A stretch of DNA of 64,000 bases from Pelagomonas calceolata (taxonomy: Eukaryota; Sar; Pelagophyceae; Pelagomonadales; Pelagomonadaceae), in the NCBI GenBank assembly GCA_918797485.1, contig CAKKNE010000003.1, positions 2,294,001 through 2,358,000 of the forward strand, read 5' to 3'. Of this stretch, positions 1-64,000 are shown in pieces; position 1 is the stretch's first letter; every line of letters starts with the position of its first letter. The translations under genes were made by a program, and so were the position numbers. The notes under the pieces were generated by a model that was not told the DNA's origin, did not search any database, and saw only the letters and a program-made list of their open reading frames with translations.

Positions 1-1793
1 ACGAATACGCGGCGAAAGTTCTCCGCGTAGATCTCGTCGAGGCCCGCCGGCAGCGCCCCGACGCTCGCAAAGTCGATCTTGCCGCTCGTGGCCTCGAGCT
101 GGTCTGCGATGAGCCGCGCGTAGAGCATCAGTCCACCGGCCTTCCGTTCGAGCGAAGTGACAGCCGCGTCGAGCGCCGACGAGTTGAGACGCTCGGCAAT
201 AAACGCCTCCAGCGCGCCCGCCCCAACGCTCGTGCCCTCACACATCTTCGGTAGGGCCAATCGAATCACCTCGTACTGCTCGTGGGCGATGTGCTTGGCA
301 TCCGCGACGCTCTTTAAATTCAGCTGAACCTCGGCGAGATGTTTTCGGCCGTCGTCGAGGCGCACGCTGACGTTCAAATTCATGTCACGGTAGCCGAGCG
401 GCGTCGGACTGGCAAACTTGTTTTTTAATTGCGCGATCTCCAGCCCGAGGCCTCCACCGTCCAATTCAGTCAGCACCTTCAGTAGGTCGGCGGCGCTCTC
501 GAACAGGACCGTCGCGCGGGCTAGATCCCGAAACTTCTCGGGATGTGGCACCCCATTCCTGTCGGTGTACTTGTCCGCGAGCTTCCTTTCTGCGGATCCA
601 CGCCCTTTCACGCCCGGATCCGACACGTTGCCAGGGAGCGTCTTTAGCGCTTCGACCAAAACTGTCTGCGCCAGTGATGCGTCGGCGTAGAGCTTCTCAA
701 AGTCGGTCTCGTCTTGTACCAAGTCGAGACGTCGCTCCTTGTACTTCTCGAGCTCGTGAATCCCGGCGACGCCGCGGACCGCCTCGTCGTACGCGCCCTT
801 TGACCGGCGCAGCGGGTCCTCGAGGTCTGCGAACGTGTCGAGATTCTTCAAGCCCGGGAACTTCGCCTCGACTTCGTGCCGCAGCGACTCCATCGTCACC
901 TCGAGCTCGACGTGTTCCTTCGCGAGTACCGTCAGGTACGCCCTCACGTCCTGCCGGTTCCGCGCCTCGTCGACGCGCAGCTCCGACGGCGTATAGCCCT
1001 TTAGTGCAGCCTTGATTTGTGCTTCGTCGCGGCTCGTCACGACAAGTTTAATCCACGGCGGCAGCGTCTTGAGCTCGGTCGCGAGCAGCGATAACACTGG
1101 TTGCAGCGCGTCCCGCGGCAGCTCGTCGAGCGCGTCTATGATTAATACGAGGGCGTCGTCCGCGCCGCGGGGCGCCTCGACCTCTCGCAGCGGCTTGGCT
1201 ACTAAAGCCTCGAAGAGCTCGTCGACCTTGTCGGTCTCGACGCCCGTGCTCTCTTTCAGCGCGTCCTCGAAACCCTCCACCGTCGCGCAAAGCATGCCCG
1301 CCAGCGACCGCAGGAGCACCGCTGGAGCGGACCGCGCCGGCTCGGTGTGCTTGCAAAAGTGCCACGCCGCGACGTTCTCTTTGTCGAGCAGCCGTGCCAG
1401 CAACTCGGCCGCAGCGACGCTCTTGCCCGTGCCGCCGCCACCCACAAGCCAGAAGAGCTTCGCAGCTTCCGGCTCCGTGCGCCAGCGCATGACCGCCTCG
1501 AAGACCCATTCGCGCGTGCCGGGAAGGTGCTGCCCGCGCTTCTCGTTTACGATTGCCGAAAAGTCCAGCGTCTCCGCAACGCCGGAGCGGTTGGTGCCGT
1601 GGAGCTTTTCGTAGAGCGCCTCGGAGATCGCGGCCCTGGCCTCGGCGTCCTTCCAGCATTGTATTGCCTCGTCCCTGGAAATCTTGGCTTCCGCGAACTT
1701 CTGATCCCACGCGGGCTGCCACTTGGCGCCGGCCAGTTCCTTCGCCTCGGCAAGCGAGACCTCTGCCGGCAGAGATGATACGCCGCCGCCCAT
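1..1793 (-). CDS. NACHT-type STAND ATPase with embedded RelA/SpoT-like segment (3' end outside window)
   Basis: Read on the minus strand from ATG at 1793, the frame stays open for 597 codons to the window edge, so the C-terminus is missing. The N-terminus MGGGVSS fits an N-myristoylation signal. Residues 117-124 (GGGGTGKS) are a Walker A loop, 215-224 (LVLIIDALDE) a Walker B with the DALDE form typical of NACHT, and 251-256 (VVTSRD) a sensor-like strand. Residues 385-512 look like a RelA/SpoT-type nucleotidyltransferase: FRDLARATVLF, then SPTPLGYRDMNLNV, then AEVQLNL and HEQYE. The usual NACHT continuation (GLMLYARLIADQLE, LPAGLDEIY) follows at 554-590, so the segment appears inserted inside the NACHT module. 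STAND ATPases act as oligomerising signal switches; the role here is inferred. C-terminal sensor repeats would be expected beyond base 1. Confidence 0.75.
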   Translation of the reverse strand, partial: MGGGVSSLPAEVSLAEAKELAGAKWQPAWDQKFAEAKISRDEAIQCWKDAEARAAISEALYEKLHGTNRSGVAETLDFSAIVNEKRGQHLPGTREWVFEAVMRWRTEPEAAKLFWLVGGGGTGKSVAAAELLARLLDKENVAAWHFCKHTEPARSAPAVLLRSLAGMLCATVEGFEDALKESTGVETDKVDELFEALVAKPLREVEAPRGADDALVLIIDALDELPRDALQPVLSLLATELKTLPPWIKLVVTSRDEAQIKAALKGYTPSELRVDEARNRQDVRAYLTVLAKEHVELEVTMESLRHEVEAKFPGLKNLDTFADLEDPLRRSKGAYDEAVRGVAGIHELEKYKERRLDLVQDETDFEKLYADASLAQTVLVEALKTLPGNVSDPGVKGRGSAERKLADKYTDRNGVPHPEKFRDLARATVLFESAADLLKVLTELDGGGLGLEIAQLKNKFASPTPLGYRDMNLNVSVRLDDGRKHLAEVQLNLKSVADAKHIAHEQYEVIRLALPKMCEGTSVGAGALEAFIAERLNSSALDAAVTSLERKAGGLMLYARLIADQLEATSGKIDFASVGALPAGLDEIYAENFRRVF

Positions 1794-2118
1794 TTTGGTG
1801 CTGCCTGTAAGGGCTGCCTCAATTCAGCTGGAGGCTGCCTATCCTTCACTCACTGGAGCGGAGACTTGCGCCGGGCCCGCACTGCTGTTTACCCTCCACA
1901 CTTGGCGTTGGGATCGAGTTGGGTTTGGTTAACTTTGGTTGGTCGGGTTCCAGCCGCGACCGCGCGCCCAGCCCTAAGCAAGGGGCTAGCGGTAACCGAA
2001 CTCACGCTTCGACCGGTCCAGGACGACTCAACTCCTCAACATGGCCCAGCATGCGGCCCAGGCCGGCGCGGCGCGTCGCGCCCAGATGCCTTTACATTGA
2101 AATTACAATGCACACTTC
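1794..2118. other. intergenic region upstream of the NACHT gene
   Basis: This lies between the start of the NACHT gene and the stop of the epimerase gene, both on the minus strand. Two GGCTGCC motifs lie near 1813 and 1832, close to the NACHT start, and a half-site GCTAGCGGTAACC near 1985 resembles one arm of the palindromic element described elsewhere. No open frame here looks coding. Confidence 0.4.
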
Positions 2119-2613
2119 TTAATCCCCCGACGCCTCCTGCAGCTCCAGAAGCGTCCCGTGCGTCGCCTTCGGGTGCAGGAAGACGACGGGCACGCCGTGC
2201 GCGCCCAGCGCCGGCGGCGCGAGTATTCTAAAGCCCCGACGCTCGAGGTCTCGCGCCGCCGCGGCGACGTCAGAAACCTCGTGGCAGACGTGGTGCAGGC
2301 CGCCGGCCGGGTGCCGCTCGAGGAACGCCGCGATCGGTGATTCCGCGCCGAGGGGCTCCAGGAGCTCGAGCTGCTCGCCGACGAAACAGGCGGTGACGCC
2401 GTGGGCCGGCATCGCTTGGGGCGGCGAGACCGTCGCGCCCAGCGCGGCCCACGTCGCCGTCGCCGCCGCGAGGTCCGGCACCGCCAGCGCGACGTGGTTC
2501 AGCCTTCCGAGCTGGAAGGAGGGCGTCGCGAGCCGTCGTCGCGTCGGTGGCGGTAGAACGGCAGTCCTTCGACGCCTGGCGCCGCGGGCGCCGCGTCTCA
2601 AGGCAGGCAGCAT
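2119..2613 (-). CDS. MCEE: methylmalonyl-CoA epimerase, probably mitochondrial
   Basis: A 164-residue vicinal-oxygen-chelate (glyoxalase-fold) protein. It interconverts the epimers of methylmalonyl-CoA in propionate and odd-chain catabolism, between propionyl-CoA carboxylase and the B12-dependent mutase. Family signatures are LNHVALAVPDL (metal ligand His40), LELLEPLG followed by SPIAAFL, GLHHVCHEV (about His108) and GTLLELQE (Glu157). The first 30 residues are Arg-rich and lack acidic residues, as in a mitochondrial targeting peptide. I start at the ATG at 2613; the frame is open a little further up but without another ATG. Single exon and normal family length once the presequence is removed. 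Confidence 0.85.
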   Translation of the reverse strand: MLPALRRGARGARRRRTAVLPPPTRRRLATPSFQLGRLNHVALAVPDLAAATATWAALGATVSPPQAMPAHGVTACFVGEQLELLEPLGAESPIAAFLERHPAGGLHHVCHEVSDVAAAARDLERRGFRILAPPALGAHGVPVVFLHPKATHGTLLELQEASGD

Positions 2614-2731
2614 CCCTGGCACTCGATAATTGGCCGCACCGATGCAAAATCGCGACGGAAAAGTCGAGCCGGCGTGCGCAAAAGGTTTTGGCTTATATTT
2701 TTATGAATAAAACTGTTGCGCGAGCTTGGCA

Positions 2732-2755
2732 ATAGACTGGGTGATAGACTGGGTG
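2732..2755. repeat. 12-bp tandem duplication
   Basis: Two perfect copies of ATAGACTGGGTG lie head to tail (2732-2743 and 2744-2755), just before the palindromic element at 2760 and in the promoter region shared by the epimerase and F-box genes. Confidence 0.8.
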
Positions 2756-2759
2756 ATTT

Positions 2760-2781
2760 GCTAGTGTCTTACACCGCTAGC
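2760..2781. promoter_or_regulatory. palindromic element copy 1 (candidate promoter motif)
   Basis: GCTAGTGTCTTAC followed by ACCGCTAGC. Its reverse complement carries the 12-mer GTAAGACACTAG shared with copies 2-5. It lies between the divergent epimerase (start 2613) and F-box (start 2815) genes, 33 bp before the F-box ATG. The regulatory role is inferred from position and recurrence only. Confidence 0.5.
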
Positions 2782-2814
2782 TGCGGCCAGCCTGCGAGAG
2801 GCGCTCGTACGGAC

Positions 2815-3696
2815 ATGGCTCGATTTAAATCGCACCGCATCGATGCGACGGCCGCCATACCGCTGCGACCTGAATTGATCGAGTTTATGGACCCTCAGAG
2901 CTTGGGCTTAATGAGCTGCGTGAGCGCGGCGCTGCGCAAAGACGTGCTCGATTCGAAGGCGTGGACGCTGATGGCGAACGCGCACCTGCCACGGTCTGCT
3001 GAAGAAGCTGCTCTCGCCGTGGAGCGCGCCGCCGCCGTGCGCCTGCGGTCGCAAGTGCTCCGCCGACGGCTCGCGGACTCGATGTCGCGGGCGCAGACGC
3101 ATCGTTTGGTTCCGAACAAACTCGACGATTTCACGTTCTTCGTTCGGTTCGAGGAGGACGGTAAGGTGCTATGGGAGGGAGATGTGGCTGTTGCTGGTTT
3201 TCACACGAACCTCCCCGTATCGAGACGAAAATTTGTCGAGTTGTCAATGTCCGAAGCTTGGTCAGCGATCAAAGACCGCGGGAGTTTCATAGAAATCCCT
3301 GATGACGCTGATGACTATTGGGACCGTGTCCAAATTACACTAATTGTGATCCGCAACGAGGACCAGGCCATGATCCCTCTTGGTAGTTTTTGTTTCGATA
3401 GTGATCCTGGCGACCCCTCTTTCCACTCGTCTCAGGCGTTGTATCAAACGGAGCAATTTGAGATCCTGCTTGAATTGTTTGTAAATGTTGACAACAGCGA
3501 ATTGAACAGCTTGGAACTATCCGTGGAAATGCACGATCGGACGAGTGGTGCAGCGGCCCGCCACTTAACATGGCTCGATGACCTCACGAAAGAACAACTC
3601 GAGTTCCTGTTTACTTTTTTCGCCGGTGCTTATAACTACCGATCCCAGCCCTACGTGTTCGCGACATTTGGAGACTGGTATAATGATGCCACGTAA
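2815..3696 (+). CDS. F-box-like protein, function unknown
   Basis: A 293-residue protein in one exon, started at the first ATG after the promoter region (2815). Residues about 17-60 (PLRPELIEFMDPQSLGLMSC, then VSAALRKDVL) resemble an F-box: two short helices with a conserved Pro-Leu and a 'DPQSLG..SCVSA' core as often seen in algal F-box-like proteins. F-box proteins recruit substrates to SCF ubiquitin ligases. The rest (residues 95-293) is a beta-rich segment (FTFFVRFEEDGKVLWEGDV) that I cannot assign. From about 3160 onward the gene is visibly richer in A+T than its neighbours, with many AAT/TTT/GAT codons, which suggests a young or relaxed family member. Confidence 0.6.
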   Translation: MARFKSHRIDATAAIPLRPELIEFMDPQSLGLMSCVSAALRKDVLDSKAWTLMANAHLPRSAEEAALAVERAAAVRLRSQVLRRRLADSMSRAQTHRLVPNKLDDFTFFVRFEEDGKVLWEGDVAVAGFHTNLPVSRRKFVELSMSEAWSAIKDRGSFIEIPDDADDYWDRVQITLIVIRNEDQAMIPLGSFCFDSDPGDPSFHSSQALYQTEQFEILLELFVNVDNSELNSLELSVEMHDRTSGAAARHLTWLDDLTKEQLEFLFTFFAGAYNYRSQPYVFATFGDWYNDAT

Positions 3697-3719
3697 GTTT
3701 CTAGCAAATAACTACAAAA

Positions 3720-5081
3720 CTATACGATCGACACGCACTTCTCGGCGCTCCCGGGCCCCGCGTCCTCCCAGATGGCCCGCCGCAGCCACGCGTTCGCCAC
3801 GCGCGCAAGGTTCTGGGTCTTGCACGACGACCACGCCTCCACGAAAGCACAGAAGTCGCGCCAGTGCGTCGGCCGGCCCGCGTCCGCCGCCTTCCGCAGA
3901 TCTAGTTCGAACAACGCGTGCTCCGGGATGCCCGCGCGCTTTAGCGCGTCGACGTGCGCGCGGTCCGCGTGGCACGCCGGCGCCGCGGGCACGATGAATC
4001 GCGCGCGCGGGTACCGTGCCCGCACATCGGCGGCGCCCTCGGGCGTCGCATACTGCTCCCCGATCAGCACCCGGCATTTTTCTGGCGTCGCCTCGTCGGG
4101 AGAAACACAGGCCTCGTCGCGGTCGATCAGCTTGAGGGCCGCGAGCGCCCGCTTGACGGCCTTGCCGCCCTGGCCGCGCCGCCCGACGGAGACCACGATG
4201 TTGCTCGCGTCGTACTTCATCGGCTTGTGTAAGAGCAAACACCCGGCGTCGCACGACACGGGTCGGCCCGACGCGGCGCGGCAGAAGGTCGCGTTGTCCA
4301 CATCACTATGCGTGAAGCCCGCGCGGTCCCTCGCCAAGCGCAAGGCGACCATGAGCGCGGGCTGGTCCCGCCGCAGCTTCATGTGCGCGAACGCGTCGAC
4401 GAAAAACCTGAGAGCGGCCTCCGACGCGTCCGTCCTTCGAAACGCGGCCACGGCCGAGTGGTGCTCGCACCGGAAGTGGGCTGAACCGGTGAGCGCGGCT
4501 TGCGCGGGCCACTGGTTATGTAGCAAAGCGTCTTTGCCGCTCTGTGCGAGCTTCGCCAGCACGTCCGACGGAGCATGCCACGAACAAGGTCTTGAATCAA
4601 AATCTAAATAAACGAAGCGCTCGAAGGGCGCCCGGTAGAACGCCCAGGCCTTCACGGACTTCACTCGTATCCGTGGATCGCTCACGCGCGTCATGGACGC
4701 CGGCGCCTCGTCTTCAAACGCCTCCGTGGCATCAAAAAAATTTTGGACCAGATCCCACTTCTTGAACTCCCTCTGCCGCCGCTCGTGGAAGAGCATGAAC
4801 TTCAAAGTGCGCTTCGTCAGGTGGCGCCACGAGTCGCCCGAGTTCTCGAGTCGCGTGAGGTGCCGGACGCAGGGCACGACCTCCTGGTCGAAAAACTCCT
4901 CCGAGCCGCCGACGGCGTAGACGACGCCCTCGCCTTTTCGTTGTACCGGCGGCGTCGACGGTAGCGGCGCATGTTGCAAGGCGTCGTAGGCGCGCTGCGC
5001 GTTCTCGTCCCACTGATCTAAGTTTGGGACGCCCGCGCTGGCGAGCGTGGCGGCCACCAGTAGAGCTGCTGCTCGTCGCAT
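3720..5081 (-). CDS. secreted nucleotide-diphospho-sugar transferase-like protein
   Basis: 453 residues from ATG at 5081, one exon. The first 17 residues (MRRAAALLVAATLASAG) form a signal peptide, so the protein enters the secretory route. The centre has AFYRAPFERFVYLDFDSRPC, a pattern seen in GT-A-fold glycosyltransferases where a DxD motif (DFD) binds the metal and nucleotide sugar. Paired cysteines near CEHHSA and CDAGCLLLHKP fit a luminal domain. Donor and acceptor cannot be told. The C-terminal 130 residues (after VVSVGRRGQGG) may be a separate alpha/beta domain. Its stop is 23 bp from the end of the convergent F-box gene. A glycosyltransferase role is the best guess, not certain. Confidence 0.5.
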   Translation of the reverse strand: MRRAAALLVAATLASAGVPNLDQWDENAQRAYDALQHAPLPSTPPVQRKGEGVVYAVGGSEEFFDQEVVPCVRHLTRLENSGDSWRHLTKRTLKFMLFHERRQREFKKWDLVQNFFDATEAFEDEAPASMTRVSDPRIRVKSVKAWAFYRAPFERFVYLDFDSRPCSWHAPSDVLAKLAQSGKDALLHNQWPAQAALTGSAHFRCEHHSAVAAFRRTDASEAALRFFVDAFAHMKLRRDQPALMVALRLARDRAGFTHSDVDNATFCRAASGRPVSCDAGCLLLHKPMKYDASNIVVSVGRRGQGGKAVKRALAALKLIDRDEACVSPDEATPEKCRVLIGEQYATPEGAADVRARYPRARFIVPAAPACHADRAHVDALKRAGIPEHALFELDLRKAADAGRPTHWRDFCAFVEAWSSCKTQNLARVANAWLRRAIWEDAGPGSAEKCVSIV

Positions 5082-5569
5082 GCTGCTTGCAATTCACTGC
5101 TGCACCATTATCAGTCGTTAGATCGCGGCGCAATCGAGCAGTTATTTAAAACTGCTGTAAAACTGCTGCGTTTGCTTGCTCCCGCTTGCTGCAGCGTCTG
5201 GTGGCTTGTGTGAAAATTTCAGAGCTAGCGGTCTGTAAGACACTAGCAAGCAGAGTAAAAGCCAGCAAGCATCGAATGATCGTAAAACTCGCGCTTGGAC
5301 TGCTGCGTGGGCCCTCGGAGCGGTTGGCTGGAGGCTTGAAAAACCCGCCTGCTGCAGCCAGTGAAGTGGTGAGGCTGCGTTTATCCGCGTCGATACCTCT
5401 AGGTTACGCCACAACGCTCGTCAGGCTTCTCCTTGACGCGCATACGTCGAATCCGGAGCCGCGTAACCGCACGCCGTCTACACGAAGAGCACTCAAAGGC
5501 TGTCAACTAGGCGATAAATCACGCTGCAGCGCGCGCGCGCGCACGCATCTGTGACGCAAACTAACCACG
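5082..5569. other. divergent promoter region, glycosyltransferase-like / DBP9
   Basis: 488 bp between two start codons facing apart. It holds palindromic element copy 2 at 5224-5247 and an alternating CG/CGCG run just before the helicase ATG (about 5528-5543). No coding frame of note was seen. Confidence 0.5.
5224..5247. promoter_or_regulatory. palindromic element copy 2 (candidate promoter motif)
   Basis: GCTAGCGGTCT, GTA, then AGACACTAGC. This is the best hairpin of the set: GCTAG pairs with CTAGC and GTCT with AGAC. It sits between the divergent genes starting at 5081 and 5570. The function is inferred from recurrence. Confidence 0.5.
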
Positions 5570-7705
5570 ATGGACCACGGCGAGCTGCCACACGGCGAGC
5601 TGCCACCCAAAAAGAAGAAGAAGACCAAAAGGAAGGCCGTCGCCTTCGAGGAGCCCGCCGCGCCAGCGCCAGCACCCGCAGAGCCCGAAGAGGAGGAAGA
5701 GATTGGCTGGGGCGCCTTCTGCGACTCGCTAGAATTAGACAGAAGATTAGCCCGGGCCGTGGCGCAGCTCGGCTGGACGCGGCCCTCTTTGGTGCAAAAG
5801 GCGACGCTGCCCGTCGCGCTCTCGGGCCGCGACTGTCTAGTAAGGGCGCGCACGGGCTCGGGCAAGACGGCGTGTTATGCGTTACCGATCCTGCAGAAGG
5901 TGCTGCGGGACAAGGCGTCCGCCTCTGATGCGCGAAAAGCTTACAACGGTGTGCGGGCATTGGTGCTCCTACCTACTAGAGAACTGGTCGCGCAGGCTCG
6001 CAGACAATTATTAGAACTAGCGGCCTACTGCCGCGAGTCGGTCACGGTGGTCGCTTTAAGGGGAGACAGCGCGCGCGACGACGCCTTATCCGTATCTGAG
6101 TCAAGGGGTGATATTGTGTGCGCGACGCCCGCCGCCGCGAGGGAAGCGTCCGAAGCTTTACTAGAAGCAAAGCACCCCCTCGAAGAGCTCGGGAGCACGT
6201 GCGCGTCCTACGTCATCGACGAGGCCGACCTAGTCTTAGGCTTTGGCTACGACGAGGACGTCTCCGCATTGATCGACCGCTTGCAGTCTCACAATAAACC
6301 TCAAGGTATCTTGCTATCGGCGACGCTCGGTGCCGACGTCCGCGGCCTGAAGAAATTAGCTCTGAGGAAGGCCGCGACCATAACCCTCGACGAGGCCGCA
6401 GGAGTGTTCGGTGGGAGTCGCGACGACGAGGCGCAGTTGGCGCAGTATTATGTCGCCGTGCAGGACGGCGATAAAGATTTAGTGACGTACGTCATGCTGA
6501 AACTCGGGCTGCTGTCGGGTCGAGGCGTACTATTTGTCAATAGCGTCGACCGGTGTTATCGGTTAAAGCTGTTCCTGGACTTGTTTTCGATCCGGACGTT
6601 AGTCTTGAATGCGGAGCTACCTTTAGCGTCGCGGTTGCACGCCATCGAGGCCTACAACCGGGGCTACTACGATTTGTTAGTAGCTACTGATGCGTCCGTG
6701 GAAGCCGTCGCGGCCGATGACGAAGCACCGAAAAGCGCGGACGAGACCTTCGGCGTGGCCCGCGGCATCGATTTTAGAGATGTGAAGTGGGTCCTGAATG
6801 TTGATTTACCAGAAACGCCGATGTCGTATACGCACCGCGTCGGGAGGACGGCTCGGGCCGGTGCGAGGGGCACGGCGTTGTCCCTCGTGTCGATCGGCGG
6901 TAGAAAGGACGATTCAGAGCGTTTGACAAATATCCAGAAGGCGCAACCCCCTAGGAAAATAGCAGCACTGCGAGCAGGTGGTGCCTGCGACGTCGTCGCC
7001 GCTTTGGATATCGGGGAAGACGACGCGGGCGCCGGTGCCCACGTGCCGCAGCCGGCGCGCTTAGCGTTTGACGCCGCGGCCTGCGAACCGTTTCGATATC
7101 GCGTCGCGGACGTCTCGCGGGGCGTCACGCACGCCGCGGTCCGCGAGGCGCGCGCCGCGGAACTAAGGAGGGAGATGCTCAACTCCGAAGCGTTGAAGGA
7201 CCACTTCGAGGCGAATCCCGGCGATCTAGCCGTGCTGACGCACGACCGGGCGGAGTTGCACGTCCGGCGGGACCTCGTGGCGGCGCAGGTGCGGCACGTG
7301 CCCTCATACTTGGTTCCTCCGTCGTTGGCCGCGGCAGGGGCCGCGCCGAAAGCGTCGTTCAAGCGCAAGAAGCGTTCCGATCGCGGCGGCGCGAAGCGGC
7401 GGCGGGGCGACACGTCGTCCACGCGGCGCAAGGACAACGACCCTTTACAGACGTTCGATTCTGGGGGTTTGGATTCTACGCCGAAGAGCGGCGAGCTCTT
7501 CGAGGAGGAGGAGGAGGAGGAAGAAGCTGTCCAAGAGCCGCCGCGCGTCTTCGACGAGCGGTCCCCCGAGCTGTCCCAGAACCAGTCGACGGCCGGCCGC
7601 GTCGCCTGGAAGAAGGCGCACAAGAAGGGGGGCTTCAAGCCCGGCGGGCCGAAGCGGCTGAAGAAGTTCAGCAAGGGGGACGGGTTCCGTAAGAAGAAGT
7701 TCTAA
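5570..7705 (+). CDS. DBP9: DEAD-box ATP-dependent RNA helicase, DBP9/DDX56 type
   Basis: 711 residues, single exon, ATG at 5570. N-terminal Lys-rich stretch (PPKKKKKTKRK) and acidic run, then a Q-motif region, Walker A ARTGSGKT (about 93-100), PTRELVAQ, DEAD box in VIDEADLVLGFGYDEDV (about 215), SAT motif in LLSATLG (about 250) and motif VI in HRVGRTARAG (about 422). The 'DLVLxFGYDEDV' context and the late RGIDF motif are characteristic of yeast Dbp9/human DDX56, nucleolar helicases needed for 60S ribosomal subunit assembly. The C-terminal 150 residues are basic with an acidic block (EEEEEEEEAV), which suits nucleolar retention. Confidence 0.85.
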   Translation: MDHGELPHGELPPKKKKKTKRKAVAFEEPAAPAPAPAEPEEEEEIGWGAFCDSLELDRRLARAVAQLGWTRPSLVQKATLPVALSGRDCLVRARTGSGKTACYALPILQKVLRDKASASDARKAYNGVRALVLLPTRELVAQARRQLLELAAYCRESVTVVALRGDSARDDALSVSESRGDIVCATPAAAREASEALLEAKHPLEELGSTCASYVIDEADLVLGFGYDEDVSALIDRLQSHNKPQGILLSATLGADVRGLKKLALRKAATITLDEAAGVFGGSRDDEAQLAQYYVAVQDGDKDLVTYVMLKLGLLSGRGVLFVNSVDRCYRLKLFLDLFSIRTLVLNAELPLASRLHAIEAYNRGYYDLLVATDASVEAVAADDEAPKSADETFGVARGIDFRDVKWVLNVDLPETPMSYTHRVGRTARAGARGTALSLVSIGGRKDDSERLTNIQKAQPPRKIAALRAGGACDVVAALDIGEDDAGAGAHVPQPARLAFDAAACEPFRYRVADVSRGVTHAAVREARAAELRREMLNSEALKDHFEANPGDLAVLTHDRAELHVRRDLVAAQVRHVPSYLVPPSLAAAGAAPKASFKRKKRSDRGGAKRRRGDTSSTRRKDNDPLQTFDSGGLDSTPKSGELFEEEEEEEEAVQEPPRVFDERSPELSQNQSTAGRVAWKKAHKKGGFKPGGPKRLKKFSKGDGFRKKKF

Positions 7706-7912
7706 GGAGTGGTCTGTATCTTGAGCTTCTCTACTCGCGGTCCACGGGGAGCCTGAGATCGGTGGGCCCGGGCCTGCGTCGATGGCGTCAGGAACTAGTG
7801 TAATGGATAAGGATCAGGTTAGGATATTTTGGACAACTAATTGGTTGGTCGATGTTGCATTGGTGTCGGGCCCTTCGGGGCCTGGCAGGTGATAGGGCCG
7901 GCGTCAGCGCTG

Positions 7913-9378
7913 CTATTTCCCCGGCGTGACTTTGGGAATGTCCGGGAAATTCGTCGGCGACTCGCACGACGTCGAGACGACGGAGGCGTCGGAGAGGTCC
8001 CCGCCCGGCGAGGTCTTCAGAGAACTCCGACTGGTGAACGCTTTGCGCCGGGCGACGGTGTTCTCCTCCAATCTGGGCGTATGATCGTACGTAAGCCGCA
8101 GCATCGACATGCAGCCGTCTTTGTCCGGGCCTGTGTGGAAATCAACCGGTGAGTCGCCTGCTCTTCACGAAGTCATTTCTCGGCGACGACGCGGCCGTGC
8201 TGGCTCCGCCGAGCGATGAGGAATCGCCACCGCCACGCTATCGAGCAGGCGTCGCGTCGATGGCGTGGAGGTCGACGCGACGATTCAGCACGAACGCGCC
8301 GTGAAGTTTGATCTAGACACAGGCGCAGACGCATCAGGTCGAACTCCGGGCGGGAGCACATGTCCGTCACCGTCGCGCGGATCGTCGGGTCGACGCGCAA
8401 GAATTGGGACACGAGCTGCTGGAGCTTCGGCGGGAGCGGCCCGTTCGGGCCGCCGAGCTTCACCCGTCCCACCGCAGCGTCCACCGCATCCCTAAAAGCG
8501 TTCGGGTCCTTCAAATCATCATATGGGGGACACCACAAATCGTCGAAGGCCCGGTGGCCGAGGACGCACTCCAGTACCACAGACCCCAGCGACCAGGCGT
8601 CGGCCAAATCTCCCCGGTACGACGCCTCGCAGAACAATTCCGGCGCGAAGAAGCCCGGGCTTCCGACAAAATCGGTCAGCTCGTGGCCTGATGATATGTC
8701 GGCACAGAGCCCAAAGTCGCACAACTTAATAATGCCCGCGTCCGGCAGGCCCTTGCCCCACGTCGCCGGCGAGCCCAGCACGAGCACGTTTTCTGGTTTT
8801 ACATCTCTATGCGCGATGCCCCGCTGGTGGCAGTGTCGCAAGGCCAGCGCCGCGATCCTAGCTATTGCCACGACCACCGGCTCCGGACAACCGCGGGGAT
8901 GGCCATCGAGAAAACTGAAAAGATCGCGTTCCCCGGCCTCGATGAAGCAGTACACATATGAAGACGATTGGACAACTTCGTACAACCGACACACGCCTTC
9001 ATGCCGTAATCGGTTCATCGCCTCGACCTCCAGATTGACCCTCCCAATGTTCCTTTTGGCCTTCAGGATCGACCCGCCGCGCGCGCGCTCGACCTTGGAT
9101 TTTTTAATGGCCTTGCACGCGACCTTCGCGCCCGCGCCCTCGCCCGACTTTCTGATACAGCTATAGACCGTGGCGAACTCCCCTTCTCCTAGTACTCTTG
9201 TAACTTCGTAGGCGCCGATCTGGGCCTTGCCGCCGGGGAGCGCCTTTTCGATCAATTTCGCGTCGAGCTTCGGGAGGTGCCCCGCGGCGGCCCAGGCGCT
9301 CGCGAGCTGGGCCTTGTCGGCGCCGTCGGGCGCTCTTCTTTGACGCGCGCGCCGCTCCGTCGCGTCGCCCTTGGCCAT
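7913..9378 (-). CDS. serine/threonine protein kinase, two exons
   Basis: Exon 1 is 9378-8331, the introner intron is 8330-8131 and exon 2 is 8130-7913; the spliced protein has 421 residues. All kinase landmarks are present: Gly loop LGEGEFATVY (63-72), Lys89 in VACKAIKK, an alpha-C Glu near 118, HRDVKPEN (190-197), DFG (221-223) and the APE of GFFAPE (245-247). The layout resembles CAMK/CHK-type kinases; the substrate is unknown. Without splicing the frame runs into the transposon and stops after about 50 foreign residues. With it, FDLM continues as RPDKDGCMSMLRLTYDH. An alternative donor four codon positions later (GTCTAG) also keeps the frame. The last 60 residues are Ser/Thr-rich. Confidence 0.8.
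8131..8322 (-). mobile_element. introner A (inverted-repeat DNA transposon acting as an intron)
   Basis: 192 bp. One end reads CTGTGTGGAAATCAAC and the other, inverted, CTGTGTCTAGATCAAAC. It lies in the kinase gene; on the coding strand it ends in TTGATTTCCACACAG, which supplies the 3' splice site. The flanking 8-mers (8123-8130 and 8323-8330) match at only four of eight places, so this is probably an older insertion or the duplication has drifted. About 115 bp at the acceptor end are nearly identical to introner B in the dynein gene, so A and B form one subfamily. Confidence 0.85.
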
Positions 9379-9880
9379 GGCGCCTCGTTCAAGCCTGGTT
9401 CAAATCCCAGCCCCAATTTCAAGCTTTGTACAGGGCCGCCCGGCAGCCCGCTCCTGGGGCGAGGCGCTTCCCTACGAAGGTGTGGGGTCCCGACGCGGGC
9501 TGCGGCTGCCCGGCGCGCCGGTCTCGGCGCGTGCGCGCTACTGCTACTCCTGCTCGTTTTGCGAGATGGCCCTTGTCACAAATCTACTGTGGACGCCTCC
9601 GTTCCCAGGGTTCCCGGCGACCAGTCCTCCGGACGCGTGCCAGGCGCCACTCGCCCCGAAACGAAAAACGCTAAGTTCCTAGTGTAAGCTGTAAGCTGTA
9701 GTCCAGGCTAGAGCCGTCCTGTGCAGCGCGGCGTAAAAAGTCGAGCAGAAGCAGCCCTTGGTCGGCCGGGAGGCGACCGGGCAGCTGCCGAGAACTGCAC
9801 GACCAAGCCCCAGAACAGCGGGCAGCGAAAACACCGCAGCCGCAGGGGCCCGAGGCTGCCCCAGCACCGCGAGGCCGACC
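9379..9880. other. divergent promoter region, kinase / dynein
   Basis: 502 bp. A half-palindrome CCTAGTGTAAG with two AAGCTGT copies lies at about 9679-9700, and a GAGGCTGCCCC motif at about 9851, 24 bp or so before the dynein ATG. A GGTTCAAATCC box near 9390 resembles a tRNA B box but no cloverleaf forms. Confidence 0.4.
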
Positions 9881-12800
9881 ATGGCGGACACGAAGAGCCT
9901 CCTGAAGGCCTCGCTGACGACGCGACGGGCGCGGGAGCTGGGCGATGCCGCTCATCTCGCGGGGACGTCCATGAGCGATACCAAAACGAAGGGTTTGGTC
10001 AGAGACAAGGCGAGGGCCGACGCCAAGTCCGAGCTGTTACAATCGCTCGAGACGACGCCGGTCAAGGAGATCGTCGGGCCGCTCGGCGGCTTTGTCGTTG
10101 ATCCAGAACCGTCGCCGACGGCGCCCGACATTTTACATTCTTCCGCGTTCGCGGCCACCTCTCATGTGAGAGACAAGAAAGCGAGACCGTTCGCCGGCGT
10201 CTCCACCAACAAAGCGAGACTAGCTGAGGTGGCTTCTTCGTACGTGGCACCTACCGACAGAATAGGCAAGCTCTACACGCCGACGGCCCAGCATCTAACG
10301 ATGAAAGATGCCGTACGAGTCAGCAAGTGGAAGAGCGAAGCGGAGAAGCTGGGCGCCCTGTGTGAAGATCCCTTGAGGGTCCGAGAACGCAACGCCCAGA
10401 AGAACGCCGAGACCTTGCCGGCGTGGCTCCTGCCCGACTGGGCGCAACAGACGCTCCGAGACAAGGCGCGCTCCGACAAGCTCGCTCGCAAATCTCGCAT
10501 AGCTCCTGTTGGTTATAAAGCGCAAGAGCAGGCCGCTTTATTTCTTGAGGAGACCGCGTCTCGCACAGATTATACCTCTGTGGGTAGCATTACGCAGATG
10601 GAGAGGGCTGGTGAGATAGATGCGCAGGAAGCTACTCAAAAGCGCAAAGAGCGGAAGGACGACGCTCGAGTACGTAGACGGGACGCGCGCGGCGAGACGC
10701 TCGACACCGTCGACGCCGCCGTGGGCAAGGCGCCCCTGCAGTGGGACCCGGAAAAATGGGAACCCGGAAAAGGTACGAAGAAGGCTCCTCGTGTTGTGGA
10801 GGAGTCGCCCGTCAAGCAAGCAGAGAAGTACCAAGTGTGTGTCGAGAACTACTGGGGTAGGGTTCGGACACTCACGCAGCGAGGGGCAGCTCATGCGGCG
10901 GGCGCGGGGACTCGCAGACCTATCGCTAACTTACCAGATTCTTGGTTGGGTGGCATCGCCGGAAGAGTAGCCCCGCCCGCCTCGCTGTTGAAGGAGCGAG
11001 CTCGCGTCCTGAAAGCACGTAAAGTAAGTGACACAGTGACGAGCGACGCCGTCGACGCATTGGCCGACGCGGAGCCGGAGCCCTGGTCCGTCCAGGCCGT
11101 CGAGCGGGCGGAAGCCGTCGCCGACGACGCCTTGGCCGAGACGAAGCTCGCCTTCTCCGACGGCGTGGCCCGGAGCATGGTCGAGTACGAATTGCGCGAC
11201 GGCGACGTCTGCCAGATGCACGCCATCGATCCTTCACGCTTAAAAGCGGCGCCGAAGTGGTGGACCTCCGATTTCTATAGGACGAACAAATGGGTCGTGC
11301 TGCGAGATACGGGCGTGTCTCGCCGCTCGGTGCATGTGGCCAAACATCATGCTGTGGATCGTTTACGGATTGTGGATCGGGTCATGTACGATTTACATGA
11401 AGCTTGGTTATTACCTAGAAGAGCTCGAGAACGAGCTTCTGCAGCCCGGTCGATCTCGACTTCTGTCAGTAGTCAACCTACCAAACCGCCCTTCTCGAGA
11501 GTGTTGCTGACCGATGTAGCTACCGATCAGTTCCGGAAGCGTTTACCTATGAGTCTGGATGACTTTTGCAAGCACGTCGACGGCCGGGCGAACGCGGTGC
11601 GGAACGCTCTCTCGGAAGAGTGGGTCCCGGCCTGCGCGTCGTTGCTCGCCGCTCACTTGGACGAGGGTGCTCCGCAAACCGATGACATGTCCAAGCTCGG
11701 CGAGCAGGTGAAGCAGTGGTGGGTAACGCCCTACGAGGGTCCCGATGTCTTAGATGGCTCGCTAGCCGGCGACAAGGCGGCCGACGCCTTCGACCGCTGG
11801 TTCGTGCGGACCTACGGGCCTGATGGGCTTGGGAGGCCCGACCATCGGCCCAAAGAGGCCAAACCACCGTCACCTACAAGGATGCGGGCGCAGAGATACA
11901 GAGAAGATACCGTTTTAGATTGCGCCAACATGCTCATGTCCACTCAGTTAAGATCTCTCGTGGAAGAGTCGCTGGACATGTTCGCGTCGTTCTTAGAACG
12001 GCACGACACGGACGAGACGCGTATTTCGTTGGAGGCGGCGCTCGAGCTCAAGTTGGTGGTGGCCGAGGAGGGCGTCGTCGCGCTGGAGCCCAGTCTCTCT
12101 GTATTAGAGGAGAGGCTTTGTCGGTGCATCGACCGGTGTGTCCTAGCTTCTAGGGACTTCCCCTGCGTGGACCAGGAGAATCTGCGGCCGCCGCCGGACG
12201 AAGGGCCCAAGCTCATGAGCGTTTTGGGCGACGACGAGGCGTCCGTCGCGTCGGTGGACTCGCTTGGTGCGGCGCCGGCCCCGGCACCGGCGCCGCCGCC
12301 CAAGAAGTTCCTCGGGCCCGCGACTGCATCCTTAACAGATGAAATCGTCGAGGCCATCAAGACTCGGGTGCGAGAGTGTTTGCGGAGGCGCTTCGAGACG
12401 CCGCAGTCGTTGGTGCCGAGATTTGCTGAATATAAACCTCTGGTCGATAGAACTCTATATCAGGAGGTCGTGAAATTGATCGAAGTCCACCGGAGGGACC
12501 CGGAAGATAAAGGCGACGCGGGCCGCATGGACGACATTGAGGAGGGCGCGACGGCCGATGCCATGCAAGCCTTGACCAAAAAGGCCAAAGAACTACGAAC
12601 GCTAGCTGCTTCCATACGTGCGACGACTCTGGACGTCGAAGACGCTCCCTTGTTCCGAGTGCTATGCCTCGAGTGCAAAGAGGTCCTAGCCACAAAGGCC
12701 GAGACGCTCTGTAAATTGATCAACGACGCCGTCGCGTGCGACAATCGCGACCACATGCGCGACGCTAATAGGCGCTACCAGCGTATTGCGGATAAGCTCG

Positions 12801-15800
12801 TCGAGGAGCCGACGTCGTCGGAGGAGCTCGGGCAGCTGAAGGAGTTCGCCGAAGAGGCACGCTCTCGGCGTTTTGAAGTGTTGCGGCGCCTTCACTTCAT
12901 TGTCATGAGTCGTCTCCACGAGAGAATGGTTTCTTTTCCGAGTTTGAGGCCATTCCGAGACCGCGACGCCCCGCGCAGGCCACGACGCTCCTCGAACACT
13001 TGGAGTTCGAATACCGCGAGGAGATTTATCAAAGACAGAAGTTTTTACTGGCCCAGGACCACAAGCTGAGCAAGGAGGACATGCAGCTCTGTGCGGAGAC
13101 GTACAACTGGCCGGGGGACATGGCGTCGTTCCTGAAGCGGTCCGAGGACCTGCAAAATGCTCGTACCAATCATTTGAAGGCCGTGGTCGAGGGCAAGAAC
13201 GACGCTCTTGGTCGCGATGTCGAAAGGCTCGAGAAGATGATCGAAGCATTGGCGGAAGAAAATTCCCTCGCGCCGGGGAACATTCCGACGGTCACGAAGC
13301 GCGTCAACGCTTTGAGGGACGGCTTGGAAAAGGCCACGGAGGAGTGCGAGGACATCCTCGCCCAGGAAGAAGTGCTGGAAATGGAGGGCACGGACTTCGA
13401 GGAACGCCTCAAGTGCGGATCGCGGCGTCCCTTCACGCCGTCGACGCGCGTCGTCTCTCGGAGAGGAGGCTTGAGCGCGTTTCGAGGTCGCGACGCGACG
13501 TGTCACACACAGGTCCTGCACCAAAGAATTCGGCCCCCTCGACAAGCTCTGGACCTGCGCCAAGGAGTGGGTCGAGCAGTCCCACGCCTGGCACGAGCTA
13601 CCTTTACCGCAAGTGGATGCGGAGGCGGCCGCGTCGAAAGCTGGAGAATTCGGCAGTCAGCTAGCGAGAGTCAGTAAAGTACTGGAGAAGAAGGGAGAGT
13701 CAAGAGAGAACGCCGCGCGGTGCTGCAAGCTCCTCCTCCAGGAGACGAAATCCTTCGAGGACGACGAGGCACCACTAATGCTCTTGGTCTGCGAGCCAGG
13801 AATGAAAAGTAGACACTGGGAGGAGATTAAAAGTACGACAAAACTGGAGTTTAGCGTGACGAGCGGCATGAACATGATGCAGCTCATGGACATCGGTTTG
13901 AACCACTACGTGCACCTCATCGAAGGTGCTGACTCGGCGTGAAAAATGAACTTGAACTTGATCTGGGGGAGGCGATGGCGTCTTCATGATCACCAGAGCG
14001 CCCACGCGCCTCGTGAGAGCGTCGCGGCCGTGTCGCGACAGTGTCGTTCCCACACAGACACGTGCGTCGCCGCGTCGAAGGAAGCGGCCCTCGAGAAGGC
14101 TCTGTCGAAGATGGAGCTGAACTGGGCCGACGCCGAGTTCGGCACGAAGGAGTGGCGCACCGGGCGTATTTTAGCTGGGATCGACGAAATTCAACAGGAG
14201 CTCGACGACCAGATCGTCAAGACGCAGGCCATGCACGGGAGCCGCTACGTCAAGCCCTTCCTTTCGAGGGTGGACGCCTGGGAACATACTTTGACTTCGT
14301 TGCAAGATATAATAGACAACTGGCTCAAGGTGCAAGCCGCGTGGTTGTACCTCGAACCTATATTTAGTTCGGATGATATCACGCGCCAGCTACCCACCGA
14401 GTCGTCGATGTTCACCGTCGTCAACGGCGTCTGGATCGAGTCCATGGCCGAGACGGCGCGGGAGCCTGCTGTTCTTTCTGTCGCTAGAAGAGAGGGCTTG
14501 TTAGACCAATTAACCGATGCCAACGAGAAGCTCGACGTGATCCAGAAGGGGCTGTCCGACTACCTCGAAACGAAGAGACTAGCCTTTCCCAGATTCTTCT
14601 TCCTGTCCAACGACGAGCTCCTAGAAATCCTCGCCGAGACGAAGGACCCGACAAAAGTCCAGCCCCACATGAAGAAGTGCTTCGACGGGATTGCGCACCT
14701 GGACTTTGATCCGGATTTGAACATCCTCGCGGCGTTAGATGCCCCACCTCCAAAGGGCGAGAGGTTAGAATTCACGTATGACCAGTGCGACCACAAGATG
14801 ATCAATCCCAAGGATAGCGGCGGCAACGTCGAGAAGTGGCTCGTCGAGGTCGAGACGATCATGAAGAAGTCGCTGGCGCTGTCCATCGATCTAGCGACTG
14901 ACGAGTTCTTCAAAATTGAACGGAGGCAGTGGCTCCGGAACTGGCCGGGCCAGACGATCTTGACGGTGAACCAGATCACCTGGGTCATGGCCATGGAGGC
15001 GGCGATCGAGAACGGCGGCGGGCCGGCCATCGCCGCGGTTCTGTCGCAACGAGTCGAGGAGTTGCTCGACGTTGTTGATACGGTGCGAGGCGACATCCCC
15101 AAACTACTGCGAGGTACGCTCGGCGGATTAGTTGTGATGGACGTGCACAACCGCGACATCACGGAGTGGCTGTCGAAGACTAGTATTAATACGGTCAGCG
15201 AGTTCGACTGGCAGGCGCAGCTGCGCTACTACTGGGACAACGACGGTGTTTCCTCCCAGACAGGAAAACCGGAGACGATCCCCTGCCGCATGATCAACGC
15301 CATGATCTTGTATGCCTACGAGTACATGGGCAACTGCGGGCGGTTAGTGATCACGCCCTTGACGGATAGATGTTATCGCACGCTCATGGGCGCTATTCAT
15401 CTCAACTTGGGCGGCGCGCCGGAGGGCCCGGCGGGCACGGGCAAGACGGAGACGACCAAAGACCTGGGCAAAGCCATCGCCATCCAATGTGTGGTCACGA
15501 ACTGTTCCGACGGCCTCGACTACAAGGCGATGGCCAAGTTCTTCAAGGGTCTTGCTGCTTCCGGTGCCTGGGCTTGTTTTGATGAGTTCAACCGTATTAT
15601 CTTGGAAGTGTTGTCCGTCGTGGCGCAGCAGGTCTTAACTATCCAACAGGCCAAAGCGCGCAAGGCCGAGCGGTTCATGTTCGAGGGCACGGATCTACCG
15701 TTAAGGATGACGTGCTGCCCGTTCATCACGATGAATCCCGGCTATGCGGGACGTGCGGAGTTACCCGATAACTTGAAAGTACTCTTCAGGACGGTGGCGA

Positions 15801-18800
15801 TGATGGTGCCCGACTACGCGATGATCGGCGAGATCATCCTGTACAGCATGGGCTACACCGATGCGAAAGCCATGGCCGTGAAGATCGTGACGACGTATAA
15901 ACTGTGTAGCGAGCAGCTATCGGCCCAATCGCACTACGATTATGGCATGCGCGCCGTCATCGCGGTGCTGCGCGCCTCGGGCAACCTCAAAAGATCCGAG
16001 GGCCACCTCCCGGAGGACATCTTGGTTTTAAGAGCCATCATCGACGTGAACGCGCCGAAATTCCTGGCCCCCGACGTCCCGCTCTTCAACGGCATCACGT
16101 CTGATTTATTCCCGGGCGTCGTTTTACCGGTACCAGACAGGAAGGCCATGCAAGCGAAATCGGGCGAGTCGTGCGTCGAACGAAACCTACGACTCACGGA
16201 CTACTTCTGGGGCAAGATCGTGCAGATCTACGACATGATGGTCGTGCGGCACGGCTTCATGATCGTCGGCGCTCCATTTTCTGGTAAAACCTCGGCTTAT
16301 AGGGTGCTAGCTGATGCGCTGTCGAAGCTCCACGCCGAGTACCCGAAGGACAACCGGTGGACGGACGTCGTGCCCTTTGTCATGAATCCCAAATCGGTGA
16401 CGATGGGCCAGCTCTACGGGTGCTTCGACCCCGTCTCGCACGAGTGGACGGACGGCGTGCTCGCGATTCAGTACCGGAACGCGGCGCAGTCGAAGGTCGG
16501 GAAACCGGAGGACCGGAAGTGGGTGCTGCTCGACGGGCCGGTGGACGCGATCTGGATCGAGAACATGAACACGGTGCTCGACGACAACAAGAAGCTCTGT
16601 TTGATGAGCGGCGAGATCATCGCCATGTCCGACGTCATGAGCATGATCTTCGAGCCCATGGACTTACTCGTGGCCTCGCCAGCGACAGTCTCCCGGTGCG
16701 GCATGGTCTACATGGAGCCCGAGCAGCTCGGGTTGCGGCCGCTCTGGGAGTCCTGGGTTTGTGGCTGGACGGTAGGTGGCTACTACCAGCAGAAGCACAA
16801 AGAAGATAAAGGGGACGAGCCGCCGCCCTTTGAACTCAAGGAGGAAGAACAGGTCCACCTGACTGCGTTGTACGACTGGCTCGTCGAGCCGTCCATGGCC
16901 TGTCTGAGGAGGAACTGCAAAGAAATGTCGCCGACGGGCGATGCTAATCTCCTGACGTCGTTACTAGGACTACTGAGGTGCCTATTAACGGCAGCGATCC
17001 CGGGACCCCACGACGCCGATGTGGAAGAAGGCGGCTCGCGCCAGAAGCAGCTCGAGTGCTGCTTCCTGTTCGCCTTGTTCTGGTCCACCGGATGCACGTC
17101 CGACGCCGCGGGACGAGCCAAATATTCATTATTCGTGCGCGAAGTGATGGAAAACGTCGACGTGATCGACGAAAAGTACCAAGGCGTCGCGACGGCGCTG
17201 GCCGTGCGGAAGTGGGTCAAGCCGACCTATGAGGACGCTACGCAATTCCAAGGTTCGGTCGAGTGCCCGCCGCCGGACGCGGGTGACCTGCAGGACTGGT
17301 GCTACGACCCGAGGAAGGGCGCGTGGGTCAACTGGGTCGACACGCTCGAGAAGTTCACGATCGCCGAGGACGCGGAGTTTTCGACGATCATGGTGCCGAC
17401 CGGGTACACGGCGCAGCTGTCGTACATGTGCCAAACCTTGGTAACGCACGGTCTCCGACCGTTGGTTTGCGGCCCCACGGGTACGGGTAAATCCGTCTCC
17501 GTCGTGAAATGCGTCACGTCCGACCTCGACCAGTCGAAATATAAACCGATCCAGCTCGGCTTCTCGGCCAAGACGAGTGCCCACATGACCCAGGATATTA
17601 TCGACGGCAACCTCGGGAAGAGGAGGAAGGGCATGTTCGGCCCGCCCATGGGAACCGTGGGAATCATCTTTGTGGACGACGTGAACATGCCCGAGGTCGA
17701 GACCTACGGCGCCCAGCCGCCGATTGAATTGTTGAGGCAGCTCGTCGACTGCGGCGGCTACTACGATTTGAAGGAGAAGTCCTGGGTCCGCATCGTCGAC
17801 ACGGTCATGGCCTGCGCCATGGGGCCTCCTGGTGGGGGGCGTAATGGGACTACGCCTCGCTTCCTGAGACATTTCCATCTGTTATGTGTGGATAGCTTCG
17901 ACGACGACACGCTGACACTTATCTTCTCTACTATCGTCAAGGGCTACTTCAAGCGTGGGTACTCTGGTGACGTTTCTCAGCAGGCCGGGAATGTAGTCCA
18001 AGCAACGATGCGCACGTATCGCGAGGCCATGAAGGGGCTGCTGCCGACGCCCTCGAAGTCCCACTACACGTTTAACTTGCGAGACTTCTCGCGCGTCGTC
18101 CAAGGGGTTCTATTGCAAGAACCCTCGGATCAGTTCCAGAACAAGCCGTCGGTCATGCGGCTCTGGACCCATGAAGCATTAAGAGTCTTCGGTGACCGAT
18201 TAACCGACGACACGGATCGCCAGTGGATGTGCGACCACTGTTCGGCGATGTGCAAGGAGGTTTTTAAATGTGACTTCCAGAGCGAATTCGACCACATCCG
18301 GCCGGCGGACGAGACAGAGACGGGGTATGGTACTCTACGCCGCCTCTTCTGGGGCGACTACATGACTCCCGCCGACGAGGACGAGCGGCCCTACGCCGAG
18401 GTGCCCGACCTCCAGCAACTCCAGGAGCGCACGGAGGAAGCCCTGAGCGACTTCAATTCCGCCAGTAAAAAACCGATGGAGCTCGTCATGTTCATGTTCG
18501 CCATCGAGCACGTCAGTCGCATCGCTCGCGTCCTCAGGATGCCCGGTGGTAACGCTTTATTAGTTGGTGTCGGTGGTTCGGGCAGACAAAGTCTCAGTAT
18601 CTTAGCTACGGAGATGGCCGGCTATCAACTCTTCAGAATAGAAATCACGAAGTCCTACGGCATGACGGAGTGGCGCGAAGATCTCAAAACTGTATTGATT
18701 GAAGCTGGCGCTGGTGATCGACCGTTAGTATTCTTGTTTAGCGATACGCAGATCTCGATGGAATCTTTCGTAGAGGACATAAATAACATGTTAAACGCCG

Positions 18801-21800
18801 GAGAAGTACCTAATATATTTCCCTCGGACGAGCGTGTCGCGATCTGTGAAAAAGTCCGGCCCTTCGCGAAGGAGCAGTTCGGGCGCGCCGCGGGCGACAT
18901 GTCGCCGTTGCAGCTGTATGCGTACTTCATCCAGCGGGTCAAACAGTACTTGCATATTATTCTGGCCTTCTCGCCGATTGGGTCGGCGTTTAGGGATCGC
19001 CTGCGGTTGTTCCCTTCTCTCGTAAATTGCTGTGCCATCGACTGGTTCACGGCGTGGCCGGGAGATGCCCTGTTAGCTGTGGCAGAAAAGTTCTTGAAGG
19101 AAGTGAAATTGGACGACGAGGTAAGGCCAGCGATAGTGGACATGTGCATGACCTTCCACACGAACGCCCACGACCTTGCTGCGGAGTTTTTGTCCGAACA
19201 GGGTCGGATCACGTACGTCACGCCTACGTCATACTTGGAATTGATCGTAGCATTCAAGCTAGCTCTAGCTGAGCAGCGCGAAAAGATCACGGCGGGCAAG
19301 GACCGGTACCAGAACGGCCTCAAGCAGCTCGCGGGTGCCGAGGACAACGTCGCGACGATGCAGGTCGAGCTCACGGATCTCCAACCGGTTTTAGCGGAAG
19401 CCCAGGTCGCGACCGACAAGCTCATGGAGGAGATCGAGGCGAAATTGCCCGGGGTAAGAGAGCAAGAAGAAGTGGTAGGTGCGGAGGCGGCCGTCGCGCA
19501 GAAGGAAGCGGATACGGTACAGATCGAAGTGGACTCCGTGCAGGCCGATTTGGACGAGGCGCTGCCGGCGTTAGAAAGTGCGGTCCAGGCCTTGAACACG
19601 ATCAACGACAAAGATATCGATGCGGTCCGTAAGTTGTCCAAGCCGCCCGCTACCGTAAAACTGGTGGCGGAAGGCGTCTGCGTCATGCTCGGCGAGAAGC
19701 CCGTGAAGATCCCCGACCCCGACGATAGCTCAAAGAAGATCATGGACTACTGGGCGCCCTCACAAAAAATGATGGGCGACAAGGGCTTCATCCCTCGCCT
19801 GAAAGAGTATGATAAGGACAACATCTCCCCAAAAATCATGAAGACCATAAGGACGACCTACATGCCCAACGAGAAGTTCAACGCCGAATCCGCCGCGAAG
19901 GCGTCGTCGGCGGCCGCGGGCCTCTGCAAGTGGGTCCTGGCCATGGAGTGCTACGATCGGGTGGCCAAGGTCGTCGCGCCGAAGAAGGAAGCTTTGGAGA
20001 AGACGCAGGCGGCTCTGGCCATTACGATGGGTGAGCTCAACAAGAAGAAGGCGTCGTTGAAGGTGGTCCAGGACGATTTGGCCGCTCTCCAAGCCAACTT
20101 AGCTGGAGCGGAGAAGAAGAAGAAGGACCTGTTGGACCAGGTCGATCTCTGTGGCAAGAAATTGGTCCGGGCGAAACAACTCATTGAAAGTTTGGGTGGC
20201 GAGAAGACGAAGTGGGGCATCTTCGTCGAGGAGCTCGACGCGGCCTACATCAACCTGACGGGTGACGTACTTGTATCTGCCGGTCTGATGGCCTACTTGG
20301 GGCCGTTCACCTCGACCTTCCGCATGCGCCAGATGGCGACGTGGATCGAGACCTGCAAGAAGCTGTCCATTCCCTCGTCCGAGAAGCCTACCTTGATAAA
20401 CACGCTGGGCGACCCCGTGAAGATAAGGCAATGGAACATCGAAGGGTTACCTACTGATGATTTCAGTGTAGAGAACGCCATCACGATCTTCGCGGCGCGA
20501 CGGTGGCCGCTCATGATCGACCCTCAAGGGCAAGCGAACAAGTGGATCCGCCAGATGGAGGCTCCCAATAAATTGAACGTGCTGAAGATGTCGGGCGAGT
20601 ATATGAGAAATATGGAATCAGCCATACAGTTTGGTTTTCCTGTTTTACTGGAAGACGTCGGCGAGGTCCTCGACGCGACGCTAGAGCCGCTACTCCTAAA
20701 GCAGATCTTCAAGCAAGGTGGGGTGGATTGTATCCGACTCGGCGACGCGACGATCGAATACAGCGAGATGTTCCGCTTCTACATCTGTACCAAATTGCGG
20801 AACCCGCACTACGTGCCGGAGATTAGCGTCAAGGTGACGCTGTTGAACTTCATGATCACGCCGCAGGGTCTCCAGGACCAGCTTCTTGGTGTTGTTGTCG
20901 CTCGCGAGCGAGCGGATCTCGAGGAGAAGAAGAACGAGCTCGTGCTGGAAGGCGCCGAGAACAAACGCAAGCTCAAGGAGATCGAGGATCAAATTTTAGA
21001 GATCCTGTCGGGAGAAGGCAACATCCTCGAGAACGAGACGGCCATCGTGACGCTGAATCAATCCAAGGTCACGTCCGACGACATCAAGGCCAAGCAGGCC
21101 GTCGCGGAGAAGACCGAGGTCGAGATCGACAACGTCCGGAAAGGCTATACCTCGGTCGCGTACTCGACGCAAGTCTTGTTCTTCTGCATCGCGTGCCTCG
21201 AGAACATCGAGCCCGTCTACTCCTACTCCCTAGACTGGTTCATCAACCTGTTCGTGGCGTCCATCAAAAACAGCGAACCTGCTAGTGATGTACCTACTAG
21301 ATTGGACAACTTGTACAACCACTTCATCTATTCGTTATACAAGAACATCTGTCGATCTTTATTAGAGAAGGACAAGTTACTCTTCTCCTTCGTGCTAACG
21401 ATACGTATCTTGCAAGGTAAGAATGAACTCGATGACGCCGAGTGGCTCTTTTTCCTGACGGGCGGCGTTTCTCTGGACAACAAGCACGAGAATCCCGCCG
21501 AGGACTGGTTAGCAACGAAATTATGGAACGAGATCTGTTTACTAGACGATATACCAGCCTTCAAGGGTCTCAGGGAGCACGTCGACCGGACGCCGCACCA
21601 GTGGCGGACGCTGTATGATTCGACGGATCCCCAGGAGGAGCCCTTGCCTGGTAGATGGGATAAATTAGAAGGCTTGAAGAGGTTGTGTATCTTGAGGTGT
21701 ATTAGGCCGGACAAGGTCGTGCTGGGCGTGCAGAAGTTTGTCATAGCAGCGATGGGCGAGAAGTTCGTGCGGCCGCCGCCCTTCGACCTCCAGGCGTGTT

Positions 21801-24034
21801 ATGATGAATCTTCTTGTGTGCAACCTCTCGTGTTCGTCTTGGCTCCTGGGAGTGATCCGATGGGTTCGGTCCTCGAAGCGGCCGAAGCGATTGGGAGGGA
21901 GGTCGGTCCGATTTCTCTCGGACAGGGCCAAGGACCGGTAGCGGAAGCTTTGATAGAAAAATCGCGCAAGGAAGGCTCCTGGGTCGTTCTGCAGAACTGC
22001 CACTTGGCGGAGTCGTTCATGACCCGCTTCGAGGAGATCTGCGATAAATTGGCCGAACCGCGGCCGCACGAGAACTTCCGGTTGTGGTGCACGACGTGCC
22101 CGTCGCCCATCTTCCCGACGGCGGTCCTCCAGAACGGCATCAAGATGGCCATCGAACCGCCGAAGGGTTTGCGGGCGAACTTGGTTGGTTCCTATTCCGC
22201 GGCGCCGATCGCGAACCCGGGATACTTGGAGAGCAATTCTAAACCCGAAAAGTTCCGGAAACTCTGCTATTCGCTGTGTATCTTCCACGCTTTGTTGCAG
22301 GAACGACGGTTGTACGGCCCCCTGGGCTGGAACATCCCCTACGGCTTCAACGAGTCGGACATGCTCATCTCGCTGCAGCAGTTGTTCGCGTTCCTGGAGG
22401 AGAACGAGGAGACACCGTTTAAAGCTTTGAAATACTGCATTGGGGAGTGCAACTACGGCGGGCGCGTGACCGACGGGAAGGACCGGATCACGCTCAACAG
22501 CATCATGGAGCGGTTTTTCAACGAAGACGTGCTCGAGACGGGCTACAAGATGTCTGATAGTGGAACGTATTCCATCCCCGCCGCCGAAACGCGGGAACAA
22601 TTCCTGGAGGTCATCGAGGGCCTGCCTTTAGTGGCCCCCCCGGAAATCTTCGGCTTCCACGAGAACGCGAACATCACCAAGGACACGAAGGAGACGAACG
22701 CCATGTTCGCGACCTGTTTGCTCTGTGAAGGTGGGGGTGGTGGCGGTGGCTCCGGTGATAAAGACGCTACTATAGCGACTACAGCAGGGGACATCAAAGA
22801 GAAGCTCCCCGCGGCGTACGACATGGAGCAAGCAGCTATATCTTACCCAGTACTGTGGGAGCAAAGCATGAACACGGTGCTCTGCCAAGAATTAGCGCGA
22901 TTCAACAACCTGACGAACGCGATGAAGAAGTCGCTGATTGACGTCGAAAAAGCCGTGAGGGGTATTGTAGTGATGTCCGGGCCGCTCGAAGCTTTGGGCG
23001 ACTCCTTGGTCTACGGCGCCATCCCGGCCATGTGGAAGGCCAAGTCCTATCCTTCCTTTAAACCTTTAGCCGGCTACGTGACCGATTTACTCGAGAGATT
23101 GAATTTCTTGAATGAATGGTTGTGCGAGAAGCCGCCTTCCACCTACTGGATCTCGGCCTTCTTCTTCCAGCACGCCTTCATGACGGCCTCGAAGCAGAAC
23201 TATTCTAGAGCCGAAACGATTCCCATCGACGCGATTGGTCTGCAGTTCGAGATGCTTCCCAGCAGTTCGTACGCGAAGCCGCCGGCATTGGGCGTCTACG
23301 TCTACGGCTTCTTCTTCGAGGGCGCGCGCTGGGACAAGAAGCAGAAACGCATCCTGGAGAGCGAGCCGAAAGTCCTGTTTACGACGGCGCCGCTCATGTG
23401 GTTCCAGCCCAAAAGAACGGTGCAGATCCGGCATCCTCCCTCATATCTATGCCCGGTCTACAAGACGGGCGATAGAAGAGGGATTTTGGCGACCACCGGA
23501 CACAGCACAAATTTTATATTGGACATAAACGTGCCGAGCCGTGCGGAAATCAACGTTACGGCGCCTTCACGCCGTCGTCATGATATCGGAGAGGCTCGTT
23601 TCCTAGAATCATGGCGGTGGGTGGTCTTTTTTTCGAATTTGAGTTGTTTTCGGGCGCGTCGGGGCCCGGACCATGAGAGTACTGGTGAAAGGTCGAGAAT
23701 TCGTGCTGTGCGCCGATGGGGCGCGGCCGGGGGGCTCCCGGCGTCGCGCCGACGGCGTTGGTGTGTCTTGGGACGCCTATCCCGTGCCGTCGGCGGCCGC
23801 CGTCGCGGCGGCCGCCGTCGCCCGGCACGCCGTCGACGCGGCGCCTGCTCGATGGCGTGGCGATGCCGGTTCCTCGCCGCTCGACCGAGCCAGGACGGCC
23901 GCGTCGTCGCCGAGAAATGACTTTGTGAAGAGCAGGCGACTCACCGGTTGATTTCCACACAGGTGCCGAGCGACGTTCCCCCAGAACATTGGGTCCAACG
24001 GGGCGTCGCGATGCTGTCGCAGCTGGATGACTAA
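9881..24034 (+). CDS. axonemal dynein heavy chain, inner-arm single-headed type, five exons
   Basis: Exons 9881-12928, 12979-13412, 13513-13925, 14058-23530 and 23963-24034 join in frame to 4479 residues, the usual size for DNAH1/3/7-class chains. The ATG at 9881 has a good context (GACCATGG). Walker A loops: AAA1 GPAGTGKTETTK (about 1754), AAA2 GAPFSGKTS (about 2036), AAA3 GPTGTGKSVS (about 2437), AAA4 GVGGSGRQS (about 2802, Arg for Lys as is normal). The coiled-coil stalk and microtubule-binding tip span roughly 3040-3350. A Gly8 run lies in the C-terminal region. The last exon gives HWVQRGVAMLSQLDD, the conserved dynein C-terminus, which proves the last intron (introner B). Introns 1-3 (50, 100 and 132 nt) restore frame and conserved text such as FGPLDKLWTCAKEW and TCVAASKEAALEKAL. 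The protein is the motor of flagellar inner arms. Confidence 0.92.
13413..13512 (+). other. dynein intron 2, possible decayed introner
   Basis: A 100-nt intron starting GTGCGGATC and ending CACACAG. It shares CCTTCACGCCGTCG near its 5' end with introner B, and both its start and its end resemble introner tips, but no target duplication is left. It may be an older insertion; chance similarity is possible. Confidence 0.4.
23539..23962 (+). mobile_element. introner B (longest copy, in dynein)
   Basis: 424 bp with ends CCGTGCGGAAATCAAC and GTTGATTTCCACACAG. It is flanked by a perfect 8-bp duplication GTGCCGAG at 23531-23538 and 23963-23970. The left duplication gives the GT donor and the element's last two bases the AG, so the intron is 23531-23962. 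The acceptor-side 115 bp match introner A. The middle carries unique sequence and a GC-rich block with repeated GGCGGCCGCCGTCG units around 23794-23820. Nothing coding is evident in it. Confidence 0.92.
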
Positions 24035-24089
24035 GGAGAGGGAAATGTAGGTTCTAGTCTTCGTTGCGTTCAAGTTCGTCGATTACTCG

Positions 24090-24958
24090 CTAGGGCGCCG
24101 CGGATCGGGCGCGGAGGGCGTCTCGCGCTTCTCGCAATCCTTCCTCTATCGCTACCATGAACGGATGGGCGCCACCGAGCAGGCGCCGCGTAATCCGTTC
24201 CGCGTCCTCGAGCGTCGTCACTGCCTCGCGGAGATGGTCAAGCGTGGCACACTCGTTTTCGTAGAGCGCCCGCGCGAAAAGGCACCTCATCTTGATCGTG
24301 GCGCACGCCGCCGCTCCCAGTAGCGACAGGCAGACCTGGTGGTAGTCCGGAAGGTGGGCGTACCTGTGTGGAAATTAATCAGTATGGCGTGGCAGACGAC
24401 GCGATGATTTAGCACGAACGCGCCGTAAAATTTTGATTTCCACACGGGCGCGTACTTGTTATCCATAGGCACGACGATGATATACGCCAACGCGTGATGC
24501 ATGACGATGAACGGAAATAGACCCCGCGGGCAACGCGCCCAGCCCCAGCGGTCTGATACGTCGCCGTGGAACGTCGCCACATAGACTTGTATTTGGCTAA
24601 ATAAGTCCCAACCTAGGTCTAGCAGGGAACCGAACAAAAACATGTCCTGATACGTCTCGCTCGCGCCCCATCCGTAGATCACGACCGGTAGCATGAGCGA
24701 GCCGCAGGTGGCGTGGAACATGAACGCGAGGATGCCTCCAGCCCACGCCCTCAGGCAGTGCTCGTCGTCGCACCAGTCTTTCGGCGTTCCCATGCCTATA
24801 GAGACGTGGCGCTGCAGTTCTAGGCAACGGGGCATCCACTTCTGTCGGAGGCCCCAACGCTCGACGAGGGGCTGGACGACGATAGTAAATAGCCCGGAGA
24901 CGACCGCCAGGGCGGCGGCCCAGGCCCAGAGCGTGGAGGTGTCGCGTTCGATTATCAT
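24090..24958 (-). CDS. multi-pass membrane protein fused to a TPR-type tail, two exons
   Basis: Exon 1 is 24958-24456, the intron is 24455-24364 (introner C) and exon 2 is 24363-24090; the product has 258 residues. The first 200 residues have about five hydrophobic segments (LWAWAAALAVVSGLFTIVV, LAFMFHATCGSLMLPVVIYG and others) and MHHALAYIIVVPMDNKYA, which looks like a TLC-type or related membrane family. After splicing the text continues as HLPDYHQVCLSLLGAAACA and then changes to TIKMRCLFARALYE with LREAVTTLEDAERITRRLLG. That is the end of a kinesin-light-chain-like TPR protein of a kind I associate with this lineage. The switch from membrane to TPR text suggests a chimera. Function unknown. 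Converges with dynein, 55 bp apart. Confidence 0.65.
24364..24447 (-). mobile_element. introner C
   Basis: 84 bp, the smallest copy, with ends CTGTGTGGAAATTAATC and, inverted, CCGTGTGGAAATCAAAA. The flanking 8-mers GGGCGTAC (24356-24363) and GCGCGTAC (24448-24455) differ at one base. On the coding strand the duplication begins GTACGCGC and gives the GT donor; the element end CACACAG gives the acceptor. Its interior (ACGGCGCGTTCGTGCT) matches introner A and, more loosely, D. Confidence 0.9.
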
Positions 24959-25319
24959 CCCTCCTATCAGCGAGTACTTGCGCCGGAAAAGTTAAGCGGG
25001 CACGCTAAGCACGCACGCTGGATTTGGCTAGCCAATTTGTCACAGAGATGGTTTTGTTGGGTTCCCAAGCTGTCGGCGAGCTATCGGTCGTCTTGTCGTG
25101 TCGGGCCGTTTGTCGCGGGCGTAATGCGATGGATGCTCGCCCACCCAGTGCGCGCTATCGGCTTATACAGCCCTGGCAAGCATGCCGAGGGCTAGCGGTC
25201 TGTAAGACACTAGGATTGCAGATCTGGGTGCGAGAAAGTGGCCTTTGCTGAGCCGCTGCCGCACCAAACCTGCCCAGAAGTGGAATTCGTCGAGCAGTTT
25301 ACCCGGGCGTACCGCTGCG
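24959..25319. other. divergent promoter region, membrane protein / MYND-RING
   Basis: 361 bp containing palindromic element copy 3 at 25192-25214. No coding frame of note was seen. Confidence 0.4.
25192..25214. promoter_or_regulatory. palindromic element copy 3 (candidate promoter motif)
   Basis: GCTAGCGGTCTGTAAG then ACACTAG, identical over its 23 bases to copy 2. It lies between divergent genes starting at 24958 and 25320, 105 bp before the latter. Confidence 0.5.
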
Positions 25320-27026
25320 ATGGCCACTTTGGACGCCTGTGCCTCGTGCGGCCGAAGCGCCGAAGGCCTCAAGAGATGCAGCCGGTGTCAGCGCGTCGCG
25401 TACTGCGACACGAATTGCCAGGCCGCCCATTTTCCCGAACACAAGCTGGTGTGCGCGCGGCTGAGAAAATCCGGGCCGACGGACGTGAACGAGCAATGTC
25501 CCATTTGCCTGTATCCCGTCCGCGACGCCGAAGAGTTGCCCTGCTCGCATCGGCTGTGCCGCGGCTGCCACGGGTACATGCTGAACGTCCCGGACAGCGC
25601 GAACGCGTGTCCGCTCTGCCAGGGGCCCCTGGGTCCCGAAAAAATCGAGAACATGAAGAATTCGTACGTGCTCATCGCGCGGGCGACGCGGGCGCTGCAG
25701 GAGAAGGACAGCGCGCAGGCGCGAAAGCTGATCGCGAAGGCCACGGCCCAGGCGCGGCGGGCGCTGAAGCGGGCCCCGGCGGACATCGACGCCCACCAGT
25801 TGCTGGACGTGGCCCTCAAGCTGGCCGGCGACTCCAACGGGCGGCTCGAGGCGTTCCAGAAGCTCCTGGACGCCCGGCCGCGCAAGGAGGGCGACGCCCG
25901 CGCGGCCACCGTCTGGAACAACTACGGAAACGCGCTGTTTGAGATTGCCAAGGCCAAAGGCTCCGACATGGCGGCGTCGGCCCGGGCAGCGGCCGCGTAC
26001 CGGCGGGCCATTGAGATCTTCGAGGATCTCGGACAACACAGCGCCCACCGCGGCCCGCTCGACGCGGCCATCGCCGACCGCGCCGGCTACACGTCTCGCG
26101 GCTTCGACGCCGCGGGCGCCTACGCTTCTCTCGGGTTCAGCTTACGGCCCGTGGACCGCGACGGCTCGTACCGCGCGCTGACCAAGGCCCTGGAACTCGG
26201 CGTCGGCCCGGACCAGCTGGCCGACGTGCACTCTCACCTGGGCAAGCTGTGCTTCGTGAAGCCGATGGACACGAAGTACCAGGCCTGGCCCGAGCACCTC
26301 GAGCTGGCCCCGGGCGACGAGTGCGTCCACCACCTCCGCACGGCCCTCGACTCCGGACTCCCGGACGATCATCGCGCGCACACCTTCTATATTCTCGGTC
26401 TGGCTCTCGCGCAGCGCGGCGAGTTCGCCGACGCGGCGCGAGCGTTCGAGTCGGCGGTCGCCGCGCTGGCCCCGGGAGCCGCCGATAGGCCGGACCACTG
26501 GTGGGCCGAGGCCCTCGCCCGCCTGCTGAGCGGCGACGGCGTCGGCGCCCTCCGCAAGCTGCGCGCGTGCGCGGCGCGGTTCGACTTCCTGAAGGAATGG
26601 GGCCTCCCCGCCCTCGTCGAAGAGGCCAGGGCGCTCATCCTGCGGAACGGCGCGGCGCCGCCGACCAAGGCGCGCGTGCAGTTCCTGATCTGCGACGCCG
26701 TCGGCCCGCTCGATAGGATCCACCTGCCGATCTTCGAGACCGAGATGGTCCAGGACTGTCAACTCAACTCGGAGATCTTCGCGGCGGTTCGCGGGGAGCC
26801 GATGGCGGACTACCTCAGCACGGGCATGTTCCAGCGGACCATGGTTATGGGGAAGCCGGGAGGTTTATTTGCGTTGATGGGCGGCCTCGGTCGCCCGCCG
26901 CCGAGCTCGTCGACGGGGCCGCTGCCGCCGGGCTGGGTCGAAAGGTCCACCGGCTCGGGAGCCAAGTCACGAGCCTACTACGTCTGCCGCGCGAAGGAGA
27001 CGGTGACGTGGGTGCGACCGGACTAG
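25320..27026 (+). CDS. MYND finger - RING finger - TPR - WW protein
   Basis: 568 residues, one exon, ATG at 25320. Residues 7-43 form a MYND zinc finger (CASCGRSAEGLKRCSRC, then YCDTNCQAAHFPEHKLVC), and about 60-100 a RING finger (CPICLYPV, CSHRLCRGCHG, CPLC). A long helical region with TPR-like repeats follows (NNYGNALFEIAKA, AYASLGFSLRPVDRDGSYRA, FYILGLALAQRGEFADAARA). The C-terminus is a WW domain (LPPGWVERSTGSG with YYVCRAKETVTWVRP), whose two Trp are spaced normally. RING suggests E3 ubiquitin ligase activity, and MYND and WW suggest binding of proline-rich partners. Converges with the IQ-motif gene, 57 bp apart. Confidence 0.75.
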   Translation: MATLDACASCGRSAEGLKRCSRCQRVAYCDTNCQAAHFPEHKLVCARLRKSGPTDVNEQCPICLYPVRDAEELPCSHRLCRGCHGYMLNVPDSANACPLCQGPLGPEKIENMKNSYVLIARATRALQEKDSAQARKLIAKATAQARRALKRAPADIDAHQLLDVALKLAGDSNGRLEAFQKLLDARPRKEGDARAATVWNNYGNALFEIAKAKGSDMAASARAAAAYRRAIEIFEDLGQHSAHRGPLDAAIADRAGYTSRGFDAAGAYASLGFSLRPVDRDGSYRALTKALELGVGPDQLADVHSHLGKLCFVKPMDTKYQAWPEHLELAPGDECVHHLRTALDSGLPDDHRAHTFYILGLALAQRGEFADAARAFESAVAALAPGAADRPDHWWAEALARLLSGDGVGALRKLRACAARFDFLKEWGLPALVEEARALILRNGAAPPTKARVQFLICDAVGPLDRIHLPIFETEMVQDCQLNSEIFAAVRGEPMADYLSTGMFQRTMVMGKPGGLFALMGGLGRPPPSSSTGPLPPGWVERSTGSGAKSRAYYVCRAKETVTWVRPD

Positions 27027-27083
27027 GCCGCCCACTTGTTATGTGTAAGAACACTGGCTGATCATTGAATAAACCACAAATTC

Positions 27084-30000
27084 TTAGAGGGCCTCCGCCT
27101 CCTGCGCCTCCAGCCGCTTCCGCGCCGCCTTCTTCCGCTCCCGGAGTACCTTCGCGGACACGGGGTTCGAGCCCAGTCTAGCTTTAAAGGCCGCCTTGGC
27201 CTTCTGCAATTCGATGACCGAGGGCTGCTTCGGGCCCAATCCGCGCGCGGCCCGGGCCTCGTTGTGCCGCCTCTGGTTGTTCTCGTAGTCGCGCAGCATG
27301 AGCGCCCCGTCGTCGAGGCGCCTTCCTAGTCCATGGAGCTTCGAGACGGACGGGCCGCCACCACTTGCTCTTTTAGAAGCATCAACAACCAAGACACGAC
27401 CACCACCTCGCAACTCTTTCGTCGGCGCATAGATCGCATCGACCAGCGCCAACCGATCCAAGAGCACAAATAACACATCCTCGCGGTTGTTCAGCCTCCT
27501 GATCTTCTCGCCTTTTTGTCGGTCGGCGTTGGCCCCATTGATCGCGGCCTCGACGGTCGACGCAGGACAAACCCCAACATACGTCGTCTGCGCCGCGAAG
27601 TCCTGGCCACTAAATTTATAATTCATGCCGCACCGCGTGACCGTCAATACTAAGTCCACGCCGCCGACTCGCCTGCCGCCGACGAACGCGATCTCGACCG
27701 GCGCGCCTAACAATTTACGCTCGGCCTCCTCTTTATCTTGCATTCGTTTCCTAACGCCGCGCGCGTAGGCTTGCAGTAACGCCGCGGCCTTCATCTCTCG
27801 CTTCCGGAGAGCTCTAAACTGCCGCCCGCGCACGCAAGCCTGGAACTTCGAGATCCCCAGATCTCTTTGGAGTTGCGCTAGCAACCGCTGGGCCCGTCTG
27901 ATAGCAACACCTGCCCTTTGTCGATCCTTCTCGCGCAGCCGGAAGATGTTCCGTTTGAACATACTAGCGGCATCAAAACCTCGATACGCTCTTTGCACGA
28001 GAATGGCGCAGAACGTCTCCATGGCCAGATGTACGGCGGCCGCTCGTGCTCTTGCTACTTCAGGCACTTGCAAGGACGGCGGCACCCCATCACGAGGACC
28101 GCCCCGGCCGTCGCCGCCCACTAACACCAACCTGTCCCACACAACTTCCGCTAGTCTACCGTCTCGCAACGCCGCCGCCTGCTCGGACTTCGGGAAATGT
28201 AATTTTGCGAGTTCTTCGAGGTCGTGGAGCAGGAGGACGTGGTCCCGCGCCGTCACCGGTGACCCGCGCGTCGTCGCGGCGGACCTTTCAGCCGTACACA
28301 CGAAGGCGTCGCCACAGGCAAAGACGCGGACGTGCCAGCTCCCCGACGCCGTGTCCGGTCGCTGCGTCCGCGTCTGGGGCCTCGACGACGGAGGCTTCGC
28401 CGCCTCGGCGTCGTCAAAATCAGCTATGCCACAAGCAGCTTCCACGTCGCGCACGCACCTCACGTCGCGCATGCGTTCGATGACGGGATCCCTAACTCGC
28501 GTGAAGAGGGCGTCGTGGGCCTCGGCACAACCCATGGCATTCGCAAATGCACTTAAGTCGCCGCCGCCCTCCGACTCCGCCAGGCGCCGCGCCAGGTCGA
28601 GGTGATACACCGCTCTTTGCGTATCTCGGGCGCGTTTGACCCGCGCTTGTCCATCCGCACAGGCGGGCTCGAGGTGCGGGTCGCCTCTGCTGGAAGCGAG
28701 CGCCGCGCCGCAGAAGGCCCGGGCGTTCGGTGCTCGATACCCCTCGGACCACATGACGACGGCGTTTCTTAAATAAGCTCTCTCAAAATAGACGCCCGCG
28801 TGGCGCGACTCGTCCATGCTTCGCGCCGTCTTGATGAGATCTAGAGCTTCATCAAGCCAGTCGGCCAGCACGAGCTTGTACTTCGTCGCGCAGGCCCAGC
28901 CGAGCTGGCGGCACGCTGCTCTTGTAGCCATCACGGCTGATGACGGCGAGGCCGCCTCCAACACTGATAATGCGGAGTCGCAGTTGCCATCACCTAACGC
29001 TAATGCATGAGCCGCGTGCAGCAATGGATCGATGGCGGCAGCTCTAGCTAACACGCCGGGCGGGGTCTTCTCTCTCTCCGTTTGTTCCAGTTCCGCCGCG
29101 GCCTTGCGCGCCTTATACGCCGCGAGCGGGTCCTTCGACTCATCGATAGGCGCCTCCGCCTTCCTCTCCTCGGGCTTCTCGTACTCGTCTCCACCTATTA
29201 ATGAAGCGACCTCCCACTCAAAGGGCACCAAGGCGCAGGCTTTGTATGCGACGACTTTTCCGACCGGATCTGCAACATCTTCCCAGGGTCCTGGTACAGC
29301 GTCCTCGGGCGGCAGCTCGAGCTTGTTGCGCTCCTTTTGAGCTCTCGCTAATCGAGCCGCCGCGCTCAACGCATCTAATCTCGCAGCGGCCACGGCGCTC
29401 GCCACGGCGAACCTAGCTGCCCGTCTCTTACCAAGCGCCATGCGCCAGCAGCGCTGCATGCGGCCCCGCATCCTCGCTCTCCTCAATCTCCTCGCTTCAG
29501 CGAGCATCTTGCGCACCATCTTGTCGCGGAACGCGCGCTGGACGCGCCAGGCCGCCGTCTCGAAGACCGCCGCGCGCATCGCTCTCGCGAGGCGTCGCGC
29601 GGCGCCGCCCCGACACACCGCGGCCATCAGCGTCGCTGCTTTGTAGACGTAGGCCTCGGCTCGTCGTACCGCCTTCCTTCTCCCGAGGACGCCGCGCCAC
29701 CTTTTTTGCCCCTTGCGCGCCCAGTGGTGCGCGAGCGTCGACATGTGAATTGAGGGAGGGTTCGACGACGCCGCCACGAGGGCCAGGCGCGTGTACGTCG
29801 CGCCACCAGGTAAGTCGACGCACCACAATCGCGCGCGGCACTGGAGCCCGCGCTCGACGCGCTGGACTTTTGTCGCGGCCATGGCCATTTCACCTAAAAA
29901 GATGCGCGGCGGGCGCGCTTCGACGTCATCGGCGATCATCTGGAACGCCGTGCGCCCGTCCTCTCCCTGTATCGAGGCCGCCGCCCACGACGGCGACAGC

Positions 30001-30275
30001 GGCGGCAGCCATTGCAGTTCCAGATTCTTGCCCCTGGCCGGGCGCCGGCGCCGGCTCCGCGGCCAGGGCGGGAGCGGGCCGCCCGCAGCGTAGGGAGACG
30101 TTGTGGTAGCCCCCGGACGATAGGGCGACGACGCGCCCCCGGCGCCCGGATCCGGCGGACCGTAGGGCGACTGCATCACCTTGCTTGTCGCATCGCGTTT
30201 GCTTCCCCGCGCGGGGCTGCCTCCGTAGGGCGACGCCGCCGCCGCGCCGGCGCCCGGACCGTGGGGTGACTGCAT
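27084..30275 (-). CDS. large IQ-motif (calmodulin-binding) protein
   Basis: About 1063 residues from the first in-frame ATG at 30275. The frame is open further (to about 30356) and the preceding text DDATQSEVMQSP repeats a downstream unit (RDATSKVMQSP), so the true start may lie upstream in another exon. The N-terminus has Pro/Gly/Ser-Tyr repeats (VMQSPYGP, SPYRPG, SPYAAG). Several IQ-like helices occur: AATKVQRVERGLQCRARL, ILVQRAYRGF, FQACVRGRQFRALRKR and AALLQAYARGVRKR. IQ motifs bind calmodulin or EF-hand light chains. The centre is a long Ala/Arg/Glu-rich helical region. Large IQ proteins are often cytoskeletal or ciliary, but that is inference here. Confidence 0.65.
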   Translation of the reverse strand: MQSPHGPGAGAAAASPYGGSPARGSKRDATSKVMQSPYGPPDPGAGGASSPYRPGATTTSPYAAGGPLPPWPRSRRRRPARGKNLELQWLPPLSPSWAAASIQGEDGRTAFQMIADDVEARPPRIFLGEMAMAATKVQRVERGLQCRARLWCVDLPGGATYTRLALVAASSNPPSIHMSTLAHHWARKGQKRWRGVLGRRKAVRRAEAYVYKAATLMAAVCRGGAARRLARAMRAAVFETAAWRVQRAFRDKMVRKMLAEARRLRRARMRGRMQRCWRMALGKRRAARFAVASAVAAARLDALSAAARLARAQKERNKLELPPEDAVPGPWEDVADPVGKVVAYKACALVPFEWEVASLIGGDEYEKPEERKAEAPIDESKDPLAAYKARKAAAELEQTEREKTPPGVLARAAAIDPLLHAAHALALGDGNCDSALSVLEAASPSSAVMATRAACRQLGWACATKYKLVLADWLDEALDLIKTARSMDESRHAGVYFERAYLRNAVVMWSEGYRAPNARAFCGAALASSRGDPHLEPACADGQARVKRARDTQRAVYHLDLARRLAESEGGGDLSAFANAMGCAEAHDALFTRVRDPVIERMRDVRCVRDVEAACGIADFDDAEAAKPPSSRPQTRTQRPDTASGSWHVRVFACGDAFVCTAERSAATTRGSPVTARDHVLLLHDLEELAKLHFPKSEQAAALRDGRLAEVVWDRLVLVGGDGRGGPRDGVPPSLQVPEVARARAAAVHLAMETFCAILVQRAYRGFDAASMFKRNIFRLREKDRQRAGVAIRRAQRLLAQLQRDLGISKFQACVRGRQFRALRKREMKAAALLQAYARGVRKRMQDKEEAERKLLGAPVEIAFVGGRRVGGVDLVLTVTRCGMNYKFSGQDFAAQTTYVGVCPASTVEAAINGANADRQKGEKIRRLNNREDVLFVLLDRLALVDAIYAPTKELRGGGRVLVVDASKRASGGGPSVSKLHGLGRRLDDGALMLRDYENNQRRHNEARAARGLGPKQPSVIELQKAKAAFKARLGSNPVSAKVLRERKKAARKRLEAQEAEAL

Positions 30276-30747
30276 TACCTCACTTTGCGTCGCATCATCT
30301 ACCTCCCCTCCTCCGGGGCTGCCCCGGGAGCTGGAAACCAGCGTTGCGGGGTGCACAACGACGCGTTGTCGCGCGTCCCCTCGGTGTGGGTGTCCTGCTT
30401 TGGCAGATTGGGGCAGCGCTAAGCTAGCTAGTGTCTTACTCCGCTAGCTGCGGTTCCTAAAAAGCGCGGGAGCCCTGGAAGCCGCGCCCCGCCCGGGCCG
30501 GGCGGTACCCCCTCAAACTGCTGACTCCTCGCCGATCCCGCTCATCAAAACTAACGCTCAACTGCATCGCGAGCGCGCCGGGTTTCTACGAGATATACGA
30601 TGTCAAGCTTACTGAGTTCTTCAGCTGGGTTCTTCAACGGAGCGTCTTCAACGGAGCGGCGTGCAGCGATCTTTTTGCGGGTGCGAACGAAAAAACACGT
30701 ACGGGACGGACAGGTGTCAATCAACCGTGTGGCGCGCGTGGGCGGAT
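30276..30747. other. upstream region of the IQ gene and 3' flank of alpha-tubulin
   Basis: 472 bp. It holds a GGGGCTGCCCC motif near 30317, palindromic element copy 4, and a short direct repeat (GGAGCGTCTTCAAC-type) near 30637-30655. Nothing coding was seen apart from the possible IQ N-terminus to 30356. Confidence 0.4.
30427..30448. promoter_or_regulatory. palindromic element copy 4 (candidate promoter motif)
   Basis: GCTAGTGTCTTACTCCGCTAGC, the same orientation and nearly the same sequence as copy 1 (one base different). It lies about 150 bp upstream of the IQ gene start. It is the only copy not between a divergent pair, since the neighbour on the other side is the 3' end of tubulin. Confidence 0.45.
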
Positions 30748-32109
30748 CTAGTACTCCTCGCCGAAGTCCTCCTCCTCGCCCTCGCCCTCGGCGGTCTCGG
30801 CGCCGACCTCCTCGAAGTCCTTCTCGAGGGCCGCGAGGTCCTCGCGGGCCTCGGAGAACTCGCCCTCCTCCATGCCCTCACCGACGTACCAGTGGACGAA
30901 GGCGCGCTTGGCGTACATGAGGTCGAACTTGTGGTCGATGCGCGAGAGCGCCTCGCCGACGGCCGTCGTGTTGGCGACCATGCAGACCGCGCGCATGACG
31001 CGGGCGAGGTCGCCGCCGGGGACGACGGTGGGCGGCTGGTAGTTGATGCCGCACTTGAAGCCCGTCGGGCACCAGTCGACGAACTGGATCGTGCGCTTGG
31101 TCTTGATCGTGGCGACCGAGGCGTTGACGTCCTTGGGGACGACGTCGCCGCGGTACATGAGGCAGCAGGCCATGTACTTGCCGTGGCGCGGGTCGCACTT
31201 GGTCATCATGCCGGCCGGCTCGAAGACCGAGTTCGTGATCTCGGCGACGGAGAGCTGCTCGTGGTACGCCTTCTCGGCCGAGATGACCGGCGCGTACGAC
31301 GTGAGCATGAAGTGGATGCGCGGGTACGGCACGAGGTTCGTCTGGAACTCCGTGATGTCGACGTTGAGGGCGCCGTCGAAGCGGAGCGACGCCGTGAGCG
31401 ACGAGGCCACCTGGGCGAAGAGGCGGTTGAGGTTCGTGTACGTCGGGCGCTCGATGTCGAGGTTGCGGCGGCAGACGTCGTAGAGGGCCTCGTTGTCGAG
31501 GGCGAACGTCACGTCCGTGTGCTCGAGGAGCGCGTGCGTCGAGAGCACCGAGTTGTAGGGCTCGACGACGGCGTTGGAGATCTGCGGCGCCGGCGAGATG
31601 CAGAACGAGAGCTTGGACTTGCGGCCGTAGTCGACCGAGAGGCGCTCGAGGACGAGCGAGCCGAGGCCGGAGCCCGTGCCGCCGCCCGTGGCGTGGAAGC
31701 AGAGGAAGCCCTGGAGGCCCGTGCAGTTGTCCGCGAGCTTGCGGATGCGGTCGAGCACGAGGTCGACGATCTCCTTGCCGATCGTGTAGTGGCCGCGGGC
31801 GTAGTTGTTGGCCGCGTCCTCCTTGCCCGAGATGATCTGCTCGGGGTGGAAGAGCTGGCGGTACGTGCCCGTGCGGATCTCGTCGCAGACCGACGGCTCG
31901 AGGTCGACGTAGACCGCGCGCGGGACGTGCTTGCCGGCACCCGTCTCCGAGAAGAAGGTGTTGAAGGCGTCGTCGCCGCCGCCGATGGTCTTGTCCGAGG
32001 GCATCTGGCCGTCGGGCTGGATGCCGTGCTCGAGGCAGAAGAGCTCCCAGCAAGCGTTACCGCCCTGGAGACCGGCCTGGCCAATGTGAAGGCAGACGCA
32101 CTCACGCAT
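30748..32109 (-). CDS. TUBA: alpha-tubulin
   Basis: 453 residues, single exon, ATG at 32109. It begins MREC, the tetrapeptide for tubulin mRNA autoregulation, and has the GTP-binding loop GGGTGSG and the alpha-specific catalytic context for beta-tubulin GTP ([14 protein letters not shown]). Lys40, the acetylation site, lies in [12 protein letters not shown]. The tail is acidic ([13 protein letters not shown]) and ends in Tyr, so it can be detyrosinated and polyglutamylated; the polyglutamylase subunit nicolin-1 is encoded in the same window. Third codon positions are almost all G or C, a sign of very high expression. That bias also leaves a long meaningless open frame on the other strand. Confidence 0.97.
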
Positions 32110-32760
32110 GGTTGTTGAAGGTGGTTGTAGGTGGTGAAAGAGGTTGAAAGTGGAGGGACCGAGGGTGAGTCGGACCTGCGATGGCGGCGGTTAATTCGGA
32201 AGTCCTTTCAGGCGCGCGGCGGGGGCTCTCCTTGCGCGGGGCGCGGGGCGGGGGCTGCCCCGGGCCCCGCCGGGCGGTCGGGGCGCCGTTTGGGCGGGTC
32301 TTTTTTTCGACCGGCAGGCGGTTTTTTCCCTTGGCGCCCAGGGCCCATTGCGCCGCCGCGCGCAATCGGATTGCCGCGGGGCTGCGCCGCGCGGGCTCCC
32401 AGGGGGGCAAGGGGTGTGTGTGGGCGCGCGCCGCGAAAACGGGGCGAAAATGCAGTGCTGGGCGCCGTGGTTTTGCCGATATTGTTTTGGCTTTCGAGAT
32501 GGCGCTGCATTGGTAGAAATCCCACTAGGGTTTTCCACGTGCGGTAAAATTTGGCTCTGTTTGGAGTGTATGAGCCCTCCGCGGCCGGCCTGATCTGTAG
32601 ATTTGTCGATCGGCGGGGCTCGAGGCTGCCCCATTTCTCGCACCAAGTCTCTCGCGGCGGCGGAAGTTCCTCTACGACCGCAAAGGCTGCCTCACGCTTT
32701 GATTCACGCCACCGTGCGTGTGCTGCACGCGCCGCGGCATTGCGACGCTATCTATCGACC
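32110..32760. other. divergent region, alpha-tubulin / amidohydrolase
   Basis: 651 bp, the longest gene-free stretch. It is very GC-rich at 32200-32420 with homopolymer C/G runs and two GGGCTGCC motifs (about 32255 and 32626), plus GGCTGCCTC near 32685. No palindromic element was found. The frame to the right is open from about 32551 but has no ATG before 32761. Confidence 0.4.
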
Positions 32761-34413
32761 ATGTTCCAAGGTAGCAGCAAAGCCACAGCCACGGCCGCCG
32801 CCGCCGCCGCGGCCGTCGCCGCCGGCGTCGTCGTCGGCAAGGCCCTGTCTCAAGAGGATGCGCTGCTCCGCCTGCGGCTGCGCCTCGCCCAGTTCTTCAG
32901 AGGCAAGTACACGCTCCGCGACGTTAGAATCCCCGAGAGCCTCCTGCCGCGGGAGCTACGAGGCGCCGCCGACGCCGAGGGCCTCGTGGCCTGCGACGTC
33001 GCCGTCGGAAATGGTGTTATTGATGAGGTCGCGCCGCCGAAGAGTCTGGGGGGCATCGACTGCAACGGTTGTCTGGTCGTCGCGTGCTTCGCCGATTCTC
33101 ACACCCACTTGGTAAAGACGCACGCGCATCCGCGCGCGCGCAACGCGACGGGCTCGATCAACGGTGCTTTAGCGCAGGAGGTCGAGGACCAGCCGCGCTG
33201 GGCGGCCTGTGCGTGTTGCCGGCCCAACGCCTTAACGGGCGGTTCAGATAATGCGGGCGGTCCCCAAGACCAAGTAGTGTGTCCGAAGGCCGACGACGTG
33301 AAGCGGCGCATGGAATTTGCGTTAAAGACGGCCTACGTCCACGGGTCGAAGGCCATCCGGACGCATCTCGACGGCACGGCCGCGGACGATCAAAAACTGG
33401 TGGATACGGTGTATGCGGCGTTCCGGGAACTGAGAGACGAGTACGCGACGAAGGGACTCGTTGTCCAAGGCGTCGCGAACCTCTACTTACCTCTGTGGTC
33501 CGATGAAAATATCGCAAAGCCGTTCGCGGACCGAGCCTTCAAGGAGGGCGCGATATTAGGCGCCTACTGCGGCAACGTCGCCGAGACGACACCGGAGGAG
33601 ACGCTGAAGCACTGCGCGGCGTTATTTACCCACGCCATAAGACTAAAACTGCCGGTCGACTGCCACGTCGATGAGACCAATGATGCGCGGTGCCGCGGTT
33701 TATCGGCGTTAGCTCATGCTTTGCTCGATGCGCGGGCCGTGGGCTACGACCAGCCGGTGGTCTTCGGGCACTGCACGGCGCTCGCGTTGCAGCCGCCTCA
33801 CATACTAAACGCGATCTGCCAAGCTTTAGAACAGTGCAAGCCCGTTTGTATTGTAGTGAACCCCTCCACCAATTTAGGATTGCAAGATAGAAGAGGCTCG
33901 GCGCCGCCGCACTGCGCGTTTATCGATCCGAATGAACCGCGGACGCCGAAGTGGCGCGGCCTCGCCCCGGTCCAAGAGCTTGCTTCGCAGAACATTGATG
34001 TGGCTGCCGCCTCGGACAATGTCAGGGATTGGTGGCACCCCTACGGCGACTACGACCAATTGGAGACCTGGAAGAACGCTGTTACTTTAGGTCATTTGGA
34101 CACGGCGCCGCACGAAGGTCGGTGGGCCGCACTCGTCTCTTCAGCTCCTGCGCGGGCGATGGGCCTCGCCTCGGAGCCCTTCGCCGAAGGCGCGCCCGCG
34201 GACCTCGTGATGTTTCCGAGGGCGCGGCGCGTCTCGGAGCTTTTTGCGCGGCCCCACGGCCTCGGCCGCGTCGTGCTGAGGAAGGGGCGCGTCCAGAGTG
34301 GTACCGTGCCGTCCTACCGCGTTTTGGACGACGTCGTCGCCGAAACGACGCCCCAGCCTCCACCTGATGTCGCGTACGCGCGGGGCGCGGCCAAGAGCGG
34401 GCTGCAGACCTGA
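32761..34413 (+). CDS. cytosine-deaminase-like amidohydrolase
   Basis: 550 residues, one exon, ATG at 32761. An Ala-rich hydrophobic stretch ([15 protein letters not shown]) near the N-terminus could be a membrane anchor or part of a targeting sequence. The amidohydrolase metal centre is visible: HTH in FADSHTHLVKT, His in DCHVDETND, His in VFGHCTA and Asp in AASDNVRDWWHPYGDYDQL. The last motif matches bacterial cytosine deaminase (a D-x-V-x-D-x-W-x-P-x-G pattern), not the fungal type. Expected chemistry is hydrolytic deamination of cytosine or a related ring, which would place it in pyrimidine salvage. Possibly of bacterial origin; a tree would be needed to say so. Confidence 0.7.
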   Translation: MFQGSSKATATAAAAAAAVAAGVVVGKALSQEDALLRLRLRLAQFFRGKYTLRDVRIPESLLPRELRGAADAEGLVACDVAVGNGVIDEVAPPKSLGGIDCNGCLVVACFADSHTHLVKTHAHPRARNATGSINGALAQEVEDQPRWAACACCRPNALTGGSDNAGGPQDQVVCPKADDVKRRMEFALKTAYVHGSKAIRTHLDGTAADDQKLVDTVYAAFRELRDEYATKGLVVQGVANLYLPLWSDENIAKPFADRAFKEGAILGAYCGNVAETTPEETLKHCAALFTHAIRLKLPVDCHVDETNDARCRGLSALAHALLDARAVGYDQPVVFGHCTALALQPPHILNAICQALEQCKPVCIVVNPSTNLGLQDRRGSAPPHCAFIDPNEPRTPKWRGLAPVQELASQNIDVAAASDNVRDWWHPYGDYDQLETWKNAVTLGHLDTAPHEGRWAALVSSAPARAMGLASEPFAEGAPADLVMFPRARRVSELFARPHGLGRVVLRKGRVQSGTVPSYRVLDDVVAETTPQPPPDVAYARGAAKSGLQT

Positions 34414-34506
34414 GTTCAGTTCCTCCTTTTGTTTTGTACATATAAGACTGGTTCCCTGGGTTTTTGACGTCGCGTCGCGTGTTCTACACATCAACTTAAC
34501 AGGGGC

Positions 34507-36339
34507 TCACGACGCCTGACCGAGCGCCTCCAGCACGTAGTCCAGGTTCTCGGCCAGGAGGTGCAGCATGAACCGCTGCGCCGCGGGCTCTCCCCCGGGC
34601 TTCGACGGCTCGTCGGCGCTCCCGGTCGTCGCGGGCACGGTCTCCCGCCCGATGTTCGGCGCCGCGATCGCGCGCCGCAGCCGCGACCGCAGCAGCTCCG
34701 CGACGCGCCGCGGCGCCGCGTCGTCGCGCAACGCCGCGACGCTCGCCGGCAATTTGAGAGACCCGGCGAGGGCCACGCGCCGCGCCAGCGCCGCCACGGC
34801 GACGTGCGCGTCCAAATTCAACACGAGCGCGTCGTAGCCGGCGTCTGCGTCCTTGTCCATGCTCGCGAAGCGGTCCCGCAGCGCCGTCGCGACCAAGTCG
34901 TCGATCCCAGCAGGATTCGCCACTAGTTCCCGGCCGAGGCAGTCGAGGACGGCGCCGCAGGCGTCGCCCTTCTTGAAGCACGCTGATAGTAGAGACGTTC
35001 TGCGTCCGTCGTCGGACACCGTCGCGAGCAAGCCGGCGAGGGCCGGCCGCGCGGCCCGCCGGGCCCGCGGGTCCGCCGCGCGCGCCGCGACCCGCGCCAG
35101 CCGCCGCGCGCAGCGCCGCTCCAGAATCTCGTCCCGATTCATTTTAAGAGGGTTCGCCTCGACGAGCGCCCGCAGGAGTTGGGCGCCGGCGGCCGCGGCG
35201 CCGGCCTCGGACTGCGCATGTCTAGACAATAAACGAGCCGCCAGCGGCGCGACGAGGCGCCACTCGTGCGCGCGCGCCAGGGGCCCCGCGAACCCGTTCT
35301 CGCGAGCCACCAGCCGCGCAATTCCGGTGAGCGACCACCGCAGGTCCGGATCCGGCTTTGCGCCGAGAGCGGAGGCATGCCGGTCGCGTCTCACTAACCG
35401 TCGCCCGTCGCACTCCGAGTCCTGTGACGATGAGTCCCACCGGCCCGAGTCTGAGGACGCGGAGTCGCCGCTCGACGAGGACGACGCGTGCCCCGTCGAC
35501 TCTTTGGTAGGCAGCTCCTCGGGCCGCGCGCCCAGCCCGAGGCAGCGCTCCTTGTGGGCGGCTTTTTCCTCTTCGAAGCGCTTCCGTCGCCGTCGTGCTC
35601 TCGCTAATCTCCGCGGCCGGTGCTGCGACGCGACACTTAGCAGTCGGTGCGGTTCTACATCACAAGCCCTTATTATGGACCACAATCGGGGCGCGTAGTC
35701 GTCCGGCAGGGCGTCCCACGCCGCGAGTTTGAGCGCGAGCCGCACCGCGACGCATCGACACGTCTCGCACTTTTGTGATAGTAATGAAGCGACTCCGAAC
35801 ACCTTGGCCGCGGCGACATCCGCATCGACCTCCAGCCCACCTACATCGTCGTCCTCCTCAACCACCAGATCACTGTCCAGGGCCTTCCGCGCGGCCTTCT
35901 GCCGCGCCGACACGGCCAAACAAGCCGTGCGCCACACCGCGCTGCCGGCGCGCGGCGCGACAGACGCCGCGCGCTCCATCGTCACGCGCTCGAGGCATGC
36001 GTGTAATTCATCAACAAGCCAGCACCACGTCGCCTGATGGCCGCAGCGGGTCAGTTCCGGCTGCAGCGCCATGGCGTACTCGCGCGGCGTCAGCGCGTCT
36101 CTAGCTCTTGCCGCGACGGACCGCGCCGTTTCGTCATTGTTCGCGCAGTTGACGGCAAGCCCGCCGAGCACGTCCCAGAGCTGGCCCGCGAGCGTCTCGC
36201 CGTCCAAAGAGTTCAGAGCTGCGAGCGTCTCGGCGTCGAGGGCCTCCGGTGCTGCCGGGCGCGCTGGTGCTTGCTGGTGCTGCTCGTCGTCGTCGTCGCT
36301 CCACGGCTCGTAATCTTCCTGTTCGCTGTCGCTGCTCAT
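34507..36339 (-). CDS. unknown alpha-helical protein with acidic N-terminus
   Basis: 610 residues, one exon, ATG at 36339. I do not recognise the family. It starts with an acidic, Ser/Asp-rich stretch (MSSDSEQEDYEPWSDDDDE). Amphipathic Ala/Leu/Arg-rich helices follow throughout, as in HEAT/ARM-like solenoids, interrupted by a low-complexity loop (ASSSSSGDSASSDSGRW) at about residues 290-310 and by a basic run (RRLARARRRRKRFEEEK). A nuclear or scaffold role is possible but unsupported. The stop lies 93 bp from the convergent amidohydrolase gene. Confidence 0.6.
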   Translation of the reverse strand: MSSDSEQEDYEPWSDDDDEQHQQAPARPAAPEALDAETLAALNSLDGETLAGQLWDVLGGLAVNCANNDETARSVAARARDALTPREYAMALQPELTRCGHQATWCWLVDELHACLERVTMERAASVAPRAGSAVWRTACLAVSARQKAARKALDSDLVVEEDDDVGGLEVDADVAAAKVFGVASLLSQKCETCRCVAVRLALKLAAWDALPDDYAPRLWSIIRACDVEPHRLLSVASQHRPRRLARARRRRKRFEEEKAAHKERCLGLGARPEELPTKESTGHASSSSSGDSASSDSGRWDSSSQDSECDGRRLVRRDRHASALGAKPDPDLRWSLTGIARLVARENGFAGPLARAHEWRLVAPLAARLLSRHAQSEAGAAAAGAQLLRALVEANPLKMNRDEILERRCARRLARVAARAADPRARRAARPALAGLLATVSDDGRRTSLLSACFKKGDACGAVLDCLGRELVANPAGIDDLVATALRDRFASMDKDADAGYDALVLNLDAHVAVAALARRVALAGSLKLPASVAALRDDAAPRRVAELLRSRLRRAIAAPNIGRETVPATTGSADEPSKPGGEPAAQRFMLHLLAENLDYVLEALGQAS

Positions 36340-36694
36340 TTTGGTGATTTTGGTGAGGCTGTGTTTGTGAGGCTGTATTGGCCGCGCGAGCGCACAGCTG
36401 TCGAAATCGCTCCTAATTCCGATCGATGCGAGTCGTGCGCTTGCGTATGCGCGCGTATTAGCCTTTTTGGCCGCTTTTCAAGCCGGAGCGCGTCCAGCCT
36501 CGCTAGCGTGCAGTAAGACACTAGCAAACAAGCAAGCTCGACTTTGGCGGCCCGTCGCGCGCTCCTACGGACGTGCTGAGCCTGCTGTGTTTGTGCACGC
36601 AGGTCTACGTCCCTCAAGTTTACGAATCTGCATCGGTGCCGCCTGCGCATCGCGCCGAAGCGACAAATCGCCAGCAGTCCTCAAATCAGCAGCC
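36340..36694. other. divergent promoter region
   Basis: 355 bp between starts at 36339 and 36695, with palindromic element copy 5 at 36502-36525. No coding signal was seen. Confidence 0.4.
36502..36525. promoter_or_regulatory. palindromic element copy 5 (candidate promoter motif)
   Basis: GCTAGCGTGCAGTAAG then ACACTAGC. It carries the common 12-mer GTAAGACACTAG and complete GCTAG/CTAGC arms, between divergent genes starting at 36339 and 36695. Confidence 0.5.
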
Positions 36695-37711
36695 ATGGCC
36701 GCGATCGACGCCGCCCTCGCGTCGGGCAAAGACGTCGTCGACGCTTCAATAGCATCAAGAGAAGCCGAGCTCGCGGAACGAGGCGAGTTCACGTACGTCC
36801 TCATCCCGCACGAGGCGCACAGGCCGATGGTCGAGTACAAGCACCCGAAGAACACGACGCTGGAAGATGACGATTTACGAGAAGCGCTGAAGCTCCACTT
36901 CTCTAACAGTGGCACGCTGACGGAAGAGCAATTAGCCGCGTACTGCCTAAGCCTCAAGCAGCAGATCCACGCCAAGGACCCGGAGTGCGAGGTGCGGGAC
37001 CGGGATTTGTTAGCTGTCGCTCACGGTGTCTCCGTGGACACCTTCGCACTAACCGTACCGGACAAGGAGCACCAGCGCGCTGTCAGTTTGTATTGCGACG
37101 ACAAGGGCCACGCGAAGAACGCGCCGGTCAATGCGCGAGCCTGCGGCCTCGCGCGGGCCTGCGGCCACGCGGACCAGCAGTTCCGGGGGGATTGTTTCGT
37201 TTCCAGGTATTTTGACGACGAGGACGCGTGGCTTCGGGAAGACTTCACGATTGAAGATATGAAGAGTGACGCTCCGTGGGTTAAGGATCAAAAGAGCATC
37301 TCCAAGAAGTCGCCGGGCGGCATGGCGTCGCTGTCCGACATGTACGCGAAGTTGGGTCAGGCGAACAGTGGTCAAGCACCGGTCAAGTTCGACCAGAGCG
37401 AGGAGGAGAAGCGCATCCTAGCGCTGGAACGGGGCGGCGACGGCTACACCTGGACGCAGACGCAGACGGAGGTCGAGGTTAGGGTTTATGTACCTTCTGG
37501 TACTCGAGGCAAGGACGTGACCGTGTCCATCAAACGGAACGCGTTGATCGTGAAGCACGGGGCTTCATCTCTATTGCATGTTGATAGATTGACAGCCCCG
37601 ATCGACGTCGACGAGTCGACGTGGTACATGGGCGACGACTGCGTGATCTGCGCGCTCGAGAAAGCCCGATCGGGGGCCTGGGACGAGATCGGGGACCGGG
37701 CGTTGAAGTAA
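36695..37711 (+). CDS. CS (p23/NudC-like) domain protein
   Basis: 338 residues, ATG at 36695, single exon. Residues 240-330 form a CS domain: YTWTQTQTEVEVRVYVPSGT, then VTVSIKRNALIVKHG, LTAPIDVDESTWYMGDD and a closing Trp (WDEI). CS domains are Hsp90 co-chaperone or NudC-type modules that help dynein/dynactin and other clients. The N-terminal half is helical with a Cys/His-rich section (SLYCDDKGHAKNAPVN, ARACGLARACGHADQ) that may bind a metal and that I cannot name. NudC-like proteins support dynein function, so a link with the dynein gene is possible but only inferred. Confidence 0.75.
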   Translation: MAAIDAALASGKDVVDASIASREAELAERGEFTYVLIPHEAHRPMVEYKHPKNTTLEDDDLREALKLHFSNSGTLTEEQLAAYCLSLKQQIHAKDPECEVRDRDLLAVAHGVSVDTFALTVPDKEHQRAVSLYCDDKGHAKNAPVNARACGLARACGHADQQFRGDCFVSRYFDDEDAWLREDFTIEDMKSDAPWVKDQKSISKKSPGGMASLSDMYAKLGQANSGQAPVKFDQSEEEKRILALERGGDGYTWTQTQTEVEVRVYVPSGTRGKDVTVSIKRNALIVKHGASSLLHVDRLTAPIDVDESTWYMGDDCVICALEKARSGAWDEIGDRALK

Positions 37712-38024
37712 GTAACTTGTGGTATCGGATTTGCTGTGCTCGTAGGCTCGCGCGGTGGCGCCGGAAGTGTGAGACGTTGGCACGACGGCGTGAGGCTCGA
37801 CCGCACGCCTCGTGAGACCTCGAGCAGGCCCCCGACGGCGCCACGGCGTCGCGGCGCGCGTGCGGGTCCGGCGCTGCAAACCACAAACCGCTGGCGCTGC
37901 AAAGCTGCCCGGCGGCCCTCCACGCCACCGCCGGCGCGCCGCACGGCAGCCCGCGCGCCGCCAACGTCTCCAAGCGCGCGCATCGGTGCCGCGCCTGAAG
38001 AAAGGGCAGCGTTCATCACACACC
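37712..38024. other. intergenic region between two same-strand genes
   Basis: 313 bp. The frame of the following gene is open upstream from about 37812 without an ATG; I treat it as 5' UTR. No repeats or promoter-type palindromes were found. Confidence 0.4.
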
Positions 38025-39560
38025 ATGAGGCTCAAAGGGCTGGCCTTCAGCGCCGCGGCGGCGGCGACGAGCAGCGCCCACTCCGACGGGAGGGAGCTGG
38101 CCGCCGCCGCCCACACCGACGACCACGCTTCAGCCGAATGCCACGACAGCCACTACCCCTGCGCGGCGCTATCGCATAGCTGCGAGGAGTCGTGCGCGCA
38201 CCACACGTACACGTTCCACTACTGCGAGGAGGCGTGCCACGTTTGTGAAGATCACGGTTGTGTGGACCGGTGGCTCGACGAGGACGACGCGGGCGCGCAC
38301 GGCGATCGGGAGTACTACTACGTCGATAGCATTTGCGCTTTATTCCTGATGGCCGCGACGTTCTTATTTGAACACATCATGCACGCCCTTCATAAGAAAG
38401 CCCACCACCTCCCGCCCCTACAAACGGAGAAGTCGACGCAGATCCACGACAAGATCGCTGGTTTACTCCACAAGCGCGCTTTGGCGAACAACTACGAGGC
38501 CCTCTTCCCGAAGCGCGAGACGCGGGCGCAACGACAAAAGCGGAGACACGAGGCCGAGTTGAAGCACATCGAGCACGGCATCGGGAAGCGGCGGAACTAC
38601 GTCATGGACCTGTTTCAGAGGATGGAGTCGGAACTCGCGGTCTTAGGTTTTATTTCGTTTGCCTTATTCGTGGCGCATAAGTTCGAGGCGAGCCACGCCG
38701 TCGCGAAACGGACCAAGGACTCGAAGTGGTTCCCCCAGACGCACCACCAATTAGATCATGTGGTGCACGTCGCGCACGTCGCGCTGTTTCTGGGCATGGT
38801 GCTCTATTTTAGTATACAGTACCTCGCGGCTCGATTAGCTGTGTATGCGAACCAGCGGTTCTTGTTGCATGCGTCGGCTTTAGCTACCCAAAGAGCAGGT
38901 GGGAGTGTGGAAGAAACGCGGGAACTACGGTGGTACGCGACGTTACGAGACAGGTTCATCACGGTGGCCAAGACAGAAGATGACTTTCCGTTTCAATTGT
39001 ACTTGAGATTGTATCAAGATGATGTGATGTACGAGATGGTCAATCCTAAAGATTCTACTTGGTTGTGTGCCATGGTCTTGCATGCGGCCGAGGCTCTAGT
39101 TTGTAGGTTCGTGGCCGAACATCACATTGTCGGTTATGTCGAGGCTGCGTTATCTACATTGATCATTGCCGTAGCAGTATTCACCCTGTACACGTTAACC
39201 ACACCAACAACGAAGAACTGGAAAGTAAGCGTCAACGGCGAATATTTTATAGTGAACGCGCTGCAGTCTCTGGTCTTGTGCAACTCCTACCGCTTCGCTA
39301 GGGCCGTGCTCCACTCGTCAATAGCGTGGTACAACGTCTACGTCGTCTTCACGATCATATGCGTCTGTCCCCTGCTCGTCGTCTTCGGCAACGTGTTGCT
39401 GCGCGTGCCGCCCTTCCTCGACGCTTCTGATTTTGAGGTCATCGAGGCCGTGGCCGCCTTCAAGGCTCGGGTCGCCGGCGACGCGCCGCCCAGCGAAATC
39501 AACTTCATGAAGGCCGAGTCGAGGGCGTCGATGACCAAGGTCGCCCCGACCGACGAGTAA
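38025..39560 (+). CDS. Mlo-like seven-pass membrane protein with ShK-type cysteine motif
   Basis: 511 residues from ATG at 38025. A signal-like start is followed by a Cys-rich segment of about 35 residues (CHDSHYPCAALSHSCEESC, then FHYCEEACHVC) whose spacing resembles a ShK fold. About seven membrane spans follow (SICALFLMAATFLFEHIM; LAVLGFISFALFVA; AHVALFLGMVLYFSIQYLA; and four more). The ELAVLGFISF segment after the first loop and DFPFQLYLRLYQDDV before span 4 correspond to conserved Mlo positions (ELMLLGFISLLL and FDFHKYIKRSLEDDF). Plant Mlo proteins are calmodulin-binding calcium-permeable channels. The C-terminal tail is short. Confidence 0.6.
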   Translation: MRLKGLAFSAAAAATSSAHSDGRELAAAAHTDDHASAECHDSHYPCAALSHSCEESCAHHTYTFHYCEEACHVCEDHGCVDRWLDEDDAGAHGDREYYYVDSICALFLMAATFLFEHIMHALHKKAHHLPPLQTEKSTQIHDKIAGLLHKRALANNYEALFPKRETRAQRQKRRHEAELKHIEHGIGKRRNYVMDLFQRMESELAVLGFISFALFVAHKFEASHAVAKRTKDSKWFPQTHHQLDHVVHVAHVALFLGMVLYFSIQYLAARLAVYANQRFLLHASALATQRAGGSVEETRELRWYATLRDRFITVAKTEDDFPFQLYLRLYQDDVMYEMVNPKDSTWLCAMVLHAAEALVCRFVAEHHIVGYVEAALSTLIIAVAVFTLYTLTTPTTKNWKVSVNGEYFIVNALQSLVLCNSYRFARAVLHSSIAWYNVYVVFTIICVCPLLVVFGNVLLRVPPFLDASDFEVIEAVAAFKARVAGDAPPSEINFMKAESRASMTKVAPTDE

Positions 39561-39573
39561 ATCGCATCGAATG

Positions 39574-40074
39574 TTATTTACGCATGATACATTTCACATG
39601 TTTGAGTTCGTAGGACCTCCAAGTTGGACTTGGCTGCCTCAGGCGGAAACGTAACGAGCCGACCGGCAGGCCTTCGTCGTCGCCCGCGGCCACGCCGCAG
39701 AGGCCCGAATCGAAATTCGTGAAGTCGCTCGTCGCGAGCGTCGTCGTGGCCTGCGCGTCGTCCTCGCAGTGCGCGTCGCGCATGAGGTGTTTCTCCCGCA
39801 GCACCGGGACCCAGACCAGGCCTTCCGGCCGCGCCTGGCGCTGCATCACACTAATGGAGGCGACGTAGTGGTTTCTAAAACTGATAGCGTCGAGGCGCGG
39901 CGCGGCGCCCGCGGCTTTTATGACTGCCTCGGCGTCGAAAGTTATGTCCTGGTACACGGGGCAGGGCTCGTCGCTCCTTGCTTTCAGCGGCGCGTCGCAG
40001 CGGCAGGGGAGCTGGATGTTTTGCTCATCAGTATCGCTTTTCGGAGAGGTCACGGGGATGACGCGGGCTGCCAT
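39574..40074 (-). CDS. NICN1: nicolin-1 homologue, tubulin polyglutamylase complex subunit
   Basis: 166 residues from the first ATG at 40074; an open frame continues upstream without ATG. The text follows human nicolin-1: ISFRNHYVASISVMQRQ against ITFKNYYTAFLSIRVRQ, LREKHLMRDAHCEDDAQ against LRNYCLMPDPHSEEGAQ, and LRFRLRQPSPTWRSYELK against LRLILRQPSPLWLSF. Nicolin-1 is a non-catalytic subunit of the TTLL1 polyglutamylase complex, which adds glutamates to tubulin tails in flagella. It is shorter than the human protein (213) and lacks its C-terminal part. Converges with the Mlo-like gene, 13 bp apart. Confidence 0.8.
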   Translation of the reverse strand: MAARVIPVTSPKSDTDEQNIQLPCRCDAPLKARSDEPCPVYQDITFDAEAVIKAAGAAPRLDAISFRNHYVASISVMQRQARPEGLVWVPVLREKHLMRDAHCEDDAQATTTLATSDFTNFDSGLCGVAAGDDEGLPVGSLRFRLRQPSPTWRSYELKHVKCIMRK

Positions 40075-40235
40075 TGGAGTGCTGCCCCCCAGGCTTCCTA
40101 CAAGTCTGAAAAGCAGCTCTGCGGGTACCAGCAGTCGCGTGTGGACAGAGTCGCGTCCGCTGGGACCGCTGCTCGTCCGCACCACCGGTCGAGGCGTAGG
40201 AAAGCAGCTCTTCGTCCAACCTGCCGGTTTTACGA

Positions 40236-40256
40236 GCTAGTGTAGACAGACACTAG
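40236..40256. promoter_or_regulatory. palindromic element copy 6 (variant)
   Basis: GCTAGTGTAGACAGACACTAG: perfect CTAGTGT/ACACTAG arms with a different centre from copies 1-5. It lies between the divergent nicolin-1 (40074) and ARM (40425) genes. The whole 350-bp gap otherwise shows only a GGGGCTGCCCC motif at about 40408, just before the ARM gene ATG. Confidence 0.45.
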
Positions 40257-40424
40257 GTTTGCACGCTACTGTCGCTACACGCCACAGCGCTCGTCAAAAA
40301 CGCGCGTCGACACCCTAGCTTTACCCTCCTGGTCGGCCGCGACACGCTGCCGCAGCGCTGATTGGCTAGAAGCGCGTCATCCATGCGCCTTCGAAGCAGG
40401 CCGTAGGGGCTGCCCCGCGACGGA

Positions 40425-41567
40425 ATGGCAGCTTTCCCAGAGGAGCCCTATGGGGTGGCGGGCTTCCATCAGCTCCGTGCGCCCGGTTTCGGAATGGCAG
40501 CGCCCGGCTTCGACTACTCGAGCTCCGACTCCGAGTCGACGGACAGCGGCTTCGAGCGAGGCGGCTCCCTGTCGACGGACAGCGACGCGAGCGACAGTGA
40601 AGACTCGCTCACGACGGCGACGACGACGCGCCGCACGCTCAACGACGACGAGGACTGGTGGCGCGAAGGAAGGGCAGCTTTAGATGCGGCGGCGGCCGCG
40701 GCGGCGCCGGCCGAGGCCCTCGCGGGCGCCATGCGCGAGTACGGGGCCGACGCGCGGCTCGCCGTGCGCGGCGCGCATCGGCTGGAGGCGCACTACGCGT
40801 CTGGAGGTTTGGAGGGCTGTACGAATGCGACGCGCGAGGCGTCGGTCGTGGCGACGGAGCTTTTGGGAGCGCTGCGACGGGCGGACTCGAGCGGCGCGTC
40901 GGCGCTGCAGGCGTGCGCGGCGGCCTGCGCGTCATCCAGACCGAGCGGCGGGGCCGTGTTTATTGATAGATTAGCGGCGCACGGCGGTCTGGCCTGCGTG
41001 CTCGAGACGCTATCTACGCATCCAGATGACGTAGACGTGCAGCGCGCCGGGCTCGGGATCCTGGGCCACGCGCGCCTTTTGGATCGAGAAGCTTCCGTTA
41101 GATTAAGTGCGCCGCGGGCCGTGGACGCGGCGCTAGAAGCGCTGAGCCGCCACAAGGGCGATCCTAAACTTGTGGGTCTGGCGGCGCTGGCGTTGTATAA
41201 TGCGGCCCACGCCGACATGGGCGCGGCGGCGACCGTCGCCGGCGAGTGCCGTTTGATAGTGGCGTCGTTGCAGGGGTGCGAGGCGGAGTCGGCGCGGGCG
41301 GCGGGCTGCTGGGCCTTGGGTGCTCTCGCGGCGCTCGAGGGCCTCCGCGAGAGCGGGGAGCGGGTCTCGCTCGCGGCGGCCGTGAAGAAGGCGGGCGCCT
41401 TCGAGCTCTTCGCCGAGACCCTGGCCCGGTTCCCGGCGTCGTCGCTCGCGCACCGCAACGCGACGCTGGCGCGGGGCCAGCTGCGGGACGCGCTCGACCG
41501 CCCCGAGCCGCCCTTGAATACGCAAGAGAAGTGGCCCATGTTCGGCACGCACTGTGTAATGTCCTAA
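40425..41567 (+). CDS. armadillo-type repeat protein
   Basis: 380 residues, one exon, ATG at 40425. The N-terminus is rich in Ser/Asp/Thr (SSSDSESTDSGFERGGSLST). From about residue 80 helical repeats of roughly 42 residues follow (GGLACVLETLSTHPDDVDVQ; RAVDAALEALSRHKGDPKLV; CRLIVASLQGCEAES and others) with the 'G.....AL..H..D..V...A...L' pattern of ARM repeats, a protein-binding solenoid. Partner unknown. The C-terminus LNTQEKWPMFGTHCVMS is not helical. Its stop codon overlaps that of the convergent dehydrogenase gene. Confidence 0.65.
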   Translation: MAAFPEEPYGVAGFHQLRAPGFGMAAPGFDYSSSDSESTDSGFERGGSLSTDSDASDSEDSLTTATTTRRTLNDDEDWWREGRAALDAAAAAAAPAEALAGAMREYGADARLAVRGAHRLEAHYASGGLEGCTNATREASVVATELLGALRRADSSGASALQACAAACASSRPSGGAVFIDRLAAHGGLACVLETLSTHPDDVDVQRAGLGILGHARLLDREASVRLSAPRAVDAALEALSRHKGDPKLVGLAALALYNAAHADMGAAATVAGECRLIVASLQGCEAESARAAGCWALGALAALEGLRESGERVSLAAAVKKAGAFELFAETLARFPASSLAHRNATLARGQLRDALDRPEPPLNTQEKWPMFGTHCVMS

Positions 41568-42607
41568 ACTTGATATTTTAGCTCGTCGCCGCGCAGGAAC
41601 GCGGCGATCGACGCGCACGCCGTGTCGACGAGCCGCCTCCTTGATTGGTCCGTCGCCCACGCGGTATGTGGCGTGACGAAACATCTGTCGTGCGCGATGA
41701 GCGCCGCGCCCGGCGAGTCTCTTCGAGGCGGCTCTTCGGCTAAGACGTCGAGATACGCCGCCGCGAGTCCGTCGTTTCTGAGCGCGGCGAGGAGCGCGCC
41801 CTCGTCGACGATGGGGCCTCGCGCCGTGTTGATGAAGCAACAGCTCGGTTTCAACGCGTCGAGAAACGCCGCGTCGACGAGGTTCTCCGTCTCCGGCGCG
41901 AGAGGGACATGTAAAGACACAAAATCAGCGTCCGCCAGCGCCGCGTCCAGGGATCGCCGGTCGCGCGCCGAGACCACGCGCACGTCGGCGCCCAGCGCAC
42001 CCGCCGCGGTGGCCACGGCCGTGCCCGTCGCGCCGCCGCCGACCACGACGAAGACGCTGTCCGCTATTTCGATCGTGCGCTCGGGGAAGCAGCAGAAGTC
42101 CGGCGAGTTGAGCCAGGCCCCACCCTTGACGGCGGCGCTCTGGCGGTGGATTTTGTTCGTGAAATCCAAAACGCACGCGATGGCGTGCTGCGCGACGCTC
42201 GGCGTCGAATACGCGGGGACGTTCGTGACGGCGACGCCACGCTTTTCGCAGGCTTCCAGGTCCACGTTGTTCACGCCCGTCGCCGTGACGCTGACGAGGC
42301 CCAGTGAAGGGACGGCGCTCAGGAGACTGTCGGTGACCAGCACCTTGTTGACCACCGCAACATCAGCTCCGCTCAGCCTTTCGACGACGTCGCTGGGCGC
42401 CGTCCGGTCGTACACCACTAGTTCGTCGCCGGCCCGCAGCGCCGGCCGCCACGCGGCGTCCCTGTCGCCGAAGACGCCGGCCGTCGCGGTGTAGGCGTCG
42501 AGGACGACGACTTTTGCCGGTGGTCGCAATGCTTCCGTGGTTGCAGCCGAGAACGCGCAGAGCAGCAGCATTTTGCGCTGCTGCATTCGCACGTAGTCGA
42601 TGCGCAT
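41564..42607 (-). CDS. D-isomer-specific 2-hydroxyacid dehydrogenase (hydroxypyruvate/glyoxylate reductase-like)
   Basis: 347 residues, ATG at 42607. The start holds a hydrophobic signal-like segment (MLLLCAFSAATTEAL), so the protein may be targeted to an organelle. The NAD(P) loop is VVGGGATGTA (GxGxxG). The catalytic set is visible: Arg in INTARGPIVDEGAL, Glu in LAEEPP and His in TPHTAW; the substrate loop is TATGVNNVD. Family members reduce 2-oxoacids such as hydroxypyruvate in photorespiration. The substrate cannot be fixed from sequence alone. The stop TAG lies within the stop region of the ARM gene on the other strand. Confidence 0.85.
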   Translation of the reverse strand: MRIDYVRMQQRKMLLLCAFSAATTEALRPPAKVVVLDAYTATAGVFGDRDAAWRPALRAGDELVVYDRTAPSDVVERLSGADVAVVNKVLVTDSLLSAVPSLGLVSVTATGVNNVDLEACEKRGVAVTNVPAYSTPSVAQHAIACVLDFTNKIHRQSAAVKGGAWLNSPDFCCFPERTIEIADSVFVVVGGGATGTAVATAAGALGADVRVVSARDRRSLDAALADADFVSLHVPLAPETENLVDAAFLDALKPSCCFINTARGPIVDEGALLAALRNDGLAAAYLDVLAEEPPRRDSPGAALIAHDRCFVTPHTAWATDQSRRRLVDTACASIAAFLRGDELKYQV

Positions 42608-43152
42608 TTTTTAGGTCTAGAGCGCAGTCGTATGCCCGCTGCAGAGCTGCAGTCTCCTTGTGCAGTGATGCTTTTGAGGTGTCTAGCGGTTAGAATTGCG
42701 TTTTCTCGCCCGCACGAGTGAACACCGCTTCCGGATGTGTCCTCCGCCACCGCTGCTCGCTGCACCTTCCGCACACCGCGGCGTGTGAGCCGCTTTGCAA
42801 AATGCTCTCATGCAGCTGGTGGGAGAGTCTCGCGCAAACAAGACGCGTCGCACAAGAGGCGATCGGAGAACGGCGAGAGCTCCTCCGCTCGCGCGACGAG
42901 TCGGCAAACAAATCGAGCAGCCTTTAAGTGGCAGCACTCAGCGCTCTCCCAAAGGTGCCGCTGTGCCTCGCGGAGAGGGACGAGGGCAGCCCCCGAGACA
43001 CCGGGAGGACCCCCTCTCCACTCCTTTTAGCCCCCTGCATCGCGCGGAGAAGGCCTCCATCTCGGGAGAGCCAGGGGCAGGCAGCCTGGGAACCAAGGCC
43101 GTCGGGAGACGCCCGCGAGACGCCGTCGACGCGCCAGCAAAAGACATAAACC
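42608..43152. other. divergent promoter region
   Basis: 545 bp. It has a half-palindrome TCTAGCGGTTAGA near 42680 and two GGCAGCC motifs (about 42990 and 43077). Several frames are open but show no protein-like text. Confidence 0.35.
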
Positions 43153-43836
43153 ATGGACGAGTCGGCGCTCCGCGTCCTCGCCGTGCCCAAGGACCCCATC
43201 CTGGGCCAGATCCACGGCGTCGATCCCAGGACCGGCGTCTACCCGACGCCGGCCTTCAGCCCCGTCGCCGTGCAGAGCGACACGGTCTTCGGGAGTCCGA
43301 AGAAGCTCGAGCTTGGGGAAACCCAGATCTGGCAGCAGTCGACGGACGAGTCGCACGGCGTGCCGCTGACCACGATTCCCTTTACACGAAGCGTGCCGCG
43401 GACGTCGCATTCTCATCCGTTGCCGCCTCGCAACAAGGAGAGCCTGGCCTACGATACCCCTAGGAAATGGGTGAGAGTGCGGGACCCGGCCAAGCACTGG
43501 GAGTTAAGGCGCTCTTATGGCCGTGCGAACAAGGCGTTGCTAGACAGGTACCGGTTCCACGGCATTAAAAAGAAGAACCTCCAGCCGGCCTGGCAGACGT
43601 GGGAGCGGCTGAACTCGTCGCCGACGCGGCAGTTGCGACCGGCCACCGCTGGTTCGAAGGGCGCCTACTACCGCATCCCGCGGCCCGGGACGTCCCGACC
43701 GGTCATCCCGCGGGAGGGGCCGCCGGACCCGACGCTGGTCATCGCCACGTACAACTCCATCTCCGGGAAGCAGCCGTACGTCTGCGGCCGCGGCAAGCAC
43801 GGCACGTTTCCGCCCTCGCTCACGCCCCCGTCGTGA
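43153..43836 (+). CDS. hypothetical protein, Pro/Arg-rich
   Basis: 227 residues, ATG at 43153 in good context (AACCATGG). I do not recognise it. It is rich in Pro, Arg, Ser and Tyr, with short motifs such as YPTPAF, YRIPRPGTSRPVIP and YVCGRGKHGTFPPS and no clear helical or membrane segment. Such extended, basic, Tyr/Pro-rich proteins are common among microtubule-associated inner proteins of axonemes, but nothing specific supports that here. Single exon. Confidence 0.55.
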   Translation: MDESALRVLAVPKDPILGQIHGVDPRTGVYPTPAFSPVAVQSDTVFGSPKKLELGETQIWQQSTDESHGVPLTTIPFTRSVPRTSHSHPLPPRNKESLAYDTPRKWVRVRDPAKHWELRRSYGRANKALLDRYRFHGIKKKNLQPAWQTWERLNSSPTRQLRPATAGSKGAYYRIPRPGTSRPVIPREGPPDPTLVIATYNSISGKQPYVCGRGKHGTFPPSLTPPS

Positions 43837-44154
43837 GTTGCGTACATAACCCTCCCCGCTCGACACGTAAGGCTCACTATAGGGATATTAGGAACTTGTT
43901 CGTTTTCCGGCTTATCTCGCGGGTTTTTACCAGCTACAAAATTTGGCCCATTGGACAGCCATAGACACCAAAATAAGCATGCTCAGACCGGCGTCTGCGA
44001 CTTCTGCGACTTCTTCGCTAACTTGCCGACAGACGCGGCGCTCGACGAGTGCAAAAACCCATCAATTTCGTCGTGTGTGGCCAGAGGACAGGGGCCGCGC
44101 GCGAGCGCTCGCGCGTTGAAAACGCGACGGCGTTGACCACTCGCGCCTCCGCAG
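43837..44154. other. intergenic region, may hold a first exon
   Basis: 318 bp. The next gene lacks a proper ATG, so a short first exon may lie here, for example after the ATG at 43979. No clear donor could be chosen. A pyrimidine-rich stretch ends in CCTCCGCAG at 44154. Confidence 0.35.
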
Positions 44155-44863
44155 GAACCGTCTCCTCGTCGCGCTCGCCGGCCTCTTCAGCGCGCCGTTT
44201 GTCGTCGACGCGTTCGTCGAGTATGAACCGCCGGCTCAGCCTGTTCTCGTGAAGCCGACATTCTGGGGCGGCGAGGCGTGCAGCGGGCCTCTGCCCCCCT
44301 GTGAGCCACCGAAGTGTACATGCCTCCGGCTAACCAACGGTGAATGCAGCAGGCGTAACCTGAATGGCGTCGGCGACTTCTTCGACCCGGAGCTCGGCTG
44401 GTGTACCAATCAAAAGTGCGCACCGTTCCTCGCGTCGCGCTTCGATCCCGACGCGGACGGCCTGACCCCGGAGCAGCAGAATGTCTACGATCCGGCGGCC
44501 TCGGCCTTCGTCCTCGAAGAGGGCGTCTGCACCGCCCTGCCTCACCTCTCGACGGTGATCACGACTTCTGATCCGCGTCTGCCGGACGAAAATTTACCCC
44601 ACTCGTACAAGTTCACCTGCACCGACGCATGCAAAGGCCAGCTCGCCTGGTACGTTGGCTCCGACGATTGCGACGCGAGCAAGATCCCCCAGCTCCCGGG
44701 ATTCGAAGGTTCGTTGGACATCAAGGAAGGCGACCCCGACACGTTGCGGACCTTCACGTTCGAGGGCGCCTCGGCCTGCTTCGCATCCTCGACGACGTTC
44801 GGACTCCTAGGCCTCGGCTCCCTATCGATGACCTACACGGCCGAGCCGTGCCCGTGCGAGTGA
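44155..44863 (+). CDS. secreted cysteine-rich protein (5' end unresolved)
   Basis: The frame is coding from about 44155 to the stop at 44863, about 235 residues, but contains no suitable ATG near its start. Upstream it is closed by a TGA after a few codons. The sequence just before base 44155 is a plausible acceptor (CTCCGCAG), so a first exon is missing. RLLVALAGLFSAPFVVDAF looks like a signal peptide. Two Cys-rich regions follow: CSGPLPPCEPPKCTCL to CTNQKCAPF, and TCTDACKGQLAWYVGSDDC to EPCPCE. No family was recognised; a secreted or surface role is inferred. Confidence 0.5.
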
Positions 44864-44989
44864 AGCGACGGCTCGGTGGAACCCTCCCCGCCATCATGGT
44901 TCCCGCCTCGACCTCCTCTGCGTAAAGCGACTTTAAACATTAGAGATAAGCTAGGGGCCCGCGCCTGGGGACGGGCCCGAGAGAGTTGA

Positions 44990-45682
44990 TCAACTGGCGT
45001 CGGCGTCCGACCCCGACGCGTCGCCCCAGCCGCCGTCGTCCTCGGCGATCGAGGGGACGCGGCGGTTCCGCGCCGACTCGAGAAAGGCGACGAGCAGCTG
45101 CGACGCCTCCTCGTCCGAGGACGCGTACGTTTCCTCGGTACGCCGCCGCCGCCGCCGCGCGGCGCCCGCTGCTCGTCCCTCGGCGGCGACGTCGGCGCGC
45201 AAGCGGTCGCCGTCCGCGAGGACGGCGTCGATGGCCGCCGGAGTCGTGGCGGCCTCGAGCGCCACCTTAGCCCTCGCAAGCCACGCTCTGATCCGCCGCG
45301 TCGATCCCGTGGACACGGTCAGGGGCTCGTCGGCCGCTCGTCGCTTGCGATCGGCGGCCTCGGCCTCGCGCCGCTGCTGTTCTAATTTACGCCGCCATAT
45401 TGCCTCGAGCTCCGCGATTTCTCGTCTCGACCGCTCGACGGCCGCTGGGCTCGCGTTCTCGCGCGGGTGAAAGACGCGCTTGCCGATGGACGCGTCGCCC
45501 GTGAACTTTTTCGTGATGCGCATCGGGTCGCAGTTCAATTTGTCACTCAAGTAGCTCCGCAGCGTCGTGCCCGGCGCCGCGTCCAGCAGGCCGCCGTTGA
45601 AATCGCGGATGACGCGTTCCACGTAGGCTTCCTCCTCCTGGGTCCACTTGCCGCGTCGTAGACCGGAGCTTGGTCGTTCCAT
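44990..45682 (-). CDS. SANT/Myb-like domain protein of the stramenopile type
   Basis: 230 residues from ATG at 45682. The first 75 residues (RRGKWTQEEEAYVERVIRDF, GTTLRSYLSDKLNCDPMRI, TKKFTGDASIGKRVF) match a domain common in diatoms and relatives, beginning like a SANT/Myb helix and followed by the invariant 'LNCDPMRI.KKF' core. A Glu/Arg-rich coiled-coil helix and an acidic tail follow. Likely a nuclear DNA-binding or chromatin protein; targets unknown. Confidence 0.65.
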   Translation of the reverse strand: MERPSSGLRRGKWTQEEEAYVERVIRDFNGGLLDAAPGTTLRSYLSDKLNCDPMRITKKFTGDASIGKRVFHPRENASPAAVERSRREIAELEAIWRRKLEQQRREAEAADRKRRAADEPLTVSTGSTRRIRAWLARAKVALEAATTPAAIDAVLADGDRLRADVAAEGRAAGAARRRRRRTEETYASSDEEASQLLVAFLESARNRRVPSIAEDDGGWGDASGSDADAS

Positions 45683-45691
45683 CGCCACTCG

Positions 45692-45840
45692 CGCGCTGCG
45701 GCTCGCGCGTAGGACACTCTGGCGGGCAACTGGCGCGGCCCGCGCGCTGCGGGTCGCGCGAGAGACACGCTGGCGGGCAACTGGCGCGCTGGCTCGTTAC
45801 GCTGCGGCTCCCCGGGTCACGGGGACCCCGCCGGCGAGCA
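45692..45840. repeat. tandem repeat, period 51 bp, about three units
   Basis: Unit 1 starts at 45692 and unit 2 at 45743, sharing CGCGCTGCGG, TCGCGCG and TGGCGGGCAACTGGCGCG. A third, degenerate unit (ACGCTGCGGCTC ... AGTTGGCGCG) starts at about 45797. It lies directly upstream of the SANT-like gene. The second and third units abut a further GCTAGCACCGCTAG motif at about 45852. Confidence 0.8.
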
Positions 45841-46204
45841 GTTGGCGCGTTGGCTAGCACCGCTAGGGCTCTCCTGGCGTACTCGAAGCAAAGATCGAGG
45901 AGAGTCCCACGCCGTCCCTAGGGAGGCAGCGGTGCTCTTGTTCAGGCAGCAGCGCGTACGGCCCCTCTGGATTATGTTCGCAATCGCTGAGGGGGCGACG
46001 GCAGCTAGGCGCGTCGGTATCCCCGCGAATCAATGACGCTAAGTTGAGCCAGATAAAACCTAGCGGTTGTAAGACCTCTAGAACGGTGAGAGAAAAATTG
46101 GTGCAGCGAGAGCACACGACATCGGGGCAGCATGGGGCTGCCGTGAGCGTTGCCCATAAACAGCACCCCCAAGGTGGCCGCCCGGGTGCCCATAAAACGC
46201 ATCG
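45841..46204. other. rest of the divergent region, SANT-like / sulfotransferase
   Basis: This holds a GCTAGCACCGCTAG motif at about 45852, palindromic element copy 7, and a GGGGCTGCC motif near 46133. No protein-like frame was seen before the ATG at 46205. Confidence 0.4.
46059..46081. promoter_or_regulatory. palindromic element copy 7 (diverged)
   Basis: CCTAGCGGTTGTAAGACC then TCTAG. It keeps CTAGCGGT and GTAAGAC at the usual spacing but has lost one arm base pair. It lies between divergent genes starting at 45682 and 46205. Confidence 0.4.
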
Positions 46205-49200
46205 ATGCCGAGACAACTCGGTGGCACAGCGATGCGGCCCAGGCCGCGCGCCAACAGATGCGCCACCCTGTGCTGGCTGCTGCTCGCCACCGCTTTCGGT
46301 GCGCTGCTGAGCAACTCGTGGGCCACCTTCCGCGAATTAACAACGCACGAGCCCTGGGCGCGGCCGGCGCCGGCGCCGACGCCGCAACCCACAATTCCTA
46401 TGACGCCGCAGCCGACGCCGGGCACGCAGGCCGCGGCGCTGCGCGCGAAATTAGATTGGGTGGCATCAGCTAACACCGCGGCGGTGCGTTCAAGAGATGC
46501 GGAGATCGCGAGCCTGCGCGAAAAAGTAAGGTCGGCGCTCGCGAAGGCGAGTGAGCCAAAAGTCGACGACGCGGAACTCGCAAAGCTCCGCAAAGACAAC
46601 GCGGAGCTCGGAAAGCTCCGCGACGAGCTCGCCGCGCTGAAGAGGAAACACGTCGACCGGAAAAAGAAGCAGCGCCACACTTCTATAAATGTGACGCGGC
46701 TCGCTCCGCGACTCTCGGATAAAAAATTGGGTTCTACAAAATGCGCCCCGTCCACGAAAGCGAAGGATTTGCGCGTGCTCGTCGCCGGGCTGAGCCGGAG
46801 CGGGTCGACGTGGCAATTCAACGCATTGAGGGAACTGGTTAAAGAAGCTTCGGGTGTGGAACCATCAACAGCGCACGCCGACGCCGACTCCGCATTGTTC
46901 GACGTTTGTTTGGCGACGCCGCCGTGCCTCCTGAAGACGCATAGATTTGTGCCCCGACTCCTCCCGAAGGTGGATTTTGTGTTCAGCTCCCATCGAGATT
47001 TGAGGGATGTCCTGTTATCGAGCATGCAGATGTTCGGCTCGTGCCTCGGCTTCGGCCCCGAAGCGTTGCATTCGCGAGATCGCAAGTCGACGGCGGCGGC
47101 CCACGACGTCGCGCCGCGCTTCCAGCAGTACGCCAAGTGGGCGAGATACGCGTGCTACGACATGAGGTACGAGACGATGTTTGCTGATCGGAGCGGCGAG
47201 GTTTCTCGATTAGCAAAGGCTTTGCAAATAGATATTTCGAAAACGCAAGCTTCACAGATCGTAAAAGCCGTGGAACAGCTCAAGAAGGCCACGTCCAACG
47301 GCACGTGGGACAGCACGTCCGGATTTTCATCGGAACACGTCCACGAATCCACAAGCTCGCCAGGAGCGTTTTCCCGGGCGGAGACATTAGTACAAGTAGC
47401 TCTCAAGCTGCCGTCGTGCCCCGTCGCGGCGGCCTTCGACTTCGTGGATCGGGGTTTTGGAACGTGGCAAGGTGCTCACGGCTACGCGTCGAGAACTGGA
47501 GACGCCTACACCGCCTCGCTCACGGGCGACCGCTTTCCTAGGTTGGCCCACGTCTTCTTCTCTGATACTAAGGGCGCCGCGGTGGCCTTGCTGAAAGCCA
47601 GGGACGCAGCTCGGACTCACGACGACGTGCACATTTCTTTGGTCGATGCTATCGACGACGCGAGAAAGCGCTTCGACTACGCCTGCAAGGCCGACAAGGA
47701 CTTGGCGTCTCTACTCAAATGCGCCCCGCCGTCCTCGGACTACGTGTTCCTGGTCGCTCCTGGTGTTCAACTGAACGCGTCGACCTATGCTTCACTGAGA
47801 GACAAAGTCGTCGACGAGCGCCGCCCCCTCGCAAAGGGCTGGGCCTTTGGTGCGAGTCAGAGGGTCGACGCGTTATTATTACCGTCGAGGTGGGCGTCCC
47901 TTTTAGAACCGATGGTGGAGCTACGGGGCGATCATTTGGCCGTGCTCGCGACGGCCGCCGCGCATCTTGGCAAAGTGGTTTATGATGAGGTCCTTCTAGG
48001 GTTAATCAATGATGAGACAGTGGTACAATCATCATCGAAGAAGCGCCTGGCGGCCGCGGAGGCTTCGACAAGGGGCATGGGCCGACTCCTGAAGTCAAAC
48101 CATTTCGCAAGGTGCTGCTGTAGTACCGGACCGGCGCCCGCCGAAGTATCTGGAGAGTGGCTCTGGGATGCGGAACGTATCGAGTTGGAGCGGTGCGGTT
48201 TAGCCCATCTGCCTTTGTTGAAAAAGAGGGACGTGCATGAGGTAGTAAAAACGTGGTGCGAGCACGCGGCGGTCGCCGTCGCCGCGAACTCGACCCTAAG
48301 AAGGAGGAACCGTGCCGTGCGCGTCGACGAGGCTTGTACCGTTATACAACATTCGGTGCCGTCGACGCGAGCCTGCGCCAAGGGTCAGATCCAGGCGGGC
48401 GAGCCGTCGGGCGTTTTTGTCCAGGAGCCGCCGAGACGAATTCTGCTCGTGAGAGACGCTCCCCTCAGACACCTCGAGGGCGCGGACGCGCGTATTTTGC
48501 GCCTCGTCGAGTGGTTATGCGGCCGGGGCCACCGGGTGACTCTGGCTACAAGAGGTAGAGCGTTGAAATACGTGGGCAGCGGCGACCAGCCGCCGGCCTC
48601 GGCGAAGCTCTGGTTCCGAAGGCGACTTGATTTAGATGCCTGTTCGGTCGACGTGAAGACGGACGACGAGGGTCTGACGAGGGTGCTGGCACCTTCAGCA
48701 TTAGACGCGGCGGCTTTTGATCTTGCGCTGCTGGAAGTAAATTTTGACGTGAGATTCGGAGATAGACCGGCCGCACATGTCGCCCTGGAGAGATTTCGGG
48801 CATCGCGGCGCCGCCCGAAGCTCGTCGCGTTGCTGTCTGATTCGTTACATTATAGACAGGAGGTCGCGGCCGGCGCGCCGCGGGCGTCGGCGGCTGCCGT
48901 CTACGGGTACGAGCGGTTGCTGTACGCGCACCCGTCCGTCACCGCTGTTATAGCTGGCGACGCGGCTTTATTACCATCCTTTCGCGCTCTACAAGTGCGC
49001 GCGCGGCCGAACGCGACGCATCACCCGCCCGTCGTCTTCGCGTCGTACCGCACGGACGTGGACTCCGAGGGTCTGGTCGGCGGGGCGGACGCCCACAAGC
49101 ACGTCGCGTCTTATTCTTCAAGAAAGGATGTGTTGGTGATGCTCGGCCCGGGCCGCGGCCACAGGCAGGCCCTCTCGCAGCTTTTGGGGAGGTGGCGCGG

Positions 49201-49989
49201 CCGCAGGTTGGTCGTCACCGGTAATGATGAATGGCGAGAAGTCGTGGAGGAGCACTGTGCTTCCGAAAGGGGCATTGCGGCGGCTTCGGCGCCGGACGAA
49301 CCGGAGCCGGCGTCGCTCGCCGCCTTGGCCGACGTGCGACGCGCGGCGCCGACGCCGCAGCCGACGCGCGGGGCGTGTTCCGTTTCCTATGTTTCGTTGC
49401 CGCTGGTGGCGCTCGAGGGGCCGTCGCCGTTACAAGCTGCAAAGGCTGAACTTTCCAAGCTCATGGCCGCGGCTTACGTTGTCATCGCGCCGGCCGGCTC
49501 GACGGGCTGCTTCCTAGCTTTAGAGCATGGCCTCCCCGTGGCCGCTCCGCTCAACTCCACGTGCGGCGGCCTCGTGGTCACCTGTGTGGAAATCAAAATT
49601 TTACGGCGGGTTCGCGCCGAATCGTCGCGTCGACCTCCACGCCATCGATGCGACGTCACTGGTTGATTTCCACGCAGGTGGTCACGACGGGCAACGGAGC
49701 GTCGCCTCTGACGTTCTTCGACGACAACGCCGATTCGCTGACGAAGGCCCTGTCGTACGACGAGACGACCTGGGGCGTCGCGGCGCGCGCTGCTTTAGAA
49801 GTCTCGCTCAAGCTCGCGTCGTCGACGGACTGGCTGCGCGACGCGACGCTGCGAGGCCTGCTCAAAGGTTCGAACGGCGACGACGCGTGCGCGGCTTTGC
49901 ACCCGGAGCCGTCGCCGATCGACGCCGCGCTCGACGCGTCCCTGCTGGACGCGCTCCGGTCGGCGGTCCTCCTGGACGATGTGATGTAA
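46205..49989 (+). CDS. Golgi-type sulfotransferase/glycosyltransferase fusion, two exons
   Basis: Exon 1 is 46205-49573, the intron is 49574-49677 (introner D) and exon 2 is 49678-49989; 1226 residues. A short cytosolic N-terminus and one span (CWLLLATAFGALLSNSWATF) give type II topology, then a coiled-coil stem (ELAKLRKDNAELGKLRDELA). Residues about 195-360 resemble a sulfotransferase: AGLSRSGSTWQF (PAPS 5'-phosphosulfate loop) and FVFSSHRDLRDVLLSS (3'-phosphate site). A central segment (HVFFSDTKGAAVALL ... SSDYVFLVAPGVQL) looks like a Fringe-like GT-A domain, and the last part (RRILLVRDAPLRHLEGADA ... LEHGLPVAAP) a GT-B domain. A role in sulfated glycan synthesis in the Golgi is inferred. 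Confidence 0.7.
49582..49677 (+). mobile_element. introner D
   Basis: 96 bp with ends CTGTGTGGAAATCAAAA and TGGTTGATTTCCACGCAG, flanked by a perfect 8-bp duplication GTGGTCAC (49574-49581 and 49678-49685). The left duplication supplies the GT donor. The interior (ACGGCGGGTTCGCGCC ... CCTCCACGCCATCGATGCG) is shared with A and, in part, with C and F. Confidence 0.93.
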
Positions 49990-50006
49990 TAACACAACAG
50001 TTTTAG

Positions 50007-50858
50007 TTACGACGACATACGCTTCGTCCCGACGATGACCTGGTGGAAGGGCCGGAGCAGGTCCAGGACCACGACGTCGTAGTTCAGGCACTCGTAGAGC
50101 TCCTTCAGCAGGTGGAAGTCGAAGACGTGCCAGTGCAGCATCTGCATTCCTTTCTCCGAGGCTAGAGTTCTTTCCCTCAATTCCGCCGCCCCGCTCCCCG
50201 GCGGGAAGCCCCAGTCGCGCGTGACGTCCACGGACCTAATTGTCTGTTCAAAATCTGACATGAGCGCGTCTTCGTTCGTCCGTCGTCTTACGTGTTTCTG
50301 GGCGAGCTGGTCAAGTGTGTTAGGGGCGCGAGCGTGATCAAATGTGTCCGCCTTCCAGGGCAGAACGAGGAACAGCGTCCCGCCCGGCGCGAGCACGGCA
50401 TCCCAGCTCAGTAAGGCGCCGAGCGGATCTCGCGTGTGTTCCAATACATGTGACGCGAACAGGAATTCGTAGGAGCCCTCGGCGACGTGGTTCGTGAGAT
50501 TGGAAGCGTCACCTACCAGGGTTTTGCCGATCGCCTCGCCGGCCGGGGCGAAGTCCGCTCCATCTATCAACTCAGGTCTCCCATGAAAATGATCCTCGAA
50601 CGTGGCCAGGTTGTCGCAGCTCGCCAGTAGCCCATAGAGGTTCGCGGCGAGCGGCGTCGGGCCGCCGATCTCGAGCCCTTTGCGGCCCTCCGTGGCGTGC
50701 CTCAGCGCGAGCTGGTCGCGGACGTCGTCGTACGGCGGACCCCGCAGCACGGCGTCGTCGATGTCTTCGAGCGTTGCCTCAAAATGCTTGTTGGGGCAGA
50801 GGTCTTTGAGCGTCGTGGCTGCCGCCGTGCCGACGACGAGCCAGCGGAGCGCGAGCAT
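50007..50858 (-). CDS. class I SAM-dependent methyltransferase with signal peptide
   Basis: 283 residues from ATG at 50858. The first 20 residues (MLALRWLVVGTAAATTL) are a likely signal peptide. The Rossmann-type core is seen in KGLEIGGPTPLAANLYG (motif I), FLFASHVLEHTRDPLGALL (post-motif, typical of the Methyltransf_11 family) and LAPGGTLFLVLPW. Substrate unknown. A luminal methyltransferase next to a sulfotransferase/glycosyltransferase may act on glycans, but the genes are convergent (17 bp between stops) and so not co-transcribed. Confidence 0.75.
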   Translation of the reverse strand: MLALRWLVVGTAAATTLKDLCPNKHFEATLEDIDDAVLRGPPYDDVRDQLALRHATEGRKGLEIGGPTPLAANLYGLLASCDNLATFEDHFHGRPELIDGADFAPAGEAIGKTLVGDASNLTNHVAEGSYEFLFASHVLEHTRDPLGALLSWDAVLAPGGTLFLVLPWKADTFDHARAPNTLDQLAQKHVRRRTNEDALMSDFEQTIRSVDVTRDWGFPPGSGAAELRERTLASEKGMQMLHWHVFDFHLLKELYECLNYDVVVLDLLRPFHQVIVGTKRMSS

Positions 50859-50867
50859 AGCGCGCAG

Positions 50868-50921
50868 GGCTGCCCTCACTCACTGATGCTTTGCGCGTAC
50901 AGGCTGCCCTCACTGATGCTT
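50868..50921. repeat. direct repeat upstream of the methyltransferase
   Basis: GGCTGCCCTCACTCACTGAT then GCTT (50868-50891) is repeated without one CACT as GGCTGCCCTCACTGATGCTT (50902-50921). Each unit starts with the GGCTGCC motif seen upstream of many genes here. Confidence 0.7.
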
Positions 50922-51166
50922 CTGGGCTGTGGCAGGGTTGCGGTTGGGCTGCCTGCCTTCACTCGAAGTCCCTGATGGACGAGATGGGCAGCCGTACGCC
51001 CGCGGCTTGGGTTCCGGTGCATGCTAGTGTGATAGCACGCTAGTTAACTCACCACTTCAGTCCACTTCGGCTTTTGGCCGCATTGATGACGCTGTCGGTG
51101 TGCTGACCAGCGAGAGCTGTTCTAAGGCATATTCTGAGGCACCGAACAAAAAAAAGCACAGCGAAA
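50922..51166. other. rest of divergent region, methyltransferase / thioredoxin-like
   Basis: This holds GGGCTGCC at about 50945 and palindromic element copy 8. No coding frame was seen. Confidence 0.35.
51023..51043. promoter_or_regulatory. palindromic element copy 8 (variant)
   Basis: GCTAGTGTGATAGCACGCTAG. Its reverse complement, CTAGCGTGCTATCACACTAG, resembles copy 5 (GCTAGCGTGC...CACTAGC). It lies between divergent genes starting at 50858 and 51167. Confidence 0.45.
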
Positions 51167-52096
51167 ATGCCCGCAGTGCCGCCAAAAAAGGCATCTGTCA
51201 TCCTCAGGCTCTTGGACGCCACCGACAAAGAGCTCCACGCGATAAAGCTCGAAGTCGCCCCGTCGAAACTCGCGACGCCGCTACAAACCTACGTCGAACG
51301 CTTCGCGCGCCACTACAACCGGCGGTGCGCGCCGGAGGACCGCGTCGACGCGGCGGCGCTCGCGGCCGCGGACGCGGAGGGCGAGCTAGACGCCGCCGTG
51401 CCGGTCGGGAACTTGGTGGACGCGCAGAAGACGCTGCGCGTCGTCCTACGGAAAGCCGTCGTGGAAGAAGCCGCGCCGGCAGAGGACGCGACGGCCGGCG
51501 ACGAGGCAATAGCCTCGCTCAACTTCGAGCCGAGCGCGACGTTTACTGGATCAAGACCAGGGAAGGCCTTCAAGCGGGGCTACCTGGGCCAGGGCTACTA
51601 CACAGACGTAACACAAAGTGACGACGCCTTCGAGGCGAGCGCCACATACACTGGCCCAAGGCCCGGCCGCGTCTTCACGACACGTAGATCAGGTACCGGA
51701 TACTACCTGGATACGCCTCCGCTAGATCATGGCGGCGCGTTAGTTGTGAGGCAGTTCGAACCGCCGCCACCAAATGGGCGCGTGTACTCCAAAAACGAAT
51801 TCGACGTGCTGCGCGAGACGGCGCCGCCAGAAACAACGCTGTGCCTGTTCTTCGAAGATGGGGAAGAAACAGAAAAACTGAGGGACGCCTTCGGGGCCAT
51901 GGCGTTGCGGTTCTGGCCCCGGGCGATCTTGCTGAGGGCGGGCCTGCGCACGGATCTGGCGAAGGCCTGTGATGTTTCTGCAACGGCCTTCGTCTTCTTT
52001 CGGGGAGGCAAGGCCGTCGACAAGTGCAGCGACGAGATGGCTTTGCAGGTCAAGCTCGCGAAGGCCTCAAGCTTGTGCGGCGGAGGACGAGATTGA
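51167..52096 (+). CDS. ubiquitin-like / repeat / thioredoxin-like protein (C-terminus uncertain)
   Basis: 309 residues as one open frame from ATG at 51167. Residues 10-100 look like a ubiquitin-like fold (SVILRLLDATDKELHAIKLE; KTLRVVLRKA). Two related 25-residue units follow (SATFTGSRPGKAFKRGYLGQ plus GYYTD, and SATYTGPRPGRVFTTRRSGT plus GYYLD). Residues about 220-300 resemble a thioredoxin fold without the CxxC pair (LCLFFEDGEETEKLRDAF; FVFFRGGKAVDKC). At the end, coding-like text moves to two other frames (AAEDEIDALPRLQELFDRRE at about 52074, then DSYDEAEEPYEDAFSQDM at about 52162). The true C-terminus may therefore be longer, through tiny introns or an indel. Confidence 0.55.
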   Translation: MPAVPPKKASVILRLLDATDKELHAIKLEVAPSKLATPLQTYVERFARHYNRRCAPEDRVDAAALAAADAEGELDAAVPVGNLVDAQKTLRVVLRKAVVEEAAPAEDATAGDEAIASLNFEPSATFTGSRPGKAFKRGYLGQGYYTDVTQSDDAFEASATYTGPRPGRVFTTRRSGTGYYLDTPPLDHGGALVVRQFEPPPPNGRVYSKNEFDVLRETAPPETTLCLFFEDGEETEKLRDAFGAMALRFWPRAILLRAGLRTDLAKACDVSATAFVFFRGGKAVDKCSDEMALQVKLAKASSLCGGGRD

Positions 52097-52298
52097 CGCC
52101 CTACCGCGCTTACAGGAATTGTTCGACCGACGGGAATTCGGCATTGGTCCTTGTCCTCGATAGCTACGACGAGGCCGAGGAGCCGTACGAGGACGCGTTC
52201 TCGCAGGACATGGCCGCTGATTTGTATGGCGCGACGCAGGTCAGTAATTTGTGTGAAGTATACTTCTCAACTTACTCTGTCCTAGCGCGACGGATGGG

Positions 52299-54071
52299 TC
52301 ACGAGACGCAGTCCGCCCCGCCGACGCAGTCCGCCCCGCCCCCCTTCGCCGAACCGCACCGTGCACAGAACGCGCCCCACTTCGACTTGTAAGTCGGCTG
52401 GTCGTGCTCGACGCACTCCCCCAGGTCCGCGTCCCAAATGTACCTCGGGTGCGCGCCCTTGCCGTCCGGCGCGTGCCAGAAGCGGCAGGGTGCCTTCTTG
52501 TTGTTTTTGGTGATGCATCGCTCCCCGGCCAGCTCCCTCGGACATCGCTTGTCGTAGTCCAGGCCCCCTCCGTACTTCGCCTTCGTCGAGTTTTCGATCC
52601 GCTGTTTCTCCGCGGCCTTCTTCTCTTTTTTAACACGAACACCGGCGCGGCCGCGCTCAGAACCGTGTTCGCTAGGAAGCGCGTCCTCCACCGTCGCCGG
52701 CGACGGGTCCATGTAATCCGTGTGGTAGGTGGCACCCTCGTTCTCGACGATGCGCTTCTCCGTCGGGGCCGCCGTCGTGGTCTGATGCCGCGACGCGCGC
52801 TCCGCACCTTCATACCGAGCGACAAAGCTCGGCCGCGTCGCTTCCAGGGGGCACGGCGTCGCCGGCGCGAAGCATGCGAGGAGCGGGGCGTCAACGCCAA
52901 ACGCCGACGTCGCACACGTGTCCGACGCGGCCCAGGACAGCGGGGGCGGGCGCTGCTTGTTCCACGAACCCTCGTCTATCACTAACCCGCCGCCGCCGCC
53001 GCGAATCTCGCGCAGCAACTTCTTCGCGACGTCCGTCTTCTCGAACTCGGCCTGCGCCTTGATATCCTCGTCCTCCGCGGCGGCGAGGGCCGCTATGGCG
53101 CGGTCGCGCGTGTACATCCAGTGCGGGGGCGTCGTGCCCTCCGACTCGCACCGCGACACTAATGCCAGCCCCTCCTCGTAGCCGCCGCACCTCGTACAGT
53201 GTCCGCTGGTCGGGTGGCGCGTCGTCCACGCCGCGCCGCACTCGCACTTGAACTTCCCGTTCTCCACCACTATATTCCCGTCGGCGTCGCGCACGACGCA
53301 GTCGTACAGCGCGTACCCACCACCAAAAAGGACGTGGATGTCCGCGGGGCACTCGTCGCGTAGGCGGCACGCCTCGCGCCGCTGATGATCCGGGCACACG
53401 ACGAAGGGCGTGTAGCCGGTGCCTCGTCGGACGAACGGCACGCAGGCGCCGGGCGCCGCGTCGAGGTCGTCTTCGTCGTCGTCGAAGCGCGCCGAGAAGC
53501 GCGCCGGCGCCGGCGCCGGCGCCGCTTCAGCGCCGTGGCGGTTGACCGGCAGCAGCGCGCGCGCGGAGGCGCCGTCGCCACCGTGGAGGCGCGCCACGAC
53601 GGCGGCGAGCTCGGGCGCCGCGGTGGGCGCGAGCCGCGGCGCGAGCGGGTCCGCGGGCGCCGCGGCGACCGCGTCGTAGCGCGGCCGCTTGACGTCGACG
53701 ATGGCCGAGCGGTCGCGCATCCAGCCCTTGATCGTGTCGGTGTCGAGCGCCGCGGCCGCGTCGGCGAGGTCGACCGCGCGGCGCGGCCGGCGGCGCTTCG
53801 GGCGCGGCGCCGCGTCGGGTGGCGCCGCGGCCGGCGGCGCCGCGTCGACGGCTGTCGGCCGCGGCACCGGCGCGGCGTCGGCGGGCGCCGCCGGCGCCGT
53901 CATCGCGCCGCGCTCATCGCGCCGCTTCGCGAGGAGCGGCTTGGCGGGCGGCGCCGGATCGGCGCCGTCGACGCCGTCGTTCTTGTCCGTCGACGTGCGC
54001 GCGCGCTTCGCGACGGGCGCGGCGTCCTCGTCTCCAGAGCTGTCGCCGCGCAGGTCAATTACCTCGGCCAT
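52299..54071 (-). CDS. zinc-binding, probably nuclear protein
   Basis: 590 residues, ATG at 54071. The N-terminal 200 residues are Ala/Pro-rich and basic, with a nuclear-localisation-like run (KRRRPRRAVD). Cys/His clusters follow: CPDHQRREACRLRDECP, CECGAAWTTRHPTSGHC with CTRC, and a CCCH-like finger in CPRELAGERCITKNNKKAPC with RFWH. The C-terminus has CARCG and a duplicated hexapeptide (GGADCV twice). CCCH-type fingers bind RNA, so a role in RNA handling is a guess. Codons are strongly GC-rich at third positions. Family not recognised. Confidence 0.6.
   Translation of the reverse strand: MAEVIDLRGDSSGDEDAAPVAKRARTSTDKNDGVDGADPAPPAKPLLAKRRDERGAMTAPAAPADAAPVPRPTAVDAAPPAAAPPDAAPRPKRRRPRRAVDLADAAAALDTDTIKGWMRDRSAIVDVKRPRYDAVAAAPADPLAPRLAPTAAPELAAVVARLHGGDGASARALLPVNRHGAEAAPAPAPARFSARFDDDEDDLDAAPGACVPFVRRGTGYTPFVVCPDHQRREACRLRDECPADIHVLFGGGYALYDCVVRDADGNIVVENGKFKCECGAAWTTRHPTSGHCTRCGGYEEGLALVSRCESEGTTPPHWMYTRDRAIAALAAAEDEDIKAQAEFEKTDVAKKLLREIRGGGGGLVIDEGSWNKQRPPPLSWAASDTCATSAFGVDAPLLACFAPATPCPLEATRPSFVARYEGAERASRHQTTTAAPTEKRIVENEGATYHTDYMDPSPATVEDALPSEHGSERGRAGVRVKKEKKAAEKQRIENSTKAKYGGGLDYDKRCPRELAGERCITKNNKKAPCRFWHAPDGKGAHPRYIWDADLGECVEHDQPTYKSKWGAFCARCGSAKGGGADCVGGADCVS
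52305..52340. repeat. 18-bp tandem duplication at the C-terminus of the zinc-binding gene
   Basis: Two identical units, GACGCAGTCCGCCCCGCC, at 52305-52322 and 52323-52340. They encode the repeated hexapeptide GGADCV just before the stop, so they are recent and in frame. Confidence 0.85.
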
Positions 54072-54459
54072 ACGGCTGCGTTCGACAGCGCGCGCGCTCT
54101 GGCTTGAAGATATAAGATCAGGTACGCTGCGCTGAGGGCCTTTGCCTCAGTTCCTTCGCGTGCGCGTCCGCAATCTCACTCGCGCCGCACTGCTCCAGGA
54201 CAAACTGATTCGTAGTTTGATTACCGCCCACGAACGCGTCGAATCACCGCTGCAGACGTCTGCTGCAGCCTCCCTTCGACGGTGAACGCAGTCTTGCGGG
54301 CCATCTTGTTTGTCGTTGGCAACAAGGCCAAAATTGAGTGCAAAAAGCCTGTCGCGCAATTGCGCCGCAGCGCCGCTGCACCAGCCCTAGCCACAGCGCG
54401 TAGCTGTGCACACTCACTGCCAGCACTCAAAAGCCAAAAAAGCTAGACCGCTTACAACG
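54072..54459. other. divergent promoter region
   Basis: 388 bp between starts at 54071 and 54460. A half-palindrome GCTAGACCGCTTAC lies just before the right-hand ATG (about 54441). Nothing else was recognised. Confidence 0.35.
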
Positions 54460-55620
54460 ATGTCGCGCCATGTGCTCGCTTTGGTCCAGGACGAGCAAAC
54501 GCAGCTGCGCCCGTGCGACGACAGCAGATACAAGATGGGCGCCAGCGTCGCGCAAGTGCTCAAGCGGACGAAGCTGTCCGCCGCCGTCGTCGGCGCGGCC
54601 TGCGCGAAGTACCTCCTGTTGATCGCGACGAACGCCTACCTCGTCGCGTTGCGCGCGCGCGGCACGCTGGCGGGCGGCGCCGGGGCGCGGACCTTATCTA
54701 TTCTGGCCGCCGCCGGCCAGGGCCACTCGGACCGCGTCTACCGCACGGACGCGCCGTACTTCGCCGAGGCCAGCGAGGTCTGCGCTGCGAGAGCGGAGCT
54801 CGAACGCGTGTCGGGCGGCCGCGTGCTCGAGGCGTGCACCCTCTACTTGTACGCCGACGACTGCTGCGACGAGGCGGAGCGCCAGCGCATCCTCGGCGCG
54901 TTCCAGCTGCTGGCGCGCTGCGCCTTCGCCCTCCTCAACCGCCTCGAGCGGCAGCTGCAGGTGCCGCTGAGCCGCCTCGACGTCGAGCGCCTCCTCGCGA
55001 TCATGAAGCGCGAGATCATCGTCTCGCGCCGCGACATCATGCCGAAGGCGTTCGAGGCGGGCGGCCCGAAGAAGCCGCTCCTCGTCGTCTGCATGGCGAC
55101 GGCGGTCGACGCGCTCACGGGCCAGGGCCAGGCGTCGCTGCCCGTCCTCCTCGCGTGGATCGCGATGACGACGCCGGAGGAGATCTGCAGCACCTCCCCA
55201 CGGCGGTTCCTCGACTCGGACTTCCACAAGGCGCTCCTCGCCTGCCTCGCCTTCCACTTCGGCTTCGCGCTGCCCACGGACCGGCGCGCGCTCGACATCG
55301 CACGCGCGCAGTACGGCGTCTCCAAGAAGCTGCACGCCGCGACGGAGCGCTACTGGGGCTTCGACGACGACGACGGCTGCTTCGAGGTCTACTACAGCAT
55401 GCTGAAGACGTCCATCCCGAACGTCCCCGAGCCCATCGCCACGCAGCTCCTCTCCGACGCGCACACGAAGGGCCCGCACCGGCTCCTCGACCTCGACTCA
55501 CCCGCGACCGTCAAGCTCATCGGCGAAGCCTACAACCAGGGGTCCCCGTGCGACGCCGTCGAGGTGGCCCACTTCCTGCAGGACCGGACCTCGTACCAGA
55601 CCCCCAAGGTCAAAGTCTAA
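54460..55620 (+). CDS. hypothetical protein with strong codon bias
   Basis: 386 residues, ATG at 54460, one exon. I do not recognise it. It appears largely helical, with hydrophobic stretches (AAVVGAACAKYLLLIATNAY; LPVLLAWIAMTTPEEI; ALLACLAFHFGFAL) that are too short or polar for certain membrane spans, and a CC pair (YADDCCDEAE). Third codon positions are nearly all G/C, close to alpha-tubulin, so it is probably highly expressed. That bias also makes long empty frames on both strands. There is no sign of targeting. Confidence 0.6.
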   Translation: MSRHVLALVQDEQTQLRPCDDSRYKMGASVAQVLKRTKLSAAVVGAACAKYLLLIATNAYLVALRARGTLAGGAGARTLSILAAAGQGHSDRVYRTDAPYFAEASEVCAARAELERVSGGRVLEACTLYLYADDCCDEAERQRILGAFQLLARCAFALLNRLERQLQVPLSRLDVERLLAIMKREIIVSRRDIMPKAFEAGGPKKPLLVVCMATAVDALTGQGQASLPVLLAWIAMTTPEEICSTSPRRFLDSDFHKALLACLAFHFGFALPTDRRALDIARAQYGVSKKLHAATERYWGFDDDDGCFEVYYSMLKTSIPNVPEPIATQLLSDAHTKGPHRLLDLDSPATVKLIGEAYNQGSPCDAVEVAHFLQDRTSYQTPKVKV

Positions 55621-55951
55621 GTGACTTGTATGAATTAGCCTACCAGAAGTACATCCGCACTGGATCTCCGCGTCGCCCCAAGCCAGTCCATCGAGGCGAC
55701 GGCGGGAGGGCCACGTCAAGCGGCACCGCCGCGTCGTCGTCTTTTTGTCCGCGAGGGCACCTCTATACCGGGTGCGCGAACTGCGCCACGACGGCAATGA
55801 GCGCGAACAGCGCGATCCCGGGCGCGAGCACCGTCAGACCGAGCTCCGCGTCGACGCGTGTTGTTAAAAGGAGGGAGGCGTGGGGCGCGGGCCTGCTCGC
55901 GCGCGACTGAGTTTTGTAGTCACGATAACTTGTGTTAGTCCACCCGGTAAC
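55621..55951. other. intergenic region between convergent genes
   Basis: 331 bp, the largest gap between convergent stops in the window. A frame is open but without protein-like text. Probably 3' UTRs. Confidence 0.35.
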
Positions 55952-57052
55952 CTACTTCTTCGCCTTCTTGGCGGCGGGCGGCAGGAGCGCCTCCTCCAGA
56001 CAAGAGGCATGGGCCTCCGCCAAACGCTTCTCGCCCTTCGCGAGGCGCTTCCTCCTTATATCTTTCTGCTCGTCCTTGTCGTAGACCGTGAGCTTGCCCC
56101 GGACGTCGTAGGTCTCGAAGACGCGGTTCCCGCCCAGCACGACGTCGCGCTTGTCCCAGATGAGGCGCACCTCCGAGTCGCCGCGGGGACTTCCAAGAAA
56201 CACTCCGGGCCACTTCGACCGCAGGCGCTTGATGTTCTTCTTCTCCTCCGTGGCGTTCCTAATCGACACGGCCCCGCCTTCGTTGACATAGTGCTCCGCT
56301 AATAATGTAAGACGGTTGCACCGCGCGACGCGCCCATACAGATGAATGTGCTGGCACGTGAAGTCATAATCCTCCTTCAGCGTCAATTCTTCGTCGAATC
56401 TACAGGTCGCCGACGGCTGCGACACGAAGAAGTCGCCCACCACAAAATGTTCGGCCGCGACGGGCGCCATCGCGCAGCCTTGCCCCGCGTTGCCGCACGG
56501 GTACGTGCCTCCCAACTTACTGGAAGTTTGTTTGGACTGGTAGTCGATGTACTGCGCCGCCGCGCCGGGACTCACGGGCTCGATCTGGGCGCTCTTGGCC
56601 CTGACATTGGCTGCTGATAGCGAGCTTGGCTTGGTCCAATTTTTATCTTCTTTACTGGAGACGAAGCTAATGGTCTTGAGATCATCAGATAACTGCACGC
56701 AGGGCTTGTTCAGCTTCTTGGCGAGCTCCAAGCCTTTATTGCGAGAGGCGCAGAGGCCGCCGCCCTCGATGACCTTCGTAGCACCACCTTCTTCATAGGC
56801 CTTCTTGTCGCCCGCAGCCACGATCCACGTCGGGGAGCAGCCTTTGAGGGTGCTCTCCATCTTGACGACGTTGCCCGGTCTTCTAGCGCTGATAATGCAG
56901 AAGAAAAAGTCGGACAGCGGTCGAGCTTCGCCCTTCGTCGCTTTTTTGAGGAGGGCGTCTCCAGCTTTGGTTTCTTCGGCGAACTCTTCCTGGCCGTCCT
57001 TGATGCGTTGTGCAGGTGAACGCGTGTCCTCCTCGCTGTCGCTGGCGGACAT
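55952..57052 (-). CDS. GT-A-fold glycosyltransferase-like protein
   Basis: 366 residues, ATG at 57052, single exon. The N-terminus is acidic and charged; from residue 48 the text has the order of a GT-A fold: FFFCIISARRPGNVVKME (first strand), SPTWIVAAGDKKAYEEGG, LCASRNKGLELAKKLNKPC, then the DxD-like QLSDDLKTI, and later LTLKEDYDFTCQHIHLYGRV (an 'ED.D' catalytic region) with HYVNEGG. This order resembles the TET-associated/GREB1 type of glycosyltransferase that acts on modified DNA bases, but I cannot confirm it. A basic C-terminus (KKAKK) could be a nuclear signal. No signal peptide, so it is cytosolic or nuclear, unusual for a glycosyltransferase. Confidence 0.5.
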   Translation of the reverse strand: MSASDSEEDTRSPAQRIKDGQEEFAEETKAGDALLKKATKGEARPLSDFFFCIISARRPGNVVKMESTLKGCSPTWIVAAGDKKAYEEGGATKVIEGGGLCASRNKGLELAKKLNKPCVQLSDDLKTISFVSSKEDKNWTKPSSLSAANVRAKSAQIEPVSPGAAAQYIDYQSKQTSSKLGGTYPCGNAGQGCAMAPVAAEHFVVGDFFVSQPSATCRFDEELTLKEDYDFTCQHIHLYGRVARCNRLTLLAEHYVNEGGAVSIRNATEEKKNIKRLRSKWPGVFLGSPRGDSEVRLIWDKRDVVLGGNRVFETYDVRGKLTVYDKDEQKDIRRKRLAKGEKRLAEAHASCLEEALLPPAAKKAKK

Positions 57053-57553
57053 GGTTGTTTCGTGTGGGTGCGGCGGTTTCGGCTGCAGTGGCGTTTCTTC
57101 GCTTTCTTCGCGGCGCAGTGAGCTCGCGCTGTGGGCACAGCGCTGGGCTACTGGCGTAGTCTGTGCGTGCTTTGGGGCGTCGCTTGTGAGGCGCCGCGCT
57201 CGAGAGGGCGCGAGTTTTTGAGCCGCCTAGTGCGTGTTGCGGTAGCTTTCCGAGCACTGCTGGTAGCCCTTGCGGGCCGAAACGCACGCGCCGCCAAACC
57301 TAGGCAGAACTTTGCAGGCCTGAGCTGCCGGATGACCGTGTTGTTTGGTGCCCAGGCCGTGCGTGCCGTCGGCGTCGTGCGACCATAAACGATGGCCCGA
57401 CACACAGCAAGACGTGATTCAATGACGTATCGAGCGACCTGAGCGGTTGCCGCAGTCGTGAGCATTCCTGGGAGGCTGGGCCCCAACAGTGCCAACACAC
57501 TACTGCTCATCCAGCGCGTCGCGAGCGCGGACGCGACTCGGTAATCAAAAGCG
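57053..57553. other. divergent promoter region
   Basis: 501 bp between starts at 57052 and 57554. There is no full palindromic element; a weak CCTAGTGCGTG lies near 57227 and GGAGGCTGGG near 57472. No coding text was seen. Confidence 0.35.
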
Positions 57554-59494
57554 ATGCTCGAGCTCTACTTGACATACCTCATCCTCCTGGGCGCGGCCCG
57601 GTTACTCTTCCAGCTCTCGCAGCTCGCCACGGCAATAATCGTCGGCGGCGCTTTAATGGCCTATGTTCATAGGAAGGACCTGGCCTCTGCTTGGCTCAAG
57701 AGTTTCTTTGGGTTAGATGTCCAGATCAAGGGTGAATTAACGTTAGAAGTCGAGTGGCGCGCGGGTGCGAATAACACGCGCCTCGAGCAGCCTTCTACCT
57801 TGACAAAGTTACGATCTATACTAACAACGCTAAGAGCGAGGTATCGTGACGGCGAGAACCCCATCAGCAAGATCACGTGTCGGATTCGAGATGTCCGAGT
57901 GTATGCGCCGCCGCCCTCTCGCCCGAAGACAGAAAAATGTCTACAGGTGGACACGTTAGTATTGCGGTTCCGATGTCCTTCCCGCACCACGATTCCGGAC
58001 GACGGCGATCCTAGAGGAGAGGCTCGAGTCGTCCTGTCTGTGGCGGCGCACAACGTGCACCTTCAAGTCGCGGCCTACGATTTGCAGTTCTCGGACACGT
58101 CGCTGACACGAGTGTTGAGACGTGTCAAGGACACCTTCGTCGCGCGGGGCGGGAAACGCCTTAAAAAGATAAGGAGGAAGGACCCCGTGCACGCGTGCAT
58201 CGTGACGGACAGGTACGGGGAATTTCACGTCCAGCCCTTCACGTCGTCCGACGTAGCTGTCTTTGAATTTGCTGTTGCAAGCCCGGCCTACGCCTGCGTG
58301 CTCTTTGAGCGTACTCCAACGGGATGGCGTAGAACATCAGCCTATGGCCTAGAATATGCGACGAAAGTTATCGAAGCAAGAGCGCTAGGCGACGACTTGG
58401 GCGGCGGGTTGCTCGACGAGTACTCGTCGGATCAGAACGATGTCTCAGTACCAAGGACCAAGCGCTATCTGCGGACGGAGTCCGTCACGATCGCGCGAAT
58501 AAAAGTGACCGCGGCCTACTGCGAGGAGGACGCCGCGACGGGTCTCGTGAAGCGACGACGACCGCTGGGCACGGGCGCCATCGTGCGCCACGTCAGTGCG
58601 GAAGGTTTGGGGACGCGGCTCGGGTTTTTCGCGTGGTTGAATCGGTTAGCTCTCAAATCCTTGGCCTCCACGGGCCTCGACGCGCTGAACAAGGGTGTCC
58701 ATCGGGTCGCTGCTTTGTTACAAGAGGAACCAACCGATGAGGGGGAGTCGAAGCTCTCGTCGGCCAAAGTTGCGTTACGAGGGGCTGCCGATGGGGGCGG
58801 AGCTGTGTTGAGGGGCATTACGCGCGGCGCCAAGGGGGCCGTGACATCTATCGTAAGAGCGGTGCGCGACGGCGACACGATCGAGGTTTTGTCCTACTTC
58901 TGTCGCGTCGCGGATGAATCGATCGGAGGTGTGCTGAAGGGTGCCACCACTTCGTTAGATGGCGTCCACGACGGCCTGGGCGCGGTGCTGGACACGGCGG
59001 CCGCGACGATGACGCGTGTGCCCGTGGCCGGCGACGTCGCCGGCGGTGGCGTGAACGCGGCGAGGCACGTTTTGTCAGCGGCGTTCGGCGCCGTGCGCGG
59101 CGTCGTGTCTGGGGCGTTCCTGGGCTGCCGCGCGTATGTGAGAGGGGTCATCGTGGACCGGGATCCGTTGCGGGCCATGGGCGCGTCCTCGGCACTCTTT
59201 GCTTCTGGATTGGCCGATGGCGCGCGGGATCTGGGCGGCGGGCTCGCGCGGGCGTCGGAGGACGCGCGGCACGGCGTCGGTAGAGCTGGTAGGCGAGCCG
59301 GCGCGGCCTTCGATTGTTTGAGGAGCGCCGGGCCGCCAGACGCGAGTGCGGCGCCGGTGAATGGTCTGAATGGTCCGGACGACGGCGAGGCGGACTTCTC
59401 GTCGTCGGACTCCGACGACACGCCGCGCGTGGACCCGGACGCGTTCCGTCGACGGTTAGCTCGGCACGCGCGGCGCGCCGACGGCCCGAACTAG
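57554..59494 (+). CDS. membrane-anchored protein of unknown function
   Basis: 646 residues, ATG at 57554, one exon. The N-terminus has one or two membrane segments (LYLTYLILLGAARLLFQL, ATAIIVGGALMAYV). A beta-rich region follows to about 340 (VQIKGELTLEVEW; CRIRDVRVYAPPP; CLQVDTLVLRFRC; RVVLSVAAHNVHLQVAAYDL), reminiscent of the repeating strands in chorein/bridge-type lipid-transfer proteins, but far shorter. After that comes a Gly/Ala-rich helical stretch (GAADGGGAVLRGITRGAKGA) and an acidic tail (DFSSSDSDDTP). Function not assigned. Converges with the LRR gene, 5 bp apart. Confidence 0.55.
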   Translation: MLELYLTYLILLGAARLLFQLSQLATAIIVGGALMAYVHRKDLASAWLKSFFGLDVQIKGELTLEVEWRAGANNTRLEQPSTLTKLRSILTTLRARYRDGENPISKITCRIRDVRVYAPPPSRPKTEKCLQVDTLVLRFRCPSRTTIPDDGDPRGEARVVLSVAAHNVHLQVAAYDLQFSDTSLTRVLRRVKDTFVARGGKRLKKIRRKDPVHACIVTDRYGEFHVQPFTSSDVAVFEFAVASPAYACVLFERTPTGWRRTSAYGLEYATKVIEARALGDDLGGGLLDEYSSDQNDVSVPRTKRYLRTESVTIARIKVTAAYCEEDAATGLVKRRRPLGTGAIVRHVSAEGLGTRLGFFAWLNRLALKSLASTGLDALNKGVHRVAALLQEEPTDEGESKLSSAKVALRGAADGGGAVLRGITRGAKGAVTSIVRAVRDGDTIEVLSYFCRVADESIGGVLKGATTSLDGVHDGLGAVLDTAAATMTRVPVAGDVAGGGVNAARHVLSAAFGAVRGVVSGAFLGCRAYVRGVIVDRDPLRAMGASSALFASGLADGARDLGGGLARASEDARHGVGRAGRRAGAAFDCLRSAGPPDASAAPVNGLNGPDDGEADFSSSDSDDTPRVDPDAFRRRLARHARRADGPN

Positions 59495-59499
59495 TTTTG

Positions 59500-61158
59500 T
59501 TAAATCTGTGGTCCCTTACTCTTTGGAGCTTTGGCCGCGTTGTTGGCGATGGCCTCTAACACGATCGATGAGCCGCCAGTCTTCCGCCGCTTCTTCAAAG
59601 CAGCTGACACCAGCCCTCTGTGCGACGGCGTCAGGCCGACGTCCTGCAACCCCAGCCATTGTAAGGAAGGAAACTTTGCTGGCGACCGCAATAATCGAGC
59701 GCAGAGACTCAGAGCGTCCGACGAAGGCCCGTCGTCCTTTGTCTGTGGAGCGACCTTCGACGTGATCTTGGCGAGCTTCTGGACGACCTTGGGATTTTTC
59801 TTTGCTGCTCTACGTTTCGCCTCGACGGTCGTCAGGGCGTTGCCTGTGTAATCAACCAGTGAGTTAGGTTATCTGCGTGGACCTTCGTGAGCCTCGACGC
59901 CATCGAGCCGATGCGGCCACGGGGACGACGTCGCGTCGATGGCGTAGAATCTCCACGCCATGGAGCAGATGCAGTTACGGAGACGACGTCGACGGGCGTC
60001 CGAAATTTGATTTCCACACAGGGCGTTGCCCGAGAGGTCCAGTACCTCTATACTAGATTTTGCGGCCTGTTTCAGAAAAGCCTCCCCATCTAGTGGAGTG
60101 AACGCGCAGCTTGCCACGGACAGGGTTTTGAGGTGCGGCGCGTTTTTCAGTGACAAGCGCGCGCCCTGGAGGTCGTTCCGTCTCAGATCCAAGACCGCGC
60201 ACTCCCGCATGAGGTCATTCGCACCCTTCGCCGACAGCAGGTTCTCGCCCACGTCTACGGCCACGTTTGGCAAGCCGGCGTCGCGCCGCGCTTTCAGCGC
60301 CCGCGCTAATGCAACAGCGCCGCCGTCCGAACAGCCCGTGTTCCGCAGATCCAACACTTCGAGTGCTGACGCCGTCCTCACGAAGGCCTTCGCGAGAGCT
60401 ACGATACCGGCGTCGCAGATCCGCGCGTTGCCCCGCAGCGAAAGCCGCTTTAGGGAAGAAGCGTGAGGTGTCAATAAGTCGGCCAGCCCACTAATATCCT
60501 CCAGCCCCAAATGCTCCAATTCCAACACTTCGAGCGTCGCGGTCGCGTTCATTCTCTTAAGCTTCGCCAGGTCACAGTGGCCGCACGCGTCGCGCTTGAC
60601 CCGCAACCGTCGCCCCCCTCGACACAGGGCCCACTCGAGCAACGTTTCAAGACCGCCGTCGTCGATCCTCGCATCGGCTATACCTATCTCCGTCACGACG
60701 CCTTGCCTCGACGCGAGCCTCAACAACGCGGCGCAGCCCTGTTTACCAAGCTTCGCTTCTCTACATAATACACAAAGTATTTCCGTAGGCACCGGCTCCT
60801 CGACCACAACCTCCTCGTCCTCGTCCTCGTCCGCGACCGGTGCCAGCACCGGCTCCTCGCTCAATGCATTAAAAGTGCGCGCGACGGCGCGCTGCGTCTC
60901 CCTAGCTTTCCTCGCTGCCTGCCGCGCGTCCCGTTCCTGGATGCGGCGCGCGGCTTGCGCGTCAAGGGCTCGGACTTGTTGTGCCAGCGTAGAGCCGTCG
61001 GTCGCGGCCGGCACCTCTATTGTTGCTTCTGATAACGTGCCTAGTTTTTCAGCTTGTGGCAGCACTGACAGAATGTAGTCGCGCCCGGCGGGTCCCAGTC
61101 CGCGCGGCTTGGCATCAATCTGTGCAATGCATAGCAGGAGCAGTGCAGCGAGTTGCAT
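59500..61158 (-). CDS. secreted leucine-rich repeat protein, two exons
   Basis: Exon 1 is 61158-60030, the intron is 60029-59844 (introner E) and exon 2 is 59843-59500; 490 residues. A signal peptide (MQLAALLLLCIAQIDA) is followed by a charged helix (RIQERDARQAARKARETQR) and an acidic run. From about residue 180, LRRs of the RI/NLR type follow (LEVLELEHLGLEDISGLADL; LKRLSLRGNARICDAGIVAL; LEVLDLRNTGCSDGGAVALA; IEVLDLSGNAL). The intron cuts the last repeat (SGNAL). After splicing the text continues TTVEAKRRAAKKNPKV and ends in a Lys-rich tail. The donor is GC, from the target duplication GCAACGCC; GT choices shift the frame. A secreted or luminal LRR scaffold is likely. Confidence 0.75.
59844..60021 (-). 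mobile_element. introner E (GC donor)
   Basis: 178 bp, ends CTGTGTAATCAACC and, inverted, CTGTGTGGAAATCAAAT, flanked by perfect 8-bp duplications GGCGTTGC (59836-59843 and 60022-60029). It lies in the LRR gene on the minus strand, where the duplication reads GCAACGCC and gives a GC 5' splice site. The GTGAGTTAGGTTAT block near one end is shared with introner F. An internal near-duplication (GTCGATGGCGTAGAATCTCC and similar) makes it longer than C, D and F. Confidence 0.9.
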
Positions 61159-61533
61159 CGCACGGCTGTCAGCGATGCAGCAGCGGTCAAAGTGTCACTT
61201 GTAGTGATCGATGCAGTCGTTTGCGATTGCTCAATGCAGTCGTGCGCCTTGCGCGGCCTCCAGCTGTGCATGCAATTGCAAAATGCAGAGGGCCAAGGCT
61301 CGTCGGCAAAATCGAGGATCGGTCCGCGCCACCCGTCGCCACGCGTCGTGGGAGTGGTGCTTTTGATACAGAACCGAGACAACGCGGGCCTCAGAATTAA
61401 GAGCCCCGGCTCGCTCCCGCATCCAACGCGGCCTGCTCTCGTCGCAGCGCAGCCCGTAAAACGCACCGCACAGCCCGGTGCGTGCTCCGACGTTGCCTCC
61501 AGGCAGCCCCCGCGCAAAGAACCCGCAACAACC
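61159..61533. other. divergent promoter region, LRR / EF-hand
   Basis: 375 bp with a GGCAGCCCCC motif at about 61503, 30 bp before the EF-hand ATG. No palindromic element was found. The right-hand frame is open upstream without an ATG. Confidence 0.4.
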
Positions 61534-62526
61534 ATGGGTGGCGGCGTGTCCATGCCGGCGGTGCCGGTCTCCGCCTCGACGGAGGCCGCCCTCAAGAAGT
61601 TGTATGAAGAGAAGAAGGCCGCGGGCGAGGAGGACGACGCCATCAACGCCGCGCTCGCCGCTGCCACGCCGGCGGTTATTGTGTTTAATCAGATTGACAT
61701 TGACGGCAGCGGCAGCATCGACACCGGGGAATTGAAGCGCCTGCTCAAGGGCCTCCCTAGAAACAAGCCGACGGACGGCTCGCCCTTCGTCCCCTTCGAG
61801 GAGATGGCGTCGACGCTCGGCGGCGACGATGCCCAGATCTCCTTACTAGAGTGGGTGGATAACCTGGCCAAGTTACCTGGTCTGAAGACGGCCATCGAGT
61901 CGAATTTAGATCCGGCTACGGGCAAACTAGCTACTTACTTATCCCTCGAAGCGCGCCTCGAGAAGCTCGCGGCCGACGTCATGATCCTCGAGATGAACGA
62001 GAACCGGACCGACGAGGAGAACGAAAAGCTCGAGTCGAAGCGCAACGACGTGTCGAAGCTGCGGGCGAAGATCGGCTCCGGGTCGATCAGAGTCTTCGAG
62101 CAGATTGATGCTGATAAGAGTGGCAAGATCGAGCGCGCGGACCTGATGAAGATTCTGGGCGAATTACCCGGAACCCAAGAAGGCGAGTACCTGCGTGGAA
62201 ATCAACCAGTGAGTTAGGTTATACGGAGACGACATCGCGTCGATGGCGTGGGGCGCCCGAAATTTGATTTCCACACAGGCGAGGACAACCTCGACGGCCT
62301 CATCAAGGCGCTCGACGTCGACGGCGACGGCATCATCGACATGGACGAGTGGATCGCGCAGCTCGACAAGATCCCGTTGCTCAAGGCACAGCTCGACCAG
62401 TACATCGACCCGGCCACCGGTCTCATCAACACCGAATTGACGGGCCCGATGAAGCCGCCGACGGCCGAGGCGACGATTCCTCCGGCCGACGCGCCCGCTG
62501 AAGAAGCAGCTCCCGCCGCCGAGTAG
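61534..62526 (+). CDS. N-myristoylated EF-hand calcium-binding protein, two exons
   Basis: Exon 1 is 61534-62182, the intron is 62183-62278 (introner F) and exon 2 is 62279-62526; 298 residues. The start MGGGVSMPA fits N-myristoylation, like the NACHT protein at the left end. EF loops: DIDGSGSIDTGE (about 55-66), a degenerate one near GGDDAQISLLEW, DADKSGKIERAD (about 192) and DVDGDGIIDMDE (about 229). The first, third and fourth have the acidic x/y/z/-z ligands. A long charged helix (MILEMNENRTDEENEKLESK) separates the pairs. Only removal of the intron joins the third and fourth EF hands; the donor must be GC to keep frame. Probably a membrane-tethered calcium sensor. Confidence 0.85.
62191..62278 (+). 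mobile_element. introner F (reversed orientation, GC donor)
   Basis: 88 bp, ends CTGCGTGGAAATCAACC and AAATTTGATTTCCACACAG. The flanks GCGAGTAC (62183-62190) and GCGAGGAC (62279-62286) differ at one base. Compared with A-E the element lies the other way round relative to its gene: the GTGAGTTAGGTTAT side, which is next to the acceptor in E, is next to the donor here. Both ends can therefore serve as 3' splice site. Confidence 0.9.
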
Positions 62527-62567
62527 AACCCCTGCCCCCTCGCGTCTCTAAACTATCACAGCTTAAT

Positions 62568-64000
62568 CTAACAACACAACGACCGTTCTGCCCGAAGCCG
62601 TCTCGCGCGGCGCCGCGCCAAGAACCCCCGAACTGCTGGTTGGATGATCTTCCGTTTGTCCCAGGGCGTAATGTAGGCAAATCGAGGGATCTGGACAGGG
62701 AGGGAGCATATGTGGCAGCCCGACCTGACGCACAGCTGCGCCCGCTCCACGAAGAGAAAAGGACGCCCCGTCTGGTGGGGGTGCGAGACGTACGCGGGCC
62801 CGAGGACGACGCCGTGGACCGCCGCGGCAAGTCGAATCGCGCAGCGCCAACTCCTGGCCCAACTCCCTTCCTCGTCGAGGGCGCTCCGGAGCTCGGCGGC
62901 GTTCGCCACGCGCCGCGCCCCCAGATGAGGTCTGGGCAGTTCCGACCCCACCTCGAGCCGGTCGTCTGACCGCTTGATCTCCGAACGCACCTCGTGCAGC
63001 CGCAGCCGCAGCGACCGATCACTATGAAACCGCCACTCCTTGTCGACGCACCGCGGGGACCCGAGGCAGAGGGCGTCCAGAGGTAAATAGGACGCGACGT
63101 GGGCGACGCAGTCCCCGGGCCAGGTCACGTACGGTTTCGAAGCGGCCCCGAGCGAATAGACGACCTTGTTGCGCCCGACCAAAGCAAGCTCATCAATCTT
63201 CACGTCGCAACTACCAAGCGCCGCCGCCCGCTCAGCTAAATAAGCACAAAAAGTGTCCCAATCTTTCACACCCCTTTTGGCTTGCGCGGGGTCGCACTTC
63301 CAGAACTGGCGCCGGTGCGGAAACTTCGAGGCAAAAATACAACAAGGCACGACGGCGAAGGGCAGACCCAACGACGCCGCGGCGCAGACGGCCGGCTCCG
63401 TCGCCTCGTCGGGGTGCATCGCGACGACGCACGTGGCTTCTGCTAGTAGTGCTTTCGACGCTTGTGAGGGCGGGTAGGCGAAGGGCTCCTTGAGCAGGCG
63501 CACCGCCTCCGAGAAGGCGTCGTCGACGCTTGCTTGTTTGGCCTCGCCCGCGTGGTTTCTATCCAAGCCCACGGGGTCGATCACCGTCGCCTTCCTCGAG
63601 GCGCCTCGCCGCAACAGCGCCGCGGCGACGGCGCCCTTGCCGCCGGCGACGTCGACTACTGTTTCGAGGCGCTCCCGTCCAAATTTCTCGTCGAGCCACG
63701 CGGCGAAGACCTCGGCTCTATCGGTCTTCGGTGCTTCATCCACTACTTGCGGCTCTGCGACAACCGGCGCGACGGCGCCGTCGTAGCGCAGCACGCGCGC
63801 GACGCGGCGGCCGCTCCGGCTCGGTTTTGCTTCAATCACCACCGCTCCTAGACGGTGCCGCGGCCGCTGCGCCGGCCCCGCGGCAAAGGCCTTGGCCGAC
63901 GCGCCGCCCGCGACGACGTCGATAATTTCATTTCGTGCGAGGCCGCCACTCAACTCGCCTCGCACTTCGTCCACGACGCAGCGCGCGATCGTGAGCTGTT
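62568..64000 (-). CDS. methyltransferase - F-box-like - IQ motif fusion protein (5' end outside window)
   Basis: Open from the stop at 62568 to the window edge; the frame continues upstream (QLTIARCVVDEVRGEL), so the start is beyond 64000 and at least 477 residues are seen. The N-terminal part has a SAM-binding core: ETVVDVAGGKGAVAAALLRR (motif I), then CVVAMHPDEATEPAVCAAAS with LPFAVVPCCIF, a set known from algal methyltransferases of the rRNA/tRNA-like group. Next is an F-box-like segment (WPGDCVAHVASYLPLDALCL, SPRCVDKEWRFHSDR). The C-terminus has an IQ motif (IIQPAVRGFLARRRARRLR). The order methyltransferase, F-box, IQ is unusual. Converges with the EF-hand gene, 41 bp apart. Confidence 0.65.
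   Translation of the reverse strand, partial: QLTIARCVVDEVRGELSGGLARNEIIDVVAGGASAKAFAAGPAQRPRHRLGAVVIEAKPSRSGRRVARVLRYDGAVAPVVAEPQVVDEAPKTDRAEVFAAWLDEKFGRERLETVVDVAGGKGAVAAALLRRGASRKATVIDPVGLDRNHAGEAKQASVDDAFSEAVRLLKEPFAYPPSQASKALLAEATCVVAMHPDEATEPAVCAAASLGLPFAVVPCCIFASKFPHRRQFWKCDPAQAKRGVKDWDTFCAYLAERAAALGSCDVKIDELALVGRNKVVYSLGAASKPYVTWPGDCVAHVASYLPLDALCLGSPRCVDKEWRFHSDRSLRLRLHEVRSEIKRSDDRLEVGSELPRPHLGARRVANAAELRSALDEEGSWARSWRCAIRLAAAVHGVVLGPAYVSHPHQTGRPFLFVERAQLCVRSGCHICSLPVQIPRFAYITPWDKRKIIQPAVRGFLARRRARRLRAERSLCC

Follow-up and report, generated by a model that had tools for sequence, protein, structure and literature searches.

The window analyzed here, a stretch of 64,000 nucleotides from the genome of Pelagomonas calceolata, carries six members of a single high-copy family of short transposons with inverted repeats, very probably non-autonomous DNA transposons that make spliceosomal introns upon insertion. 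On its sequence features, the family is confirmed as introners, i.e., short transposons acting as spliceosomal introns. The genome (P. calceolata RCC100) comprises six nuclear contigs (32.4 Mb), a plastid and a mitochondrion, and its description notes a peak of intron lengths near 210 bp, characteristic of introner elements (Guerin et al. 2022, PMC9481584). The full-length element of 203 bp plus 8 bp gives 211 bp, close to this peak. To the part of that description cited here we add the end sequence, the duplication, the splice rule, the subfamilies and the comparison with relatives.

An earlier note on this DNA had placed six related inverted-repeat elements in the window, and all six are there (Table 1). 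Its account of the target duplications was also accurate: three are perfect, two have one mismatch, and one is decayed, with 4 of 8 positions matching. In all six elements the upstream copy of the duplication starts with GT or GC on the gene strand, and once the element and the upstream 8-mer are removed, the frame is open over the junction. For the copies at 24364 and 49582, this open frame is the sole support for the predicted intron. A scan of the window for the 15-bp end of the family, allowing ≤3 mismatches, gave 11 matches, a number reached in 0/100 shuffles, against 0.67 expected; the twelfth end, at 59844, has lost 3 bases. When the window was searched with profiles of both subfamilies, the six elements were recovered and no further convincing copy, the next-best matches being at 19292-19371 (E 0.018) and 55653-55701 (E 0.034).

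Table 1. Introner copies, predicted introns and target duplications in the window. The strand is that of the gene.
Feature	Coordinates	Strand	Details
Introner copy, protein kinase gene	8131..8322	-	duplication decayed; Pkinase Pfam E 1e-45
Kinase gene, predicted intron	8131-8330	-	sense donor GTCTGCGC, acceptor CACACAG
Kinase gene, duplication, exon copy	8123..8130	-	sense GCCCGGAC
Kinase gene, duplication, intron copy (predicted 5' splice site)	8323..8330	-	sense GTCTGCGC
Introner copy, near 3' end of dynein heavy chain gene	23539..23962	+	424 bp, longest in window
Dynein gene, predicted intron	23531-23962	+	gapless dynein alignment over junction
Dynein gene, duplication, intron copy (predicted 5' splice site)	23531..23538	+	GTGCCGAG
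Dynein gene, duplication, exon copy	23963..23970	+	GTGCCGAG
Introner copy, unnamed gene	24364..24447	-	84 bp; host protein without Pfam match
Unnamed gene, predicted intron	24364-24455	-	sense donor GTACGCGC
Unnamed gene, duplication, intron copy	24448..24455	-	sense GTACGCGC
Unnamed gene, duplication, exon copy	24356..24363	-	sense GTACGCCC
Introner copy, 1,229-codon open frame	49582..49677	+	96 bp; predicted intron 49574-49677
1,229-codon frame, duplication, intron copy	49574..49581	+	GTGGTCAC
1,229-codon frame, duplication, exon copy	49678..49685	+	GTGGTCAC
Introner copy, leucine-rich-repeat (LRR) gene	59844..60021	-	178 bp; predicted intron 59844-60029
LRR gene, duplication, intron copy	60022..60029	-	sense GCAACGCC, GC donor
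LRR gene, duplication, exon copy	59836..59843	-	sense GCAACGCC
Introner copy, EF-hand gene	62191..62278	+	88 bp; predicted intron 62183-62278; GC donor
EF-hand gene, duplication, intron copy	62183..62190	+	GCGAGTAC
EF-hand gene, duplication, exon copy	62279..62286	+	GCGAGGAC

The hallmarks of the family are the 15-bp end CTGTGTGGAAATCAA and 8-bp target duplications, i.e., the terminal inverted repeats and fixed-length duplications that characterize introners of the MITE type made from DNA transposons. There are two subfamilies, sizes are mostly 60-206 bp, and the full type-A length is 203 bp. Perfect 15-mer ends occur 1,562 times in the genome (790 + 772), and the reversed pattern, taken as a control, occurs 0 times genome-wide. 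Seventeen full-length copies have a median identity of 95.6% to their own consensus. Two relatives that exceed the 424-bp copy in length were fetched (L088, 448 bp, and L089, 594 bp); both are short, and no autonomous copy was seen, including among these relatives. A larger sample of 88 records held 98 paired elements, 73 of which have duplications with ≤2 mismatches (39 of the 98 are perfect over 8 bp); the 25 pairs that failed this cut include some false pairings.

All 73 well-duplicated copies of the sample lie in genes, as shown for 70 by codon usage and for three by Pfam, the latter being L001, in a U1-zinc-finger gene on the + strand, and the two copies of L071, in a C2-domain gene on the - strand. 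Together with the number of perfect ends, this is the pattern by which introners are recognized, near-identical copies as introns in unrelated genes. The earlier note had seen no element between genes. This stands for the window and for the 73 well-duplicated copies, but may not extend to decayed single ends: nine partnerless ends with ≤1 mismatch were found in the sample, and some lie in weakly coding stretches (L012, L053, L063 with two, L069). Weakly coding scores were obtained for 3/73 copies against 13% of random window sites. We do not claim an enrichment in genes from this difference, because all three low scorers proved genic and a low score does not mean intergenic.

The earlier proposal that the donor comes from the host and the acceptor from the element is supported by both the sample and the genome-wide counts. 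Codon usage in the flanks gave a clear coding strand for 70 of the 73 well-duplicated copies, and in 70/70 the sense duplication starts with GT (55) or GC (15), against an expectation of 16.1% at random coding sites. The three copies with unclear codon usage (L001 and the two of L071) obey the same rule. Across the genome, GT (645) or GC (342) stands at the correct distance before 987 of the 1,562 perfect ends, and a fit to these counts puts about 95% of the copies under the rule. Per site, GT is preferred over GC ~8.5-fold. There are exceptions: eight C1 copies have good ends and weak duplications, two of them (L005, L087) without GT/GC where it is expected, and L043 and L044 have perfect ends, no recognizable duplication and GT/GC on neither strand.

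Such a rule could also arise if the transposase itself needed GT/GC sites in transcribed genes, the donor rule then being one of target choice. The location of all 73 well-duplicated copies in genes fits this, and the antisense end of the duplication reads GT/GC in 22/70 copies versus 17% (p = 0.0035), an excess that suggests a mild palindromic preference and therefore some contribution of target-site preference. However, this excess is much too weak to yield a sense rule without exception in the 70 copies, and a symmetric preference predicts antisense GT/GC in half of the asymmetric cases, those with GT/GC on one side, whereas it is on the sense side in 48/48. We thus consider it unlikely that targeting explains the rule, which would come from selection after insertion rather than from insertion targeting alone.

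On the acceptor side, the AG is missing in 0/28 ends, versus 5/31 ends on the donor side, a difference that is borderline alone (p = 0.054) and reaches p = 0.012 when the six window copies are added. Both orientations of the element relative to the gene are equally used in the sample (34 vs 33). In the window, the same end is on the acceptor side in five of the six copies, a hint of orientation bias; in subfamily B, the sequence CTAAC precedes the acceptor at one end, and this had pointed to a branch-point preference. Both ideas were dropped in view of the even counts of the larger sample. A requirement for pairing of the inverted repeats in the RNA is not supported either, if on slight grounds: donor-side ends lose bases and acceptor ends keep their AG.

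Comparison with relatives gives good evidence, at the level of protein sequences, for recent intron gain, as the earlier note had proposed. In 3/3 window genes tested, public proteins of relatives run through the window site without an intron: they are contiguous in 18/18 of the non-self clusters read that reach the LRR site, including the 66%-identical P0042, in 7/9 clusters at the EF-hand site and in 3/3 at the kinase site. All three genes thus have probable empty sites in relatives; in two EF-hand clusters, an introner occupies exactly the window site. Insertions therefore appear lineage-specific in these proteins, and recognizable introners occur elsewhere in the same gene in eight LRR clusters and one EF-hand cluster, while two kinase clusters have introner-like read-through elsewhere. 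Introners of different lineages are spaced by 17 bases in the LRR gene and by 17 codons in the EF-hand gene. The introns might instead be old and lost in the relatives, since presence and absence alone give no proof of direction and the tree of the LRR clusters lacks resolution. This seems improbable given the 18 contiguous LRR clusters, the perfect duplications of three of the six window copies and the high identity of the full-length copies to their consensus. New introns thus appear to be arising in nature. That gain is ongoing, as claimed earlier, follows from presence and absence between relatives rather than from an event directly witnessed. The family is likely to be segregating at present in wild Pelagomonas, with lineages differing in the presence and position of introns within the same gene.

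The elements would be moved by a transposase acting in trans. Six transposase families were searched in the genome, and none was found with introner ends. hAT transposons make 8-bp duplications, as the introners do. The genome has a single match to PF05699, in a hAT element whose open frame is transposase-like, but the ends of this element (CAGGGCAGCAGAAGGGCAAG) differ from those of the introners, so that no hAT transposase sharing the element ends was found, and the 10-kb stretch around it contains no introner end with ≤3 mismatches. MULE, IS256-type and Merlin transposases (PF10551, PF00872, PF12762) had no match in a six-frame search of the genome, in which introns could hide a gene; their control searches were positive in 3, 5 and 1 of 14 genomes, respectively. 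For P and KDZ (PF21787, PF18758), neither this genome nor any control gave a match. Viral contigs, scanned as possible carriers for exact matches to three end patterns and one pattern of the whole element, yielded nothing, and records near this genome may be absent from these scans.

Spread via RNA, with excised introns inserted by reverse splicing and then reverse-transcribed, was proposed for fungal introner-like elements. It would account for well-duplicated sampled copies that are all sense introns in genes, yet it is very improbable here: inverted repeats, 8-bp duplications and equal use of both orientations fit DNA transposition, and an excised intron RNA would, by reasoning, also bring the donor 8-mer along.

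Predicted splicing restores the host protein in several genes. It aligns the dynein without gaps to solved dyneins over one junction, gives a gapless PP1 protein over two junctions (two introner copies), and yields an LRR translation in which the deposited P. calceolata protein P0025, whose cluster has MMETSP among its sources, is found whole and identical. For the EF-hand gene and the kinase, the proteins of relatives are contiguous over the predicted junction site. Hence, although long open frames are common by chance in a GC-rich genome, it is hardly credible, given the dynein, PP1 and LRR proteins and the strict sense-strand donor rule, that these are gene-breaking insertions without splicing whose apparent exons are chance frames.

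We propose that transposition duplicates 8 bp of exon and that the upstream copy, which would need GT or GC on the sense strand, turns into the 5' splice site. The 3' splice site would come from the terminal inverted repeat, which ends ...TTGATTTCCACACAG and, short as it is, may hold all the 3' splicing information common to both ends; since this repeat is present at both ends, the element could work in either orientation. Splicing would take out one 8-mer and the element and return the original reading frame, so that the insertion would be nearly silent.

The general phenomenon of transposon-made introns is already known; the present family is new. Huff, Zilberman and Roy reportedly described DNA-transposon introners in Aureococcus and Micromonas in 2016. 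These are likewise short inverted-repeat elements that duplicate their targets and turn into introns (PMC9860276). In Symbiodinium microadriaticum, the element provides the 3' splice site, the duplication the 5' splice site, and inverted repeats are present, as here, whereas the duplication is of 4 bp instead of the 8 bp of P. calceolata (Gozashti et al. 2022, PMC9860276). Homology of introners between species is reported there only for recently diverged ones, within a genus.

The origin of introns is a long-standing question, and this family offers a culturable ocean alga in which insertion, splice-site recruitment and lineage-specific distribution are all readable from sequence. Its orientation-neutral design, with an acceptor at both ends and a donor from the target, would explain how a cut-and-paste element can be near-harmless in genes. 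If true, the GT/GC rule and the preference for GT would be a natural assay of the minimal 5' splice-site information needed by the spliceosome. If the empty sites of relatives hold in DNA, the rate of gain and the fate of new introns would be measurable in nature, and if the family is segregating now, intron gain, allele age and selection on new introns could be measured as frequencies in ocean metagenomes.

The earlier note placed six related inverted-repeat elements in six genes of the window, where they would act as introns, and they are borne out at their positions (table): a search of the window for the 15-base element end gives 11 matches with at most 3 mismatches, against 0.67 expected, and one further element end bears a three-base deletion. 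The host genes lie three on each strand. Profile searches with two subfamilies gave no convincing seventh copy in the window; two faint matches (table) could be old relics or chance.

Coordinates of the elements and loci discussed in the text
Feature	Position	Remarks
Introner, kinase gene (-)	8131-8322	
Introner, dynein gene (+)	23539-23962	424 bp
Introner, unnamed gene (-)	24364-24447	
Introner, open frame (+)	49582-49677	
Introner, LRR gene (-)	59844-60021	
Introner, EF-hand gene (+)	62191-62278	
Faint profile match	19292-19371	E 0.018
Faint profile match	55653-55701	E 0.034
Longer kin of the 424-bp copy	L088:154-601	448 bp
Longer kin of the 424-bp copy	L089:343-936	594 bp; apparently an internal inverted repeat
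U1-zinc-finger protein gene	L001:1065-1990	hosts an introner copy
PP1 gene copy	L090 (C6:3895400-3896200)	
PP1 gene copy	L091 (C3:13250-14050)	
hAT element	L032:4550-8200 = C4:4499549-4503199	3,651 bp, 20-bp perfect inverted ends, perfect 8-bp duplication

A search of the whole genome (32,445,274 bases, eight contigs) revealed 1,562 perfect ends (790 + 772), against 0 in the control. We paired 98 elements, false pairings counted in, from 88 records comprising the window, the hAT loci L031 and L032, and loci surrounding ends. Duplications with at most two mismatches were found in 73 of the 98, and are perfect in 39 of them; these copies span 60-206 bp, plus the 424-bp window copy, and the full-length element measures 203 bp, to which 8 bp of duplication are added. 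The 17 full-length copies of type A, one of the two subfamilies (15 from the well-duplicated set and two of a PP1 gene), have a median identity of 95.6% to their own consensus. Since loci were picked by perfect ends, the sample is weighted to young copies and is not genome-wide: L001-L030 and L048-L087 were taken from contig C1 at its first + strand ends without mismatches, and L033-L047 are the first 15 of the 48 elements having two perfect ends. The existence of an introner family is well supported.

The claim that the donor comes from the host duplication held. On the gene strand, GT or GC opens the upstream 8-mer of all six window copies (GTCTGCGC, GTGCCGAG, GTACGCGC, GTGGTCAC, GCAACGCC, GCGAGTAC). 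Host strand was assigned from codon usage in the flanking sequence. The six window genes served as the training set, so the four window copies that belong to the 73 do not count as independent. A clear strand (score 15 or higher, leading the opposite strand by 5 points) was obtained for 70 of the 73, and in all 70 the sense-strand duplication opens with GT (55) or GC (15), compared with 16.1% of random window coding sites. In 48 of these copies just one end reads GT/GC, and it is always the sense end. The hosts of the three strand-unclear copies are a U1-zinc-finger gene and a C2-domain gene, and their strand fits the rule; the former encodes what we take to be a U1C-like factor of 5' splice-site recognition. 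Antisense ends read GT/GC in 22 of the 70 copies, against 17% (p = 0.0035), a mild symmetric preference. The rule is broken by L005 and L087, two of the eight weak-duplication copies on C1, and by L043 and L044, both among the copies without clear duplications. At the right distance before perfect ends genome-wide, we counted 645 GT and 342 GC (987 of 1,562 together). Assuming that sense ends always qualify, antisense ends in 31% of cases and stray copies in 17%, arithmetic on these perfect-end counts estimates that about 95% of copies genome-wide obey the rule. Against the coding background (GT 5.3%, GC 12.3%), the per-site occupancy of GT is about 8.5 times that of GC.

The analysis also supports an acceptor supplied by the element, and by either of its ends. 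The two ends diverge inward of the 15-bp repeat (48 elements with two perfect ends), so the orientation of each copy can be read. The L end lies upstream in 34 and downstream in 33 of the 67 clear copies with readable ends; hence either end can serve as the acceptor, the 15-bp repeat being common to both. For the acceptor comparison on C1 we kept 59 of 73 left ends, those with a clear strand and a partner sharing at least 5 of the 8 duplication bases (the false pairing L022 was removed). The AG had been lost from none of the 28 right ends that face the acceptor but from 5 of the 31 that face the donor (p = 0.054, or 0.012 with the window six added).

Removal of the elements at the predicted splice sites restores proteins. 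The dynein C-terminus is gapless across the predicted junction in two alignments, and the PP1 gene, located elsewhere in the genome, gives a protein gapless to a solved PP1 relative once two copies are removed. The deposited 490-residue LRR protein of P. calceolata, whose cluster lists MMETSP among its sources, is contained whole in the spliced LRR translation, with a GC donor used. The PP1 gene occurs at two chromosome ends, with 792 of 793 aligned bases identical and the same two introners in both copies. Contigs 3 and 6 of strain RCC100 have duplicated ends according to the main text of Guerin et al. 2022 (PMC9481584), and the PP1 pair is the visible trace of this duplication. In the second PP1 introner, the intron copy of the duplication starts with GC and the exon copy with AC, an exon change that looks synonymous.

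Six-frame searches, which detect a gene exon by exon, found no MULE, IS256-type or Merlin transposase in the genome, with working controls, and no match to P or KDZ transposases, though the controls for these two were also silent. The genome has one hAT transposase-like frame (721 codons, with a hAT dimerisation domain), in an element with ends CAGGGCAGCAGAAGGGCAAG and duplication TTGCTCGC. No introner ends (at most 3 mismatches) were found in the 10-kb stretch around it. By eye, this element is embedded in a gene of the + strand that runs on beyond either end, and its sense duplication begins with neither GT nor GC.

Parts of this picture are in print. The main text of Guerin et al. 2022 (PMC9481584), the only publication found to pair Pelagomonas with introners, describes for RCC100 six nuclear contigs (32.4 Mb) plus plastid and mitochondrion, and a peak of intron lengths near 210 bp, called characteristic of introner elements; the element here has 203 bp plus 8. 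Introners of this species were thus already reported. Gozashti et al. 2022 (PMC9860276) described introners in 175 genomes, and Pelagomonas is absent from their main text. Some of the families treated there take the acceptor from the element and the donor from the duplication, so the mechanism is also known; there are also families in which GC donors reach 50%. A family definition, donor statistics or a comparison with relatives were not found in the main texts searched, supplements aside.

The earlier note had proposed recent gain, and the proteins of relatives agree for the three window genes searched (EF-hand, LRR, kinase). The comparison was made on protein sequences in 90% clusters, in which short contigs may be transcripts. 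The LRR intron is absent in all 18 non-self clusters reaching the site (20 of 24 matches examined); these relatives are about 10% divergent in this protein and are therefore possibly other species. Eight of the 18 read into another introner, whose implied 8-mer begins at a GT 17 bases downstream; two of the eight, P0036 and P0037, have contigs of 10,490 and 9,300 bases. The 19 LRR clusters (P0025-P0043) form an almost star-shaped tree, from which gains cannot be counted. The downstream introner is scattered over it, which may reflect recombination among haplotypes. The EF-hand site is uninterrupted in 7 of the 9 clusters with at least 86% identity (13 of 24 matches examined), including P0004, whose cluster has contigs up to 40,555 bases. 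The other two, P0007 and P0008, have an introner at exactly the window's site, with unlike interiors, and P0006 has none there but reads through into one 17 codons later. For the kinase (752 matches, 120 listed; 10 examined over their whole length, P0049-P0099 at their tails), the intron is absent in the three closest site-reaching clusters among the matches listed, P0050, P0052 and P0074 (their longest contig has 28,641 bases); P0049, P0051, P0053 and P0091 do not cover the site. Introner-like read-through occurs farther along in P0052 and P0074. A related kinase behaves alike, with introner read-through in P0088 and none at that place in P0072. Extra small insertions reading through without an introner end, seen in EF-hand and kinase genes of relatives (P0005, P0049 and P0052), possibly belong to other intron families. 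Taken at the protein level, these comparisons argue strongly that introners have been gained recently in this genome.
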